64,000 nucleotides of DNA, taken from Siphonodentalium dalli. Its lineage: Eukaryota > Mollusca > Scaphopoda > Gadilida > Siphonodentaliidae. This document shows positions 1 through 64,000 of the stretch, in pieces (position 1 is the stretch's first letter; every line of letters begins with the position of its first letter). The DNA lies in assembly GCA_032622095.1 (NCBI GenBank), contig CP136062.1:12115710-12179709 (forward strand), in the 5' to 3' direction. Below the pieces are notes generated by a model. The model saw only the letters and a list, made by a program, of their open reading frames with translations. It was not told the DNA's origin and ran no database searches. The position numbers were made by a program, and so were the translations under genes.

Positions 1-567
1 AGGGTTATAGATGCGTAAACTTAAACCAAAATTTGGGTACAAACATAATCATGTTTGATCACGAGATCTTTCACTCGTATAGATCACTACATCATACCGC
101 ATGACATTTCAGATAAGTAAGCTATACACTGATATTGCGAAGTACTTAGACGAAAATAAAACATAATTATAAAGTACAAGTATTTTGGCAGTATTGCTAT
201 TTAGTTAGCGAATGGGGATAATTTGAAGAGCAGAATCATAGGAACTATATCTTTGGCCGGGGGATGCGCGCAGTTATACTGCGTTAAACATTCTTTCCAA
301 TAATTTCTTTGCCGAAGACAGTCGCTTGTGTTGACAACCCTCCCTCCCTCCCTGTTTTTTGTTTTGGGACATACGCATTCGATAGATGTCTCCCCCCTTT
401 GGCCTACATCTGTATAGGCGGTTATTGTGCCTCAAAAATTGTCACCCACATGTTTGTATTGGTTACTACTACATTTATTGTATCGGCTTCCTGTAAATAA
501 TTATGATTTTCTAAACAGGTAGCTATAAAACGCATTCCAGTTGTTGTCTTTCACTCTAACCCTGTGG
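1..567. other. Unique left flank of the satellite, no gene recognised
   Basis: This stretch does not match the satellite monomer. It contains a CCCT/CCTC-rich run near 343-353 but no long ORF with a recognisable domain. The 63-codon ORF at 309-500 has no visible family features. The satellite starts abruptly at about 568, where the flank reads CCTGTGG and then joins the monomer sequence GATATATATATG. I looked on the minus strand for further semaphorin SEMA exons and saw none. Confidence 0.6.
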
Positions 568-922
568 GATATATATATGTATATCACTGGCTATAAAATC
601 CAAAATACTTGTTAAATTAGGTTCTTATAACAATTGAATTATGTGTCGTTGACATGCCCATGTTATGGGTCATTTGCATTATCATGTGACTATTACCACC
701 TTGAAAAAATTTGAAAATACCTTGAAAAATTGGCATTTTTTAATGAAAAATCTTACAATTTTTTTGGCTGATGTAAGTGAAAGAAGGCATCAGCAGCAAG
801 AATAGCCACATCAAGCATGAGATATTCATTGGACTGAAATACCAGGCTCTGTAAAATGCATTAAAATGCTTTAAAGTGACTCCCAGGAATCAAAAATGAT
901 AAAAAGCTATTTTTTCCCTTTA

Positions 923-1371
923 GGTTACACTGGTGTAAATGTTTTCCATAGGCCTCAGTGCTAACGTTTTAGCGTATAGTGTTGCCAATATAAATGTTGG
1001 GTCCAAAATTTTCTTTAAATCTGAAAAATTGACATTTTGGGAAACTTTTTACACAAAAAAATCATGTCTGTCTAGCAGGGAATTCGCCTTTAAATCTTAT
1101 GTTTTCGTAACTAGTGTCAGAACCGCATAAAAAAATAGTCATATTTTAGACCACACCAAAAAATTCAAACTTCACTACAAAGGGTTAATTCCTGTGCCAA
1201 TGGTTATTTTACCTATGGGAAATCATAGGGAAGAGGTGTGATGATTTTTTTATGTGAAAAGCACACAAGGCTATTGACCAATCAGGGCCCAGTGTCTATT
1301 TTATTCTCTCCTATATATTCCTCCCGCATCCGCTAGATGTCACTCGGAACCTTATTTACACCAGTGTAACC
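923..1371 (+). mobile_element. MITE-like element with TA target duplication; first of 32 copies
   Basis: The ends are 18-bp perfect terminal inverted repeats: GGTTACACTGGTGTAAAT on the left and its reverse complement on the right. TA flanks both sides (921-922, 1372-1373). MITE-free monomers read CCCTTTAAAGCG at this site, which is exactly the filled site minus the element and one TA. A TA duplication and short length without transposase fit a non-autonomous Tc1/mariner-type element. Each TIR is itself almost palindromic (TTACAC-TG-GTGTAA). Copies are 449-451 bp; this one, 4982-5430 and 13106-13554 lack a CA after the internal ORF. Other copies: 2275-2725, 3629-4078, 6336-6786, 7690-8140, 9044-9494, 10398-10848, 11752-12202, 14458-14908, 16713-17163, 18067-18517, 19421-19871, 20775-21225, 22129-22579, 24382-24832, 26635-27085, 27989-28439, 30243-30693, 31597-32047, 32951-33401, 34305-34755, 35659-36109, 37013-37463, 38367-38817, 39721-40170, 41074-41524, 44226-44676, 47380-47830, 48734-49184, 50088-50538. 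Confidence 0.9.
1278..1318 (+). promoter_or_regulatory. Promoter-like CCAAT plus TATA pair inside the MITE
   Basis: GACCAATCAG (CCAAT at 1278-1282) matches the NF-Y type CCAAT box. A TATATAT motif at 1312-1318 lies 34 bases downstream. Transcription starting some 30 bases further on would begin near 1343, inside the 3' end of the MITE, and run out into the satellite monomer. The arrangement is repeated in all MITE copies I checked. This is motif-level evidence only. Confidence 0.25.
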
Positions 1372-1438
1372 TAAAGCGATAGCCCGCTTTTTCGCGGAAT
1401 AATTGTAACTCCCTACATTTCTTCAGAATTTCCCATCA

Positions 1439-1669
1439 ATGGAAAAAATGTGTTCAAAAACAATATCACTTCTGTGGTTCTTTATTTATCACACACAATT
1501 TAACCCCACCCCCTTTAACAAATTATTCATCAAAAAAGCACAATTTTCCACCACCAGTCATGTTCAGGCCCCATTTTCACTCAGTTTTAGGGGTCTGGTG
1601 TTGCAAACTTGGATCAGCTATGGAAGACTGTTCAATATTCTTTCCATGAGAGAACTTCTGGTGATGTGA
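1439..1669 (+). CDS. Doubtful 76-codon ORF in the satellite monomer
   Basis: This is the first ATG after the putative MITE promoter; no ATG occurs between about 1343 and 1439. The predicted peptide starts MEKMCSKTISLLWFFIY, with a short hydrophobic stretch near residues 9-17, and matches no family I recognise. Two AATAAA motifs follow at 1733 and 1807. The ORF recurs in nearly every monomer because the monomers are near-identical, so its conservation is not evidence of selection. Unit 24 has a TGG-to-TGA stop near 30934, and scattered replacements occur elsewhere. It is probably not a gene. Confidence 0.12.
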   Translation: MEKMCSKTISLLWFFIYHTQFNPTPFNKLFIKKAQFSTTSHVQAPFSLSFRGLVLQTWISYGRLFNILSMRELLVM

Positions 1670-3628
1670 GGTCATTGAGTCCAGATCTGATCAGCTGAGC
1701 ATCAAGCGCATGACTTTATCAGCACATTGAAGAATAAAATATGACATTTTCAGGTCTGCAAGGGTGATCCAAGATAACTGGATGTGGGTGTACATTGAAT
1801 TAGTTGAATAAAGATATGCTCTCTTTGAATTGCTGAAGCATTTTCTTAAATGTGTCCAAGTTTTAGTGCTATTAACCTTCAAATGACCATACCCACCAGT
1901 GGAAATGACACACTTTTATGATATATATATGTATATCACTGGCTATAAAATCCAAAATACTTGTTAAATTAGGTTCTTATAACAATTGAATTATGTGTCG
2001 TTGACATGCCCATGTTATGGGTCATTTGCATTATCATGTGACTATTACCACCTTGAAAAATTTTGAAAATACCTTGAAAAATTGGCATTTTTTAATGAAA
2101 AATCTTACTATTTTTTTGGCTGATGTAAGTGAAAGAAGGCATCAGCAGCAAGAATAGCCACATCAAGCATGAGATATTCATTGGACTGAAATACCAGGCT
2201 CTGTAAAATGCATTAAAATGCTTTAAAGTGACTCCCAGGAATCAAAAATGATAAAAAGCTATTTTTTCCCTTTAGGTTACACTGGTGTAAATGTTTTCCA
2301 TAGGCCTCGGTGCTAACGTTTTAGCGTATAGTGTTGCCAATATAAATGTTGGGTCCAAAATTTTCTTTAAATCTGAAAAATTGACATTTTGGGAAACTTT
2401 TTACACAAAAAAATCATGTCTGTCTAGCAGGGAATTCGCCTTTAAATCTTATGTTTTCGTAACTAGTGTCAGAACCGCATAAAAAAATACAGTCATATTT
2501 TAGACCACACCAAAAAATTCAAACTTCACTACAAAGGGTTAATTCCTGTGCCAATGGTTATTTTACCTATGGGAAATCATAGGGAAGAGGTGTGATGATT
2601 TTTTTATGTGAAAAGCACACAAGGCTATTGACCAATCAGGGCCCAGTGTCTATTTTATTCTCTCCTATATATTCCTCCCGCATCCGCTAGATGTCACTCG
2701 GAACCTTATTTACACCAGTGTAACCTAAAGCGATAGCCCGCTTTTTCGCGGAATAATTGTAACTCCCTACATTTCTTCAGAATTTCCCATCAATGGAAAA
2801 AATGTGTTCAAAAACAATATCACTTCTGTGGTTCTTTATTTATCACACACAATTTAACCCCACCCCCTTTAACAAATTATTCATCAAAAAAGCACAATTT
2901 TCCACCACCAGTCATGTTCAGGCCCCATTTTCACTCAGTTTTAGGGGTCTGGTGTTGCAAACTTGGATCAGCTATGGAAGACTGTTCAATATTCTTTCCA
3001 TGAGAGAACTTCTGGTGATGTGAGGTCATTGAGTCCAGATCTGATCAGCTGAGCATCAAGCGCATGACTTTATCAGCACATTGAAGAATAAAATATGACA
3101 TTTTCAGGTCTGCAAGGGTGATTCAAGATAACTGGATGTGGGTGTACATTGAATTAGTTGAATAAAGATATGCTCTCTTTGAATTGCTGAAGCATTTTCT
3201 TAAATGTGTCCAAGTTTTAGTGCTATTAACCTTCAAATGACCATACCCACCAGTGGAAATGACACACTTTTATGATATATATATGTATATCACTGGCTAT
3301 AAAATCCAAAATACTTGTTAAATTAGGTTCTTATAACAATTGAATTATGTGTCGTTGACATGCCCATGTTATGGGTCATTTGCATTATCATGTGACTATT
3401 ACCACCTTGAAAAAATTTGAAAATACCTTGAAAAATTGGCATTTTTTAATGAAAAATCTTACTATTTTTTTGGCTGATGTAAGTGAAAGAAGGCATCAGC
3501 AGCAAGAATAGCCACATCAAGCATGAGATATTCATTGGACTGAAATACCAGGCTCTGTAAAATGCATTAAAATGCTTTAAAGTGACTCCCAGGAATCAAA
3601 AATGATAAAAAGCTATTTTTTCCCTTTA

Positions 3629-4078
3629 GGTTACACTGGTGTAAATGTTTTCCATAGGCCTCAGTGCTAACGTTTTAGCGTATAGTGTTGCCAATATAAA
3701 TGTTGGGTCCAAAATTTTCTTTAAATCTGAAAAATTGACATTTTGGGAAACTTTTTACACAAAAAATCATGTCTGTCTAGCAGGGAATTCGCCTTTAAAT
3801 CTTATGTTTTCGTAACTAGTGTCAGAACCGCATAAAAAAATACAGTCATATTTTAGACCACACCAAAAAATTCAAACTTCACTACAAAGGGTTAATTCCT
3901 GTGCCAATGGTTATTTTACCTATGGGAAATCATAGGGAAGAGGTGTGATGATTTTTTTATGTGAAAAGCACACAAGGCTATTGACCAATCAGGGCCCAGT
4001 GTCTATTTTATTCTCTCCTATATATTCCTCCCGCATCCGCTAGATGTCACTCGGAACCTTATTTACACCAGTGTAACC
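3629..4078 (+). mobile_element. MITE copy with 1-bp deletion in an A-run
   Basis: This third copy is 450 bp. It has six instead of seven A residues before TCATGTCTG, which breaks the 63-codon internal ORF present in the other copies. The break passes without any other visible change, which argues that the ORF is not under protein-level constraint. Confidence 0.85.
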
Positions 4079-7000
4079 TAAAGCGATAGCCCGCTTTTTC
4101 GCGGAATAATTGTAACTCCCTACATTTCTTCAGAATTTCCCATCAATGGAAAAAATGTGTTCAAAAACAATATCACTTCTGTGGTTCTTTATTTATCACA
4201 CACAATTTAACCCCACCCCCTTTAACAAATTATTCATCAAAAAAGCACAATTTTCCACCACCAGTCATGTTCAGGCCCCATTTTCACTCAGTTTTAGGGG
4301 TCTGGTGTTGCAAACTTGGATCAGCTATGGAAGACTGTTCAATATTCTTTCCATGAGAGAACTTCTGGTGATGTGAGGTCATTGAGTCCAGATCTGATCA
4401 GCTGAGCATCAAGCGCATGACTTTATCAGCACATTGAAGAATAAAATATGACATTTTCAGGTCTGCAAGGGTGATCCAAGATAACTGGATGTGGGTGTAC
4501 ATTGAATTAGTTGAATAAAGATATGCTCTCTTTGAATTGCTGAAGCATTTTCTTAAATGTGTCCAAGGTTTAGTGCTATTAACCTTCAAATGACCATACC
4601 CACCAGTGGAAATGACACACTTTTATGATATATATATGTATATCACTGGCTATAAAATCCAAAATACTTGTTAAATTAGGTTCTTATAACAATTGAATTA
4701 TGTGTCGTTGACATGCCCATGTTATGGGTCATTTGCATTATCATGTGACTATTACCACCTTGAAAAATTTTGAAAATACCTTGAAAAATTGGCATTTTTT
4801 AATGAAAAATCTTACTATTTTTTTGGCTGATGTAAGTGAAAGAAGGCATCAGCAGCAAGAATAGCCACATCAAGCATGAGATATTCATTGGACTGAAATA
4901 CCAGGCTCTGTAAAATGCATTAAAATGCTTTAAAGTGACTCCCAGGAATCAAAAATGATAAAAAGCTATTTTTTCCCTTTAGGTTACACTGGTGTAAATG
5001 TTTTCCATAGGCCTCAGTGCTAACGTTTTAGCGTATAGTGTTGCCAATATAAATGTTGGGTCCAAAATTTTCTTTAAATCTGAAAAATTGACATTTTGGG
5101 AAACTTTTTACACAAAAAAATCATGTCTGTCTAGCAGGGAATTCGCCTTTAAATCTTATGTTTTCGTAACTAGTGTCAGAACCGCATAAAAAAATAGTCA
5201 TATTTTAGACCACACCAAAAAATTCAAACTTCACTACAAAGGGTTAATTCCTGTGCCAATGGTTATTTTACCTATGGGAAATCATAGGGAAGAGGTGTGA
5301 TGATTTTTTTATGTGAAAAGCACACAAGGCTATTGACCAATCAGGGCCCAGTGTCTATTTTATTCTCTCCTATATATTCCTCCCGCATCCGCTAGATGTC
5401 ACTCGGAACCTTATTTACACCAGTGTAACCTAAAGCGATAGCCCGCTTTTTCGCGGAATAATTGTAACTCCCTACATTTCTTCAGAATTTCCCATCAATG
5501 GAAAAAATGTGTTCAAAAACAATATCACTTCTGTGGTTCTTTATTTATCACACACAATTTAACCCCACCCCCTTTAACAAATTATTCATCAAAAAAGCAC
5601 AATTTTCCACCACCAGTCATGTTCAGGCCCCATTTTCACTCAGTTTTAGGGGTCTGGTGTTGCAAACTTGGATCAGCTATGGAAGACTGTTCAATATTCT
5701 TTCCATGAGAGAACTTCTGGTGATGTGAGGTCATTGAGTCCAGATCTGATCAGCTGAGCATCAAGCGCATGACTTTATCAGCACATTGAAGAATAAAATA
5801 TGACATTTTCAGGTCTGCAAGGGTGATCCAAGATAACTGGATGTGGGTGTACATTGAATTAGTTGAATAAAGATATGCTCTCTTTGAATTGCTGAAGCAT
5901 TTTCTTAAATGTGTCCAAGTTTTAGTGCTATTAACCTTCAAATGACCATACCCACCAGTGGAAATGACACACTTTTATGATATATATATGTATATCACTG
6001 GCTATAAAATCCAAAATACTTGTTAAATTAGGTTCTTATAACAATTGAATTATGTGTCGTTGACATGCCCATGTTATGGGTCATTTGCATTATCATGTGA
6101 CTATTATACCACCTTGAAAAATTTTGAAAATACCTTGAAAAATTGGCATTTTTTAATGAAAAATCTTACTATTTTTTTGGCTGATGTAAGTGAAAGAAGG
6201 CATCAGCAGCAAGAATAGCCACATCAAGCATGAGATATTCATTGGACTGAAATACCAGGCTCTGTAAAATGCATTAAAATGCTTTAAAGTGACTCCCAGG
6301 AATCAAAAATGATAAAAAGCTATTTTTTCCCTTTAGGTTACACTGGTGTAAATGTTTTCCATAGGCCTCAGTGCTAACGTTTTAGCGTATAGTGTTGCCA
6401 ATATAAATGTTGGGTCCAAAATTTTCTTTAAATCTGAAAAATTGACATTTTGGGAAACTTTTTACACAAAAAAATCATGTCTGTCTAGCAGGGAATTCGC
6501 CTTTAAATCTTATGTTTTCGTAACTAGTGTCAGAACCGCATAAAAAAATACAGTCATATTTTAGACCACACCAAAAAATTCAAACTTCACTACAAAGGGT
6601 TAATTCCTGTGCCAATGGTTATTTTACCTATGGGAAATCATAGGGAAGAGGTGTGATGATTTTTTTATGTGAAAAGCACACAAGGCTATTGACCAATCAG
6701 GGCCCAGTGTCTATTTTATTCTCTCCTATATATTCCTCCCGCATCCGCTAGATGTCACTCGGAACCTTATTTACACCAGTGTAACCTAAAGCGATAGCCC
6801 GCTTTTTCGCGGAATAATTGTAACTCCCTACATTTCTTCAGAATTTCCCATCAATGGAAAAAATGTGTTCAAAAACAATATCACTTCTGTGGTTCTTTAT
6901 TTATCACACACAATTTAACCCCACCCCCTTTAACAAATTATTCATCAAAAAAGCACAATTTTCCACCACCAGTCATGTTCAGGCCCCATTTTCACTCAGT

Positions 7001-10000
7001 TTTAGGGGTCTGGTGTTGCAAACTTGGATCAGCTATGGAAGACTGTTCAATATTCTTTCCATGAGAGAACTTCTGGTGATGTGAGGTCATTGAGTCCAGA
7101 TCTGATCAGCTGAGCATCAAGCGCATGACTTTATCAGCACATTGAAGAATAAAATATGACATTTTCAGGTCTGCAAGGGTGATCCAAGATAACTGGATGT
7201 GGGTGTACATTGAATTAGTTGAATAAAGATATGCTCTCTTTGAATTGCTGAAGCATTTTCTTAAATGTGTCCAAGTTTTAGTGCTATTAACCTTCAAATG
7301 ACCATACCCACCAGTGGAAATGACACACTTTTATGATATATATATGTATATCACTGGCTATAAAATCCAAAATACTTGTTAAATTAGGTTCTTATAACAA
7401 TTGAATTATGTGTCGTTGACATGCCCATGTTATGGGTCATTTGCATTATCATGTGACTATTACCACCTTGAAAAATTTTGAAAATACCTTGAAAAATTGG
7501 CATTTTTTAATGAAAAATCTTACTATTTTTTTGGCTGATGTAAGTGAAAGAAGGCATCAGCAGCAAGAATAGCCACATCAAGCATGAGATATTCATTGGA
7601 CTGAAATACCAGGCTCTGTAAAATGCATTAAAATGCTTTAAAGTGACTCCCAGGAATCAAAAATGATAAAAAGCTATTTTTTCCCTTTAGGTTACACTGG
7701 TGTAAATGTTTTCCATAGGCCTCAGTGCTAACGTTTTAGCGTATAGTGTTGCCAATATAAATGTTGGGTCCAAAATTTTCTTTAAATCTGAAAAATTGAC
7801 ATTTTGGGAAACTTTTTACACAAAAAAATCATGTCTGTCTAGCAGGGAATTCGCCTTTAAATCTTATGTTTTCGTAACTAGTGTCAGAACCGCATAAAAA
7901 AATACAGTCATATTTTAGACCACACCAAAAAATTCAAACTTCACTACAAAGGGTTAATTCCTGTGCCAATGGTTATTTTACCTATGGGAAATCATAGGGA
8001 AGAGGTGTGATGATTTTTTTATGTGAAAAGCACACAAGGCTATTGACCAATCAGGGCCCAGTGTCTATTTTATTCTCTCCTATATATTCCTCCCGCATCC
8101 GCTAGATGTCACTCGGAACCTTATTTACACCAGTGTAACCTAAAGCGATAGCCCGCTTTTTCGCGGAATAATTGTAACTCCCTACATTTCTTCAGAATTT
8201 CCCATCAATGGAAAAAATGTGTTCAAAAACAATATCACTTCTGTGGTTCTTTATTTATCACACACAATTTAACCCCACCCCCTTTAACAAATTATTCATC
8301 AAAAAAGCACAATTTTCCACCACCAGTCATGTTCAGGCCCCATTTTCACTCAGTTTTAGGGGTCTGGTGTTGCAAACTTGGATCAGCTATGGAAGACTGT
8401 TCAATATTCTTTCCATGAGAGAACTTCTGGTGATGTGAGGTCATTGAGTCCAGATCTGATCAGCTGAGCATCAAGCGCATGACTTTATCAGCACATTGAA
8501 GAATAAAATATGACATTTTCAGGTCTGCAAGGGTGATCCAAGATAACTGGATGTGGGTGTACATTGAATTAGTTGAATAAAGATATGCTCTCTTTGAATT
8601 GCTGAAGCATTTTCTTAAATGTGTCCAAGTTTTAGTGCTATTAACCTTCAAATGACCATACCCACCAGTGGAAATGACACACTTTTATGATATATATATG
8701 TATATCACTGGCTATAAAATCCAAAATACTTGTTAAATTAGGTTCTTATAACAATTGAATTATGTGTCGTTGACATGCCCATGTTATGGGTCATTTGCAT
8801 TATCATGTGACTATTACCACCTTGAAAAATTTTGAAAATACCTTGAAAAATTGGCATTTTTTAATGAAAAATCTTACTATTTTTTTGGCTGATGTAAGTG
8901 AAAGAAGGCATCAGCAGCAAGAATAGCCACATCAAGCATGAGATATTCATTGGACTGAAATACCAGGCTCTGTAAAATGCATTAAAATGCTTTAAAGTGA
9001 CTCCCAGGAATCAAAAATGATAAAAAGCTATTTTTTCCCTTTAGGTTACACTGGTGTAAATGTTTTCCATAGGCCTCAGTGCTAACGTTTTAGCGTATAG
9101 TGTTGCCAATATAAATGTTGGGTCCAAAATTTTCTTTAAATCTGAAAAATTGACATTTTGGGAAACTTTTTACACAAAAAAATCATGTCTGTCTAGCAGG
9201 GAATTCGCCTTTAAATCTTATGTTTTCGTAACTAGTGTCAGAACCGCATAAAAAAATACAGTCATATTTTAGACCACACCAAAAAATTCAAACTTCACTA
9301 CAAAGGGTTAATTCCTGTGCCAATGGTTATTTTACCTATGGGAAATCATAGGGAAGAGGTGTGATGATTTTTTTATGTGAAAAGCACACAAGGCTATTGA
9401 CCAATCAGGGCCCAGTGTCTATTTTATTCTCTCCTATATATTCCTCCCGCATCCGCTAGATGTCACTCGGAACCTTATTTACACCAGTGTAACCTAAAGC
9501 GATAGCCCGCTTTTTCGCGGAATAATTGTAACTCCCTACATTTCTTCAGAATTTCCCATCAATGGAAAAAATGTGTTCAAAAACAATATCACTTCTGTGG
9601 TTCTTTATTTATCACACACAATTTAACCCCACCCCCTTTAACAAATTATTCATCAAAAAAGCACAATTTTCCACCACCAGTCATGTTCAGGCCCCATTTT
9701 CACTCAGTTTTAGGGGTCTGGTGTTGCAAACTTGGATCAGCTATGGAAGACTGTTCAATATTCTTTCCATGAGAGAACTTCTGGTGATGTGAGGTCATTG
9801 AGTCCAGATCTGATCAGCTGAGCATCAAGCGCATGACTTTATCAGCACATTGAAGAATAAAATATGACATTTTCAGGTCTGCAAGGGTGATCCAAGATAA
9901 CTGGATGTGGGTGTACATTGAATTAGTTGAATAAAGATATGCTCTCTTTGAATTGCTGAAGCATTTTCTTAAATGTGTCCAAGTTTTAGTGCTATTAACC

Positions 10001-13000
10001 TTCAAATGACCATACCCACCAGTGGAAATGACACACTTTTATGATATATATATGTATATCACTGGCTATAAAATCCAAAATACTTGTTAAATTAGGTTCT
10101 TATAACAATTGAATTATGTGTCGTTGACATGCCCATGTTATGGGTCATTTGCATTATCATGTGACTATTACCACCTTGAAAAATTTTGAAAATACCTTGA
10201 AAAATTGGCATTTTTTAATGAAAAATCTTACTATTTTTTTGGCTGATGTAAGTGAAAGAAGGCATCAGCAGCAAGAATAGCCACATCAAGCATGAGATAT
10301 TCATTGGACTGAAATACCAGGCTCTGTAAAATGCATTAAAATGCTTTAAAGTGACTCCCAGGAATCAAAAATGATAAAAAGCTATTTTTTCCCTTTAGGT
10401 TACACTGGTGTAAATGTTTTCCATAGGCCTCAGTGCTAACGTTTTAGCGTATAGTGTTGCCAATATAAATGTTGGGTCCAAAATTTTCTTTAAATCTGAA
10501 AAATTGACATTTTGGGAAACTTTTTACACAAAAAAATCATGTCTGTCTAGCAGGGAATTCGCCTTTAAATCTTATGTTTTCGTAACTAGTGTCAGAACCG
10601 CATAAAAAAATACAGTCATATTTTAGACCACACCAAAAAATTCAAACTTCACTACAAAGGGTTAATTCCTGTGCCAATGGTTATTTTACCTATGGGAAAT
10701 CATAGGGAAGAGGTGTGATGATTTTTTTATGTGAAAAGCACACAAGGCTATTGACCAATCAGGGCCCAGTGTCTATTTTATTCTCTCCTATATATTCCTC
10801 CCGCATCCGCTAGATGTCACTCGGAACCTTATTTACACCAGTGTAACCTAAAGCGATAGCCCGCTTTTTCGCGGAATAATTGTAACTCCCTACATTTCTT
10901 CAGAATTTCCCATCAATGGAAAAAATGTGTTCAAAAACAATATCACTTCTGTGGTTCTTTATTTATCACACACAATTTAACCCCACCCCCTTTAACAAAT
11001 TATTCATCAAAAAAGCACAATTTTCCACCACCAGTCATGTTCAGGCCCCATTTTCACTCAGTTTTAGGGGTCTGGTGTTGCAAACTTGGATCAGCTATGG
11101 AAGACTGTTCAATATTCTTTCCATGAGAGAACTTCTGGTGATGTGAGGTCATTGAGTCCAGATCTGATCAGCTGAGCATCAAGCGCATGACTTTATCAGC
11201 ACATTGAAGAATAAAATATGACATTTTCAGGTCTGCAAGGGTGATCCAAGATAACTGGATGTGGGTGTACATTGAATTAGTTGAATAAAGATATGCTCTC
11301 TTTGAATTGCTGAAGCATTTTCTTAAATGTGTCCAAGTTTTAGTGCTATTAACCTTCAAATGACCATACCCACCAGTGGAAATGACACACTTTTATGATA
11401 TATATATGTATATCACTGGCTATAAAATCCAAAATACTTGTTAAATTAGGTTCTTATAACAATTGAATTATGTGTCGTTGACATGCCCATGTTATGGGTC
11501 ATTTGCATTATCATGTGACTATTACCACCTTGAAAAATTTTGAAAATACCTTGAAAAATTGGCATTTTTTAATGAAAAATCTTACTATTTTTTTGGCTGA
11601 TGTAAGTGAAAGAAGGCATCAGCAGCAAGAATAGCCACATCAAGCATGAGATATTCATTGGACTGAAATACCAGGCTCTGTAAAATGCATTAAAATGCTT
11701 TAAAGTGACTCCCAGGAATCAAAAATGATAAAAAGCTATTTTTTCCCTTTAGGTTACACTGGTGTAAATGTTTTCCATAGGCCTCAGTGCTAACGTTTTA
11801 GCGTATAGTGTTGCCAATATAAATGTTGGGTCCAAAATTTTCTTTAAATCTGAAAAATTGACATTTTGGGAAACTTTTTACACAAAAAAATCATGTCTGT
11901 CTAGCAGGGAATTCGCCTTTAAATCTTATGTTTTCGTAACTAGTGTCAGAACCGCATAAAAAAATACAGTCATATTTTAGACCACACCAAAAAATTCAAA
12001 CTTCACTACAAAGGGTTAATTCCTGTGCCAATGGTTATTTTACCTATGGGAAATCATAGGGAAGAGGTGTGATGATTTTTTTATGTGAAAAGCACACAAG
12101 GCTATTGACCAATCAGGGCCCAGTGTCTATTTTATTCTCTCCTATATATTCCTCCCGCATCCGCTAGATGTCACTCGGAACCTTATTTACACCAGTGTAA
12201 CCTAAAGCGATAGCCCGCTTTTTCGCGGAATAATTGTAACTCCCTACATTTCTTCAGAATTTCCCATCAATGGAAAAAATGTGTTCAAAAACAATATCAC
12301 TTCTGTGGTTCTTTATTTATCACACACAATTTAACCCCACCCCCTTTAACAAATTATTCATCAAAAAAGCACAATTTTCCACCACCAGTCATGTTCAGGC
12401 CCCATTTTCACTCAGTTTTAGGGGTCTGGTGTTGCAAACTTGGATCAGCTATGGAAGACTGTTCAATATTCTTTCCATGAGAGAACTTCTGGTGATGTGA
12501 GGTCATTGAGTCCAGATCTGATCAGCTGAGCATCAAGCGCATGACTTTATCAGCACATTGAAGAATAAAATATGACATTTTCAGGTCTGCAAGGGTGATC
12601 CAAGATAACTGGATGTGGGTGTACATTGAATTAGTTGAATAAAGATATGCTCTCTTTGAATTGCTGAAGCATTTTCTTAAATGTGTCCAAGTTTTAGTGC
12701 TATTAACCTTCAAATGACCATACCCACCAGTGGAAATGACACACTTTTATGATATATATATGTATATCACTGGCTATAAAATCCAAAATACTTGTTAAAT
12801 TAGGTTCTTATAACAATTGAATTATGTGTCGTTGACATGCCCATGTTATGGGTCATTTGCATTATCATGTGACTATTACCACCTTGAAAAATTTTGAAAA
12901 TACCTTGAAAAATTGGCATTTTTTAATGAAAAATCTTACTATTTTTTTGGCTGATGTAAGTGAAAGAAGGCATCAGCAGCAAGAATAGCCACATCAAGCA

Positions 13001-15804
13001 TGAGATATTCATTGGACTGAAATACCAGGCTCTGTAAAATGCATTAAAATGCTTTAAAGTGACTCCCAGGAATCAAAAATGATAAAAAGCTATTTTTTCC
13101 CTTTAGGTTACACTGGTGTAAATGTTTTCCATAGGCCTCAGTGCTAACGTTTTAGCGTATAGTGTTGCCAATATAAATGTTGGGTCCAAAATTTTCTTTA
13201 AATCTGAAAAATTGACATTTTGGGAAACTTTTTACACAAAAAAATCATGTCTGTCTAGCAGGGAATTCGCCTTTAAATCTTATGTTTTCGTAACTAGTGT
13301 CAGAACCGCATAAAAAAATAGTCATATTTTAGACCACACCAAAAAATTCAAACTTCACTACAAAGGGTTAATTCCTGTGCCAATGGTTATTTTACCTATG
13401 GGAAATCATAGGGAAGAGGTGTGATGATTTTTTTATGTGAAAAGCACACAAGGCTATTGACCAATCAGGGCCCAGTGTCTATTTTATTCTCTCCTATATA
13501 TTCCTCCCGCATCCGCTAGATGTCACTCGGAACCTTATTTACACCAGTGTAACCTAAAGCGATAGCCCGCTTTTTCGCGGAATAATTGTAACTCCCTACA
13601 TTTCTTCAGAATTTCCCATCAATGGAAAAAATGTGTTCAAAAACAATATCACTTCTGTGGTTCTTTATTTATCACACACAATTTAACCCCACCCCCTTTA
13701 ACAAATTATTCATCAAAAAAGCACAATTTTCCACCACCAGTCATGTTCAGGCCCCATTTTCACTCAGTTTTAGGGGTCTGGTGTTGCAAACTTGGATCAG
13801 CTATGGAAGACTGTTCAATATTCTTTCCATGAGAGAACTTCTGGTGATGTGAGGTCATTGAGTCCAGATCTGATCAGCTGAGCATCAAGCGCATGACTTT
13901 ATCAGCACATTGAAGAATAAAATATGACATTTTCAGGTCTGCAAGGGTGATCCAAGATAACTGGATGTGGGTGTACATTGAATTAGTTGAATAAAGATAT
14001 GCTCTCTTTGAATTGCTGAAGCATTTTCTTAAATGTGTCCAAGTTTTAGTGCTATTAACCTTCAAATGACCATACCCACCAGTGGAAATGACACACTTTT
14101 ATGATATATATATGTATATCACTGGCTATAAAATCCAAAATACTTGTTAAATTAGGTTCTTATAACAATTGAATTATGTGTCGTTGACATGCCCATGTTA
14201 TGGGTCATTTGCATTATCATGTGACTATTACCACCTTGAAAAAATTTGAAAATACCTTGAAAAATTGGCATTTTTTAATGAAAAATCTTACTATTTTTTT
14301 GGCTGATGTAAGTGAAAGAAGGCATCAGCAGCAAGAATAGCCACATCAAGCATGAGATATTCATTGGACTGAAATACCAGGCTCTGTAAAATGCATTAAA
14401 ATGCTTTAAAGTGACTCCCAGGAATCAAAAATGATAAAAAGCTATTTTTTCCCTTTAGGTTACACTGGTGTAAATGTTTTCCATAGGCCTCAGTGCTAAC
14501 GTTTTAGCGTATAGTGTTGCCAATATAAATGTTGGGTCCAAAATTTTCTTTAAATCTGAAAAATTGACATTTTGGGAAACTTTTTACACAAAAAAATCAT
14601 GTCTGTCTAGCAGGGAATTCGCCTTTAAATCTTATGTTTTCGTAACTAGTGTCAGAACCGCATAAAAAAATACAGTCATATTTTAGACCACACCAAAAAA
14701 TTCAAACTTCACTACAAAGGGTTAATTCCTGTGCCAATGGTTATTTTACCTATGGGAAATCATAGGGAAGAGGTGTGATGATTTTTTTATGTGAAAAGCA
14801 CACAAGGCTATTGACCAATCAGGGCCCAGTGTCTATTTTATTCTCTCCTATATATTCCTCCCGCATCCGCTAGATGTCACTCGGAACCTTATTTACACCA
14901 GTGTAACCTAAAGCGATAGCCCGCTTTTTCGCGGAATAATTGTAACTCCCTACATTTCTTCAGAATTTCCCATCAATGGAAAAAATGTGTTCAAAAACAA
15001 TATCACTTCTGTGGTTCTTTATTTATCACACACAATTTAACCCCACCCCCTTTAACAAATTATTCATCAAAAAAGCACAATTTTCCACCACCAGTCATGT
15101 TCAGGCCCCATTTTCACTCAGTTTTAGGGGTCTGGTGTTGCAAACTTGGATCAGCTATGGAAGACTGTTCAATATTCTTTCCATGAGAGAACTTCTGGTG
15201 ATGTGAGGTCATTGAGTCCAGATCTGATCAGCTGAGCATCAAGCGCATGACTTTATCAGCACATTGAAGAATAAAATATGACATTTTCAGGTCTGCAAGG
15301 GTGATCCAAGATAACTGGATGTGGGTGTACATTGAATTAGTTGAATAAAGATATGCTCTCTTTGAATTGCTGAAGCATTTTCTTAAATGTGTCCAAGTTT
15401 TAGTGCTATTAACCTTCAAATGACCATACCCACCAGTGGAAATGACACACTTTTATGATATATATATGTATATCACTGGCTATAAAATCCAAAATACTTG
15501 TTAAATTAGGTTCTTATAACAATTGAATTATGTGTCGTTGACATGCCCATGTTATGGGTCATTTGCATTATCATGTGACTATTACCACCTTGAAAAATTT
15601 TGAAAATACCTTGAAAAATTGGCATTTTTTAATGAAAAATCTTACTATTTTTTTGGCTGATGTAAGTGAAAGAAGGCATCAGTAGCAAGAATAGCCACAT
15701 CAAGCATGAGATATTCATTGGACTGAAATACCAGGCTCTGTAAAATGCATTAAAATGCTTTAAAGTGACTCCCAGGAATCAAAAATGATAAAAAGCTATT
15801 TTTT

Positions 15805-15816
15805 CCCTTTAAAGCG
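15805..15816 (+). other. MITE-free target site, unit 12 (CCCTTTAAAGCG)
   Basis: This is the only junction type that equals the filled site minus the element and one TA. It could be either an original empty site or a precise excision. The monomer is 901 bp. The same junction occurs at 45573-45584. Confidence 0.9.
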
Positions 15817-18800
15817 ATAGCCCGCTTTTTCGCGGAATAATTGTAACTCCCTACATTTCTTCAGAATTTCCCATCAATGGAAAAAATGTGTTCAAAAACA
15901 ATATCACTTCTGTGGTTCTTTATTTATCACACACAATTTAACCCCACCCCCTTTAACAAATTATTCATCAAAAAAGCACAATTTTCCACCACCAGTCATG
16001 TTCAGGCCCCATTTTCACTCAGTTTTAGGGGTCTGGTGTTGCAAACTTGGATCAGCTATGGAAGACTGTTCAATATTCTTTCCATGAGAGAACTTCTGGT
16101 GATGTGAGGTCATTGAGTCCAGATCTGATCAGCTGAGCATCAAGCGCATGACTTTATCAGCACATTGAAGAATAAAATATGACATTTTCAGGTCTGCAAG
16201 GGTGATCCAAGATAACTGGATGTGGGTGTACATTGAATTAGTTGAATAAAGATATGCTCTCTTTGAATTGCTGAAGCATTTTCTTAAATGTGTCCAAGTT
16301 TTAGTGCTATTAACCTTCAAATGACCATACCCACCAGTGGAAATGACACACTTTTATGATATATATATGTATATCACTGGCTATAAAATCCAAAATACTT
16401 GTTAAATTAGGTTCTTATAACAATTGAATTATGTGTCGTTGACATGCCCATGTTATGGGTCATTTGCATTATCATGTGACTATTACCACCTTGAAAAATT
16501 TTGAAAATACCTTGAAAAATTGGCATTTTTTAATGAAAAATCTTACTATTTTTTTGGCTGATGTAAGTGAAAGAAGGCATCAGCAGCAAGAATAGCCACA
16601 TCAAGCATGAGATATTCATTGGACTGAAATACCAGGCTCTGTAAAATGCATTAAAATGCTTTAAAGTGACTCCCAGGAATCAAAAATGATAAAAAGCTAT
16701 TTTTTCCCTTTAGGTTACACTGGTGTAAATGTTTTCCATAGGCCTCAGTGCTAACGTTTTAGCGTATAGTGTTGCCAATATAAATGTTGGGTCCAAAATT
16801 TTCTTTAAATCTGAAAAATTGACATTTTGGGAAACTTTTTACACAAAAAAATCATGTCTGTCTAGCAGGGAATTCGCCTTTAAATCTTATGTTTTCGTAA
16901 CTAGTGTCAGAACCGCATAAAAAAATACAGTCATATTTTAGACCACACCAAAAAATTCAAACTTCACTACAAAGGGTTAATTCCTGTGCCAATGGTTATT
17001 TTACCTATGGGAAATCATAGGGAAGAGGTGTGATGATTTTTTTATGTGAAAAGCACACAAGGCTATTGACCAATCAGGGCCCAGTGTCTATTTTATTCTC
17101 TCCTATATATTCCTCCCGCATCCGCTAGATGTCACTCGGAACCTTATTTACACCAGTGTAACCTAAAGCGATAGCCCGCTTTTTCGCGGAATAATTGTAA
17201 CTCCCTACATTTCTTCAGAATTTCCCATCAATGGAAAAAATGTGTTCAAAAACAATATCACTTCTGTGGTTCTTTATTTATCACACACAATTTAACCCCA
17301 CCCCCTTTAACAAATTATTCATCAAAAAAGCACAATTTTCCACCACCAGTCATGTTCAGGCCCCATTTTCACTCAGTTTTAGGGGTCTGGTGTTGCAAAC
17401 TTGGATCAGCTATGGAAGACTGTTCAATATTCTTTCCATGAGAGAACTTCTGGTGATGTGAGGTCATTGAGTCCAGATCTGATCAGCTGAGCATCAAGCG
17501 CATGACTTTATCAGCACATTGAAGAATAAAATATGACATTTTCAGGTCTGCAAGGGTGATCCAAGATAACTGGATGTGGGTGTACATTGAATTAGTTGAA
17601 TAAAGATATGCTCTCTTTGAATTGCTGAAGCATTTTCTTAAATGTGTCCAAGTTTTAGTGCTATTAACCTTCAAATGACCATACCCACCAGTGGAAATGA
17701 CACACTTTTATGATATATATATGTATATCACTGGCTATAAAATCCAAAATACTTGTTAAATTAGGTTCTTATAACAATTGAATTATGTGTCGTTGACATG
17801 CCCATGTTATGGGTCATTTGCATTATCATGTGACTATTACCACCTTGAAAAATTTTGAAAATACCTTGAAAAATTGGCATTTTTTAATGAAAAATCTTAC
17901 TATTTTTTTGGCTGATGTAAGTGAAAGAAGGCATCAGCAGCAAGAATAGCCACATCAAGCATGAGATATTCATTGGACTGAAATACCAGGCTCTGTAAAA
18001 TGCATTAAAATGCTTTAAAGTGACTCCCAGGAATCAAAAATGATAAAAAGCTATTTTTTCCCTTTAGGTTACACTGGTGTAAATGTTTTCCATAGGCCTC
18101 AGTGCTAACGTTTTAGCGTATAGTGTTGCCAATATAAATGTTGGGTCCAAAATTTTCTTTAAATCTGAAAAATTGACATTTTGGGAAACTTTTTACACAA
18201 AAAAATCATGTCTGTCTAGCAGGGAATTCGCCTTTAAATCTTATGTTTTCGTAACTAGTGTCAGAACCGCATAAAAAAATACAGTCATATTTTAGACCAC
18301 ACCAAAAAATTCAAACTTCACTACAAAGGGTTAATTCCTGTGCCAATGGTTATTTTACCTATGGGAAATCATAGGGAAGAGGTGTGATGATTTTTTTATG
18401 TGAAAAGCACACAAGGCTATTGACCAATCAGGGCCCAGTGTCTATTTTATTCTCTCCTATATATTCCTCCCGCATCCGCTAGATGTCACTCGGAACCTTA
18501 TTTACACCAGTGTAACCTAAAGCGATAGCCCGCTTTTTCGCGGAATAATTGTAACTCCCTACATTTCTTCAGAATTTCCCATCAATGGAAAAAATGTGTT
18601 CAAAAACAATATCACTTCTGTGGTTCTTTATTTATCACACACAATTTAACCCCACCCCCTTTAACAAATTATTCATCAAAAAAGCACAATTTTCCACCAC
18701 CAGTCATGTTCAGGCCCCATTTTCACTCAGTTTTAGGGGTCTGGTGTTGCAAACTTGGATCAGCTATGGAAGACTGTTCAATATTCTTTCCATGAGAGAA

Positions 18801-21800
18801 CTTCTGGTGATGTGAGGTCATTGAGTCCAGATCTGATCAGCTGAGCATCAAGCGCATGACTTTATCAGCACATTGAAGAATAAAATATGACATTTTCAGG
18901 TCTGCAAGGGTGATCCAAGATAACTGGATGTGGGTGTACATTGAATTAGTTGAATAAAGATATGCTCTCTTTGAATTGCTGAAGCATTTTCTTAAATGTG
19001 TCCAAGTTTTAGTGCTATTAACCTTCAAATGACCATACCCACCAGTGGAAATGACACACTTTTATGATATATATATGTATATCACTGGCTATAAAATCCA
19101 AAATACTTGTTAAATTAGGTTCTTATAACAATTGAATTATGTGTCGTTGACATGCCCATGTTATGGGTCATTTGCATTATCATGTGACTATTACCACCTT
19201 GAAAATGTTTGAAAATACCTTGAAAAATTGGCATTTTTTAATGAAAAATCTTACTATTTTTTTGGCTGATGTAAGTGAAAGAAGGCATCAGCAGCAAGAA
19301 TAGCCACATCAAGCATGAGATATTCATTGGACTGAAATACCAGGCTCTGTAAAATGCATTAAAATGCTTTAAAGTGACTCCCAGGAATCAAAAATGATAA
19401 AAAGCTATTTTTTCCCTTTAGGTTACACTGGTGTAAATGTTTTCCATAGGCCTCAGTGCTAACGTTTTAGCGTATAGTGTTGCCAATATAAATGTTGGGT
19501 CCAAAATTTTCTTTAAATCTGAAAAATTGACATTTTGGGAAACTTTTTACACAAAAAAATCATGTCTGTCTAGCAGGGAATTCGCCTTTAAATCTTATGT
19601 TTTCGTAACTAGTGTCAGAACCGCATAAAAAAATACAGTCATATTTTAGACCAAACCAAAAAATTCAAACTTCACTACAAAGGGTTAATTCCTGTGCCAA
19701 TGGTTATTTTACCTATGGGAAATCATAGGGAAGAGGTGTGATGATTTTTTTATGTGAAAAGCACACAAGGCTATTGACCAATCAGGGCCCAGTGTCTATT
19801 TTATTCTCTCCTATATATTCCTCCCGCATCCGCTAGATGTCACTCGGAACCTTATTTACACCAGTGTAACCTAAAGCGATAGCCCGCTTTTTCGCGGAAT
19901 AATTGTAACTCCCTACATTTCTTCAGAATTTCCCATCAATGGAAAAAATGTGTTCAAAAACAATATCACTTCTGTGGTTCTTTATTTATCACACACAATT
20001 TAACCCCACCCCCTTTAACAAATTATTCATCAAAAAAGCACAATTTTCCACCACCAGTCATGTTCAGGCCCCATTTTCACTCAGTTTTAGGGGTCTGGTG
20101 TTGCAAACTTGGATCAGCTATGGAAGACTGTTCAATATTCTTTCCATGAGAGAACTTCTGGTGATGTGAGGTCATTGAGTCCAGATCTGATCAGCTGAGC
20201 ATCAAGCGCATGACTTTATCAGCACATTGAAGAATAAAATATGACATTTTCAGGTCTGCAAGGGTGATCCAAGATAACTGGATGTGGGTGTACATTGAAT
20301 TAGTTGAATAAAGATATGCTCTCTTTGAATTGCTGAAGCATTTTCTTAAATGTGTCCAAGTTTTAGTGCTATTAACCTTCAAATGACCATACCCACCAGT
20401 GGAAATGACACACTTTTATGATATATATATGTATATCACTGGCTATAAAATCCAAAATACTTGTTAAATTAGGTTCTTATAACAATTGAATTATGTGTCG
20501 TTGACATGCCCATGTTATGGGTCATTTGCATTATCATGTGACTATTACCACCTTGAAAAATTTTGAAAATACCTTGAAAAATTGGCATTTTTTAATGAAA
20601 AATCTTACTATTTTTTTGGCTGATGTAAGTGAAAGAAGGCATCAGCAGCAAGAATAGCCACATCAAGCATGAGATATTCATTGGACTGAAATACCAGGCT
20701 CTGTAAAATGCATTAAAATGCTTTAAAGTGACTCCCAGGAATCAAAAATGATAAAAAGCTATTTTTTCCCTTTAGGTTACACTGGTGTAAATGTTTTCCA
20801 TAGGCCTCAGTGCTAACGTTTTAGCGTATAGTGTTGCCAATATAAATGTTGGGTCCAAAATTTTCTTTAAATCTGAAAAATTGACATTTTGGGAAACTTT
20901 TTACACAAAAAAATCATGTCTGTCTAGCAGGGAATTCGCCTTTAAATCTTATGTTTTCGTAACTAGTGTCAGAACCGCATAAAAAAATACAGTCATATTT
21001 TAGACCACACCAAAAAATTCAAACTTCACTACAAAGGGTTAATTCCTGTGCCAATGGTTATTTTACCTATGGGAAATCATAGGGAAGAGGTGTGATGATT
21101 TTTTTATGTGAAAAGCACACAAGGCTATTGACCAATCAGGGCCCAGTGTCTATTTTATTCTCTCCTATATATTCCTCCCGCATCCGCTAGATGTCACTCG
21201 GAACCTTATTTACACCAGTGTAACCTAAAGCGATAGCCCGCTTTTTCGCGGAATAATTGTAACTCCCTACATTTCTTCAGAATTTCCCATCAATGGAAAA
21301 AATGTGTTCAAAAACAATATCACTTCTGTGGTTCTTTATTTATCACACACAATTTAACCCCACCCCCTTTAACAAATTATTCATCAAAAAAGCACAATTT
21401 TCCACCACCAGTCATGTTCAGGCCCCATTTTCACTCAGTTTTAGGGGTCTGGTGTTGCAAACTTGGATCAGCTATGGAAGACTGTTCAATATTCTTTCCA
21501 TGAGAGAACTTCTGGTGATGTGAGGTCATTGAGTCCAGATCTGATCAGCTGAGCATCAAGCGCATGACTTTATCAGCACATTGAAGAATAAAATATGACA
21601 TTTTCAGGTCTGCAAGGGTGATCCAAGATAACTGGATGTGGGTGTACATTGAATTAGTTGAATAAAGATATGCTCTCTTTGAATTGCTGAAGCATTTTCT
21701 TAAATGTGTCCAAGTTTTAGTGCTATTAACCTTCAAATGACCATACCCACCAGTGGAAATGACACACTTTTATGATATATATATGTATATCACTGGCTAT

Positions 21801-23475
21801 AAAATCCAAAATACTTGTTAAATTAGGTTCTTATAACAATTGAATTATGTGTCGTTGACATGCCCATGTTATGGGTCATTTGCATTATCATGTGACTATT
21901 ACCACCTTGAAAATTTTTGAAAATACCTTGAAAAATTGGCATTTTTTAATGAAAAATCTTACTATTTTTTTGGCTGATGTAAGTGAAAGAAGGCATCAGC
22001 AGCAAGAATAGCCACATCAAGCATGAGATATTCATTGGACTGAAATACCAGGCTCTGTAAAATGCATTAAAATGCTTTAAAGTGACTCCCAGGAATCAAA
22101 AATGATAAAAAGCTATTTTTTCCCTTTAGGTTACACTGGTGTAAATGTTTTCCATAGGCCTCAGTGCTAACGTTTTAGCGTATAGTGTTGCCAATATAAA
22201 TGTTGGGTCCAAAATTTTCTTTAAATCTGAAAAATTGACATTTTGGGAAACTTTTTACACAAAAAAATCATGTCTGTCTAGCAGGGAATTCGCCTTTAAA
22301 TCTTATGTTTTCGTAACTAGTGTCAGAACCGCATAAAAAAATACAGTCATATTTTAGACCACACCAAAAAATTCAAACTTCACTACAAAGGGTTAATTCC
22401 TGTGCCAATGGTTATTTTACCTATGGGAAATCATAGGGAAGAGGTGTGATGATTTTTTTATGTGAAAAGCACACAAGGCTATTGACCAATCAGGGCCCAG
22501 TGTCTATTTTATTCTCTCCTATATATTCCTCCCGCATCCGCTAGATGTCACTCGGAACCTTATTTACACCAGTGTAACCTAAAGCGATAGCCCGCTTTTT
22601 CGCGGAATAATTGTAACTCCCTACATTTCTTCAGAATTTCCCATCAATGGAAAAAATGTGTTCAAAAACAATATCACTTCTGTGGTTCTTTATTTATCAC
22701 ACACAATTTAACCCCACCCCCTTTAACAAATTATTCATCAAAAAAGCACAATTTTCCACCACCAGTCATGTTCAGGCCCCATTTTCACTCAGTTTTAGGG
22801 GTCTGGTGTTGCAAACTTGGATCAGCTATGGAAGACTGTTCAATATTCTTTCCATGAGAGAACTTCTGGTGATGTGAGGTCATTGAGTCCAGATCTGATC
22901 AGCTGAGCATCAAGCGCATGACTTTATCAGCACATTGAAGAATAAAATATGACATTTTCAGGTCTGCAAGGGTGATCCAAGATAACTGGATGTGGGTGTA
23001 CATTGAATTAGTTGAATAAAGATATGCTCTCTTTGAATTGCTGAAGCATTTTCTTAAATGTGTCCAAGTTTTAGTGCTATTAACCTTCAAATGACCATAC
23101 CCACCAGTGGAAATGACACACTTTTATGATATATATATGTATATCACTGGCTATAAAATCCAAAATACTTGTTAAATTAGGTTCTTATAACAATTGAATT
23201 ATGTGTCGTTGACATGCCCATGTTATGGGTCATTTGCATTATCATGTGACTATTACCACCTTGAAAAATTTTGAAAATACCTTGAAAAATTGGCATTTTT
23301 TAATGAAAAATCTTACTATTTTTTTGGCTGATGTAAGTGAAAGAAGGCATCAGCAGCAAGAATAGCCACATCAAGCATGAGATATTCATTGGACTGAAAT
23401 ACCAGGCTCTGTAAAATGCATTAAAATGCTTTAAAGTGACTCCCAGGAATCAAAAATGATAAAAAGCTATTTTTT

Positions 23476-23485
23476 CCCTAAAGCG
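23476..23485 (+). other. MITE-free junction, unit 18 (CCCTAAAGCG)
   Basis: It is two bases shorter than the perfect empty site, with TT missing on the left. The monomer is 899 bp. The unit also carries private changes (CCTATCAATGG, and G in CATGTTCTTAAA) shared only with unit 20. Confidence 0.9.
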
Positions 23486-25728
23486 ATAGCCCGCTTTTTC
23501 GCGGAATAATTGTAACTCCCTACATTTCTTCAGAATTTCCTATCAATGGAAAAAATGTGTTCAAAAACAATATCACTTCTGTGGTTCTTTATTTATCACA
23601 CACAATTTAACCCCACCCCCTTTAACAAATTATTCATCAAAAAAGCACAATTTTCCACCACCAGTCATGTTCAGGCCCCATTTTCACTCAGTTTTAGGGG
23701 TCTGGTGTTGCAAACTTGGATCAGCTATGGAAGACTGTTCAATATTCTTTCCATGAGAGAACTTCTGGTGATGTGAGGTCATTGAGTCCAGATCTGATCA
23801 GCTGAGCATCAAGCGCATGACTTTATCAGCACATTGAAGAATAAAATATGACATTTTCAGGTCTGCAAGGGTGATCCAAGATAACTGGATGTGGGTGTAC
23901 ATTGAATTAGTTGAATAAAGATATGCTCTCTTTGAATTGCTGAAGCATGTTCTTAAATGTGTCCAAGTTTTAGTGCTATTAACCTTCAAATGACCATACC
24001 CACCAGTGGAAATGACACACTTTTATGATATATATATGTATATCACTGGCTATAAAATCCAAAATACTTGTTAAATTAGGTTCTTATAACAATTGAATTA
24101 TGTGTCGTTGACATGCCCATGTTATGGGTCATTTGCATTATCATGTGACTATTACCACCTTGAAAAATTTTGAAAATACCTTGAAAAATTGGCATTTTTT
24201 AATGAAAAATCTTACTATTTTTTTGGCTGATGTAAGTGAAAGAAGGCATCAGCAGCAAGAATAGCCACATCAAGCATGAGATATTCATTGGACTGAAATA
24301 CCAGGCTCTGTAAAATGCATTAAAATGCTTTAAAGTGACTCCCAGGAATCAAAAATGATAAAAAGCTATTTTTTCCCTTTAGGTTACACTGGTGTAAATG
24401 TTTTCCATAGGCCTCAGTGCTAACGTTTTAGCGTATAGTGTTGCCAATATAAATGTTGGGTCCAAAATTTTCTTTAAATCTGAAAAATTGACATTTTGGG
24501 AAACTTTTTACACAAAAAAATCATGTCTGTCTAGCAGGGAATTCGCCTTTAAATCTTATGTTTTCGTAACTAGTGTCAGAACCGCATAAAAAAATACAGT
24601 CATATTTTAGACCACACCAAAAAATTCAAACTTCACTACAAAGGGTTAATTCCTGTGCCAATGGTTATTTTACCTATGGGAAATCATAGGGAAGAGGTGT
24701 GATGATTTTTTTATGTGAAAAGCACACAAGGCTATTGACCAATCAGGGCCCAGTGTCTATTTTATTCTCTCCTATATATTCCTCCCGCATCCGCTAGATG
24801 TCACTCGGAACCTTATTTACACCAGTGTAACCTAAAGCGATAGCCCGCTTTTTCGCGGAATAATTGTAACTCCCTACATTTCTTCAGAATTTCCCATCAA
24901 TGGAAAAAATGTGTTCAAAAACAATATCACTTCTGTGGTTCTTTATTTATCACACACAATTTAACCCCACCCCCTTTAACAAATTATTCATCAAAAAAGC
25001 ACAATTTTCCACCACCAGTCATGTTCAGGCCCCATTTTCACTCAGTTTTAGGGGTCTGGTGTTGCAAACTTGGATCAGCTATGGAAGACTGTTCAATATT
25101 CTTTCCATGAGAGAACTTCTGGTGATGTGAGGTCATTGAGTCCAGATCTGATCAGCTGAGCATCAAGCGCATGACTTTATCAGCACATTGAAGAATAAAA
25201 TATGACATTTTCAGGTCTGCAAGGGTGATCCAAGATAACTGGATGTGGGTGTACATTGAATTAGTTGAATAAAGATATGCTCTCTTTGAATTGCTGAAGC
25301 ATTTTCTTAAATGTGTCCAAGTTTTAGTGCTATTAACCTTCAAATGACCATACCCACCAGTGGAAATGACACACTTTTATGATATATATATGTATATCAC
25401 TGGCTATAAAATCCAAAATACTTGTTAAATTAGGTTCTTATAACAATTGAATTATGTGTCGTTGACATGCCCATGTTATGGGTCATTTGCATTATCATGT
25501 GACTATTACCACCTTGAAAAATTTTGAAAATACCTTGAAAAATTGGCATTTTTTAATGAAAAATCTTACTATTTTTTTGGCTGATGTAAGTGAAAGAAGG
25601 CATCAGCAGCAAGAATAGCCACATCAAGCATGAGATATTCATTGGACTGAAATACCAGGCTCTGTAAAATGCATTAAAATGCTTTAAAGTGACTCCCAGG
25701 AATCAAAAATGATAAAAAGCTATTTTTT

Positions 25729-25738
25729 CCCTAAAGCG
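25729..25738 (+). other. MITE-free junction, unit 20 (CCCTAAAGCG)
   Basis: It has the same junction and the same private variants as unit 18. Units 17-18 and 19-20 are therefore a tandem duplication of a 2253-bp long-plus-short pair, and this is not an independent MITE loss. Confidence 0.9.
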
Positions 25739-28700
25739 ATAGCCCGCTTTTTCGCGGAATAATTGTAACTCCCTACATTTCTTCAGAATTTCCTATCAAT
25801 GGAAAAAATGTGTTCAAAAACAATATCACTTCTGTGGTTCTTTATTTATCACACACAATTTAACCCCACCCCCTTTAACAAATTATTCATCAAAAAAGCA
25901 CAATTTTCCACCACCAGTCATGTTCAGGCCCCATTTTCACTCAGTTTTAGGGGTCTGGTGTTGCAAACTTGGATCAGCTATGGAAGACTGTTCAATATTC
26001 TTTCCATGAGAGAACTTCTGGTGATGTGAGGTCATTGAGTCCAGATCTGATCAGCTGAGCATCAAGCGCATGACTTTATCAGCACATTGAAGAATAAAAT
26101 ATGACATTTTCAGGTCTGCAAGGGTGATCCAAGATAACTGGATGTGGGTGTACATTGAATTAGTTGAATAAAGATATGCTCTCTTTGAATTGCTGAAGCA
26201 TGTTCTTAAATGTGTCCAAGTTTTAGTGCTATTAACCTTCAAATGACCATACCCACCAGTGGAAATGACACACTTTTATGATATATATATGTATATCACT
26301 GGCTATAAAATCCAAAATACTTGTTAAATTAGGTTCTTATAACAATTGAATTATGTGTCGTTGACATGCCCATGTTATGGGTCATTTGCATTATCATGTG
26401 ACTATTACCACCTTGAAAAATTTTGAAAATACCTTGAAAAATTGGCATTTTTTAATGAAAAATCTTACTATTTTTTTGGCTGATGTAAGTGAAAGAAGGC
26501 ATCAGCAGCAAGAATAGCCACATCAAGCATGAGATATTCATTGGACTGAAATACCAGGCTCTGTAAAATGCATTAAAATGCTTTAAAGTGACTCCCAGGA
26601 ATCAAAAATGATAAAAAGCTATTTTTTCCCTTTAGGTTACACTGGTGTAAATGTTTTCCATAGGCCTCAGTGCTAACGTTTTAGCGTATAGTGTTGCCAA
26701 TATAAATGTTGGGTCCAAAATTTTCTTTAAATCTGAAAAATTGACATTTTGGGAAACTTTTTACACAAAAAAATCATGTCTGTCTAGCAGGGAATTCGCC
26801 TTTAAATCTTATGTTTTCGTAACTAGTGTCAGAACCGCATAAAAAAATACAGTCATATTTTAGACCACACCAAAAAATTCAAACTTCACTACAAAGGGTT
26901 AATTCCTGTGCCAATGGTTATTTTACCTATGGGAAATCATAGGGAAGTGGTGTGATGATTTTTTTATGTGAAAAGCACACAAGGCTATTGACCAATCAGG
27001 GCCCAGTGTCTATTTTATTCTCTCCTATATATTCCTCCCGCATCCGCTAGATGTCACTCGGAACCTTATTTACACCAGTGTAACCTAAAGCGATAGCCCG
27101 CTTTTTCGCGGAATAATTGTAACTCCCTACATTTCTTCAGAATTTCCCATCAATGGAAAAAATGTGTTCAAAAACAATATCACTTCTGTGGTTCTTTATT
27201 TATCACACACAATTTAACCCCACCCCCTTTAACAAATTATTCATCAAAATAGCACAATTTTCCACCACCAGTCATGTTCAGGCCCCATTTTCACTCAGTT
27301 TTAGGGGTCTGGTGTTGCAAACTTGGATCAGCTATGGAAGACTGTTCAATATTCTTTCCATGAGAGAACTTCTGGTGATGTGAGGTCATTGAGTCCAGAT
27401 CTGATCAGCTGAGCATCAAGCGCATGACTTTATCAGCACATTGAAGAATAAAATATGACATTTTCAGGTCTGCAAGGGTGATCCAAGATAACTGGATGTG
27501 GGTGTACATTGAATTAGTTGAATAAAGATATGCTCTCTTTGAATTGCTGAAGCATTTTCTTAAATGTGTCCAAGTTTTAGTGCTATTAACCTTCAAATGA
27601 CCATACCCACCAGTGGAAATGACACACTTTTATGATATATATATGTATATCACTGGCTATAAAATCCAAAATACTTGTTAAATTAGGTTCTTATAACAAT
27701 TGAATTATGTGTCGTTGACATGCCCATGTTATGGGTCATTTGCATTATCATGTGACTATTACCACCTTGAAAAATTTTGAAAATACCTTGAAAAATTGGC
27801 ATTTTTTAATGAAAAATCTTACTATTTTTTTGGCTGATGTAAGTGAAAGAAGGCATCAGCAGCAAGAATAGCCACATCAAGCATGAGATATTCATTGGAC
27901 TGAAATACCAGGCTCTGTAAAATGCATTAAAATGCTTTAAAGTGACTCCCAGGAATCAAAAATGATAAAAAGCTATTTTTTCCCTTTAGGTTACACTGGT
28001 GTAAATGTTTTCCATAGGCCTCAGTGCTAACGTTTTAGCGTATAGTGTTGCCAATATAAATGTTGGGTCCAAAATTTTCTTTAAATCTGAAAAATTGACA
28101 TTTTGGGAAACTTTTTACACAAAAAAATCATGTCTGTCTAGCAGGGAATTCGCCTTTAAATCTTATGTTTTCGTAACTAGTGTCAGAACCGCATAAAAAA
28201 ATACAGTCATATTTTAGACCACACCAAAAAATTCAAACTTCACTACAAAGGGTTAATTCCTGTGCCAATGGTTATTTTACCTATGGGAAATCATAGGGAA
28301 GAGGTGTGATGATTTTTTTATGTGAAAAGCACACAAGGCTATTGACCAATCAGGGCCCAGTGTCTATTTTATTCTCTCCTATATATTCCTCCCGCATCCG
28401 CTAGATGTCACTCGGAACCTTATTTACACCAGTGTAACCTAAAGCGATAGCCCGCTTTTTCGCGGAATAATTGTAACTCCCTACATTTCTTCAGAATTTC
28501 CCATCAATGGAAAAAATGTGTTCAAAAACAATATCACTTCTGTGGTTCTTTATTTATCACACACAATTTAACCCCACCCCCTTTAACAAATTATTCATCA
28601 AAAAAGCACAATTTTCCACCACCAGTCATGTTCAGGCCCCATTTTCACTCAGTTTTAGGGGTCTGGTGTTGCAAACTTGGATCAGCTATGGAAGACTGTT

Positions 28701-29335
28701 CAATATTCTTTCCATGAGAGAACTTCTGGTGATGTGAGGTCATTGAGTCCAGATCTGATCAGCTGAGCATCAAGCGCATGACTTTATCAGCACATTGAAG
28801 AATAAAATATGACATTTTCAGGTCTGCAAGGGTGATCCAAGATAACTGGATGTGGGTGTACATTGAATTAGTTGAATAAAGATATGCTCTCTTTGAATTG
28901 CTGAAGCATTTTCTTAAATGTGTCCAAGTTTTAGTGCTATTAACCTTCAAATGACCATACCCACCAGTGGAAATGACACACTTTTATGATATATATATGT
29001 ATATCACTGGCTATAAAATCCAAAATACTTGTTAAATTAGGTTCTTATAACAATTGAATTATGTGTCGTTGACATGCCCATGTTATGGGTCATTTGCATT
29101 ATCATGTGACTATTACCACCTTGAAAAAATTTGAAAATACCTTGAAAAATTGGCATTTTTTAATGAAAAATCTTACTATTTTTTTGGCTGATGTAAGTGA
29201 AAGAAGGCATCAGCAGCAAGAATAGCCACATCAAGCATGAGATATTCATTGGACTGAAATACCAGGCTCTGTAAAATGCATTAAAATGCTTTAAAGTGAC
29301 TCCCAGGAATCAAAAATGATAAAAAGCTATTTTTT

Positions 29336-29346
29336 CCCTTTAAGCG
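29336..29346 (+). other. MITE-free junction, unit 23 (CCCTTTAAGCG)
   Basis: One A is missing relative to the perfect empty site, and the monomer is 900 bp. This junction occurs once in the array. Confidence 0.9.
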
Positions 29347-32300
29347 ATAGCCCGCTTTTTCGCGGAATAATTGTAACTCCCTACATTTCTTCAGAATTTC
29401 CCATCAATGGAAAAAATGTGTTCAAAAACAATATCACTTCTGTGGTTCTTTATTTATCACACACAATTTAACCCCACCCCCTTTAACAAATTATTCATCA
29501 AAAAAGCACAATTTTCCACCACCAGTCATGTTCAGGCCCCATTTTCACTCAGTTTTAGGGGTCTGGTGTTGCAAACTTGGATCAGCTATGGAAGACTGTT
29601 CAATATTCTTTCCATGAGAGAACTTCTGGTGATGTGAGGTCATTGAGTCCAGATCTGATCAGCTGAGCATCAAGCGCATGACTTTATCAGCACATTGAAG
29701 AATAAAATATGACATTTTCAGGTCTGCAAGGGTGATCCAAGATAACTGGATGTGGGTGTACATTGAATTAGTTGAATAAAGATATGCTCTCTTTGAATTG
29801 CTGAAGCATTTTCTTAAATGTGTCCAAGTTTTAGTGCTATTAACCTTCAAATGACCATACCCACCAGTGGAAATGACACACTTTTATGATATATATATGT
29901 ATATCACTGGCTATAAAATCCAAAATACTTGTTAAATTAGGTTCTTATAACAATTGAATTATGTGTCGTTGACATGCCCATGTTATGGGTCATTTGCATT
30001 ATCATGTGACTATTACCACCTTGAAAAATTTTGAAAATACCTTGAAAAATTGGCATTTTTTAATGAAAAATCTTACTATTTTTTTGGCTGATGTAAGTGA
30101 AAGAAGGCATCAGCAGCAAGAATAGCCACATCAAGCATGAGATATTCATTGGACTGAAATACCAGGCTCTGTAAAATGCATTAAAATGCTTTAAAGTGAC
30201 TCCCAGGAATCAAAAATGATAAAAAGCTATTTTTTCCCTTTAGGTTACACTGGTGTAAATGTTTTCCATAGGCCTCAGTGCTAACGTTTTAGCGTATAGT
30301 GTTGCCAATATAAATGTTGGGTCCAAAATTTTCTTTAAATCTGAAAAATTGACATTTTGGGAAACTTTTTACACAAAAAAATCATGTCTGTCTAGCAGGG
30401 AATTCGCCTTTAAATCTTATGTTTTCGTAACTAGTGTCAGAACCGCATAAAAAAATACAGTCATATTTTAGACCACACCAAAAAATTCAAACTTCACTAC
30501 AAAGGGTTAATTCCTGTGCCAATGGTTATTTTACCTATGGGAAATCATAGGGAAGAGGTGTGATGATTTTTTTATGTGAAAAGCACACAAGGCTATTGAC
30601 CAATCAGGGCCCAGTGTCTATTTTATTCTCTCCTATATATTCCTCCCGCATCCGCTAGATGTCACTCGGAACCTTATTTACACCAGTGTAACCTAAAGCG
30701 ATAGCCCGCTTTTTCGCGGAATAATTGTAACTCCCTACATTTCTTCAGAATTTCCCATCAATGGAAAAAATGTGTTCAAAAACAATATCACTTCTGTGGT
30801 TCTTTATTTATCACACACAATTTAACCCCACCCCCTTTAACAAATTATTCATCAAAAAAGCACAATTTTCCACCACCAGTCATGTTCAGGCCCCATTTTC
30901 ACTCAGTTTTAGGGGTCTGGTGTTGCAAACTTGAATCAGCTATGGAAGACTGTTCAATATTCTTTCCATGTGAGAACTTCTGGTGATGTGAGGTCATTGA
31001 GTCCAGATCTGATCAGCTGAGCATCAAGCGCATGACTTTATCAGCACATTGAAGAATAAAATATGACATTTTCAGGTCTGCAAGGGTGATCCAAGATAAC
31101 TGGATGTGGGTGTACATTGAATTAGTTGAATAAAGATATGCTCTCTTTGAATTGCTGAAGCATTTTCTTAAATGTGTCCAAGTTTTAGTGCTATTAACCT
31201 TCAAATGACCATACCCACCAGTGGAAATGACACACTTTTATGATATATATATGTATATCACTGGCTATAAAATCCAAAATACTTGTTAAATTAGGTTCTT
31301 ATAACAATTGAATTATGTGTCGTTGACATGCCCATGTTATGGGTCATTTGCATTATCATGTGACTATTACCACCTTGAAAAATTTTGAAAATACCTTGAA
31401 AAATTGGCATTTTTTAATGAAAAATCTTACTATTTTTTTGGCTGATGTAAGTGAAAGAAGGCATCAGCAGCAAGAATAGCCACATCAAGCATGAGATATT
31501 CATTGGACTGAAATACCAGGCTCTGTAAAATGCATTAAAATGCTTTAAAGTGACTCCCAGGAATCAAAAATGATAAAAAGCTATTTTTTCCCTTTAGGTT
31601 ACACTGGTGTAAATGTTTTCCATAGGCCTCAGTGCTAACGTTTTAGCGTATAGTGTTGCCAATATAAATGTTGGGTCCAAAATTTTCTTTAAATCTGAAA
31701 AATTGACATTTTGGGAAACTTTTTACACAAAAAAATCATGTCTGTCTAGCAGGGAATTCGCCTTTAAATCTTATGTTTTCGTAACTAGTGTCAGAACCGC
31801 ATAAAAAAATACAGTCATATTTTAGACCACACCAAAAAATTCAAACTTCACTACAAAGGGTTAATTCCTGTGCCAATGGTTATTTTACCTATGAGAAATC
31901 ATAGGGAAGAGGTGTGATGATTTTTTTATGTGAAAAGCACACAAGGCTATTGACCAATCAGGGCCCAGTGTCTATTTTATTCTCTCCTATATATTCCTCC
32001 CGCATCCGCTAGATGTCACTCGGAACCTTATTTACACCAGTGTAACCTAAAGCGATAGCCCGCTTTTTCGCGGAATAATTGTAACTCCCTACATTTCTTC
32101 AGAATTTCCCATCAATGGAAAAAATGTGTTCAAAAACAATATCACTTCTGTGGTTCTTTATTTATCACACACAATTTAACCCCACCCCCTTTAACAAATT
32201 ATTCATCAAAAAAGCACAATTTTCCACCACCAGTCATGTTCAGGCCCCATTTTCACTCAGTTTTAGGGGTCTGGTGTTGCAAACTTGGATCAGCTATGGA

Positions 32301-35300
32301 AGACTGTTCAATATTCTTTCCATGAGAGAACTTCTGGTGATGTGAGGTCATTGAGTCCAGATCTGATCAGCTGAGCATCAAGCGCATGACTTTATCAGCA
32401 CATTGAAGAATAAAATATGACATTTTCAGGTCTGCAAGGGTGATCCAAGATAACTGGATGTGGGTGTACATTGAATTAGTTGAATAAAGATATGCTCTCT
32501 TTGAATTGCTGAAGCATTTTCTTAAATGTGTCCAAGTTTTAGTGCTATTAACCTTCAAATGACCATACCCACCAGTGGATATGACACACTTTTATGATAT
32601 ATATATGTATATCACTGGCTATAAAATCCAAAATACTTGTTAAATTAGGTTCTTATGACAATTGAATTATGTGTCGTTGACATGCCCATGTTATGGGTCA
32701 TTTGCATTATCATGTGATTATTACCACCTTGAAAATTTTTGAAAATACCTTGAAAAATTGGCATTTTTTAATGAAAAATCTTACTATTTTTTTGGCTGAT
32801 GTAAGTGAAAGAAGGCATCAGCAGCAAGAATAGCCACATCAAGCATGAGATATTCATTGGACTGAAATACCAGGCTCTGTAAAATGCATTAAAATGCTTT
32901 AAAGTGACTCCCAGGAATCAAAAATGATAAAAAGCTATTTTTTCCCTTTAGGTTACACTGGTGTAAATGTTTTCCATAGGCCTCAGTGCTAACGTTTTAG
33001 CGTATAGTGTTGCCAATATAAATGTTGGGTCCAAAATTTTCTTTAAATCTGAAAAATTGACATTTTGGGAAACTTTTTACACAAAAAAATCATGTCTGTC
33101 TAGCAGGGAATTCGCCTTTAAATCTTATGTTTTCGTAACTAGTGTCAGAACCGCATAAAAAAATACAGTCATATTTTAGACCACACCAAAAAATTCAAAC
33201 TTCACTACAAAGGGTTAATTCCTGTGCCAATGGTTATTTTACCTATGGGAAATCATAGGGAAGAGGTGTGATGATTTTTTTATGTGAAAAGCACACAAGG
33301 CTATTGACCAATCAGGGCCCAGTGACTATTTTATTCTCTCCTATATATTCCTCCCGCATCCGCTAGATGTCACTCGGAACCTTATTTACACCAGTGTAAC
33401 CTAAAGCGATAGCCCGCTTTTTCGCGGAATAATTGTAACTCCCTACATTTCTTCAGAATTTCCCATCAATGGAAAAAATGTGTTCAAAAACAATATCACT
33501 TCTGTGGTTCTTTATTTATCACACACAATTTAACCCCACCCCCTTTAACAAATTATTCATCAAAAAAGCACAATTTTCCACCACCAGTCATGTTCAGGCC
33601 CCATTTTCACTCAGTTTTAGGGGTCTGGTGTTGCAAACTTGGATCAGCTATGGAAGACTGTTCAATATTCTTTCCATGAGAGAATTTCTGGTGATGTGAG
33701 GTCATTGAGTCCAGATCTGATCAGCTGAGCATCAAGCGCATGACTTTATCAGCACATTGAAGAATAAAATATGACATTTTCAGGTCTGCAAGGGTGATCC
33801 AAGATAACTGGATGTGGGTGTACATTGAATTAGTTGAATAAAGATATGCTCTCTTTGAATTGCTGAAGCATTTTCTTAAATGTGTCCAAGTTTTAGTGCT
33901 ATTAACCTTCAAATGACCATACCCACCAGTGGAAATGACACACTTTTATGATATATATATGTATATCACTGGCTATAAAATCCAAAATACTTGTTAAATT
34001 AGGTTCTTATAACAATTGAATTATGTGTCGTTGACATGCCCATGTTATGGGTCATTTGCATTATCATGTGACTATTACCACCTTGAAAAATTTTGAAAAT
34101 ACCTTGAAAAATTGGCATTTTTTAATGAAAAATCTTACTATTTTTTTGGCTGATGTAAGTGAAAGAAGGCATCAGCAGCAAGAATAGCCACATCAAGCAT
34201 GAGATATTCATTGGACTGAAATACCAGGCTCTGTAAAATGCATTAAAATGCTTTAAAGTGACTCCCAGGAATCAAAAATGATAAAAAGCTATTTTTTCCC
34301 TTTAGGTTACACTGGTGTAAATGTTTTCCATAGGCCTCAGTGCTAACGTTTTAGCGTATAGTGTTGCCAATATAAATGTTGGGTCCAAAATTTTCTTTAA
34401 ATCTGAAAAATTGACATTTTGGGAAACTTTTTACACAAAAAAATCATGTCTGTCTAGCAGGGAATTCGCCTTTAAATCTTATGTTTTCGTAACTAGTGTC
34501 AGAACCGCATAAAAAAATACAGTCATATTTTAGACCACACCAAAAAATTCAAACTTCACTACAAAGGGTTAATTCCTGTGCCAATGGTTATTTTACCTAT
34601 GGGAAATCATAGGGAAGAGGTGTGATGATTTTTTTATGTGAAAAGCACACAAGGCTATTGACCAATCAGGGCCCAGTGTCTATTTTATTCTCTCCTATAT
34701 ATTCCTCCCGCATCCGCTAGATGTCACTCGGAACCTTATTTACACCAGTGTAACCTAAAGCGATAGCCCGCTTTTTCGCGGAATAATTGTAACTCCCTAC
34801 ATTTCTTCAGAATTTCCCATCAATGGAAAAAATGTGTTCAAAAACAATATCACTTCTGTGGTTCTTTATTTATCACACACAATTTAACCCCACCCCCTTT
34901 AACAAATTATTCATCAAAAAAGCACAATTTTCCACCACCAGTCATGTTCAGGCCCCATTTTCACTCAGTTTTAGGGGTCTGGTGTTGCAAACTTGGATCA
35001 GCTATGGAAGACTGTTCAATATTCTTTCCATGAGAGAACTTCTGGTGATGTGAGGTCATTGAGTCCAGATCTGATCAGCTGAGCATCAAGCGCATGACTT
35101 TATCAGCACATTGAAGAATAAAATATGACATTTTCAGGTCTGCAAGGGTGATCCAAGATAACTGGATGTGGGTGTACATTGAATTAGTTGAATAAAGATA
35201 TGCTCTCTTTGAATTGCTGAAGCATTTTCTTAAATGTGTCCAAGTTTTAGTGCTATTAACCTTCAAATGACCATACCCACCAGTGGAAATGACACACTTT

Positions 35301-38300
35301 TATGATATATATATGTATATCACTGGCTATAAAATCCAAAATACTTGTTAAATTAGGTTCTTATAACAATTGAATTATGTGTCGTTGACATGCCCATGTT
35401 ATGGGTCATTTGCATTATCATGTGACTATTACCACCTTGAAAAAATTTGAAAATACCTTGAAAAATTGGCATTTTTTAATGAAAAATCTTACTATTTTTT
35501 TGGCTGATGTAAGTGAAAGAAGGCATCAGCAGCAAGAATAGCCACATCAAGCATGAGATATTCATTGGACTGAAATACCAGGCTCTGTAAAATGCATTAA
35601 AATGCTTTAAAGTGACTCCCAGGAATCAAAAATGATAAAAAGCTATTTTTTCCCTTTAGGTTACACTGGTGTAAATGTTTTCCATAGGCCTCAGTGCTAA
35701 CGTTTTAGCGTATAGTGTTGCCAATATAAATGTTGGGTCCAAAATTTTCTTTAAATCTGAAAAATTGACATTTTGGGAAACTTTTTACACAAAAAAATCA
35801 TGTCTGTCTAGCAGGGAATTCGCCTTTAAATCTTATGTTTTCGTAACTAGTGTCAGAACCGCATAAAAAAATACAGTCATATTTTAGACCACAACAAAAA
35901 ATTCAAACTTCACTACAAAGGGTTAATTCCTGTGCCAATGGTTATTTTACCTATGGGAAATCATAGGGAAGAGGTGTGATGATTTTTTTATGTGAAAAGC
36001 ACACAAGGCTATTGACCAATCAGGGCCCAGTGTCTATTTTATTCTCTCCTATATATTCCTCCCGCATCCGCTAGATGTCACTCGGAACCTTATTTACACC
36101 AGTGTAACCTAAAGCGATAGCCCGCTTTTTCGCGGAATAATTGTAACTCCCTACATTTCTTCAGAATTTCCCATCAATGGAAAAAATGTGTTCAAAAACA
36201 ATATCACTTCTGTGGTTCTTTATTTATCACACACAATTTAACCCCACCCCCTTTAACAAATTATTCATCAAAAAAGCACAATTTTCCACCACCAGTCATG
36301 TTCAGGCCCCATTTTCACTCAGTTTTAGGGGTCTGGTGTTGCAAACTTGGATCAGCTATGAAAGACTGTTCAATATTCTTTCCATGAGAGAACTTCTGGT
36401 GATGTGAGGTCATTGAGTCCAGATCTGATCAGCTGAGCATCAAGCGCATGACTTTATCAGCACATTGAAGAATAAAATATGACATTTTCAGGTCTGCAAG
36501 GGTGATCCAAGATAACTGGATGTGGGTGTACATTGAATTAGTTGAATAAAGATATGCTCTCTTTGAATTGCTGAAGCATTTTCTTAAATGTGTCCAAGTT
36601 TTAGTGCTATTAACCTTCAAATGACCATACCCACCAGTGGAAATGACACACTTTTATGATATATATATGTATATCACTGGCTATAAAATCCAAAATACTT
36701 GTTAAATTAGGTTCTTATAACAATTGAATTATGTGTCGTTGACATGCCCATGTTATGGGTCATTTGCATTATCATGTGACTATTACCACCTTGAAAAAAT
36801 TTGAAAATACCTTGAAAAATTGGCATTTTTTAATGAAAAATCTTACTATTTTTTTGGCTGATGTAAGTGAAAGAAGGCATCAGCAGCAAGAATAGCCACA
36901 TCAAGCATGAGATATTCATTGGACTGAAATACCAGGCTCTGTAAAATGCATTAAAATGCTTTAAAGTGACTCCCAGGAATCAAAAATGATAAAAAGCTAT
37001 TTTTTCCCTTTAGGTTACACTGGTGTAAATGTTTTCCATAGGCCTCAGTGCTAACGTTTTAGCGTATAGTGTTGCCAATATAAATGTTGGGTCCAAAATT
37101 TTCTTTAAATCTGAAAAATTGACATTTTGGGAAACTTTTTACACAAAAAAATCATGTCTGTCTAGCAGGGAATTCGCCTTTAAATCTTATGTTTTCGTAA
37201 CTAGTGTCAGAACCGCATAAAAAAATACAGTCATATTTTAGACCACACCAAAAAATTCAAACTTCACTACAAAGGGTTAATTCCTGTGCCAATGGTTATT
37301 TTACCTATGGGAAATCATAGGGAAGAGGTGTGATGATTTTTTTATGTGAAAAGCACACAAGGCTATTGACCAATCAGGGCCCAGTGTCTATTTTATTCTC
37401 TCCTATATATTCCTCCCGCATCCGCTAGATGTCACTCGGAACCTTATTTACACCAGTGTAACCTAAAGCGATAGCCCGCTTTTTCGCGGAATAATTGTAA
37501 CTCCCTACATTTCTTCAGAATTTCCCATCAATGGAAAAAATGTGTTCAAAAACAATATCACTTCTGTGGTTCTTTATTTATCACACACAATTTAACCCCA
37601 CCCCCTTTAACAAATTATTCATCAAAAAAGCACAATTTTCCACCACCAGTCATGTTCAGGCCCCATTTTCACTCAGTTTTAGGGGTCTGGTGTTGCAAAC
37701 TTGGATCAGCTATGGAAGACTGTTCAATATTCTTTCCATGAGAGAACTTCTGGTGATGTGAGGTCATTGAGTCCAGATCTGATCAGCTGAGCATCAAGCG
37801 CATGACTTTATCAGCACATTGAAGAATAAAATATGACATTTTCAGGTCTGCAAGGGTGATCCAAGATAACTGGATGTGGGTGTACATTGAATTAGTTGAA
37901 TAAAGATATGCTCTCTTTGAATTGCTGAAGCATTTTCTTAAATGTGTCCAAGTTTTAGTGCTATTAACCTTCAAATGACCATACCCACCAGTGGAAATGA
38001 CACACTTTTATGATATATATATGTATATCACTGGCTATAAAATCCAAAATACTTGTTAAATTAGGTTCTTATAACAATTGAATTATGTGTCGTTGACATG
38101 CCCATGTTATGGGTCATTTGCATTATCATGTGACTATTACCACCTTGAAAAATTTTGAAAATACCTTGAAAAATTGGCATTTTTTAATGAAAAATCTTAC
38201 TATTTTTTTGGCTGATGTAAGTGAAAGAAGGCATCAGCAGCAAGAATAGCCACATCAAGCATGAGATATTCATTGGACTGAAATACCAGGCTCTGTAAAA

Positions 38301-39720
38301 TGCATTAAAATGCTTTAAAGTGACTCCCAGGAATCAAAAATGATAAAAAGCTATTTTTTCCCTTTAGGTTACACTGGTGTAAATGTTTTCCATAGGCCTC
38401 AGTGCTAACGTTTTAGCGTATAGTGTTGCCAATATAAATGTTGGGTCCAAAAGTTTCTTTAAATCTGAAAAATTGACATTTTGGGAAACTTTTTACACAA
38501 AAAAATCATGTCTGTCTAGCAGGGAATTCGCCTTTAAATCTTATGTTTTCGTAACTAGTGTCAGAACCGCATAAAAAAATACAGTCATATTTTAGACCAC
38601 ACCAAAAAATTCAAACTTCACTACAAAGGGTTAATTCCTGTGCCAATGGTTATTTTACCTATGGGAAATCATAGGGAAGAGGTGTGATGATTTTTTTATG
38701 TGAAAAGCACACAAGGCTATTGACCAATCAGGGCCCAGTGACTATTTTATTCTCTCCTATATATTCCTCCCGCATCCGCTAGATGTCACTCGGAACCTTA
38801 TTTACACCAGTGTAACCTAAAGCGATAGCCCGCTTTTTCGCGGAATAATTGTAACTCCCTACATTTCTTCAGAATTTCCCATCAATGGAAAAAATGTGTT
38901 CAAAAACAATATCACTTCTGTGGTTCTTTATTTATCACACACAATTTAACCCCACCCCCTTTAACAAATTATTCATCAAAAAAGCACAATTTTCCACCAC
39001 CAGTCATGTTCAGGCCCCATTTTCACTCAGTTTTAGGGGTCTGGTGTTGCAAACTTGGATCAGCTATGGAAGACTGTTCAATATTCTTTCCATGAGAGAA
39101 TTTCTGGTGATGTGAGGTCATTGAGTCCAGATCTGATCAGCTGAGCATCAAGCGCATGACTTTATCAGCACATTGAAGAATAAAATATGACATTTTCAGG
39201 TCTGCAAGGGTGATCCAAGATAACTGGATGTGGGTGTACATTGAATTAGTTGAATAAAGATATGCTCTCTTTGAATTGCTGAAGCATTTTCTTAAATGTG
39301 TCCAAGTTTTAGTGCTATTAACCTTCAAATGACCATACCCACCAGTGGAAATGACACACTTTTATGATATATATATGTATATCACTGGCTATAAAATCCA
39401 AAATACTTGTTAAATTAGGTTCTTATAACAATTGAATTATGTGTCGTTGACATGCCCATGTTATGGGTCATTTGCATTATCATGTGACTATTACCACCTT
39501 GAAAAATTTTGAAAATACCTTGAAAAATTGGCATTTTTTAATGAAAAATCTTACTATTTTTTTGGCTGATGTAAGTGAAAGAAGGCATCAGCAGCAAGAA
39601 TAGCCACATCAAGCATGAGATATTCATTGGACTGAAATACCAGGCTCTGTAAAATGCATTAAAATGCTTTAAAGTGACTCCCAGGAATCAAAAATGATAA
39701 AAAGCTATTTTTTCCCTTTA

Positions 39721-40170
39721 GGTTACACTGGTGTAAATGTTTTCCATAGGCCTCAGTGCTAACGTTTTAGCGTATAGTGTTGCCAATATAAATGTTGGGT
39801 CCAAAATTTTCTTTAAATCTGAAAAATTGACATTTTGGGAAACTTTTTACACAAAAAAATCATGTCTGTCTAGCAGGGAATTCGCCTTTAAATCTTATGT
39901 TTTCGTAACTAGTGTCAGAACCGCATAAAAAAATACAGTCATATTTTAGACCACACCAAAAAATTCAAACTTCACTACAAAGGATTAATTCCTGTGCCAA
40001 TGGTTATTTTACCTATGGGAAATCATAGGGAAGAGGTGTGATGATTTTTTTATGTGAAAAGCACACAAGGCTATTGACCAATCAGGGCCCAGTGTCTATT
40101 TTATTCTCTCCTATATATTCCTCCCGCATCCGCTAGATGTCACTCGGAACCTTATTACACCAGTGTAACC
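39721..40170 (+). mobile_element. MITE copy with a damaged 3' TIR
   Basis: This copy is 450 bp because one T is missing from the 3' inverted repeat (ATTACACCAG instead of ATTTACACCAG). The TIR match is therefore interrupted near its inner edge. The outermost 14 bases are intact. Confidence 0.85.
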
Positions 40171-42420
40171 TAAAGCGATAGCCCGCTTTTTCGCGGAATA
40201 ATTGTAACTCCCTACATTTCTTCAGAATTTCCCATCAATGGAAAAAATGTGTTCAAAAACAATATCACTTCTGTGGTTCTTTATTTATCACACACAATTT
40301 AACCCCACCCCCTTTAACAAATTATTCATCAAAAAAGCACAATTTTCCACCACCAGTCATGTTCAGGCCCCATTTTCACTCAGTTTTAGGGGTCTGGTGT
40401 TGCAAACTTGGATCAGCTATGGAAGACTGTTCAATATTCTTTCCATGAGAGAATTTCTGGTGATGTGAGGTCATTGAGTCCAGATCTGATCAGCTGAGCA
40501 TCAAGCGCATGACTTTATCAGCACATTGAAGAATAAAATATGACATTTTCAGGTCTGCAAGGGTGATCCAAGATAACTGGATGTGGGTGTACATTGAATT
40601 AGTTGAATAAAGATATGCTCTCTTTGAATTGCTGAAGCATTTTCTTAAATGTGTCCAAGTTTTAGTGCTATTAACCTTCAAATGACCATACCCACCAGTG
40701 GAAATGACACACTTTTATGATATATATATGTATATCACTGGCTATAAAATCCAAAATACTTGTTAAATTAGGTTCTTATAACAATTGAATTATGTGTCGT
40801 TGACATGCCCATGTTATGGGTCATTTGCATTATCATGTGACTATTACCACCTTGAAAAATTTTGAAAATACCTTGAAAAATTGGCATTTTTTAATGAAAA
40901 ATCTTACTATTTTTTTGGCTGATGTAAGTGAAAGAAGGCATCAGCAGCAAGAATAGCCACATCAAGCATGAGATATTCATTGGACTGAAATACCAGGCTC
41001 TGTAAAATGCATTAAAATGCTTTAAAGTGACTCCCAGGAATCAAAAATGATAAAAAGCTATTTTTTCCCTTTAGGTTACACTGGTGTAAATGTTTTCCAT
41101 AGGCCTCAGTGCTAACGTTTTAGCGTATAGTGTTGCCAATATAAATGTTGGGTCCAAAATTTTCTTTAAATCTGAAAAATTGACATTTTGGGAAACTTTT
41201 TACACAAAAAAATCATGTCTGTCTAGCAGGGAATTCGCCTTTAAATCTTATGTTTTCGTAACTAGTGTCAGAACCGCATAAAAAAATACAGTCATATTTT
41301 AGACCACACCAAAAAATTCAAACTTCACTACAAAGGGTTAATTCCTGTGCCAATGGTTATTTTACCTATGGGAAATCATAGGGAAGAGGTGTGATGATTT
41401 TTTTATGTGAAAAGCACACAAGGCTATTGACCAATCAGGGCCCAGTGTCTATTTTATTCTCTCCTATATATTCCTCCCGCATCCGCTAGATGTCACTCGG
41501 AACCTTATTTACACCAGTGTAACCTAAAGCGATAGCCCGCTTTTTCGCGGAATAATTGTAACTCCCTACATTTCTTCAGAATTTCCCATCAATGGAAAAA
41601 ATGTGTTCAAAAACAATATCACTTCTGTGGTTCTTTATTTATCACACACAATTTAACCCCACCCCCTTTAACAAATTATTCATCAAAAAAGCACAATTTT
41701 CCACCACCAGTCATGTTCAGGCCCCATTTTCACTCAGTTTTAGGGGTCTGGTGTTGCAAACTTGGATCAGCTATGGAAGACTGTTCAATATTCTTTCCAT
41801 GAGAGAACTTCTGGTGATGTGAGGTCATTGAGTCCAGATCTGATCAGCTGAGCATCAAGCGCATGACTTTATCAGCACATTGAAGAATAAAATATGACAT
41901 TTTCAGGTCTGCAAGGGTGATCCAAGATAACTGGATGTGGGTGTACATTGAATTAGTTGAATAAAGATATGCTCTCTTTGAATTGCTGAAGCATTTTCTT
42001 AAATGTGTCCAAGTTTTAGTGCTATTAACCTTCAAATGACCATACCCACCAGTGGAAATGACACACTTTTATGATATATATATGTATATCACTGGCTATA
42101 AAATCCAAAATACTTGTTAAATTAGGTTCTTATAACAATTGAATTATGTGTCGTTGACATGCCCATGTTATGGGTCATTTGCATTATCATGTGACTATTA
42201 CCACCTTGAAAAAATTTGAAAATACCTTGAAAAATTGGCATTTTTTAATGAAAAATCTTACTATTTTTTTGGCTGATGTAAGTGAAAGAAGGCATCAGCA
42301 GCAAGAATAGCCACATCAAGCATGAGATATTCATTGGACTGAAATACCAGGCTCTGTAAAATGCATTAAAATGCTTTAAAGTGACTCCCAGGAATCAAAA
42401 ATGATAAAAAGCTATTTTTT

Positions 42421-42430
42421 CCCTTTAGCG
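42421..42430 (+). other. MITE-free junction, unit 33 (CCCTTTAGCG)
   Basis: Two A residues are missing on the right side of the target, and the monomer is 899 bp. It occurs once and is directly followed by another MITE-free unit. Confidence 0.9.
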
Positions 42431-43319
42431 ATAGCCCGCTTTTTCGCGGAATAATTGTAACTCCCTACATTTCTTCAGAATTTCCCATCAATGGAAAAAA
42501 TGTGTTCAAAAACAATATCACTTCTGTGGTTCTTTATTTATCACACACAATTTAACCCCACCCCCTTTAACAAATTATTCATCAAAAAAGCACAATTTTC
42601 CACCACCAGTCATGTTCAGGCCCCATTTTCACTCAGTTTTAGGGGTCTGGTGTTGCAAACTTGGATCAGCTATGGAAGACTGTTCAATATTCTTTCCATG
42701 AGAGAACTTCTGGTGATGTGAGGTCATTGAGTCCAGATCTGATCAGCTGAGCATCAAGCGCATGACTTTATCAGCACATTGAAGAATAAAATATGACATT
42801 TTCAGGTCTGCAAGGGTGATCCAAGATAACTGGATGTGGGTGTACATTGAATTAGTTGAATAAAGATATGCTCTCTTTGAATTGCTGAAGCATTTTCTTA
42901 AATGTGTCCAAGTTTTAGTGCTATTAACCTTCAAATGACCATACCCACCAGTGGAAATGACACACTTTTATGATATATATATGTATATCACTGGCTATAA
43001 AATCCAAAATACTTGTTAAATTAGGTTCTTATAACAATTGAATTATGTGTCGTTGACATGCCCATGTTATGGGTCATTTGCATTATCATGTGACTATTAC
43101 CACCTTGAAAAATTTTGAAAATACCTTGAAAAATTGGCATTTTTTAATGAAAAATCTTACTATTTTTTTGGCTGATGTAAGTGAAAGAAGGCATCAGCAG
43201 CAAGAATAGCCACATCAAGCATGAGATATTCATTGGACTGAAATACCAGGCTCTGTAAAATGCATTAAAATGCTTTAAAGTGACTCCCAGGAATCAAAAA
43301 TGATAAAAAGCTATTTTTT

Positions 43320-43329
43320 CCCTAAAGCG
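43320..43329 (+). other. MITE-free junction, unit 34 (CCCTAAAGCG)
   Basis: The unit shares the private variant AACTTGATGTGG (T for G) with unit 37, 3154 bp downstream. It is therefore part of a duplicated block. Confidence 0.9.
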
Positions 43330-45572
43330 ATAGCCCGCTTTTTCGCGGAATAATTGTAACTCCCTACATTTCTTCAGAATTTCCCATCAATGGAAAAAAT
43401 GTGTTCAAAAACAATATCACTTCTGTGGTTCTTTATTTATCACACACAATTTAACCCCACCCCCTTTAACAAATTATTCATCAAAAAAGCACAATTTTCC
43501 ACCACCAGTCATGTTCAGGCCCCATTTTCACTCAGTTTTAGGGGTCTGGTGTTGCAAACTTGGATCAGCTATGGAAGACTGTTCAATATTCTTTCCATGA
43601 GAGAACTTCTGGTGATGTGAGGTCATTGAGTCCAGATCTGATCAGCTGAGCATCAAGCGCATGACTTTATCAGCACATTGAAGAATAAAATATGACATTT
43701 TCAGGTCTGCAAGGGTGATCCAAGATAACTTGATGTGGGTGTACATTGAATTAGTTGAATAAAGATATGCTCTCTTTGAATTGCTGAAGCATTTTCTTAA
43801 ATGTGTCCAAGTTTTAGTGCTATTAACCTTCAAATGACCATACCCACCAGTGGAAATGACACACTTTTATGATATATATATGTATATCACTGGCTATAAA
43901 ATCCAAAATACTTGTTAAATTAGGTTCTTATAACAATTGAATTATGTGTCGTTGACATGCCCATGTTATGGGTCATTTGCATTATCATGTGACTATTACC
44001 ACCTTGAAAAAATTTGAAAATACCTTGAAAAATTGGCATTTTTTAATGAAAAATCTTACTATTTTTTTGGCTGATGTAAGTGAAAGAAGGCATCAGCAGC
44101 AAGAATAGCCACATCAAGCATGAGATATTCATTGGACTGAAATACCAGGCTCTGTAAAATGCATTAAAATGCTTTAAAGTGACTCCCAGGAATCAAAAAT
44201 GATAAAAAGCTATTTTTTCCCTTTAGGTTACACTGGTGTAAATGTTTTCCATAGGCCTCAGTGCTAACGTTTTAGCGTATAGTGTTGCCAATATAAATGT
44301 TGGGTCCAAAATTTTCTTTAAATCTGAAAAATTGACATTTTGGGAAACTTTTTACACAAAAAAATCATGTCTGTCTAGCAGGGAATTCGCCTTTAAATCT
44401 TATGTTTTCGTAACTAGTGTCAGAACCGCATAAAAAAATACAGTCATATTTTAGACCACACCAAAAAATTCAAACTTCACTACAAAGGGTTAATTCCTGT
44501 GCCAATGGTTATTTTACCTATGGGAAATCATAGGGAAGAGGTCTGATGATTTTTTTATGTGAAAAGCACACAAGGCTATTGACCAATCAGGGCCCAGTGT
44601 CTATTTTATTCTCTCCTATATATTCCTCCCGCATCCGCTAGATGTCACTCGGAACCTTATTTACACCAGTGTAACCTAAAGCGATAGCCCGCTTTTTCGC
44701 GGAATAATTGTAACTCCCTACATTTCTTCAGAATTTCCCATCAATGGAAAAAATGTGTTCAAAAACAATATCACTTCTGTGGTTCTTTATTTATCACACA
44801 CAATTTAACCCCACCCCCTTTAACAAATTATTCATCAAAAAAGCACAATTTTCCACCACCAGTCATGTTCAGGCCCCATTTTCACTCAGTTTTAGGGGTC
44901 TGGTGTTGCAAACTTGGATCAGCTATGGAAGACTGTTCAATATTCTTTCCATGAGAGAACTTCTGGTGATGTGAGGTCATTGAGTCCAGATCTGATCAGC
45001 TGAGCATCAAGCGCGTGACTTTATCAGCACATTGAAGAATAAAATATGACATTTTCAGGTCTGCAAGGGTGATCCAAGATAACTGGATGTGGGTGTACAT
45101 TGAATTAGTTGAATAAAGATATGCTCTCTTTGAATTGCTGAAGCATTTTCTTAAATGTGTCCAAGTTTTAGTGCTATTAACCTTCAAATGACCATACCCA
45201 CCAGTGGAAATGACACACTTTTATGATATATATATGTATATCACTGGCTATAAAATCCAAAATACTTGTTAAATTAGGTTCTTATAACAATTGAATTATG
45301 TGTCGTTGACATGCCCATGTTATGGGTCATTTGCATTATCATGTGACTATTACCACCTTGAAAAAATTTGAAAATACCTTGAAAATTTGGCATTTTTTAA
45401 TGAAAAATCTTACTATTTTTTTGGCTGATGTAAGTGAAAGAAGGCATCAGCAGCAAGAATAGCCACATCAAGCATGAGATATTCATTGGACTGAAATACC
45501 AGGCTCTGTAAAATGCATTAAAATGCTTTAAAGTGACTCCCAGGAATCAAAAATGATAAAAAGCTATTTTTT

Positions 45573-45584
45573 CCCTTTAAAGCG
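45573..45584 (+). other. MITE-free junction, unit 36 (CCCTTTAAAGCG)
   Basis: This is a perfect empty site in a 901-bp monomer. By position it is the counterpart of unit 33 in the duplicated short-short-long block, yet its junction is two bases longer. Confidence 0.9.
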
Positions 45585-46473
45585 ATAGCCCGCTTTTTCG
45601 CGGAATAATTGTAACTCCCTACATTTCTTCAGAATTTCCCATCAATGGAAAAAATGTGTTCAAAAACAATATCACTTCTGTGGTTCTTTATTTATCACAC
45701 ACAATTTAACCCCACCCCCTTTAACAAATTATTCATCAAAAAAGCACAATTTTCCACCACCAGTCATGTTCAGGCCCCATTTTCACTCAGTTTTAGGGGT
45801 CTGGTGTTGCAAACTTGGATCAGCTATGGAAGACTGTTCAATATTCTTTCCATGAGAGAACTTCTGGTGATGTGAGGTCATTGAGTCCAGATCTGATCAG
45901 CTGAGCATCAAGCGCATGACTTTATCAGCACATTGAAGAATAAAATATGACATTTTCAGGTCTGCAAGGGTGATCCAAGATAACTGGATGTGGGTGTACA
46001 TTGAATTAGTTGAATAAAGATATGCTCTCTTTGAATTGCTGAAGCATTTTCTTAAATGTGTCCAAGTTTTAGTGCTATTAACCTTCAAATGACCATACCC
46101 ACCAGTGGAAATGACACACTTTTATGATATATATATGTATATCACTGGCTATAAAATCCAAAATACTTGTTAAATTAGGTTCTTATAACAATTGAATTAT
46201 GTGTCGTTGACATGCCCATGTTATGGGTCATTTGCATTATCATGTGACTATTACCACCTTGAAAAATTTTGAAAATACCTTGAAAAATTGGCATTTTTTA
46301 ATGAAAAATCTTACTATTTTTTTGGCTGATGTAAGTGAAAGAAGGCATCAGCAGCAAGAATAGCCACATCAAGCATGAGATATTCATTGGACTGAAATAC
46401 CAGGCTCTGTAAAATGCATTAAAATGCTTTAAAGTGACTCCCAGGAATCAAAAATGATAAAAAGCTATTTTTT

Positions 46474-46483
46474 CCCTAAAGCG
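46474..46483 (+). other. MITE-free junction, unit 37 (CCCTAAAGCG)
   Basis: It is the duplicate of unit 34, with the same junction and the same private variant downstream. Confidence 0.9.
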
Positions 46484-49400
46484 ATAGCCCGCTTTTTCGC
46501 GGAATAATTGTAACTCCCTACATTTCTTCAGAATTTCCCATCAATGGAAAAAATGTGTTCAAAAACAATATCACTTCTGTGGTTCTTTATTTATCACACA
46601 CAATTTAACCCCACCCCCTTTAACAAATTATTCATCAAAAAAGCACAATTTTCCACCACCAGTCATGTTCAGGCCCCATTTTCACTCAGTTTTAGGGGTC
46701 TGGTGTTGCAAACTTGGATCAGCTATGGAAGACTGTTCAATATTCTTTCCATGAGAGAACTTCTGGTGATGTGAGGTCATTGAGTCCAGATCTGATCAGC
46801 TGAGCATCAAGCGCATGACTTTATCAGCACATTGAAGAATAAAATATGACATTTTCAGGTCTGCAAGGGTGATCCAAGATAACTTGATGTGGGTGTACAT
46901 TGAATTAGTTGAATAAAGATATGCTCTCTTTGAATTGCTGAAGCATTTTCTTAAATGTGTCCAAGTTTTAGTGCTATTAACCTTCAAATGACCATACCCA
47001 CCAGTGGAAATGACACACTTTTATGATATATATATGTATATCACTGGCTATAAAATCCAAAATACTTGTTAAATTAGGTTCTTATAACAATTGAATTATG
47101 TGTCGTTGACATGCCCATGTTATGGGTCATTTGCATTATCATGTGACTATTACCACCTTGAAAAAATTTGAAAATACCTTGAAAAATTGGCATTTTTTAA
47201 TGAAAAATCTTACTATTTTTTTGGCTGATGTAAGTGAAAGAAGGCATCAGCAGCAAGAATAGCCACATCAAGCATGAGATATTCATTGGACTGAAATACC
47301 AGGCTCTGTAAAATGCATTAAAATGCTTTAAAGTGACTCCCAGGAATCAAAAATGATAAAAAGCTATTTTTTCCCTTTAGGTTACACTGGTGTAAATGTT
47401 TTCCATAGGCCTCAGTGCTAACGTTTTAGCGTATAGTGTTGCCAATATAAATGTTGGGTCCAAAATTTTCTTTAAATCTGAAAAATTGACATTTTGGGAA
47501 ACTTTTTACACAAAAAAATCATGTCTGTCTAGCAGGGAATTCGCCTTTAAATCTTATGTTTTCGTAACTAGTGTCAGAACCGCATAAAAAAATACAGTCA
47601 TATTTTAGACCACACCAAAAAATTCAAACTTCACTACAAAGGGTTAATTCCTGTGCCAATGGTTATTTTACCTATGGGAAATCATAGGGAAGAGGTGTGA
47701 TGATTTTTTTATGTGAAAAGCACACAAGGCTATTGACCAATCAGGGCCCAGTGTCTATTTTATTCTCTCCTATATATTCCTCCCGCATCCGCTAGATGTC
47801 ACTCGGAACCTTATTTACACCAGTGTAACCTAAAGCGATAGCCCGCTTTTTCGCGGAATAATTGTAACTCCCTACATTTCTTCAGAATTTCCCATCAATG
47901 GAAAAAATGTGTTCAAAAACAATATCACTTCTGTGGTTCTTTATTTATCACACACAATTTAACCCCACCCCCTTTAACAAATTATTCATCAAAAAAGCAC
48001 AATTTTCCACCACCAGTCATGTTCAGGCCCCATTTTCACTCAGTTTTAGGGGTCTGGTGTTGCAAACTTGGATCAGCTATGGAAGACTGTTCAATATTCT
48101 TTCCATGAGAGAACTTCTGGTGATGTGAGGTCATTGAGTCCAGATCTGATCAGCTGAGCATCAAGCGCATGACTTTATCAGCACATTGAAGAATAAAATA
48201 TGACATTTTCAGGTCTGCAAGGGTGATCCAAGATAACTGGATGTGGGTGTACATTGAATTAGTTGAATAAAGATATGCTCTCTTTGAATTGCTGAAGCAT
48301 TTTCTTAAATGTGTCCAAGTTTTAGTGCTATTAACCTTCAAATGACCATACCCACCAGTGGAAATGACACACTTTTATGATATATATATGTATATCACTG
48401 GCTATAAAATCCAAAATACTTGTTAAATTAGGTTCTTATAACAATTGAATTATGTGTCGTTGACATGCCCATGTTATGGGTCATTTGCATTATCATGTGA
48501 CTATTACCACCTTGAAAAATTTTGAAAATACCTTGAAAAATTGGCATTTTTTAATGAAAAATCTTACTATTTTTTTGGCTGATGTAAGTGAAAGAAGGCA
48601 TCAGCAGCAAGAATAGCCACATCAAGCATGAGATATTCATTGGACTGAAATACCAGGCTCTGTAAAATGCATTAAAATGCTTTAAAGTGACTCCCAGGAA
48701 TCAAAAATGATAAAAAGCTATTTTTTCCCTTTAGGTTACACTGGTGTAAATGTTTTCCATAGGCCTCAGTGCTAACGTTTTAGCGTATAGTGTTGCCAAT
48801 ATAAATGTTGGGTCCAAAATTTTCTTTAAATCTGAAAAATTGACATTTTGGGAAACTTTTTACACAAAAAAATCATGTCTGTCTAGCAGGGAATTCGCCT
48901 TTAAATCTTATGTTTTCGTAACTAGTGTCAGAACCGCATAAAAAAATACAGTCATATTTTAGACCACACCAAAAAATTCAAACTTCACTACAAAGGGTTA
49001 ATTCCTGTGCCAATGGTTATTTTACCTATGGGAAATCATAGGGAAGAGGTGTGATGATTTTTTTATGTGAAAAGCACACAAGGCTATTGACCAATCAGGG
49101 CCCAGTGTCTATTTTATTCTCTCCTATATATTCCTCCCGCATCCGCTAGATGTCACTCGGAACCTTATTTACACCAGTGTAACCTAAAGCGATAGCCCGC
49201 TTTTTCGCGGAATAATTGTAACTCCCTACATTTCTTCAGAATTTCCCATCAATGGAAAAAATGTGTTCAAAAACAATATCACTTCTGTTGTTCTTTATTT
49301 ATCACACACAATTTAACCCCACCCCCTTTAACAAATTATTCATCAAAAAAGCACAATTTTCCACCACCAGTCATGTTCAGGCCCCATTTTCACTCAGTTT

Positions 49401-51259
49401 TAGGGGTCTGGTGTTGCAAACTTGGATCAGCTATGGAAGACTGTTCAATATTCTTTCCATGAGAGAACTTCTGGTGATGTGAGGTCATTGAGTCCAGATC
49501 TGATCAGCTGAGCATCAAGCGCATGACTTTATCAGCACATTGAAGAATAAAATATGACATTTTCAGGTCTGCAAGGGTGATCCAAGATAACTGGATGTGG
49601 GTGTACATTGAATTAGTTGAATAAAGATATGCTCTCTTTGAATTGCTGAAGCATTTTCTTAAATGTGTCCAAGTTTTAGTGCTATTAACCTTCAAATGAC
49701 CATACCCACCAGTGGAAATGACACACTTTTATGATATATATATGTATATCACTGGCTATAAAATCCAAAATACTTGTTAAATTAGGTTCTTATAACAATT
49801 GAATTATGTGTCGTTGACATGCCCATGTTATGGGTCATTTGCATTATCATGTGACTATTACCACCTTGAAAAATTTTGAAAATACCTTGAAAAATTGGCA
49901 TTTTTTAATGAAAAATCTTACTATTTTTTTGGCTGATGTAAGTGAAAGAAGGCATCAGCAGCAAGAATAGCCACATCAAGCATGAGATATTCATTGGACT
50001 GAAATACCAGGCTCTGTAAAATGCATTAAAATGCTTTAAAGTGACTCCCAGGAATCAAAAATGATAAAAAGCTATTTTTTCCCTTTAGGTTACACTGGTG
50101 TAAATGTTTTCCATAGGCCTCAGTGCTAACGTTTTAGCGTATAGTGTTGCCAATATAAATGTTGGGTCCAAAATTTTCTTTAAATCTGAAAAATTGACAT
50201 TTTGGGAAACTTTTTACACAAAAAAATCATGTCTGTCTAGCAGGGAATTCGCCTTTAAATCTTATGTTTTCGTAACTAGTGTCAGAACCGCATAAAAAAA
50301 TACAGTCATATTTTAGACCACACCAAAAAATTCAAACTTCACTACAAAGGGTTAATTCCTGTGCCAATGGTTATTTTACCTATGGGAAATCATAGGGAAG
50401 AGGTGTGATGATTTTTTTATGTGAAAAGCACACAAGGCTATTGACCAATCAGGGCCCAGTGTCTATTTTATTCTCTCCTATATATTCCTCCCGCATCCGC
50501 TAGATGTCACTCGGAACCTTATTTACACCAGTGTAACCTAAAGCGATAGCCCGCTTTTTCGCGGAATAATTGTAACTCCCTACATTTCTTCAGAATTTCC
50601 CATCAATGGAAAAAATGTGTTCAAAAACAATATCACTTCTGTGGTTCTTTATTTATCACACACAATTTAACCCCACCCCCTTTAACAAATTATTCATCAA
50701 AAAAGCACAATTTTCCACCACCAGTCATGTTCAGGCCCCATTTTCACTCAGTTTTAGGGGTCTGGTGTTGCAAACTTGGATCAGCTATGGAAGACTGTTC
50801 AATATTCTTTCCATGAGAGAACTTCTGGTGATGTGAGGTCATTGAGTCCAGATCTGATCAGCTGAGCATCAAGCGCATGACTTTATCAGCACATTGAAGA
50901 ATAAAATATGACATTTTCAGGTCTGCAAGGGTGATCCAAGATAACTGGATGTGGGTGTACATTGAATTAGTTGAATAAAGATATGCTCTCTTTGAATTGC
51001 TGAAGCATTTTCTTAAATGTGTCCAAGTTTTAGTGCTATTAACCTTCAAATGACCATACCCACCAGTGGAAATGACACACTTTTATGATATATATATGTA
51101 TATCACTGGCTATAAAATCCAAAATACTTGTTAAATTAGGTTCTTATAACAATTGAATTATGTGTCGTTGACATGCCCATGTTATGGGTCATTTGCATTA
51201 TCATGTGACTATTACCACCTTGAAAAATTTTGAAAATACCTTGAAAAATTGGCATTTTT

Positions 51260-53335
51260 ATTAGTGGAGCGACCCTTCTATATCTGTGTATATCCCTTTA
51301 TTAGTGGAGCGCCCCTTCTATATCTGTTTCTGTCCCTTGATTTGTGGAGCGCCTCTTCTATATCTGTTTCTATCCCTTTATTCGTGGAGCACCCCTTCTA
51401 TACCAGTTTCTGTCCCTTTATTGTTGGAGCACCCCTTCTATATCTGTTTCTGTCCATTTATTAGTGGAGCGCCTCTTCTATATCTGTTTCTGTCCCTTTA
51501 TTTGTGGAGCGCCTCTTCTATATCTGTTTCCGTCCCTTTATTAGTGGAGAGCCCCTTCTATATCTGTTTCTGTCCCTTTATTAGTGGAGCGCCTCTTCTA
51601 TATCTGTTTCTGTCCCTTTATTAGTGGAGTGCCTCTTCTATATCTGTTTCTGTCCCTTTATTAGTGGAGCGCCTCTTTTAATATCTGTTTCTGTCCCTTG
51701 ATTTGTGGAGCGCCTCTTCTATATCTGTTTCTATCCCTTTATTAGTGGAGCGCCCCTTCTATATCTGTTTCTATCCCTTTATTAGTGGAGCGCCTCTTCT
51801 ATATCTGTTTCTATCCCTTTATTAGTGGAGCGCCCCTTCTATATCTGTTTCTGTCCCTTGATTTGTGGAGCGCCTCTTCTATATCTGTTTCTATCCCTTT
51901 ATTCGTGGAGCACCCCTTCTATACCAGTTTCTGTCCCTTTATTGTTGGAGCACCCCTTCTATATCTGTTTCTGTCCCTTTATTAGTGGAGCGCCTCTTCT
52001 ATATCTGTTTCTGTCCCTTTATTTGTGGAGCGCCTCTTCTATATCTGTTTCTGTCCCTTTATTAGTGGAGAGCCCCTTCTATATCTGTTTATGTCCCTTT
52101 ATTAGTGGAGGGACCCTTCTATATCTGTTTCTGTCCCATTATTAGTGGAGCGACCCTTCTATATCTGTTCCTATCCCTTTATTATAGTGGAGCGCCTCTT
52201 CTATATCTGTTTCTGTCCCATTATTAGTGGAGCGCCTCTTCTATATCTGTTTCTGTCCCTTTATTAGTGGAGGGACCCTTCTATATCTGTTTCTGTCCCA
52301 TTATTAGTGGAGCGCCTCTTCTATATCTGTTTCTGTCCCTTTATTAGTGGAGCGCCCCTTCTATATCTGTTTCTGTCCCATTATTAGTGGAGCGACCCTT
52401 CTATATCTGTTTCTGTCCCTTTATTAGTGGAGGTACCCTTCTATATCTGTTCCTATCCCTTTATTAGTGGAGCGCCCCTTTTATATCTGTTTCTGTCCCA
52501 TTATTAGTGGAGCGCCCCTTCTATATCTGTTTCTGTCCCTTTATTAGTGGAGGGACCCTTCTATATCTGTTCCTATCCCTTTATTAGTGGAGCGCCCCTT
52601 TTATATCTGTTTCTGTCCCATTATTAGTGGAGCGCCTCTTCTATATCTGTTTATGTCCCTTTATTAGTGGAGCGACCCTTCTATATATGTTTCTGTCCCT
52701 TTATTAGTGGAGGGACCCTTCTATATCTGTTCCTATCCCTTTATTAGTGGAGCGCCCCTTTTATATCTGTTTCTGTCCCATCATTAGTGGAGCGCCCCTT
52801 CTATATCTGTGTATATCCCTTTATTAGTTGAGCGCCCCTTCTATATAGGTTTCTGTCCCTTTATTAGTGGAGGGACCCTTCTATATCTGTTCCTATCCAT
52901 TTATTAGTGGAGCGCCCCTTCTATATATGTTTCTGTCCCTTTATTAGTGGAGCGCCCCTTCTATATATGTTTATGTCCCTTTATTAGTGGAGCGCCCCTT
53001 TTATATCTGTTTCTGTCCCATTATTAGTGGAGCGCCCTTCTATATCTGTTCCTATCCCTTTATTAGTGGAGGGACCCTTCTATATCTGTTTCTGTCCCAT
53101 TATTAGTGGAGCGCCCCTACTATATCTGTTCCTATCCCTTTATTAGTGGAGCGCCCCTTTTATATCTGTTTCTGTCCCATTATTAGTGGAGCGCCCCTTC
53201 TATATCTGTTTCTATCCCTTTATTAGTGGAGCGCCCCTTTTATATTTGTTTCTATTCCTTTATTCGTAGAGCGCCCAGGGCCCCTTCTATAACTCTTTCT
53301 GTCCCTTTATTCGTGGAGCGCCCATTCGCTATCTG
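51260..53335 (+). repeat. 40-bp minisatellite, about 52 copies
   Basis: The unit is close to TTTATTAGTGGAGCGCCCCT followed by TCTATATCTGTTTCTGTCCC. Variants include GTCCCA/GTCCCT, TTTGTGG/TTAGTGG and GGGACCC/GCGCCCC. A run of about 13 units is duplicated: the diagnostic TACCAGTTTC occurs at 51401 and 51922, 521 bp apart. From about 52130 a different set of variants dominates, with 2-3-unit higher-order patterns. Forty is not a multiple of three, so the array stays open in all three forward frames over several hundred bases. Those ORFs are a by-product of the repeat. Confidence 0.95.
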
Positions 53336-53753
53336 TTCGGGACTGGCGGTCTAGAAAATCCAGGAGGGCTATTACTACTGCTCTTAGTTTGTCTATTTTT
53401 GATGTTGTTTAACTCCATCTAAATTCATTTTGTTAAGTAGAAAAAAATGTCCAGAGTTGTGAATGTCAAATCCCCCACAGTATGGTGTGGTGAATATCTA
53501 ATTGTGTTATATGTTACTATATATAACACGAACAACGAACAAAATGTAAGAGTGTTTGTACTCACCAATTTGTCAGTCGGTGTCCAACCCATGCAACGAA
53601 ATTGAGTGAGTTTGTCAATGTTTAAAGAAATGTCTATGCTGTGTAATGTTGCATAAAATACACAATTAAATAGATTAAATCCAGCATATTTACACTTGAA
53701 TACAGTTAGGAAATGACTGCCCTATTTGTCTAAGTAGTCCATATTCCATCTCC

Positions 53754-53783
53754 GATTTCAAGTTGGAATGACCGCTTGAAATC
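53754..53783. repeat. Short perfect inverted repeat
   Basis: GATTTCAAG (53754-53762) and CTTGAAATC (53775-53783) are perfect 9-bp arms around a 12-base loop. No role is apparent. Confidence 0.6.
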
Positions 53784-54284
53784 GCATATTGCTGTTTCCA
53801 GCGGTTAAGTCGCTCTGTATACATTTACTGGGTGTTTGAAATTGGGGACATAGAGATTAGTTAACTTAAATAATTGAATAACATTGAAAACAAGAATATT
53901 CACCACAGTGAATGAAAACTTGGAGACATTAGCTCATTGTATTAAACGGTTGTCAATCGAAGCGAGAACGTGAACGAAGCCAACAATTTTTGTGCTATAT
54001 AATTTTCTCCAATAGATATCGTAAACGGAACAAAAGGTTGAACTCAATCGAGACAGTGACATTTGGTTCTCACATATGTTGATTTTACCCAGTGAAATAT
54101 ATTGTAAGCTCAATCTTATGAAGAGAAATAATTTATTTTGTTCTTAAAATGTGTGAATCGATCAAAAGATCCGATTTAAGGAATTAAATGTTCCGCCATT
54201 TGACATTATAATCAGTTGCCGAGTCGCGCGTACAAACACTGTACAATAAGTTTTATGATTAAAAAGCCCGTCTTGGAAAATTCT

Positions 54285-54339
54285 AGGCGGGCTGTAGGCG
54301 GGCAACCCGCCAGCCCGCCTTGAGATTTACAGGCCTGTA
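54285..54339. repeat. GC-rich hairpin and 12-bp palindrome, possible transposon end
   Basis: AGGCGGGCT (54285-54293) and GGCGGG (54297-54302) pair with CCCGCC (54306-54311) and AGCCCGCCT (54312-54320). This gives a 15-bp GC stem with a 3-base bulge and CAA loop. The palindrome TACAGGCCTGTA follows at 54328-54339. A GC-rich subterminal hairpin next to CAGGCCTG is reminiscent of some hAT-type element ends. A matching opposite end was not found, so the assignment is tentative. Confidence 0.45.
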
Positions 54340-54340
54340 T

Positions 54341-54405
54341 ATTCTGTCCCTTTATTCGCTGAGCGCCCTTTTCATATCTGTCCCTTTTTCATGGAGGGCC
54401 CCTTA
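54341..54405 (+). repeat. Degenerate remnant of the 40-bp minisatellite
   Basis: CTGTCCCTTTATTCGCTGAG and the following GCGCCC, ATATCTGTCCC and GGAGGGCCCC pieces match the minisatellite unit with deletions. The remnant is about 1 kb beyond the end of the main array. Confidence 0.75.
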
Positions 54406-54467
54406 TCTAGAGCTAACTTCTTCCCAGTCCTGAACATAATTATGGTGCTCGGCATCTGCTAAATAAT

Positions 54468-54518
54468 GTGAATTAAGTGAGGCTACCTCACACAGCGGGC
54501 TAGCATCACTAAATTCAC
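54468..54518. repeat. Foldback repeat, family Q, copy 1
   Basis: The left arm GTGAATTAAGTGAGGCTA (54468-54485) is the near inverse of TAGCATCACTAAATTCAC (54501-54518). On the minus strand the outer part reads CAGAATGAAGTCGCAGAAGG. In that frame it encodes QNEVAEGEFSDAS, inside an open stretch that runs to a stop near 54407. Confidence 0.6.
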
Positions 54519-54742
54519 CTTCTGCGACTTCATTCTGCTTAGGTCTCGTCTTCTCTGGAAAGTATCTTTATTATCAAATTGATTTTTTGTTTCCTCAGAA
54601 AGTTTCTATTTCTGTTTTAGTATAGTTTCTCTATATTCCGAAATTGGCAGACGACACAATGCATAATTGAGGTGTACAATTGGTGTACGTCACCAGCTGG
54701 GAACTAAATTGGTGCCTTGGTTTCCCAAACAGATGAGGCCAT

Positions 54743-54821
54743 GCAGAGGATGGGCTTGGTGATGCAAGTAGGCTGTGCAAGGTAGCGTCACTAAATTCAC
54801 CTTCTGGTGCCTCATTCTGCA
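54743..54821. repeat. Foldback repeat, family Q, copy 2
   Basis: The right half (GGTAGCGTCACTAAATTCAC, then CTTCTGGTGCCTCATTCTGC) matches copies 1, 3 and 4 closely; the left half is eroded. On the minus strand it lies in the intron just after SEMA exon C and encodes QNEAPEGEFSDAT in the frame that continues from the exon. Confidence 0.55.
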
Positions 54822-54863
54822 GATATACCATATATTCAGGCCAGCTTATTCCCGTATACTTAC

Positions 54864-54951
54864 TGATGAAGACAGCTGTAGCATTGTCAAATGGATCAAA
54901 TGGACACATTCCTAGAGCACTAAATTGTCGTTTCACTTCCAAGTTTTCATG
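54864..54951 (-). CDS. Semaphorin-like SEMA domain, exon C (partial gene)
   Basis: This 88-nt exon is bounded on the minus strand by a pyrimidine-rich acceptor ending TTTATTTAACAG and a canonical GTAAGT donor. It starts in phase 0 and leaves one base of the next codon. It encodes HENLEVKRQFSAL followed by GMCPFDPFDNATAVFI. The GxxxCP(Y/F)DPxxNxTAV motif is diagnostic of the SEMA beta-propeller in semaphorins, including the conserved Cys and an N-glycosylation sequon (NAT). Semaphorins are secreted or membrane-bound guidance ligands that bind plexins through this domain. The family then expects an LY(S/A)GT-type segment; I found no such exon between here and the minisatellite. Read-through past the donor gives an ORF down to 54631, but that tail is intronic repeat. 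Confidence 0.8.
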
Positions 54952-55440
54952 CTGTTAAATAAACAAGAGATTCATGAGTAAAAGCAATGATTGAAATTTG
55001 TATGACGTTCGTTAAAGATACACGGTTTGATTTTATACGCACTGGGTAAGTGTGGAAAAATTACATGCATTCATTCATTCATTCAGGAAATAGATACATT
55101 TGTTTTTGTATTTTGTCAGACATTATTTTCAGAATGATGTTCAATACTTTCACCTTTTCTAACATCTATTTTCAAGTTGTGAATAAAATTTGGTATCTTA
55201 TTGGTCTAATTGCCTTTTTGATTGGTAATGTCACTGTAACAGTAATGGATTTATTATGCAACATCTTGTTATTGAACAATTGGAAGATAGTCAATATATT
55301 GTTTAATGTACTTGTTGACGATAGTTGTTTCGCAGACTTTTATAAAATATATCTTATTTTACGTAAAACCACTTCGAAAACCTTACGTTCCATTAACCCT
55401 ACCATGACTGGAGCTTCCTGAAATTTTACGAAAACCCTCT

Positions 55441-55508
55441 GGCAATGCATTCTCTTATATATGCGAGTCTCTCAGAGAGCCTCCAATATATAAGTTAATT
55501 CACTGGCC
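55441..55508. repeat. Foldback repeat, family P (TATATATGCGAG type), copy 1
   Basis: GGCAATGCATTCTCTTATAT at the left and the AATATATAAG...CACTGGCC right part form an imperfect hairpin. Upstream, ATGACTGGAGCTTCCTGA is shared with the region before the copy at 57769, so the family extends beyond the hairpin. Confidence 0.7.
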
Positions 55509-55534
55509 TATCAATATTTATCTTGACCTTGTAA

Positions 55535-55603
55535 GCCAGTGCATTAGCTTATATATGCGAGGCTCCCAATGGGAGAGTTACACATATATGATAATTCACT
55601 GGC
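55535..55603. repeat. Foldback repeat, family P, copy 2
   Basis: GCCAGTGCATTAGCTTATAT and the inverse right arm ending AATTCACTGGC surround a centre GGCTCCCAATGGGAGAG. This is a diverged member in tandem with copy 1. Confidence 0.7.
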
Positions 55604-55798
55604 ACATGGTCTTTAATGCTGCGCCAGCCCGGTTCCCATCATGGATGGGTTAATAACCAAAGCGATATATATTAAGTTTAATATTTAACCCCCAGGGAGC
55701 CTCACACAGATGGAAGGATGTAATACAGAGTGTAGTATAATGTAGTCTATGTATGGCTCTGTGTGGGTCATGAATGGGTTAATTATGTATGGACATAC

Positions 55799-55906
55799 CT
55801 CAAGATCATATCCCGCTGGGTTATAGCCCCCAGTGCCGCAGACAAACAGACCACCACTTGTTGTGTTTTCCGCAATAAATCGAATATGGTTTTGGCAATC
55901 AGGTGT
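55799..55906 (-). CDS. Semaphorin-like SEMA domain, exon B (partial gene)
   Basis: This 108-nt exon (36 codons, phase 0 at both ends) lies between acceptor TTTTATTCTGCAG and donor GTATGT on the minus strand. It encodes TPDCQNHIRFIAEN, then TTSGGLFVCGTGGYNPAGYD. The C-x-N-(Y/F/H)-I-R and (L/F)-x-V-C-G-T-(G/N)-x-(Y/F)-x-P motifs are the signature of the semaphorin SEMA domain. NTT is an N-glycosylation sequon at the position where many family members carry one. The Cys that normally follows the CGTxAFxPxC proline is absent here (NPAGYD). It splices in frame to exon C, joining YDLE to HENL. The plus-strand ORF across the same bases is a shadow. Confidence 0.88.
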
Positions 55907-55946
55907 CTGCAGAATAAAACAGATATATATAGTGTGTCAGTCATTT

Positions 55947-56034
55947 GCAGAATGAGGTCCCCAGATGGATTAATTTAGTGACACTTTCACATAGCTACTA
56001 TCACCAAATTCACACTCCGGGAACCTGATTCTGC
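55947..56034. repeat. Foldback repeat, family Q, copy 3
   Basis: GCAGAATGAGGTCCCCAGAT leads into ATTTAGTGACAC on the left. The inverse half reads ATCACCAAATTCACACTCCGG then CTGATTCTGC. It starts 41 bases upstream (minus-strand sense) of exon B. Confidence 0.7.
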
Positions 56035-56230
56035 TGAGGCCTCAAATGTTATAATATGGGAGAATCGGATCAGATTGAAGTTCCCAGTTGAAGTTCACCC
56101 ATAAGTCACTTAGATTATGCAATTTATCTTCTGCAAACTAAGGGATATAGAAACTGAACAGAAATGAAAATGTAACTGAAAACAATGTTAATTTGAGACT
56201 ATGAGATACTTCCCAGAAGATGAGGACTAT

Positions 56231-56324
56231 GCAGAATAGGGCCACCAGAGGGATAATGTAGTGATGCTAGTCCACCGTGTGGGGATAACGTCACTAACTT
56301 CACCCTCCGGGTGCCCCATTCTGC
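56231..56324. repeat. Foldback repeat, family Q, copy 4
   Basis: GCAGAATAGGGCCACCAGAG with TAGTGATGCTAG forms the left arm. GATAACGTCACTAACTTCAC, CCTCCGGGTGCC and CCATTCTGC form the inverse right arm. It has the same layout as copy 3. Confidence 0.75.
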
Positions 56325-56498
56325 AAATGACAGACACACTATTTCAAGGCTTGGTGCAATTATGCAGTTGAAAAACAAGAAAAATAAATAAAGCAAAATA
56401 TTTCTTTGGATACATGAACACACTATAGTGCACTAACAAGGCAACTGTTAACATATATAATCCTTATCTCACAATACATTGTGTGAGAATTGACACCA

Positions 56499-56867
56499 AT
56501 GTTCGATATGATATAATAAATAATGCATGTCTTGCCGTTGACTATGTTCGCTATAGTATAATATATAATACATGTCTTGTCGTTGACTAGGTGTATTATA
56601 ATTTAATATAATAAATAATATTATTGTCTTGTCGTTGACTGTGTTAGATATAATATAATCAATAATGCATGTCTCGTCGTTGACTGTGTTAGATATAATA
56701 TAATCAATAATGCATGTCTTGTCGTTGACTATCTTAGATATAATATAATCAATAGTGCATGTTTGTCGTTGACTATCTTAGATATAATATAATCAACAAT
56801 GAATGTCTCGTCGTTGACTATCTTAGATATAATATAACCAATAATGCGTGTCTTGTCGTTCACTGTC
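56499..56867 (+). repeat. 45-bp minisatellite, about 8 copies
   Basis: The unit is close to TTAGATATAATATAATCAAT followed by AATGCATGTCTTGTCGTTGACTATC. Early copies are diverged and the central copies are nearly identical. Forty-five is divisible by three, so a forward ORF (56759-56968) repeats a 15-residue peptide; this is a repeat artefact. Confidence 0.92.
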
Positions 56868-57404
56868 AAATTAGTGATCCTCGAGGAGAAATAGTCAACT
56901 CCAAGCCATGCATTATTTATATAATATCATTTCACAGTGTGAAGAGTCAAAATAAACTTTCACCCTGATATGCCAAACAGTTATCCGGTTAGCTAAACAA
57001 ATGACAGAGTAGCGCGTGTGAAGAGCACCTTATAGTGTGAAGTCAGTATTCTGTAATGCCAATACAAACAAATGGCTAGATTTCAACTTATTCCGAAAAA
57101 TGAGGCGCGATGGCGAATTTTATTTTTTATATTTTATTCTTCATTACATAAAATGGTGGTGGTCAGGTCTAGATAATGAAGCAGTATCCTACCTTATATA
57201 ACACAAGGTGATTAAGATTTTCTACCTTCATCAAAATAAACTGATTTTTGAGTCTTTGAAATGTAATTTGGTGATTGAGGCACGGGAAAAAAAGGTTTAT
57301 ATAAAGTTATCCAAATAAAGAAAAAATTAGGAAGTGACTAAAAATATGTCACTATGATACTAACATTCAACAAATGCTATGATAATGCTTAAATATTTGA
57401 AAAC

Positions 57405-57497
57405 TGACCTATGACCCCACACATATTTTGGTTACCGACCTATGACCCCACACATATTTCGGTTATCGACCTATGACCCCACACATGTTTCGGTTAT
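57405..57497 (+). repeat. Triplicated 31-bp repeat
   Basis: Three tandem copies of GACCTATGACCCCACACATA plus TTTCGGTTAT differ at one or two bases each. They end just downstream (minus-strand sense) of exon A's splice donor. Confidence 0.9.
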
Positions 57498-57509
57498 AAG
57501 TCTACTAAC

Positions 57510-57569
57510 CGCATCTTTTCCTTGCTTTCTGCATAAAGTAATGTCATTTGAATCAGGATTAAGTGTTCT
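57510..57569 (-). CDS. Semaphorin-like SEMA domain, exon A (partial gene)
   Basis: This 60-nt exon (20 codons) has a strong acceptor (TTATTATTTTCAG) and a GT donor (GTTAGT) on the minus strand. It encodes RTLNPDSNDITLCRKQGKDA. This matches the semaphorin segment W/Nxxxxx(D/E)xxxCxxKGKD, which directly precedes the ECxNYIRV motif carried by exon B. The splice joins GKDA to TPDC in phase 0. The family then expects upstream exons with the signal peptide and a (Y/F)VGAxNxxY(K/R)L motif. None was recognised between here and the window end; the 55-bp minisatellite occupies most of that space. A second AG two bases inside the exon makes the exact acceptor uncertain. Confidence 0.75.
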
Positions 57570-57768
57570 CTGAAAATAATAAAACAAATTATTCTCTCTG
57601 TTGTCAGTACTTTCTTTGTCCAACTACCTGTCATATTTTCAAACAGCCAATGTATATCTGAACTCTAGTCTATGAAACTGGATGAATCAAAACGATAGCT
57701 ACATGCAGTATATACTATAATTTATCCTTCAATGACTTGAGCTTCCTGAGTGTTTGCAAAAAGCCTGT

Positions 57769-57832
57769 ACCAATGCATTCTTTAATATATGCGACGGAAC
57801 CTCATATATATAATATAAGAGACTACATTGGT
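57769..57832. repeat. Foldback repeat, family P, copy 3
   Basis: ACCAATGCATTCTTTAATAT and the right part ending AGACTACATTGGT form an imperfect hairpin. The preceding bases (ATGACTTGAGCTTCCTGAG) match the block before copy 1. Confidence 0.7.
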
Positions 57833-57960
57833 CTAACAATATTATGTATCATATATGAAATTATACAAGCACCTCAAAATAATTAAGATCCCTCCTCTGA
57901 TATACAATATATTACACTTTATATCAAGAATACTGCGGCTGATTGTTGTTGTTGTATTTT

Positions 57961-60900
57961 CAGTATCTTAGGATTGATGAAGTGAGTTAATGATTACTCA
58001 CCGAGTGATTGCATGGTTAAGTGAGTACAGTATAAAGTGAATTAATAACTACTCACTGATTGCTTGCATGCTTGAGTGGTGGGTACAGTATGAAGTGAGC
58101 TGATGCCTACTCGATGTTGCTTGCTTGAGTGCGTACAGTATGCAGTGAGTTAATGACTACTCACTGAGTGATTGTATGCTTGAGTGAGTACAGTATAAAG
58201 TAAGTTAATAACTACCAACTGAGTGCTTGCATGCTTGAGTGAGTACAGTATGAAGTGAGTTAATGACTACTCACTGTTGCTTACTTGAGTGAGTCCATTA
58301 TGAAGTGAGCTGATGACTACTCACTGAGTGCTTGCATGATTGAGTGAGTACAGTATGAAGTGAGTTAATGACTACTCACTGAATGCTTGCATGCTTGAAT
58401 GAGTACAGCATGAAATGGGCTAATGACTATTCACTGAGTATTTGCATGCTTGAATGAATACATTACGATGTGAGCTAATGACTGCCCATCGAGTGCTATC
58501 ATACTAGAGTGAGTACATTATGAAATGGGCTAATGACTACACACTTAGTACTTGCATGCTTGGGTGAACACATTGTGAAGTGAGCTAATAACTATTCACT
58601 GTGTGATTGCATGGTTGAGTGATTACAGTATGAAATGGGCTCATGACTACTCACTGAGTGGTTGCTTGCATGGTTGAATAAATATATTATGAGGTGAGCT
58701 AATGACTACCCACCGAGTGCTTGTATAATATAATGAGTACATTATGGAGTGGTTGGTGCAATATGAACTAAGTTGATGACTACTCACTGAGTGCTTGCAT
58801 GCTTGAGTTGTTGGTGCAATATGAATTGAGATATTGACTACTGACTGAGTGCTTGCGTGTTTGAGTGATTACAGTATTAAGTGAGCTAATGACTACTCAC
58901 TGTTGCATGCTTGAGTGAGTACAGTATGAAGTATGTTAATGACTACTCACTGAGTGCTTGCATGCTCGAGTGGTTGGTGCAATATGCCGTGAGATATTGA
59001 CTACTGACGGAGTGCTTGTGTGCTTGAGTGATTACAGTATTAAGTGAGCTAATGACTACTCACTGTTGCATGCTTGAGTGGGTACAGTATGAAGTAAGTT
59101 AATGACTACTCGCTGAGTGCTTGCATGCTTGAGTGGTCGGTGCAATATGAAGTGAGATATTGACTACTGACTGAGTGCTTGCGTGCTTGAGTGATTACAG
59201 TATTAAGTGAGCTAATGACTACTCACTGTTGCATGCTTGAGTGAGTACAGTATGAAGTAAGTTAATGACTACTCGCTGAGTGCTTGCATGCTTGAGTGAG
59301 TACAGTTTGAAGTAAGTTAATGACTACTCACTGAGTGCTTGTATGCTTGAGTGAGTACAGTATGAAGTGAGTTAATGACTACTCACTGAGTGCTTGTATG
59401 CTTGAGTGAGTACAGTATGAAGTGAGTTAATGACTACTCACTGAGTGCTTGTATGCTTGAGTGAGTACATTATGAAGTGAGTTAATGACTACTCACTGAG
59501 TGCTTGTATGCTTGAGTGGTGGGTACAGTATGAAGTAAGTTAATAACTACCATCTGAGTGCTTGCATGCTTGAGTGAGTACATTATGAAGTGAGTTAATG
59601 ACTACTCACTGTTGCTTACTTGAGTGAGTCCATTATGAAGTGAGCTGATGACTACTCACTGAGTGCTTGCATGCTTGAGTGAGTCCATTATGAAGTGAGT
59701 TAATGACTACTCACTGTTGCTTACTTGAGTGAGTCCATCATGAAGTGAGCTGATGACTACTCACTGAGTGCTTGTGTGCTTGAGTGAGTACATTATGAAG
59801 TGAGTTAATGACTACTCACTGTTGCTTACTTGAGTGAGTCCATTATGAAGTAAGCTGATGACTACTGACTGAGTGCTTGCATGATTGAGTGAGTACATTA
59901 TGAAGTGAGTTAATGACTACTCACTGAGTGCTTGCATGCTTGAGTGGTTGGTGCAATATGAACTAAGTTGATGACTACTCACTGAGTGCTTGCATGCTTG
60001 AGTTGTTGGTGCAATATGAATTGAGATATTGACTACTGACTGAGTGCTTGCGTGTTTGAGTGATTACAGTATTAAGTGAGCTAATGACTACTCACTGTTG
60101 CATGCTTGAGTGAGTGCAGTATGAAGTATGTTAATGACTACTCACTGAGTGCTTGCATGCTTGAGTGGTCGGTGCAATATGAAGTGAGATATTGACTACT
60201 GACTGAGTGCTTGCGTGCTTAAGTGATTACAGTATTAAGTGAGCTAATGCCTACTCACTGTTGCATGCTTGAGTGAGTACAGTATGAAATGAGTTAATTA
60301 TTACTAAATGAGTGATTGCATGATTGAGTGAATACATTATGAAGTGAGCTGATGATTACTCACTGAGTGCTCGCATGTTAAATTGAGTACACTATAAACT
60401 GAGCTAATGACTACTCACTGAATGCTTGCATGCTTGAATGAGTACAGCATGAAATGGGCTAATGACTATTCACTGAGTATTTGCATGCTTGAATGAATAC
60501 ATTACGATGTGAGCTAATGACTGCCCATCGAGTGCTATCATACTAGAGTGAGTACATTATGAAATGGGCTAATGACTACACACTTAGTGCTTGCATGCTT
60601 GGGTGAACACATTGTGAAGTGAGCTAATAACTATTCACTGTGTGATTGCATGGTTGAGTGAGTACAGTATGAAATGGGCTCATGACTACTCACTGAGTGG
60701 TTGCTTGCATGGTTGAATAAATATATTATGAGGTGAGCTAATGACTACCCACCGAGTGCTTGTATAATATATATAATGAGTACATTATGGAGTGAGATAA
60801 TGGCCATTAACTGAGTGCTTTCTTGCATGCATGAGTAGTACAGTATGAAATGAGCTATTGACTACTCACTGAGTGCTTGCATCCTTGAGTGAGCAACGCA

Positions 60901-60968
60901 GTATCTTAGGACTGATGAGGTGGGCTTATGACTTCTCACTGAGTGTTTGAATGCTTGATTGAGCACTG
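57961..60968 (+). repeat. 55-bp minisatellite, about 3 kb
   Basis: The unit is close to GAGTGAGTACAGTATGAAGT, GAGTTAATGACTACTCACTG and AGTGCTTGCATGCTT, with shorter variants containing TGTTGCTTACTTGAG. The palindromic core ACTCA-C-TGAGT recurs in nearly every unit. Both borders share CAGTATCTTAGGA(T/C)TGATGA. Blocks have been copied within the array: about 370 bp at 58381 reappears at 60420, and about 200 bp at 58751 reappears at 59946. It lies upstream of SEMA exon A and so probably inside the semaphorin locus. Confidence 0.95.
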
Positions 60969-61486
60969 TTCGGGTGGAGTCAGCACTCAATTCAACCGTT
61001 ATAATGGTTAAAGTGATGTGAAACTCTCCGGTAAGTTGGTCAAATAGAAATGGAGAATAATCTTGTTCAAAGTAGTTATTTTTACAAATATGATATCTAA
61101 ATTGACAACACACACCGCTATTAGTATGTATTAATTAAATACAGTGACTCTCGGTGATGAAATCATGTTCGTTAGTTTATTGCCGATAGATGCGTCCCGA
61201 TTCGAGTAGTAATATTTATAATTGAGTGTTATGTTTTCAATGGAGACTTGTGCGAAGCTACTTGATTCTGCACATACTCAGGGGTGCCAGATGAAAACAA
61301 TTCGTTTTCTGAATCAATGGTGGAGGGAGGGCTTTATTTTTATCTTTTATTTTTGTTTTGCAGATCGTAACTTCGTAAGCATGGCACACGATAGCGTCCT
61401 TTGTCTAGTAATAGTCAGAAAACGTAAAGAGAACTTTGTTTACAATATACACTCATTTAATCGGATATAAAAAACTCATTGTACTT
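60969..61486. other. Unique segment, no confident gene
   Basis: A minus-strand ORF (60862-61113) encodes a peptide with FEQDYSPFLFDQLTGEFHI. It is faintly like the start of a SEMA domain, but the VGAxN motif expected next is missing and part of the ORF lies in the minisatellite. A plus-strand ORF (61222-61470) contains an acceptor-like TTTATTTTTGTTTTGCAG. Neither can be assigned. Confidence 0.4.
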
Positions 61487-61633
61487 AAGAAATAAATACA
61501 CGGTGTAGAGGTGTGTATGGTCAAGTTGTACCACAAAAAACTGATTGTAGGACGACGCGTAGCGGAGTCCTACAATCAGTTTTTTGTGGTACAACTTGAC
61601 CATACACACCGATACACCGTGTATTTATTTCTT
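61487..61633. repeat. Long near-perfect hairpin (67-bp arms)
   Basis: The arms 61487-61553 and 61567-61633 are reverse complements with only two adjacent mismatches (GA against TC near 61508). The loop is 13 bases, GACGCGTAGCGGA. The arms include GTGTGTATGGTCAAGTTGTA and CCACAAAAAACTGATTGTAG. Arms this well matched suggest a recent foldback event or a young foldback element. Confidence 0.95.
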
Positions 61634-62480
61634 TTGTAATACGACTGAAAGTGTATGGTCACAATTCGACTGAATAGTCAACGAAATACTGCGCTTTTTC
61701 GGTCTCAGGTGAGAAAACATTTCGTGGTGTAATTCGTATTGGGCGTACTCGATTCTTTGCATGGAGTACTCTAGTAATTTGTTTGCGTAAATAATCGTTG
61801 TGATTGGCTAAAAAACGATGTGTTTTCAGCGGCGCCCGTGCCTTTCATTTAAATTGTACAGGAAATACGATTGCTGTCATTTCTGTGTTGAACGTTGTTG
61901 GGACAACATGAATATTATCATCGACTATGGACCATTTTCCTTACACAAAGCGATCTAAATGATCTAGTTTACTAAACTAATCTTATTCCCCTTCTGTACT
62001 GGTGAACAAGCGCTTTCATTTTCAACTTGATTCCGAAATATCGAATATGATCGAGATTCGAATCGACGAATGCACAGCCCGGCCCCATGGATTTATTTTG
62101 TCATTTAATATACTTATTAAGTAACTTTCTTTGGTCGTAACATATATCAGTATATAATAACATCATTTGGACCATATTCATTGGCAACCAAACTGGTTTC
62201 AAGCGAAAAATCGCTAGAAAATTCGCAAGATTGTCAAGATGTAGCAAAATAATTCAAAGGGTTACGGGTGCGGGTGTACTCCGTTGATGCCCCGTTTGCG
62301 CGGAGTTAGAAAAGACGGGAAAAGTCGCGTGCGGCGATCTGAATAAACCGAATTTTTTCGTGGTACAATTGGAAAAAGTAGAATTGTACCACAAAACTGG
62401 AACGAGATAGCCATGGTAACTCGGGCCACTGGCCAATCAGGACATGGCTTTTAAGCATAGTTAGGCAGGGTCGTATTACA
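61634..62480. other. Foldback-rich segment, possible non-autonomous element
   Basis: TTGTAATACGAC near 61635 is the inverse of GTCGTATTACAA near 62469, so the segment may be bounded by short inverted repeats. Inside, CGTGGTGTAATTCG near 61725 and CGTGGTACAATTGG near 62359 are diverged copies of a motif also found in the adjacent 67-bp hairpin arms. CCAAT-type motifs occur in both orientations (GATTGGC near 61802, GGCCAATCAG near 62431). A 60-codon minus-strand ORF (62254-62436) is not recognised. Confidence 0.35.
62360..62392. repeat. Perfect 11-bp hairpin
   Basis: GTGGTACAATT (62360-62370) and AATTGTACCAC (62382-62392) are perfect arms with an 11-base loop GGAAAAAGTAG. Confidence 0.85.
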
Positions 62481-62579
62481 ATACTGGTTTAACTGTATGA
62501 CATAGGCATTACCAATAGTGTTCTAATGTCCCTGACTATTGACAATTGTTATTATTATCTTTTATATATTGTGGAACTT

Positions 62580-62760
62580 TTGTATGAATGTATGTATGTA
62601 CGTGTGCGTATGCATGTGCTATAGACTCGAAAACTGCTCGACCGATCCGACTCAAATTTGGTATGTTGGCCTACTTTGATCCCGGGGACAATATGGGCGG
62701 GGTCAAATTTCATGTGCGACCAGGTCCTTGACCTTGACCTCGCTCATATAGTCATGTTTC
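62580..62760 (+). repeat. Dispersed-repeat-like leader before the 37-bp minisatellite
   Basis: GTATGAATGTATGTATGTAC leads to ACTCGAAAACTGCTCGACCG and CAAATTTGGTATGTTGG. Sequences of this type (ATGT run, then CGAAAACTGCTxxACCGAT and AAATTTGGTA) recur in many animal genomes as dispersed repeats. I cannot name the family from this sequence alone. Confidence 0.4.
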
Positions 62761-62802
62761 ATTGTGGATCGAACAATAGTTTGCCCAGACGCTGTATATT
62801 CT

Positions 62803-63265
62803 GCCCAGACGGAGGCGATCACAAAGAAATCCCTAAATAGCCAGGAAGAAGTCGGTCACAAAGAAATCCCTAAATAGCCCGGAAAAAGTCGGTCACAACG
62901 AAATCCATACATAGCCCGGACGAAGTCGATCACAAAGAAATCCCTAAATAGCCCGGACGAAGGCGATCACAAAGAAATCCCTAAATAGCCCGGACGAAGG
63001 CGATCACAAAGAAATCCATAAATAGCCCGGACGAAGGCGATCACAAAGCCATCCCTAAATAGCCCGGACGAAGGCGACCACAAAGAAATCCCTAAATAGC
63101 CCGGACGAAGGCGATCCCAAAGAAATCCCTAAATAGCCCGGACGAAGTCGCTCACAAAGAAATCCCTAAATAGTCCGGACGAAGTCAGTCACAAAGAAAT
63201 CCCTAAATAGCCCGGACGAAGTCGGTCACACAGAAATCCCTAAATAGTCCGGACGAAGTCGCTCA
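62803..63265 (+). repeat. 37-bp minisatellite, about 12 copies
   Basis: The unit is close to GATCACAAAGAAATCCCTAA followed by ATAGCCCGGACGAAGGC. Variants include GTCGGTC, GTCGCTC and GGCGATC. The first bases (GCCCAGACGGAGGC) grow out of the leader sequence, as if the array expanded within a larger dispersed element. Confidence 0.93.
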
Positions 63266-63510
63266 TATCAGCTTGTTGTCTATAAATTGACACCTCTGCA
63301 TTATACCATTTTATCCTAAATTTCCTCCAGTACATTTCAATTGTTCTGGAGTTACAATTAGAACACCAGTCTATGATGATCAGCTGATCATTTCCTACAA
63401 TGTATAGTCATCTACTTAATGTTCACTGTCACTATGTGTATATATATATATATATGTGTGTGACCCGCCATATCAAATCCAGTCGTTAGTCGGGATTTGT
63501 TTTACCCTGT

Positions 63511-63579
63511 GCCAATGCATTCTCTTATATATGCGAGTCGACCATAGGTCGCCTCGCATATATAAGAGAATGCATTGGC
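63511..63579. repeat. Family P palindrome, copy 4, in the left TIR
   Basis: GCCAATGCATTCTCTTATAT and the inverse arm ATATAAGAGAATGCATTGGC are perfect around the centre CGAGTCGACCATAGGTCGCCTCG. It is the cleanest member of the family in the window. Confidence 0.9.
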
Positions 63580-63667
63580 CTAACAATTTTTTATCATTTT
63601 TTTTAAATAAATGTTTCTTACAATTTTTAGGACATAAAATAAAAAACATCCATTACCCTGCAGGGAG

Positions 63668-63681
63668 CCCCCCCCCCCCCC
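63668..63681 (+). repeat. C14 homopolymer
   Basis: Fourteen consecutive C residues lie in the interior of the 454-bp element. The exact length may be affected by sequencing. Confidence 0.8.
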
Positions 63682-63806
63682 ACATATATAGAAGCATAGA
63701 GAAGAGTGTCGTCTGCTCATGTTTGTCTGGGGCTATGTATGGGTGAAATTATAAAATTGTAAAATAATACAAGAAAAAAATTATTAAAATTGTAAAAAAT
63801 TGTTAG

Positions 63807-63874
63807 GCCAATGCATTCTCTTATATATGCGAGGCGACCTATGGTCGACTCGCATATATAAGAGAATGCATTGG
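63807..63874. repeat. Family P palindrome, copy 5, in the right TIR
   Basis: This is the inverted counterpart of copy 4, with the same arms and an inverted centre. One outer flank reads GGTACAGGGTAAAC where the left TIR has GTTTTACCCTGTGC. Confidence 0.9.
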
Positions 63875-64000
63875 TACAGGGTAAACGACTGGATTTGATA
63901 TGGCGGGTCACATATGTGGTCATCAACCTATCAAGCAAAGAGATAATTATGTTAATAGTCCATGTACGTTGCACTTAATGCTTAATACATATGGACATTT

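Follow-up and report, generated by a model that had tools for sequence, protein, structure and literature searches.

The satellite array described here very probably records the recurrent excision of one component, the LTDR, from a KolobokP-type transposon of Siphonodentalium dalli. It lies in the window, that is, the whole 64,000-nucleotide stretch of DNA that was analysed (C2:12115710-12179709, in a genome of 2.23 Gb and 9 contigs), where a unit of about 0.9 kb gives 40 junctions between a segment termed INT and a 451-bp insert, the LTDR. The insert is present at 32 of these junctions, reading CCCTTTA-[element]-TAAAGCG, and absent from eight (Table 1); the four joint sequences that a preliminary description had assigned to eight insert-free units (TTTAAA, TAAA, TTTAA and TTTA) are all found as described. 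The same description held that indels away from the joint are rare, and this is borne out by a comparison of 39 complete unit bodies (all but unit 1, which the array edge truncates), in which a single body indel occurs, an additional TA in a TA run of unit 5. Three short indels occur among the 32 window inserts. Because the bodies are nearly free of indels across the window units and their inner TTTAAA is constant in length, the joint is exceptional.

Table 1. Positions in the window of the satellite array, its inserts and its eight empty joints.
Feature	Position	Strand	Remarks
Satellite array (LTDR-INT)n, 40 INT/LTDR junctions	575..51256	+	Edges approximate, each within an INT copy
451-bp inserts (LTDR type A), 32 copies	923..50538	.	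First 923-1371, last 50088-50538
Unit 12 INT-INT joint TTTAAA	15808..15813	+	2 bp of TTTA+TAAA missing
Unit 18 INT-INT joint TAAA	23479..23482	+	4 bp missing
Unit 20 INT-INT joint TAAA	25732..25735	+	4 bp missing
Unit 23 INT-INT joint TTTAA	29339..29343	+	3 bp missing
Unit 33 INT-INT joint TTTA	42424..42427	+	4 bp missing
Unit 34 INT-INT joint TAAA	43323..43326	+	4 bp missing
Unit 36 INT-INT joint TTTAAA	45576..45581	+	2 bp missing
Unit 37 INT-INT joint TAAA	46477..46480	+	4 bp missing

To the right of the satellite, whose edge falls within an INT copy, a 40-bp repeat array of 51.8 copies follows directly (window 51257-53337), and further tandem arrays lie at 56499-56864 (45-bp period), 57977-60893 (55-bp) and 62803-63265 (37-bp). 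The window also holds four open reading frames of at least 100 amino acids to the right of the array, and an Rfam search of the window returned nothing at the gathering score.

The insert occurs in two types, both 451 bp long with GG...CC ends, which have perfect terminal inverted repeats (TIRs) of 18 bp (type A) or 19 bp (type B) and are about 71% alike over their first 250 bp; the LTDR ends read GGTTACACTGGTGTAAAT. In other copies type B occupies the same joint as type A (L018, L022, L046, L047, L058 and L064). INT is about 903 bp long and runs from TAAA to TTTA, for a composite of 451 + 903 + 451 = 1805 bp. This composite moved as a unit, as dispersed copies with one to four INTs carry 3-4 bp duplications outside the whole. 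Specifically, 27 solo or short-array loci (L034-L060) were examined for target duplications and 19 elements were used, all on contig C1 with both ends read; loci with one end missing, truncated or unread (L044, L045, L053, L055, L056 and L058) were left out, as were L052 and L054, in which neither insert nor unit matched. The duplications are of varied, AT-rich sequence and measure 4 bp in 18 of the 19 and 3 bp in the remaining one (L051). All five solo LTDRs with both ends read (L034-L038) have 4-bp duplications (AAAA, TACA, GATA, TTTA and GGCA), as do 13 of the 14 composites, for example L048 with TCAA on each side. Sola, a group with 4-bp target duplications, was considered as well. Single-INT composites of the form LTDR-INT-LTDR are seen at L040, L041, L042, L048-L051 and L059, while the multimers L046, L047 and L057, with four, three and two INTs, respectively, each have a single duplication around the whole.

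Since one duplication surrounds whole multimers, the arrangement seen in the array is that of a mobile composite, and the TTTA and TAAA that adjoin the insert are the two tips of the unit and not a target duplication. Thus the filled site, which had been taken for one MITE insertion into an existing satellite, must be described differently: its flanks are the differing tips of INT, and the composite has the insert as its terminal direct repeat. A single insertion into a pre-existing satellite was rejected because TTTA on one side and TAAA on the other are not the matching pair that a target duplication would give. Among individual copies, one INT (L019, C6:171187000-171192400) has about 1.6 kb of other sequence near base 825, and one LTDR (L011, C2:12412400-12414800) has a partial internal duplication, with 499 versus 456 bases between anchors.

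This anatomy is of a kind already described. KolobokP DNA transposons (Kojima and Bao, 2022, Mobile DNA 13:24, PMC9587614) are reported to follow the plan LTDR-INT-LTDR, with (LTDR-INT)n-LTDR multimers flanked by duplications and with solo LTDRs, and to have LTDRs of about 450 or 660 bp with TIRs of 11-18 bp and RR..YY ends, together with target duplications of 3-5 bp that show no strong site preference (PMC9587614). In the part of that paper available to us, the INT-INT joints of KolobokP have micro-deletions at either tip, which its authors explain by LTDR excision that takes 1-5 flanking bases one-sidedly, and autonomous members encode a Kolobok-type DDD/E transposase, accompanied in most families by a His-Me finger nuclease (PMC9587614). 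The S. dalli element shares the LTDR-INT-LTDR plan, the multimers, the solo LTDRs and the INT-INT joints with micro-deletions; its 451-bp LTDR, with TIRs of 18-19 bp and GG...CC ends, is within the class of about 450 bp with RR..YY ends, its 3-4 bp duplications are within the published range, and its 1805-bp composite compares with 1738-3261 bp for non-autonomous KolobokP families of oyster (PMC9587614). On these anatomical grounds the array is probably a satellite of a non-autonomous KolobokP-type composite. In contrast to KolobokP as published in the text available to us, the array here is of satellite size, with 40 units, and 413 anchored INT-INT joints occur genome-wide; that text likewise makes no mention of double LTDRs spaced by 4 bases, or of a single site shared by two LTDR types, which here are about 71% identical over 250 bp. 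Set against what is available of the published account, what is new here is the scale and the occurrence of double inserts.

A genome-wide pattern search with exact anchors gave 413 empty INT-INT joints, locally duplicated copies included, against 1945 filled left joints. The joint letters were read for all but at most 86 of the 413, these being 4 or 6 bases long. TTWAA joints (TTTAA or TTAAA) account for 121 and TAAA for 39 (49 if one mismatch is allowed), while the remaining 249 are of 4 or 6 bases, with at least 100 exact TTTAAA and at least 63 TTTA among the matches listed. The extremes are rare: two of the 413 joints have 7 or more bases (both TTTTAAA) and two have 0-3 bases, namely a blank joint, CCCGCG (L079, at C2:12445326), and AAA (L080). 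The 100 joints that were listed belong to five classes only (63 TTTA, 21 TTAAA, 9 TAAA, 4 TTTAA and 3 TTTAAA). Among the joints read, INT-INT joints have small deletions at one tip, with CCCGCG as the exception (1 of 413). Genome-wide and at exact anchors, neither a joint of 8-37 bases nor TTTAAAA was found; no insert bases are retained among the joints read, and TTTATAAA was never found as an empty joint and occurs only beside an LTDR. Loss of at least 2 bases past a 4-base joint has one match, the blank joint CCCGCG, in a search that needs both outer anchors and would miss longer deletions.

These counts bear on two other explanations. Excision of Tc1/mariner elements leaves a footprint of 2-3 end bases. 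The S. dalli insert resembles Tc1/mariner MITEs in being a short non-coding element with TIRs, and the TTTAAA joint mimics a TA duplication; unlike them, it has varied 3-4 bp duplications in 19 of 19 elements, and the joints at exact anchors lack both the 8-37-base lengths and, in all 100 listed, any insert bases. Tc1/mariner, which the preliminary description had brought in, is therefore not supported, and a TA target duplication was rejected because the true duplications are of 3-4 bp and varied sequence. Alternatively, the host might delete the insert at a hairpin of its inverted ends, by replication slippage or cruciform cutting and without a transposase, an idea that draws on the TTTA...TAAA flanks, which extend the 18-bp inverted repeat of the insert, and on T, A or TA microhomology at the joints. 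Hairpin deletions tend to leave stem bases or to enter the flanks, whereas the census at exact anchors has no joint of 8-37 bases and a single match at least 2 bases past the core, and the mobility of the insert is shown by solo copies with target duplications; we consider such host deletion very improbable. Satellites arising from mobile elements have parallels in the Xenopus MITEs Xstir and miDNA4, with inner tandem repeats, which are likewise mobile elements that carry or turn into a satellite; as far as the available part of that account goes, their repeats lie inside the MITE, whereas in S. dalli the insert forms the terminal repeat of a composite, in alternation with INT (PMC12628747).

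Recurrence of the losses was assessed beyond the window. The window unit bodies are nearly identical, so a tree of the window alone is uninformative, and divergence was drawn from arrays elsewhere in the genome, most of those read being about 1-4% divergent from the window unit, with one subfamily at 7-8% and one composite (L039) at 12%. Of 160 junctions, 141 were kept for comparisons after removal of 19 that had less than 440 bp on one side, the loci having been picked mostly from the TAAA and TTTAAA match lists, so that class frequencies among them are biased. Where the aligned end of the unit had fallen short, joints were relabelled before counting (CTTTAA to TTTAA in L009; CCCTTAAA, twice, to TTAAA in L008). 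In the 23 array-by-class combinations that have a local filled unit, the 900 bp surrounding each empty joint were set against those of local filled joints and of joints of that class elsewhere. Twenty-one of these are nearer the local filled joint, one ties (L020, TAAA) and one is without a comparator (L014, TTTTAAA), a result that depends on splitting the C1:275 Mb region into five groups and in which L011 and L012 are merged with the window. The losses thus recurred, in agreement with the earlier proposal of repeated loss with end-joining-like products in the TTTA/TAAA core. Window unit 23, for example, has no difference from a local filled joint and 14 from the nearest same joint elsewhere; at C1:0.46 Mb there is one difference locally versus 18-21, and at L061 one versus 54. 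For two of the 21 (C1:275.65 and L030, both TTTAAA) the margin is a single difference. When C1:275 Mb is treated as one group, the eight retained L008 units are equally close to local filled joints and to the same joint elsewhere, and L006 is 5 differences from the same joint elsewhere, 14 from a local filled unit and 4 from a filled unit elsewhere, which is the nearest. Among empty joints for which the junctions read include no local filled unit, L022 and L031 are 2 differences from filled units elsewhere and 12-13 from the same joint, and L021 and L025 are nearest each other. Short conversion tracts between arrays are possible, with the nearest diagnostic differences 2-162 bp to the left and 10-435 bp to the right.

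The same comparisons weigh on the proposal that the empty units are ancestral monomers, into which the insert came later, and that the joints differ by slippage in unrelated units. Some stretches are indeed mostly empty (C1:275.62-275.88 Mb), and the right flank at L020, TTTA[insert]TTTAA, agrees with an insertion that duplicated 4 bp of an empty site. However, no 4-bp duplication is formed by the standard flanks TTTA and TAAA; L039, the most diverged of the composites read (body 87.8% identical, its flanks ending in TTTA and beginning with TAAA, with one extra T in the left flank), is filled; and 21 of the 23 combinations are nearest a local filled unit. Slippage was rejected as the source of the joints because the inner TTTAAA of INT (window 15759-15764) and the INT homopolymer runs are constant in length across the 39 window bodies. 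In a tree of 152 junctions (the 141 together with 11 single-INT composites), empty units sit with filled ones in array-specific groups and not in one old clade; this tree is weakly resolved, and the at least 34 filled/empty changes that it needs are a rough figure, 70 of its 107 inner branches being weak. Ancestral empty monomers are thus a highly unlikely starting point.

For recurrent LTDR excision, we propose the following course. Because INT runs from a TAAA tip to a TTTA tip, we take the filled joint to be the original state, with the INT-INT joints as secondary products. The arrays may have been enlarged through unequal crossing-over between LTDRs, after which a transposase acting in trans would have cut single LTDRs from array units many times. 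The break ends, with 4-base tips TTTA and TAAA, would then have been joined again by partial overlap, of 1 base (TTTTAAA), 2 bases (TTTAAA), 3 bases (TTTAA or TTAAA) or 4 bases (TTTA or TAAA), and some products would have been multiplied by local duplication; in some units a second LTDR may have been put in beside the first, as LTDR-TTTA-LTDR. Nearly all joints read are overlaps of TTTA and TAAA by 1-4 bases, with TTTAAA the sole perfect pairing, and CCCGCG (L079) and AAA (L080) fall outside the set. Rejoining of 4-base ends, as a step by itself, we hold at somewhat less than an even chance.

In a variant of this explanation, the excised LTDR would take 1-5 flanking bases with it from one side, perhaps by way of the IS3/IS256-like circle that Kojima and Bao suggest (PMC9587614), and 4-base ends would not overlap. 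By itself this one-sided loss is a rather unlikely account, and its odds overlap those of the best explanation. TTTTAAA, TTTAAA, TTAAA, TTTAA, TTTA and TAAA all fit a loss of 1-4 bases and AAA a loss of 5; moreover, the blank joint CCCGCG and an LTDR-TAAATTTA-LTDR arrangement (L074) resemble the reciprocal halves of an 8-base event. CCCGCG itself fits neither overlap nor one-sided loss. TTTAAAA is permitted by a 1-base overlap and by one-sided loss, yet it is absent. The footprints in Figure 2 of the KolobokP paper cover six cases, besides which a few INT-INT insertions appear in the part available, and in a quahog family with TATA at both tips one TATA remains (PMC9587614), which overlap and one-sided loss both allow.

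Double inserts add to this comparison. Reintegration of a circle into an LTDR predicts doubles spaced by 2 or 3 bases, but the 23 tandem doubles found in a genome-wide search have a 4-base spacer, TTTA or TAAA, at 17 sites (five regions, with 11 of the 17 in one C9 array), the 8-base spacer TAAATTTA at five (one region) and 7 bases at one. TTTA-spaced pairs within one satellite unit occur at L073 (C9:89511000-89513700), L075, L076 and L078. At L073 a type B insert precedes type A with TTTA between, the order expected if B had inserted next to A with a 4-bp duplication. If A were then lost from such a pair, B would remain at a standard joint, which could explain how the two types share a site. 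The pair at L074 (C1:275917000-275919400), in which TAAATTTA separates the inserts, may be the reciprocal counterpart of the blank joint or reflect loss of a whole INT; removal of INT by cuts at the facing LTDR ends was considered.

Nonstandard flanks may have similar origins. Right flanks of at least 5 bases number 123; 79 TTTATAAA flanks among the 100 listed come from a single long array (C6:128.37-128.55 Mb), which together with L061 forms a 92-93% identical subfamily with TTTATAAA in place of TAAA. Left flanks of at least 5 bases number 16, mostly with an extra C. The right flanks TTTATAAA, TTTTAAA, TTTAAA, TTAAA and TTTAA fit loss of the older insert from doubles, or for some of them insertion at an empty joint; TATAAAA (L071) and TAAATTTA (L062) are not accounted for in this way.

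Taken further, and with a little less confidence than the rejoining step, excision may leave 4-base single-stranded flanks whose pairing sets the joint, TTTA and TAAA giving the perfect 2-base TTTAAA as well as mismatched overlaps of 1, 3 and 4 bases, and TATA with TATA giving one copy; the site would then cycle through loss, adjacent reinsertion and exchange of LTDR type, and the satellite would be a natural record of the joints. Where the available part of the KolobokP paper has six footprint cases (PMC9587614), S. dalli offers 413 anchored joints in near-identical arrays, with filled neighbours as controls. These joints make the cutting geometry of the putative transposase and the ensuing repair directly testable, and the array shows a route from a composite transposon to a large satellite.
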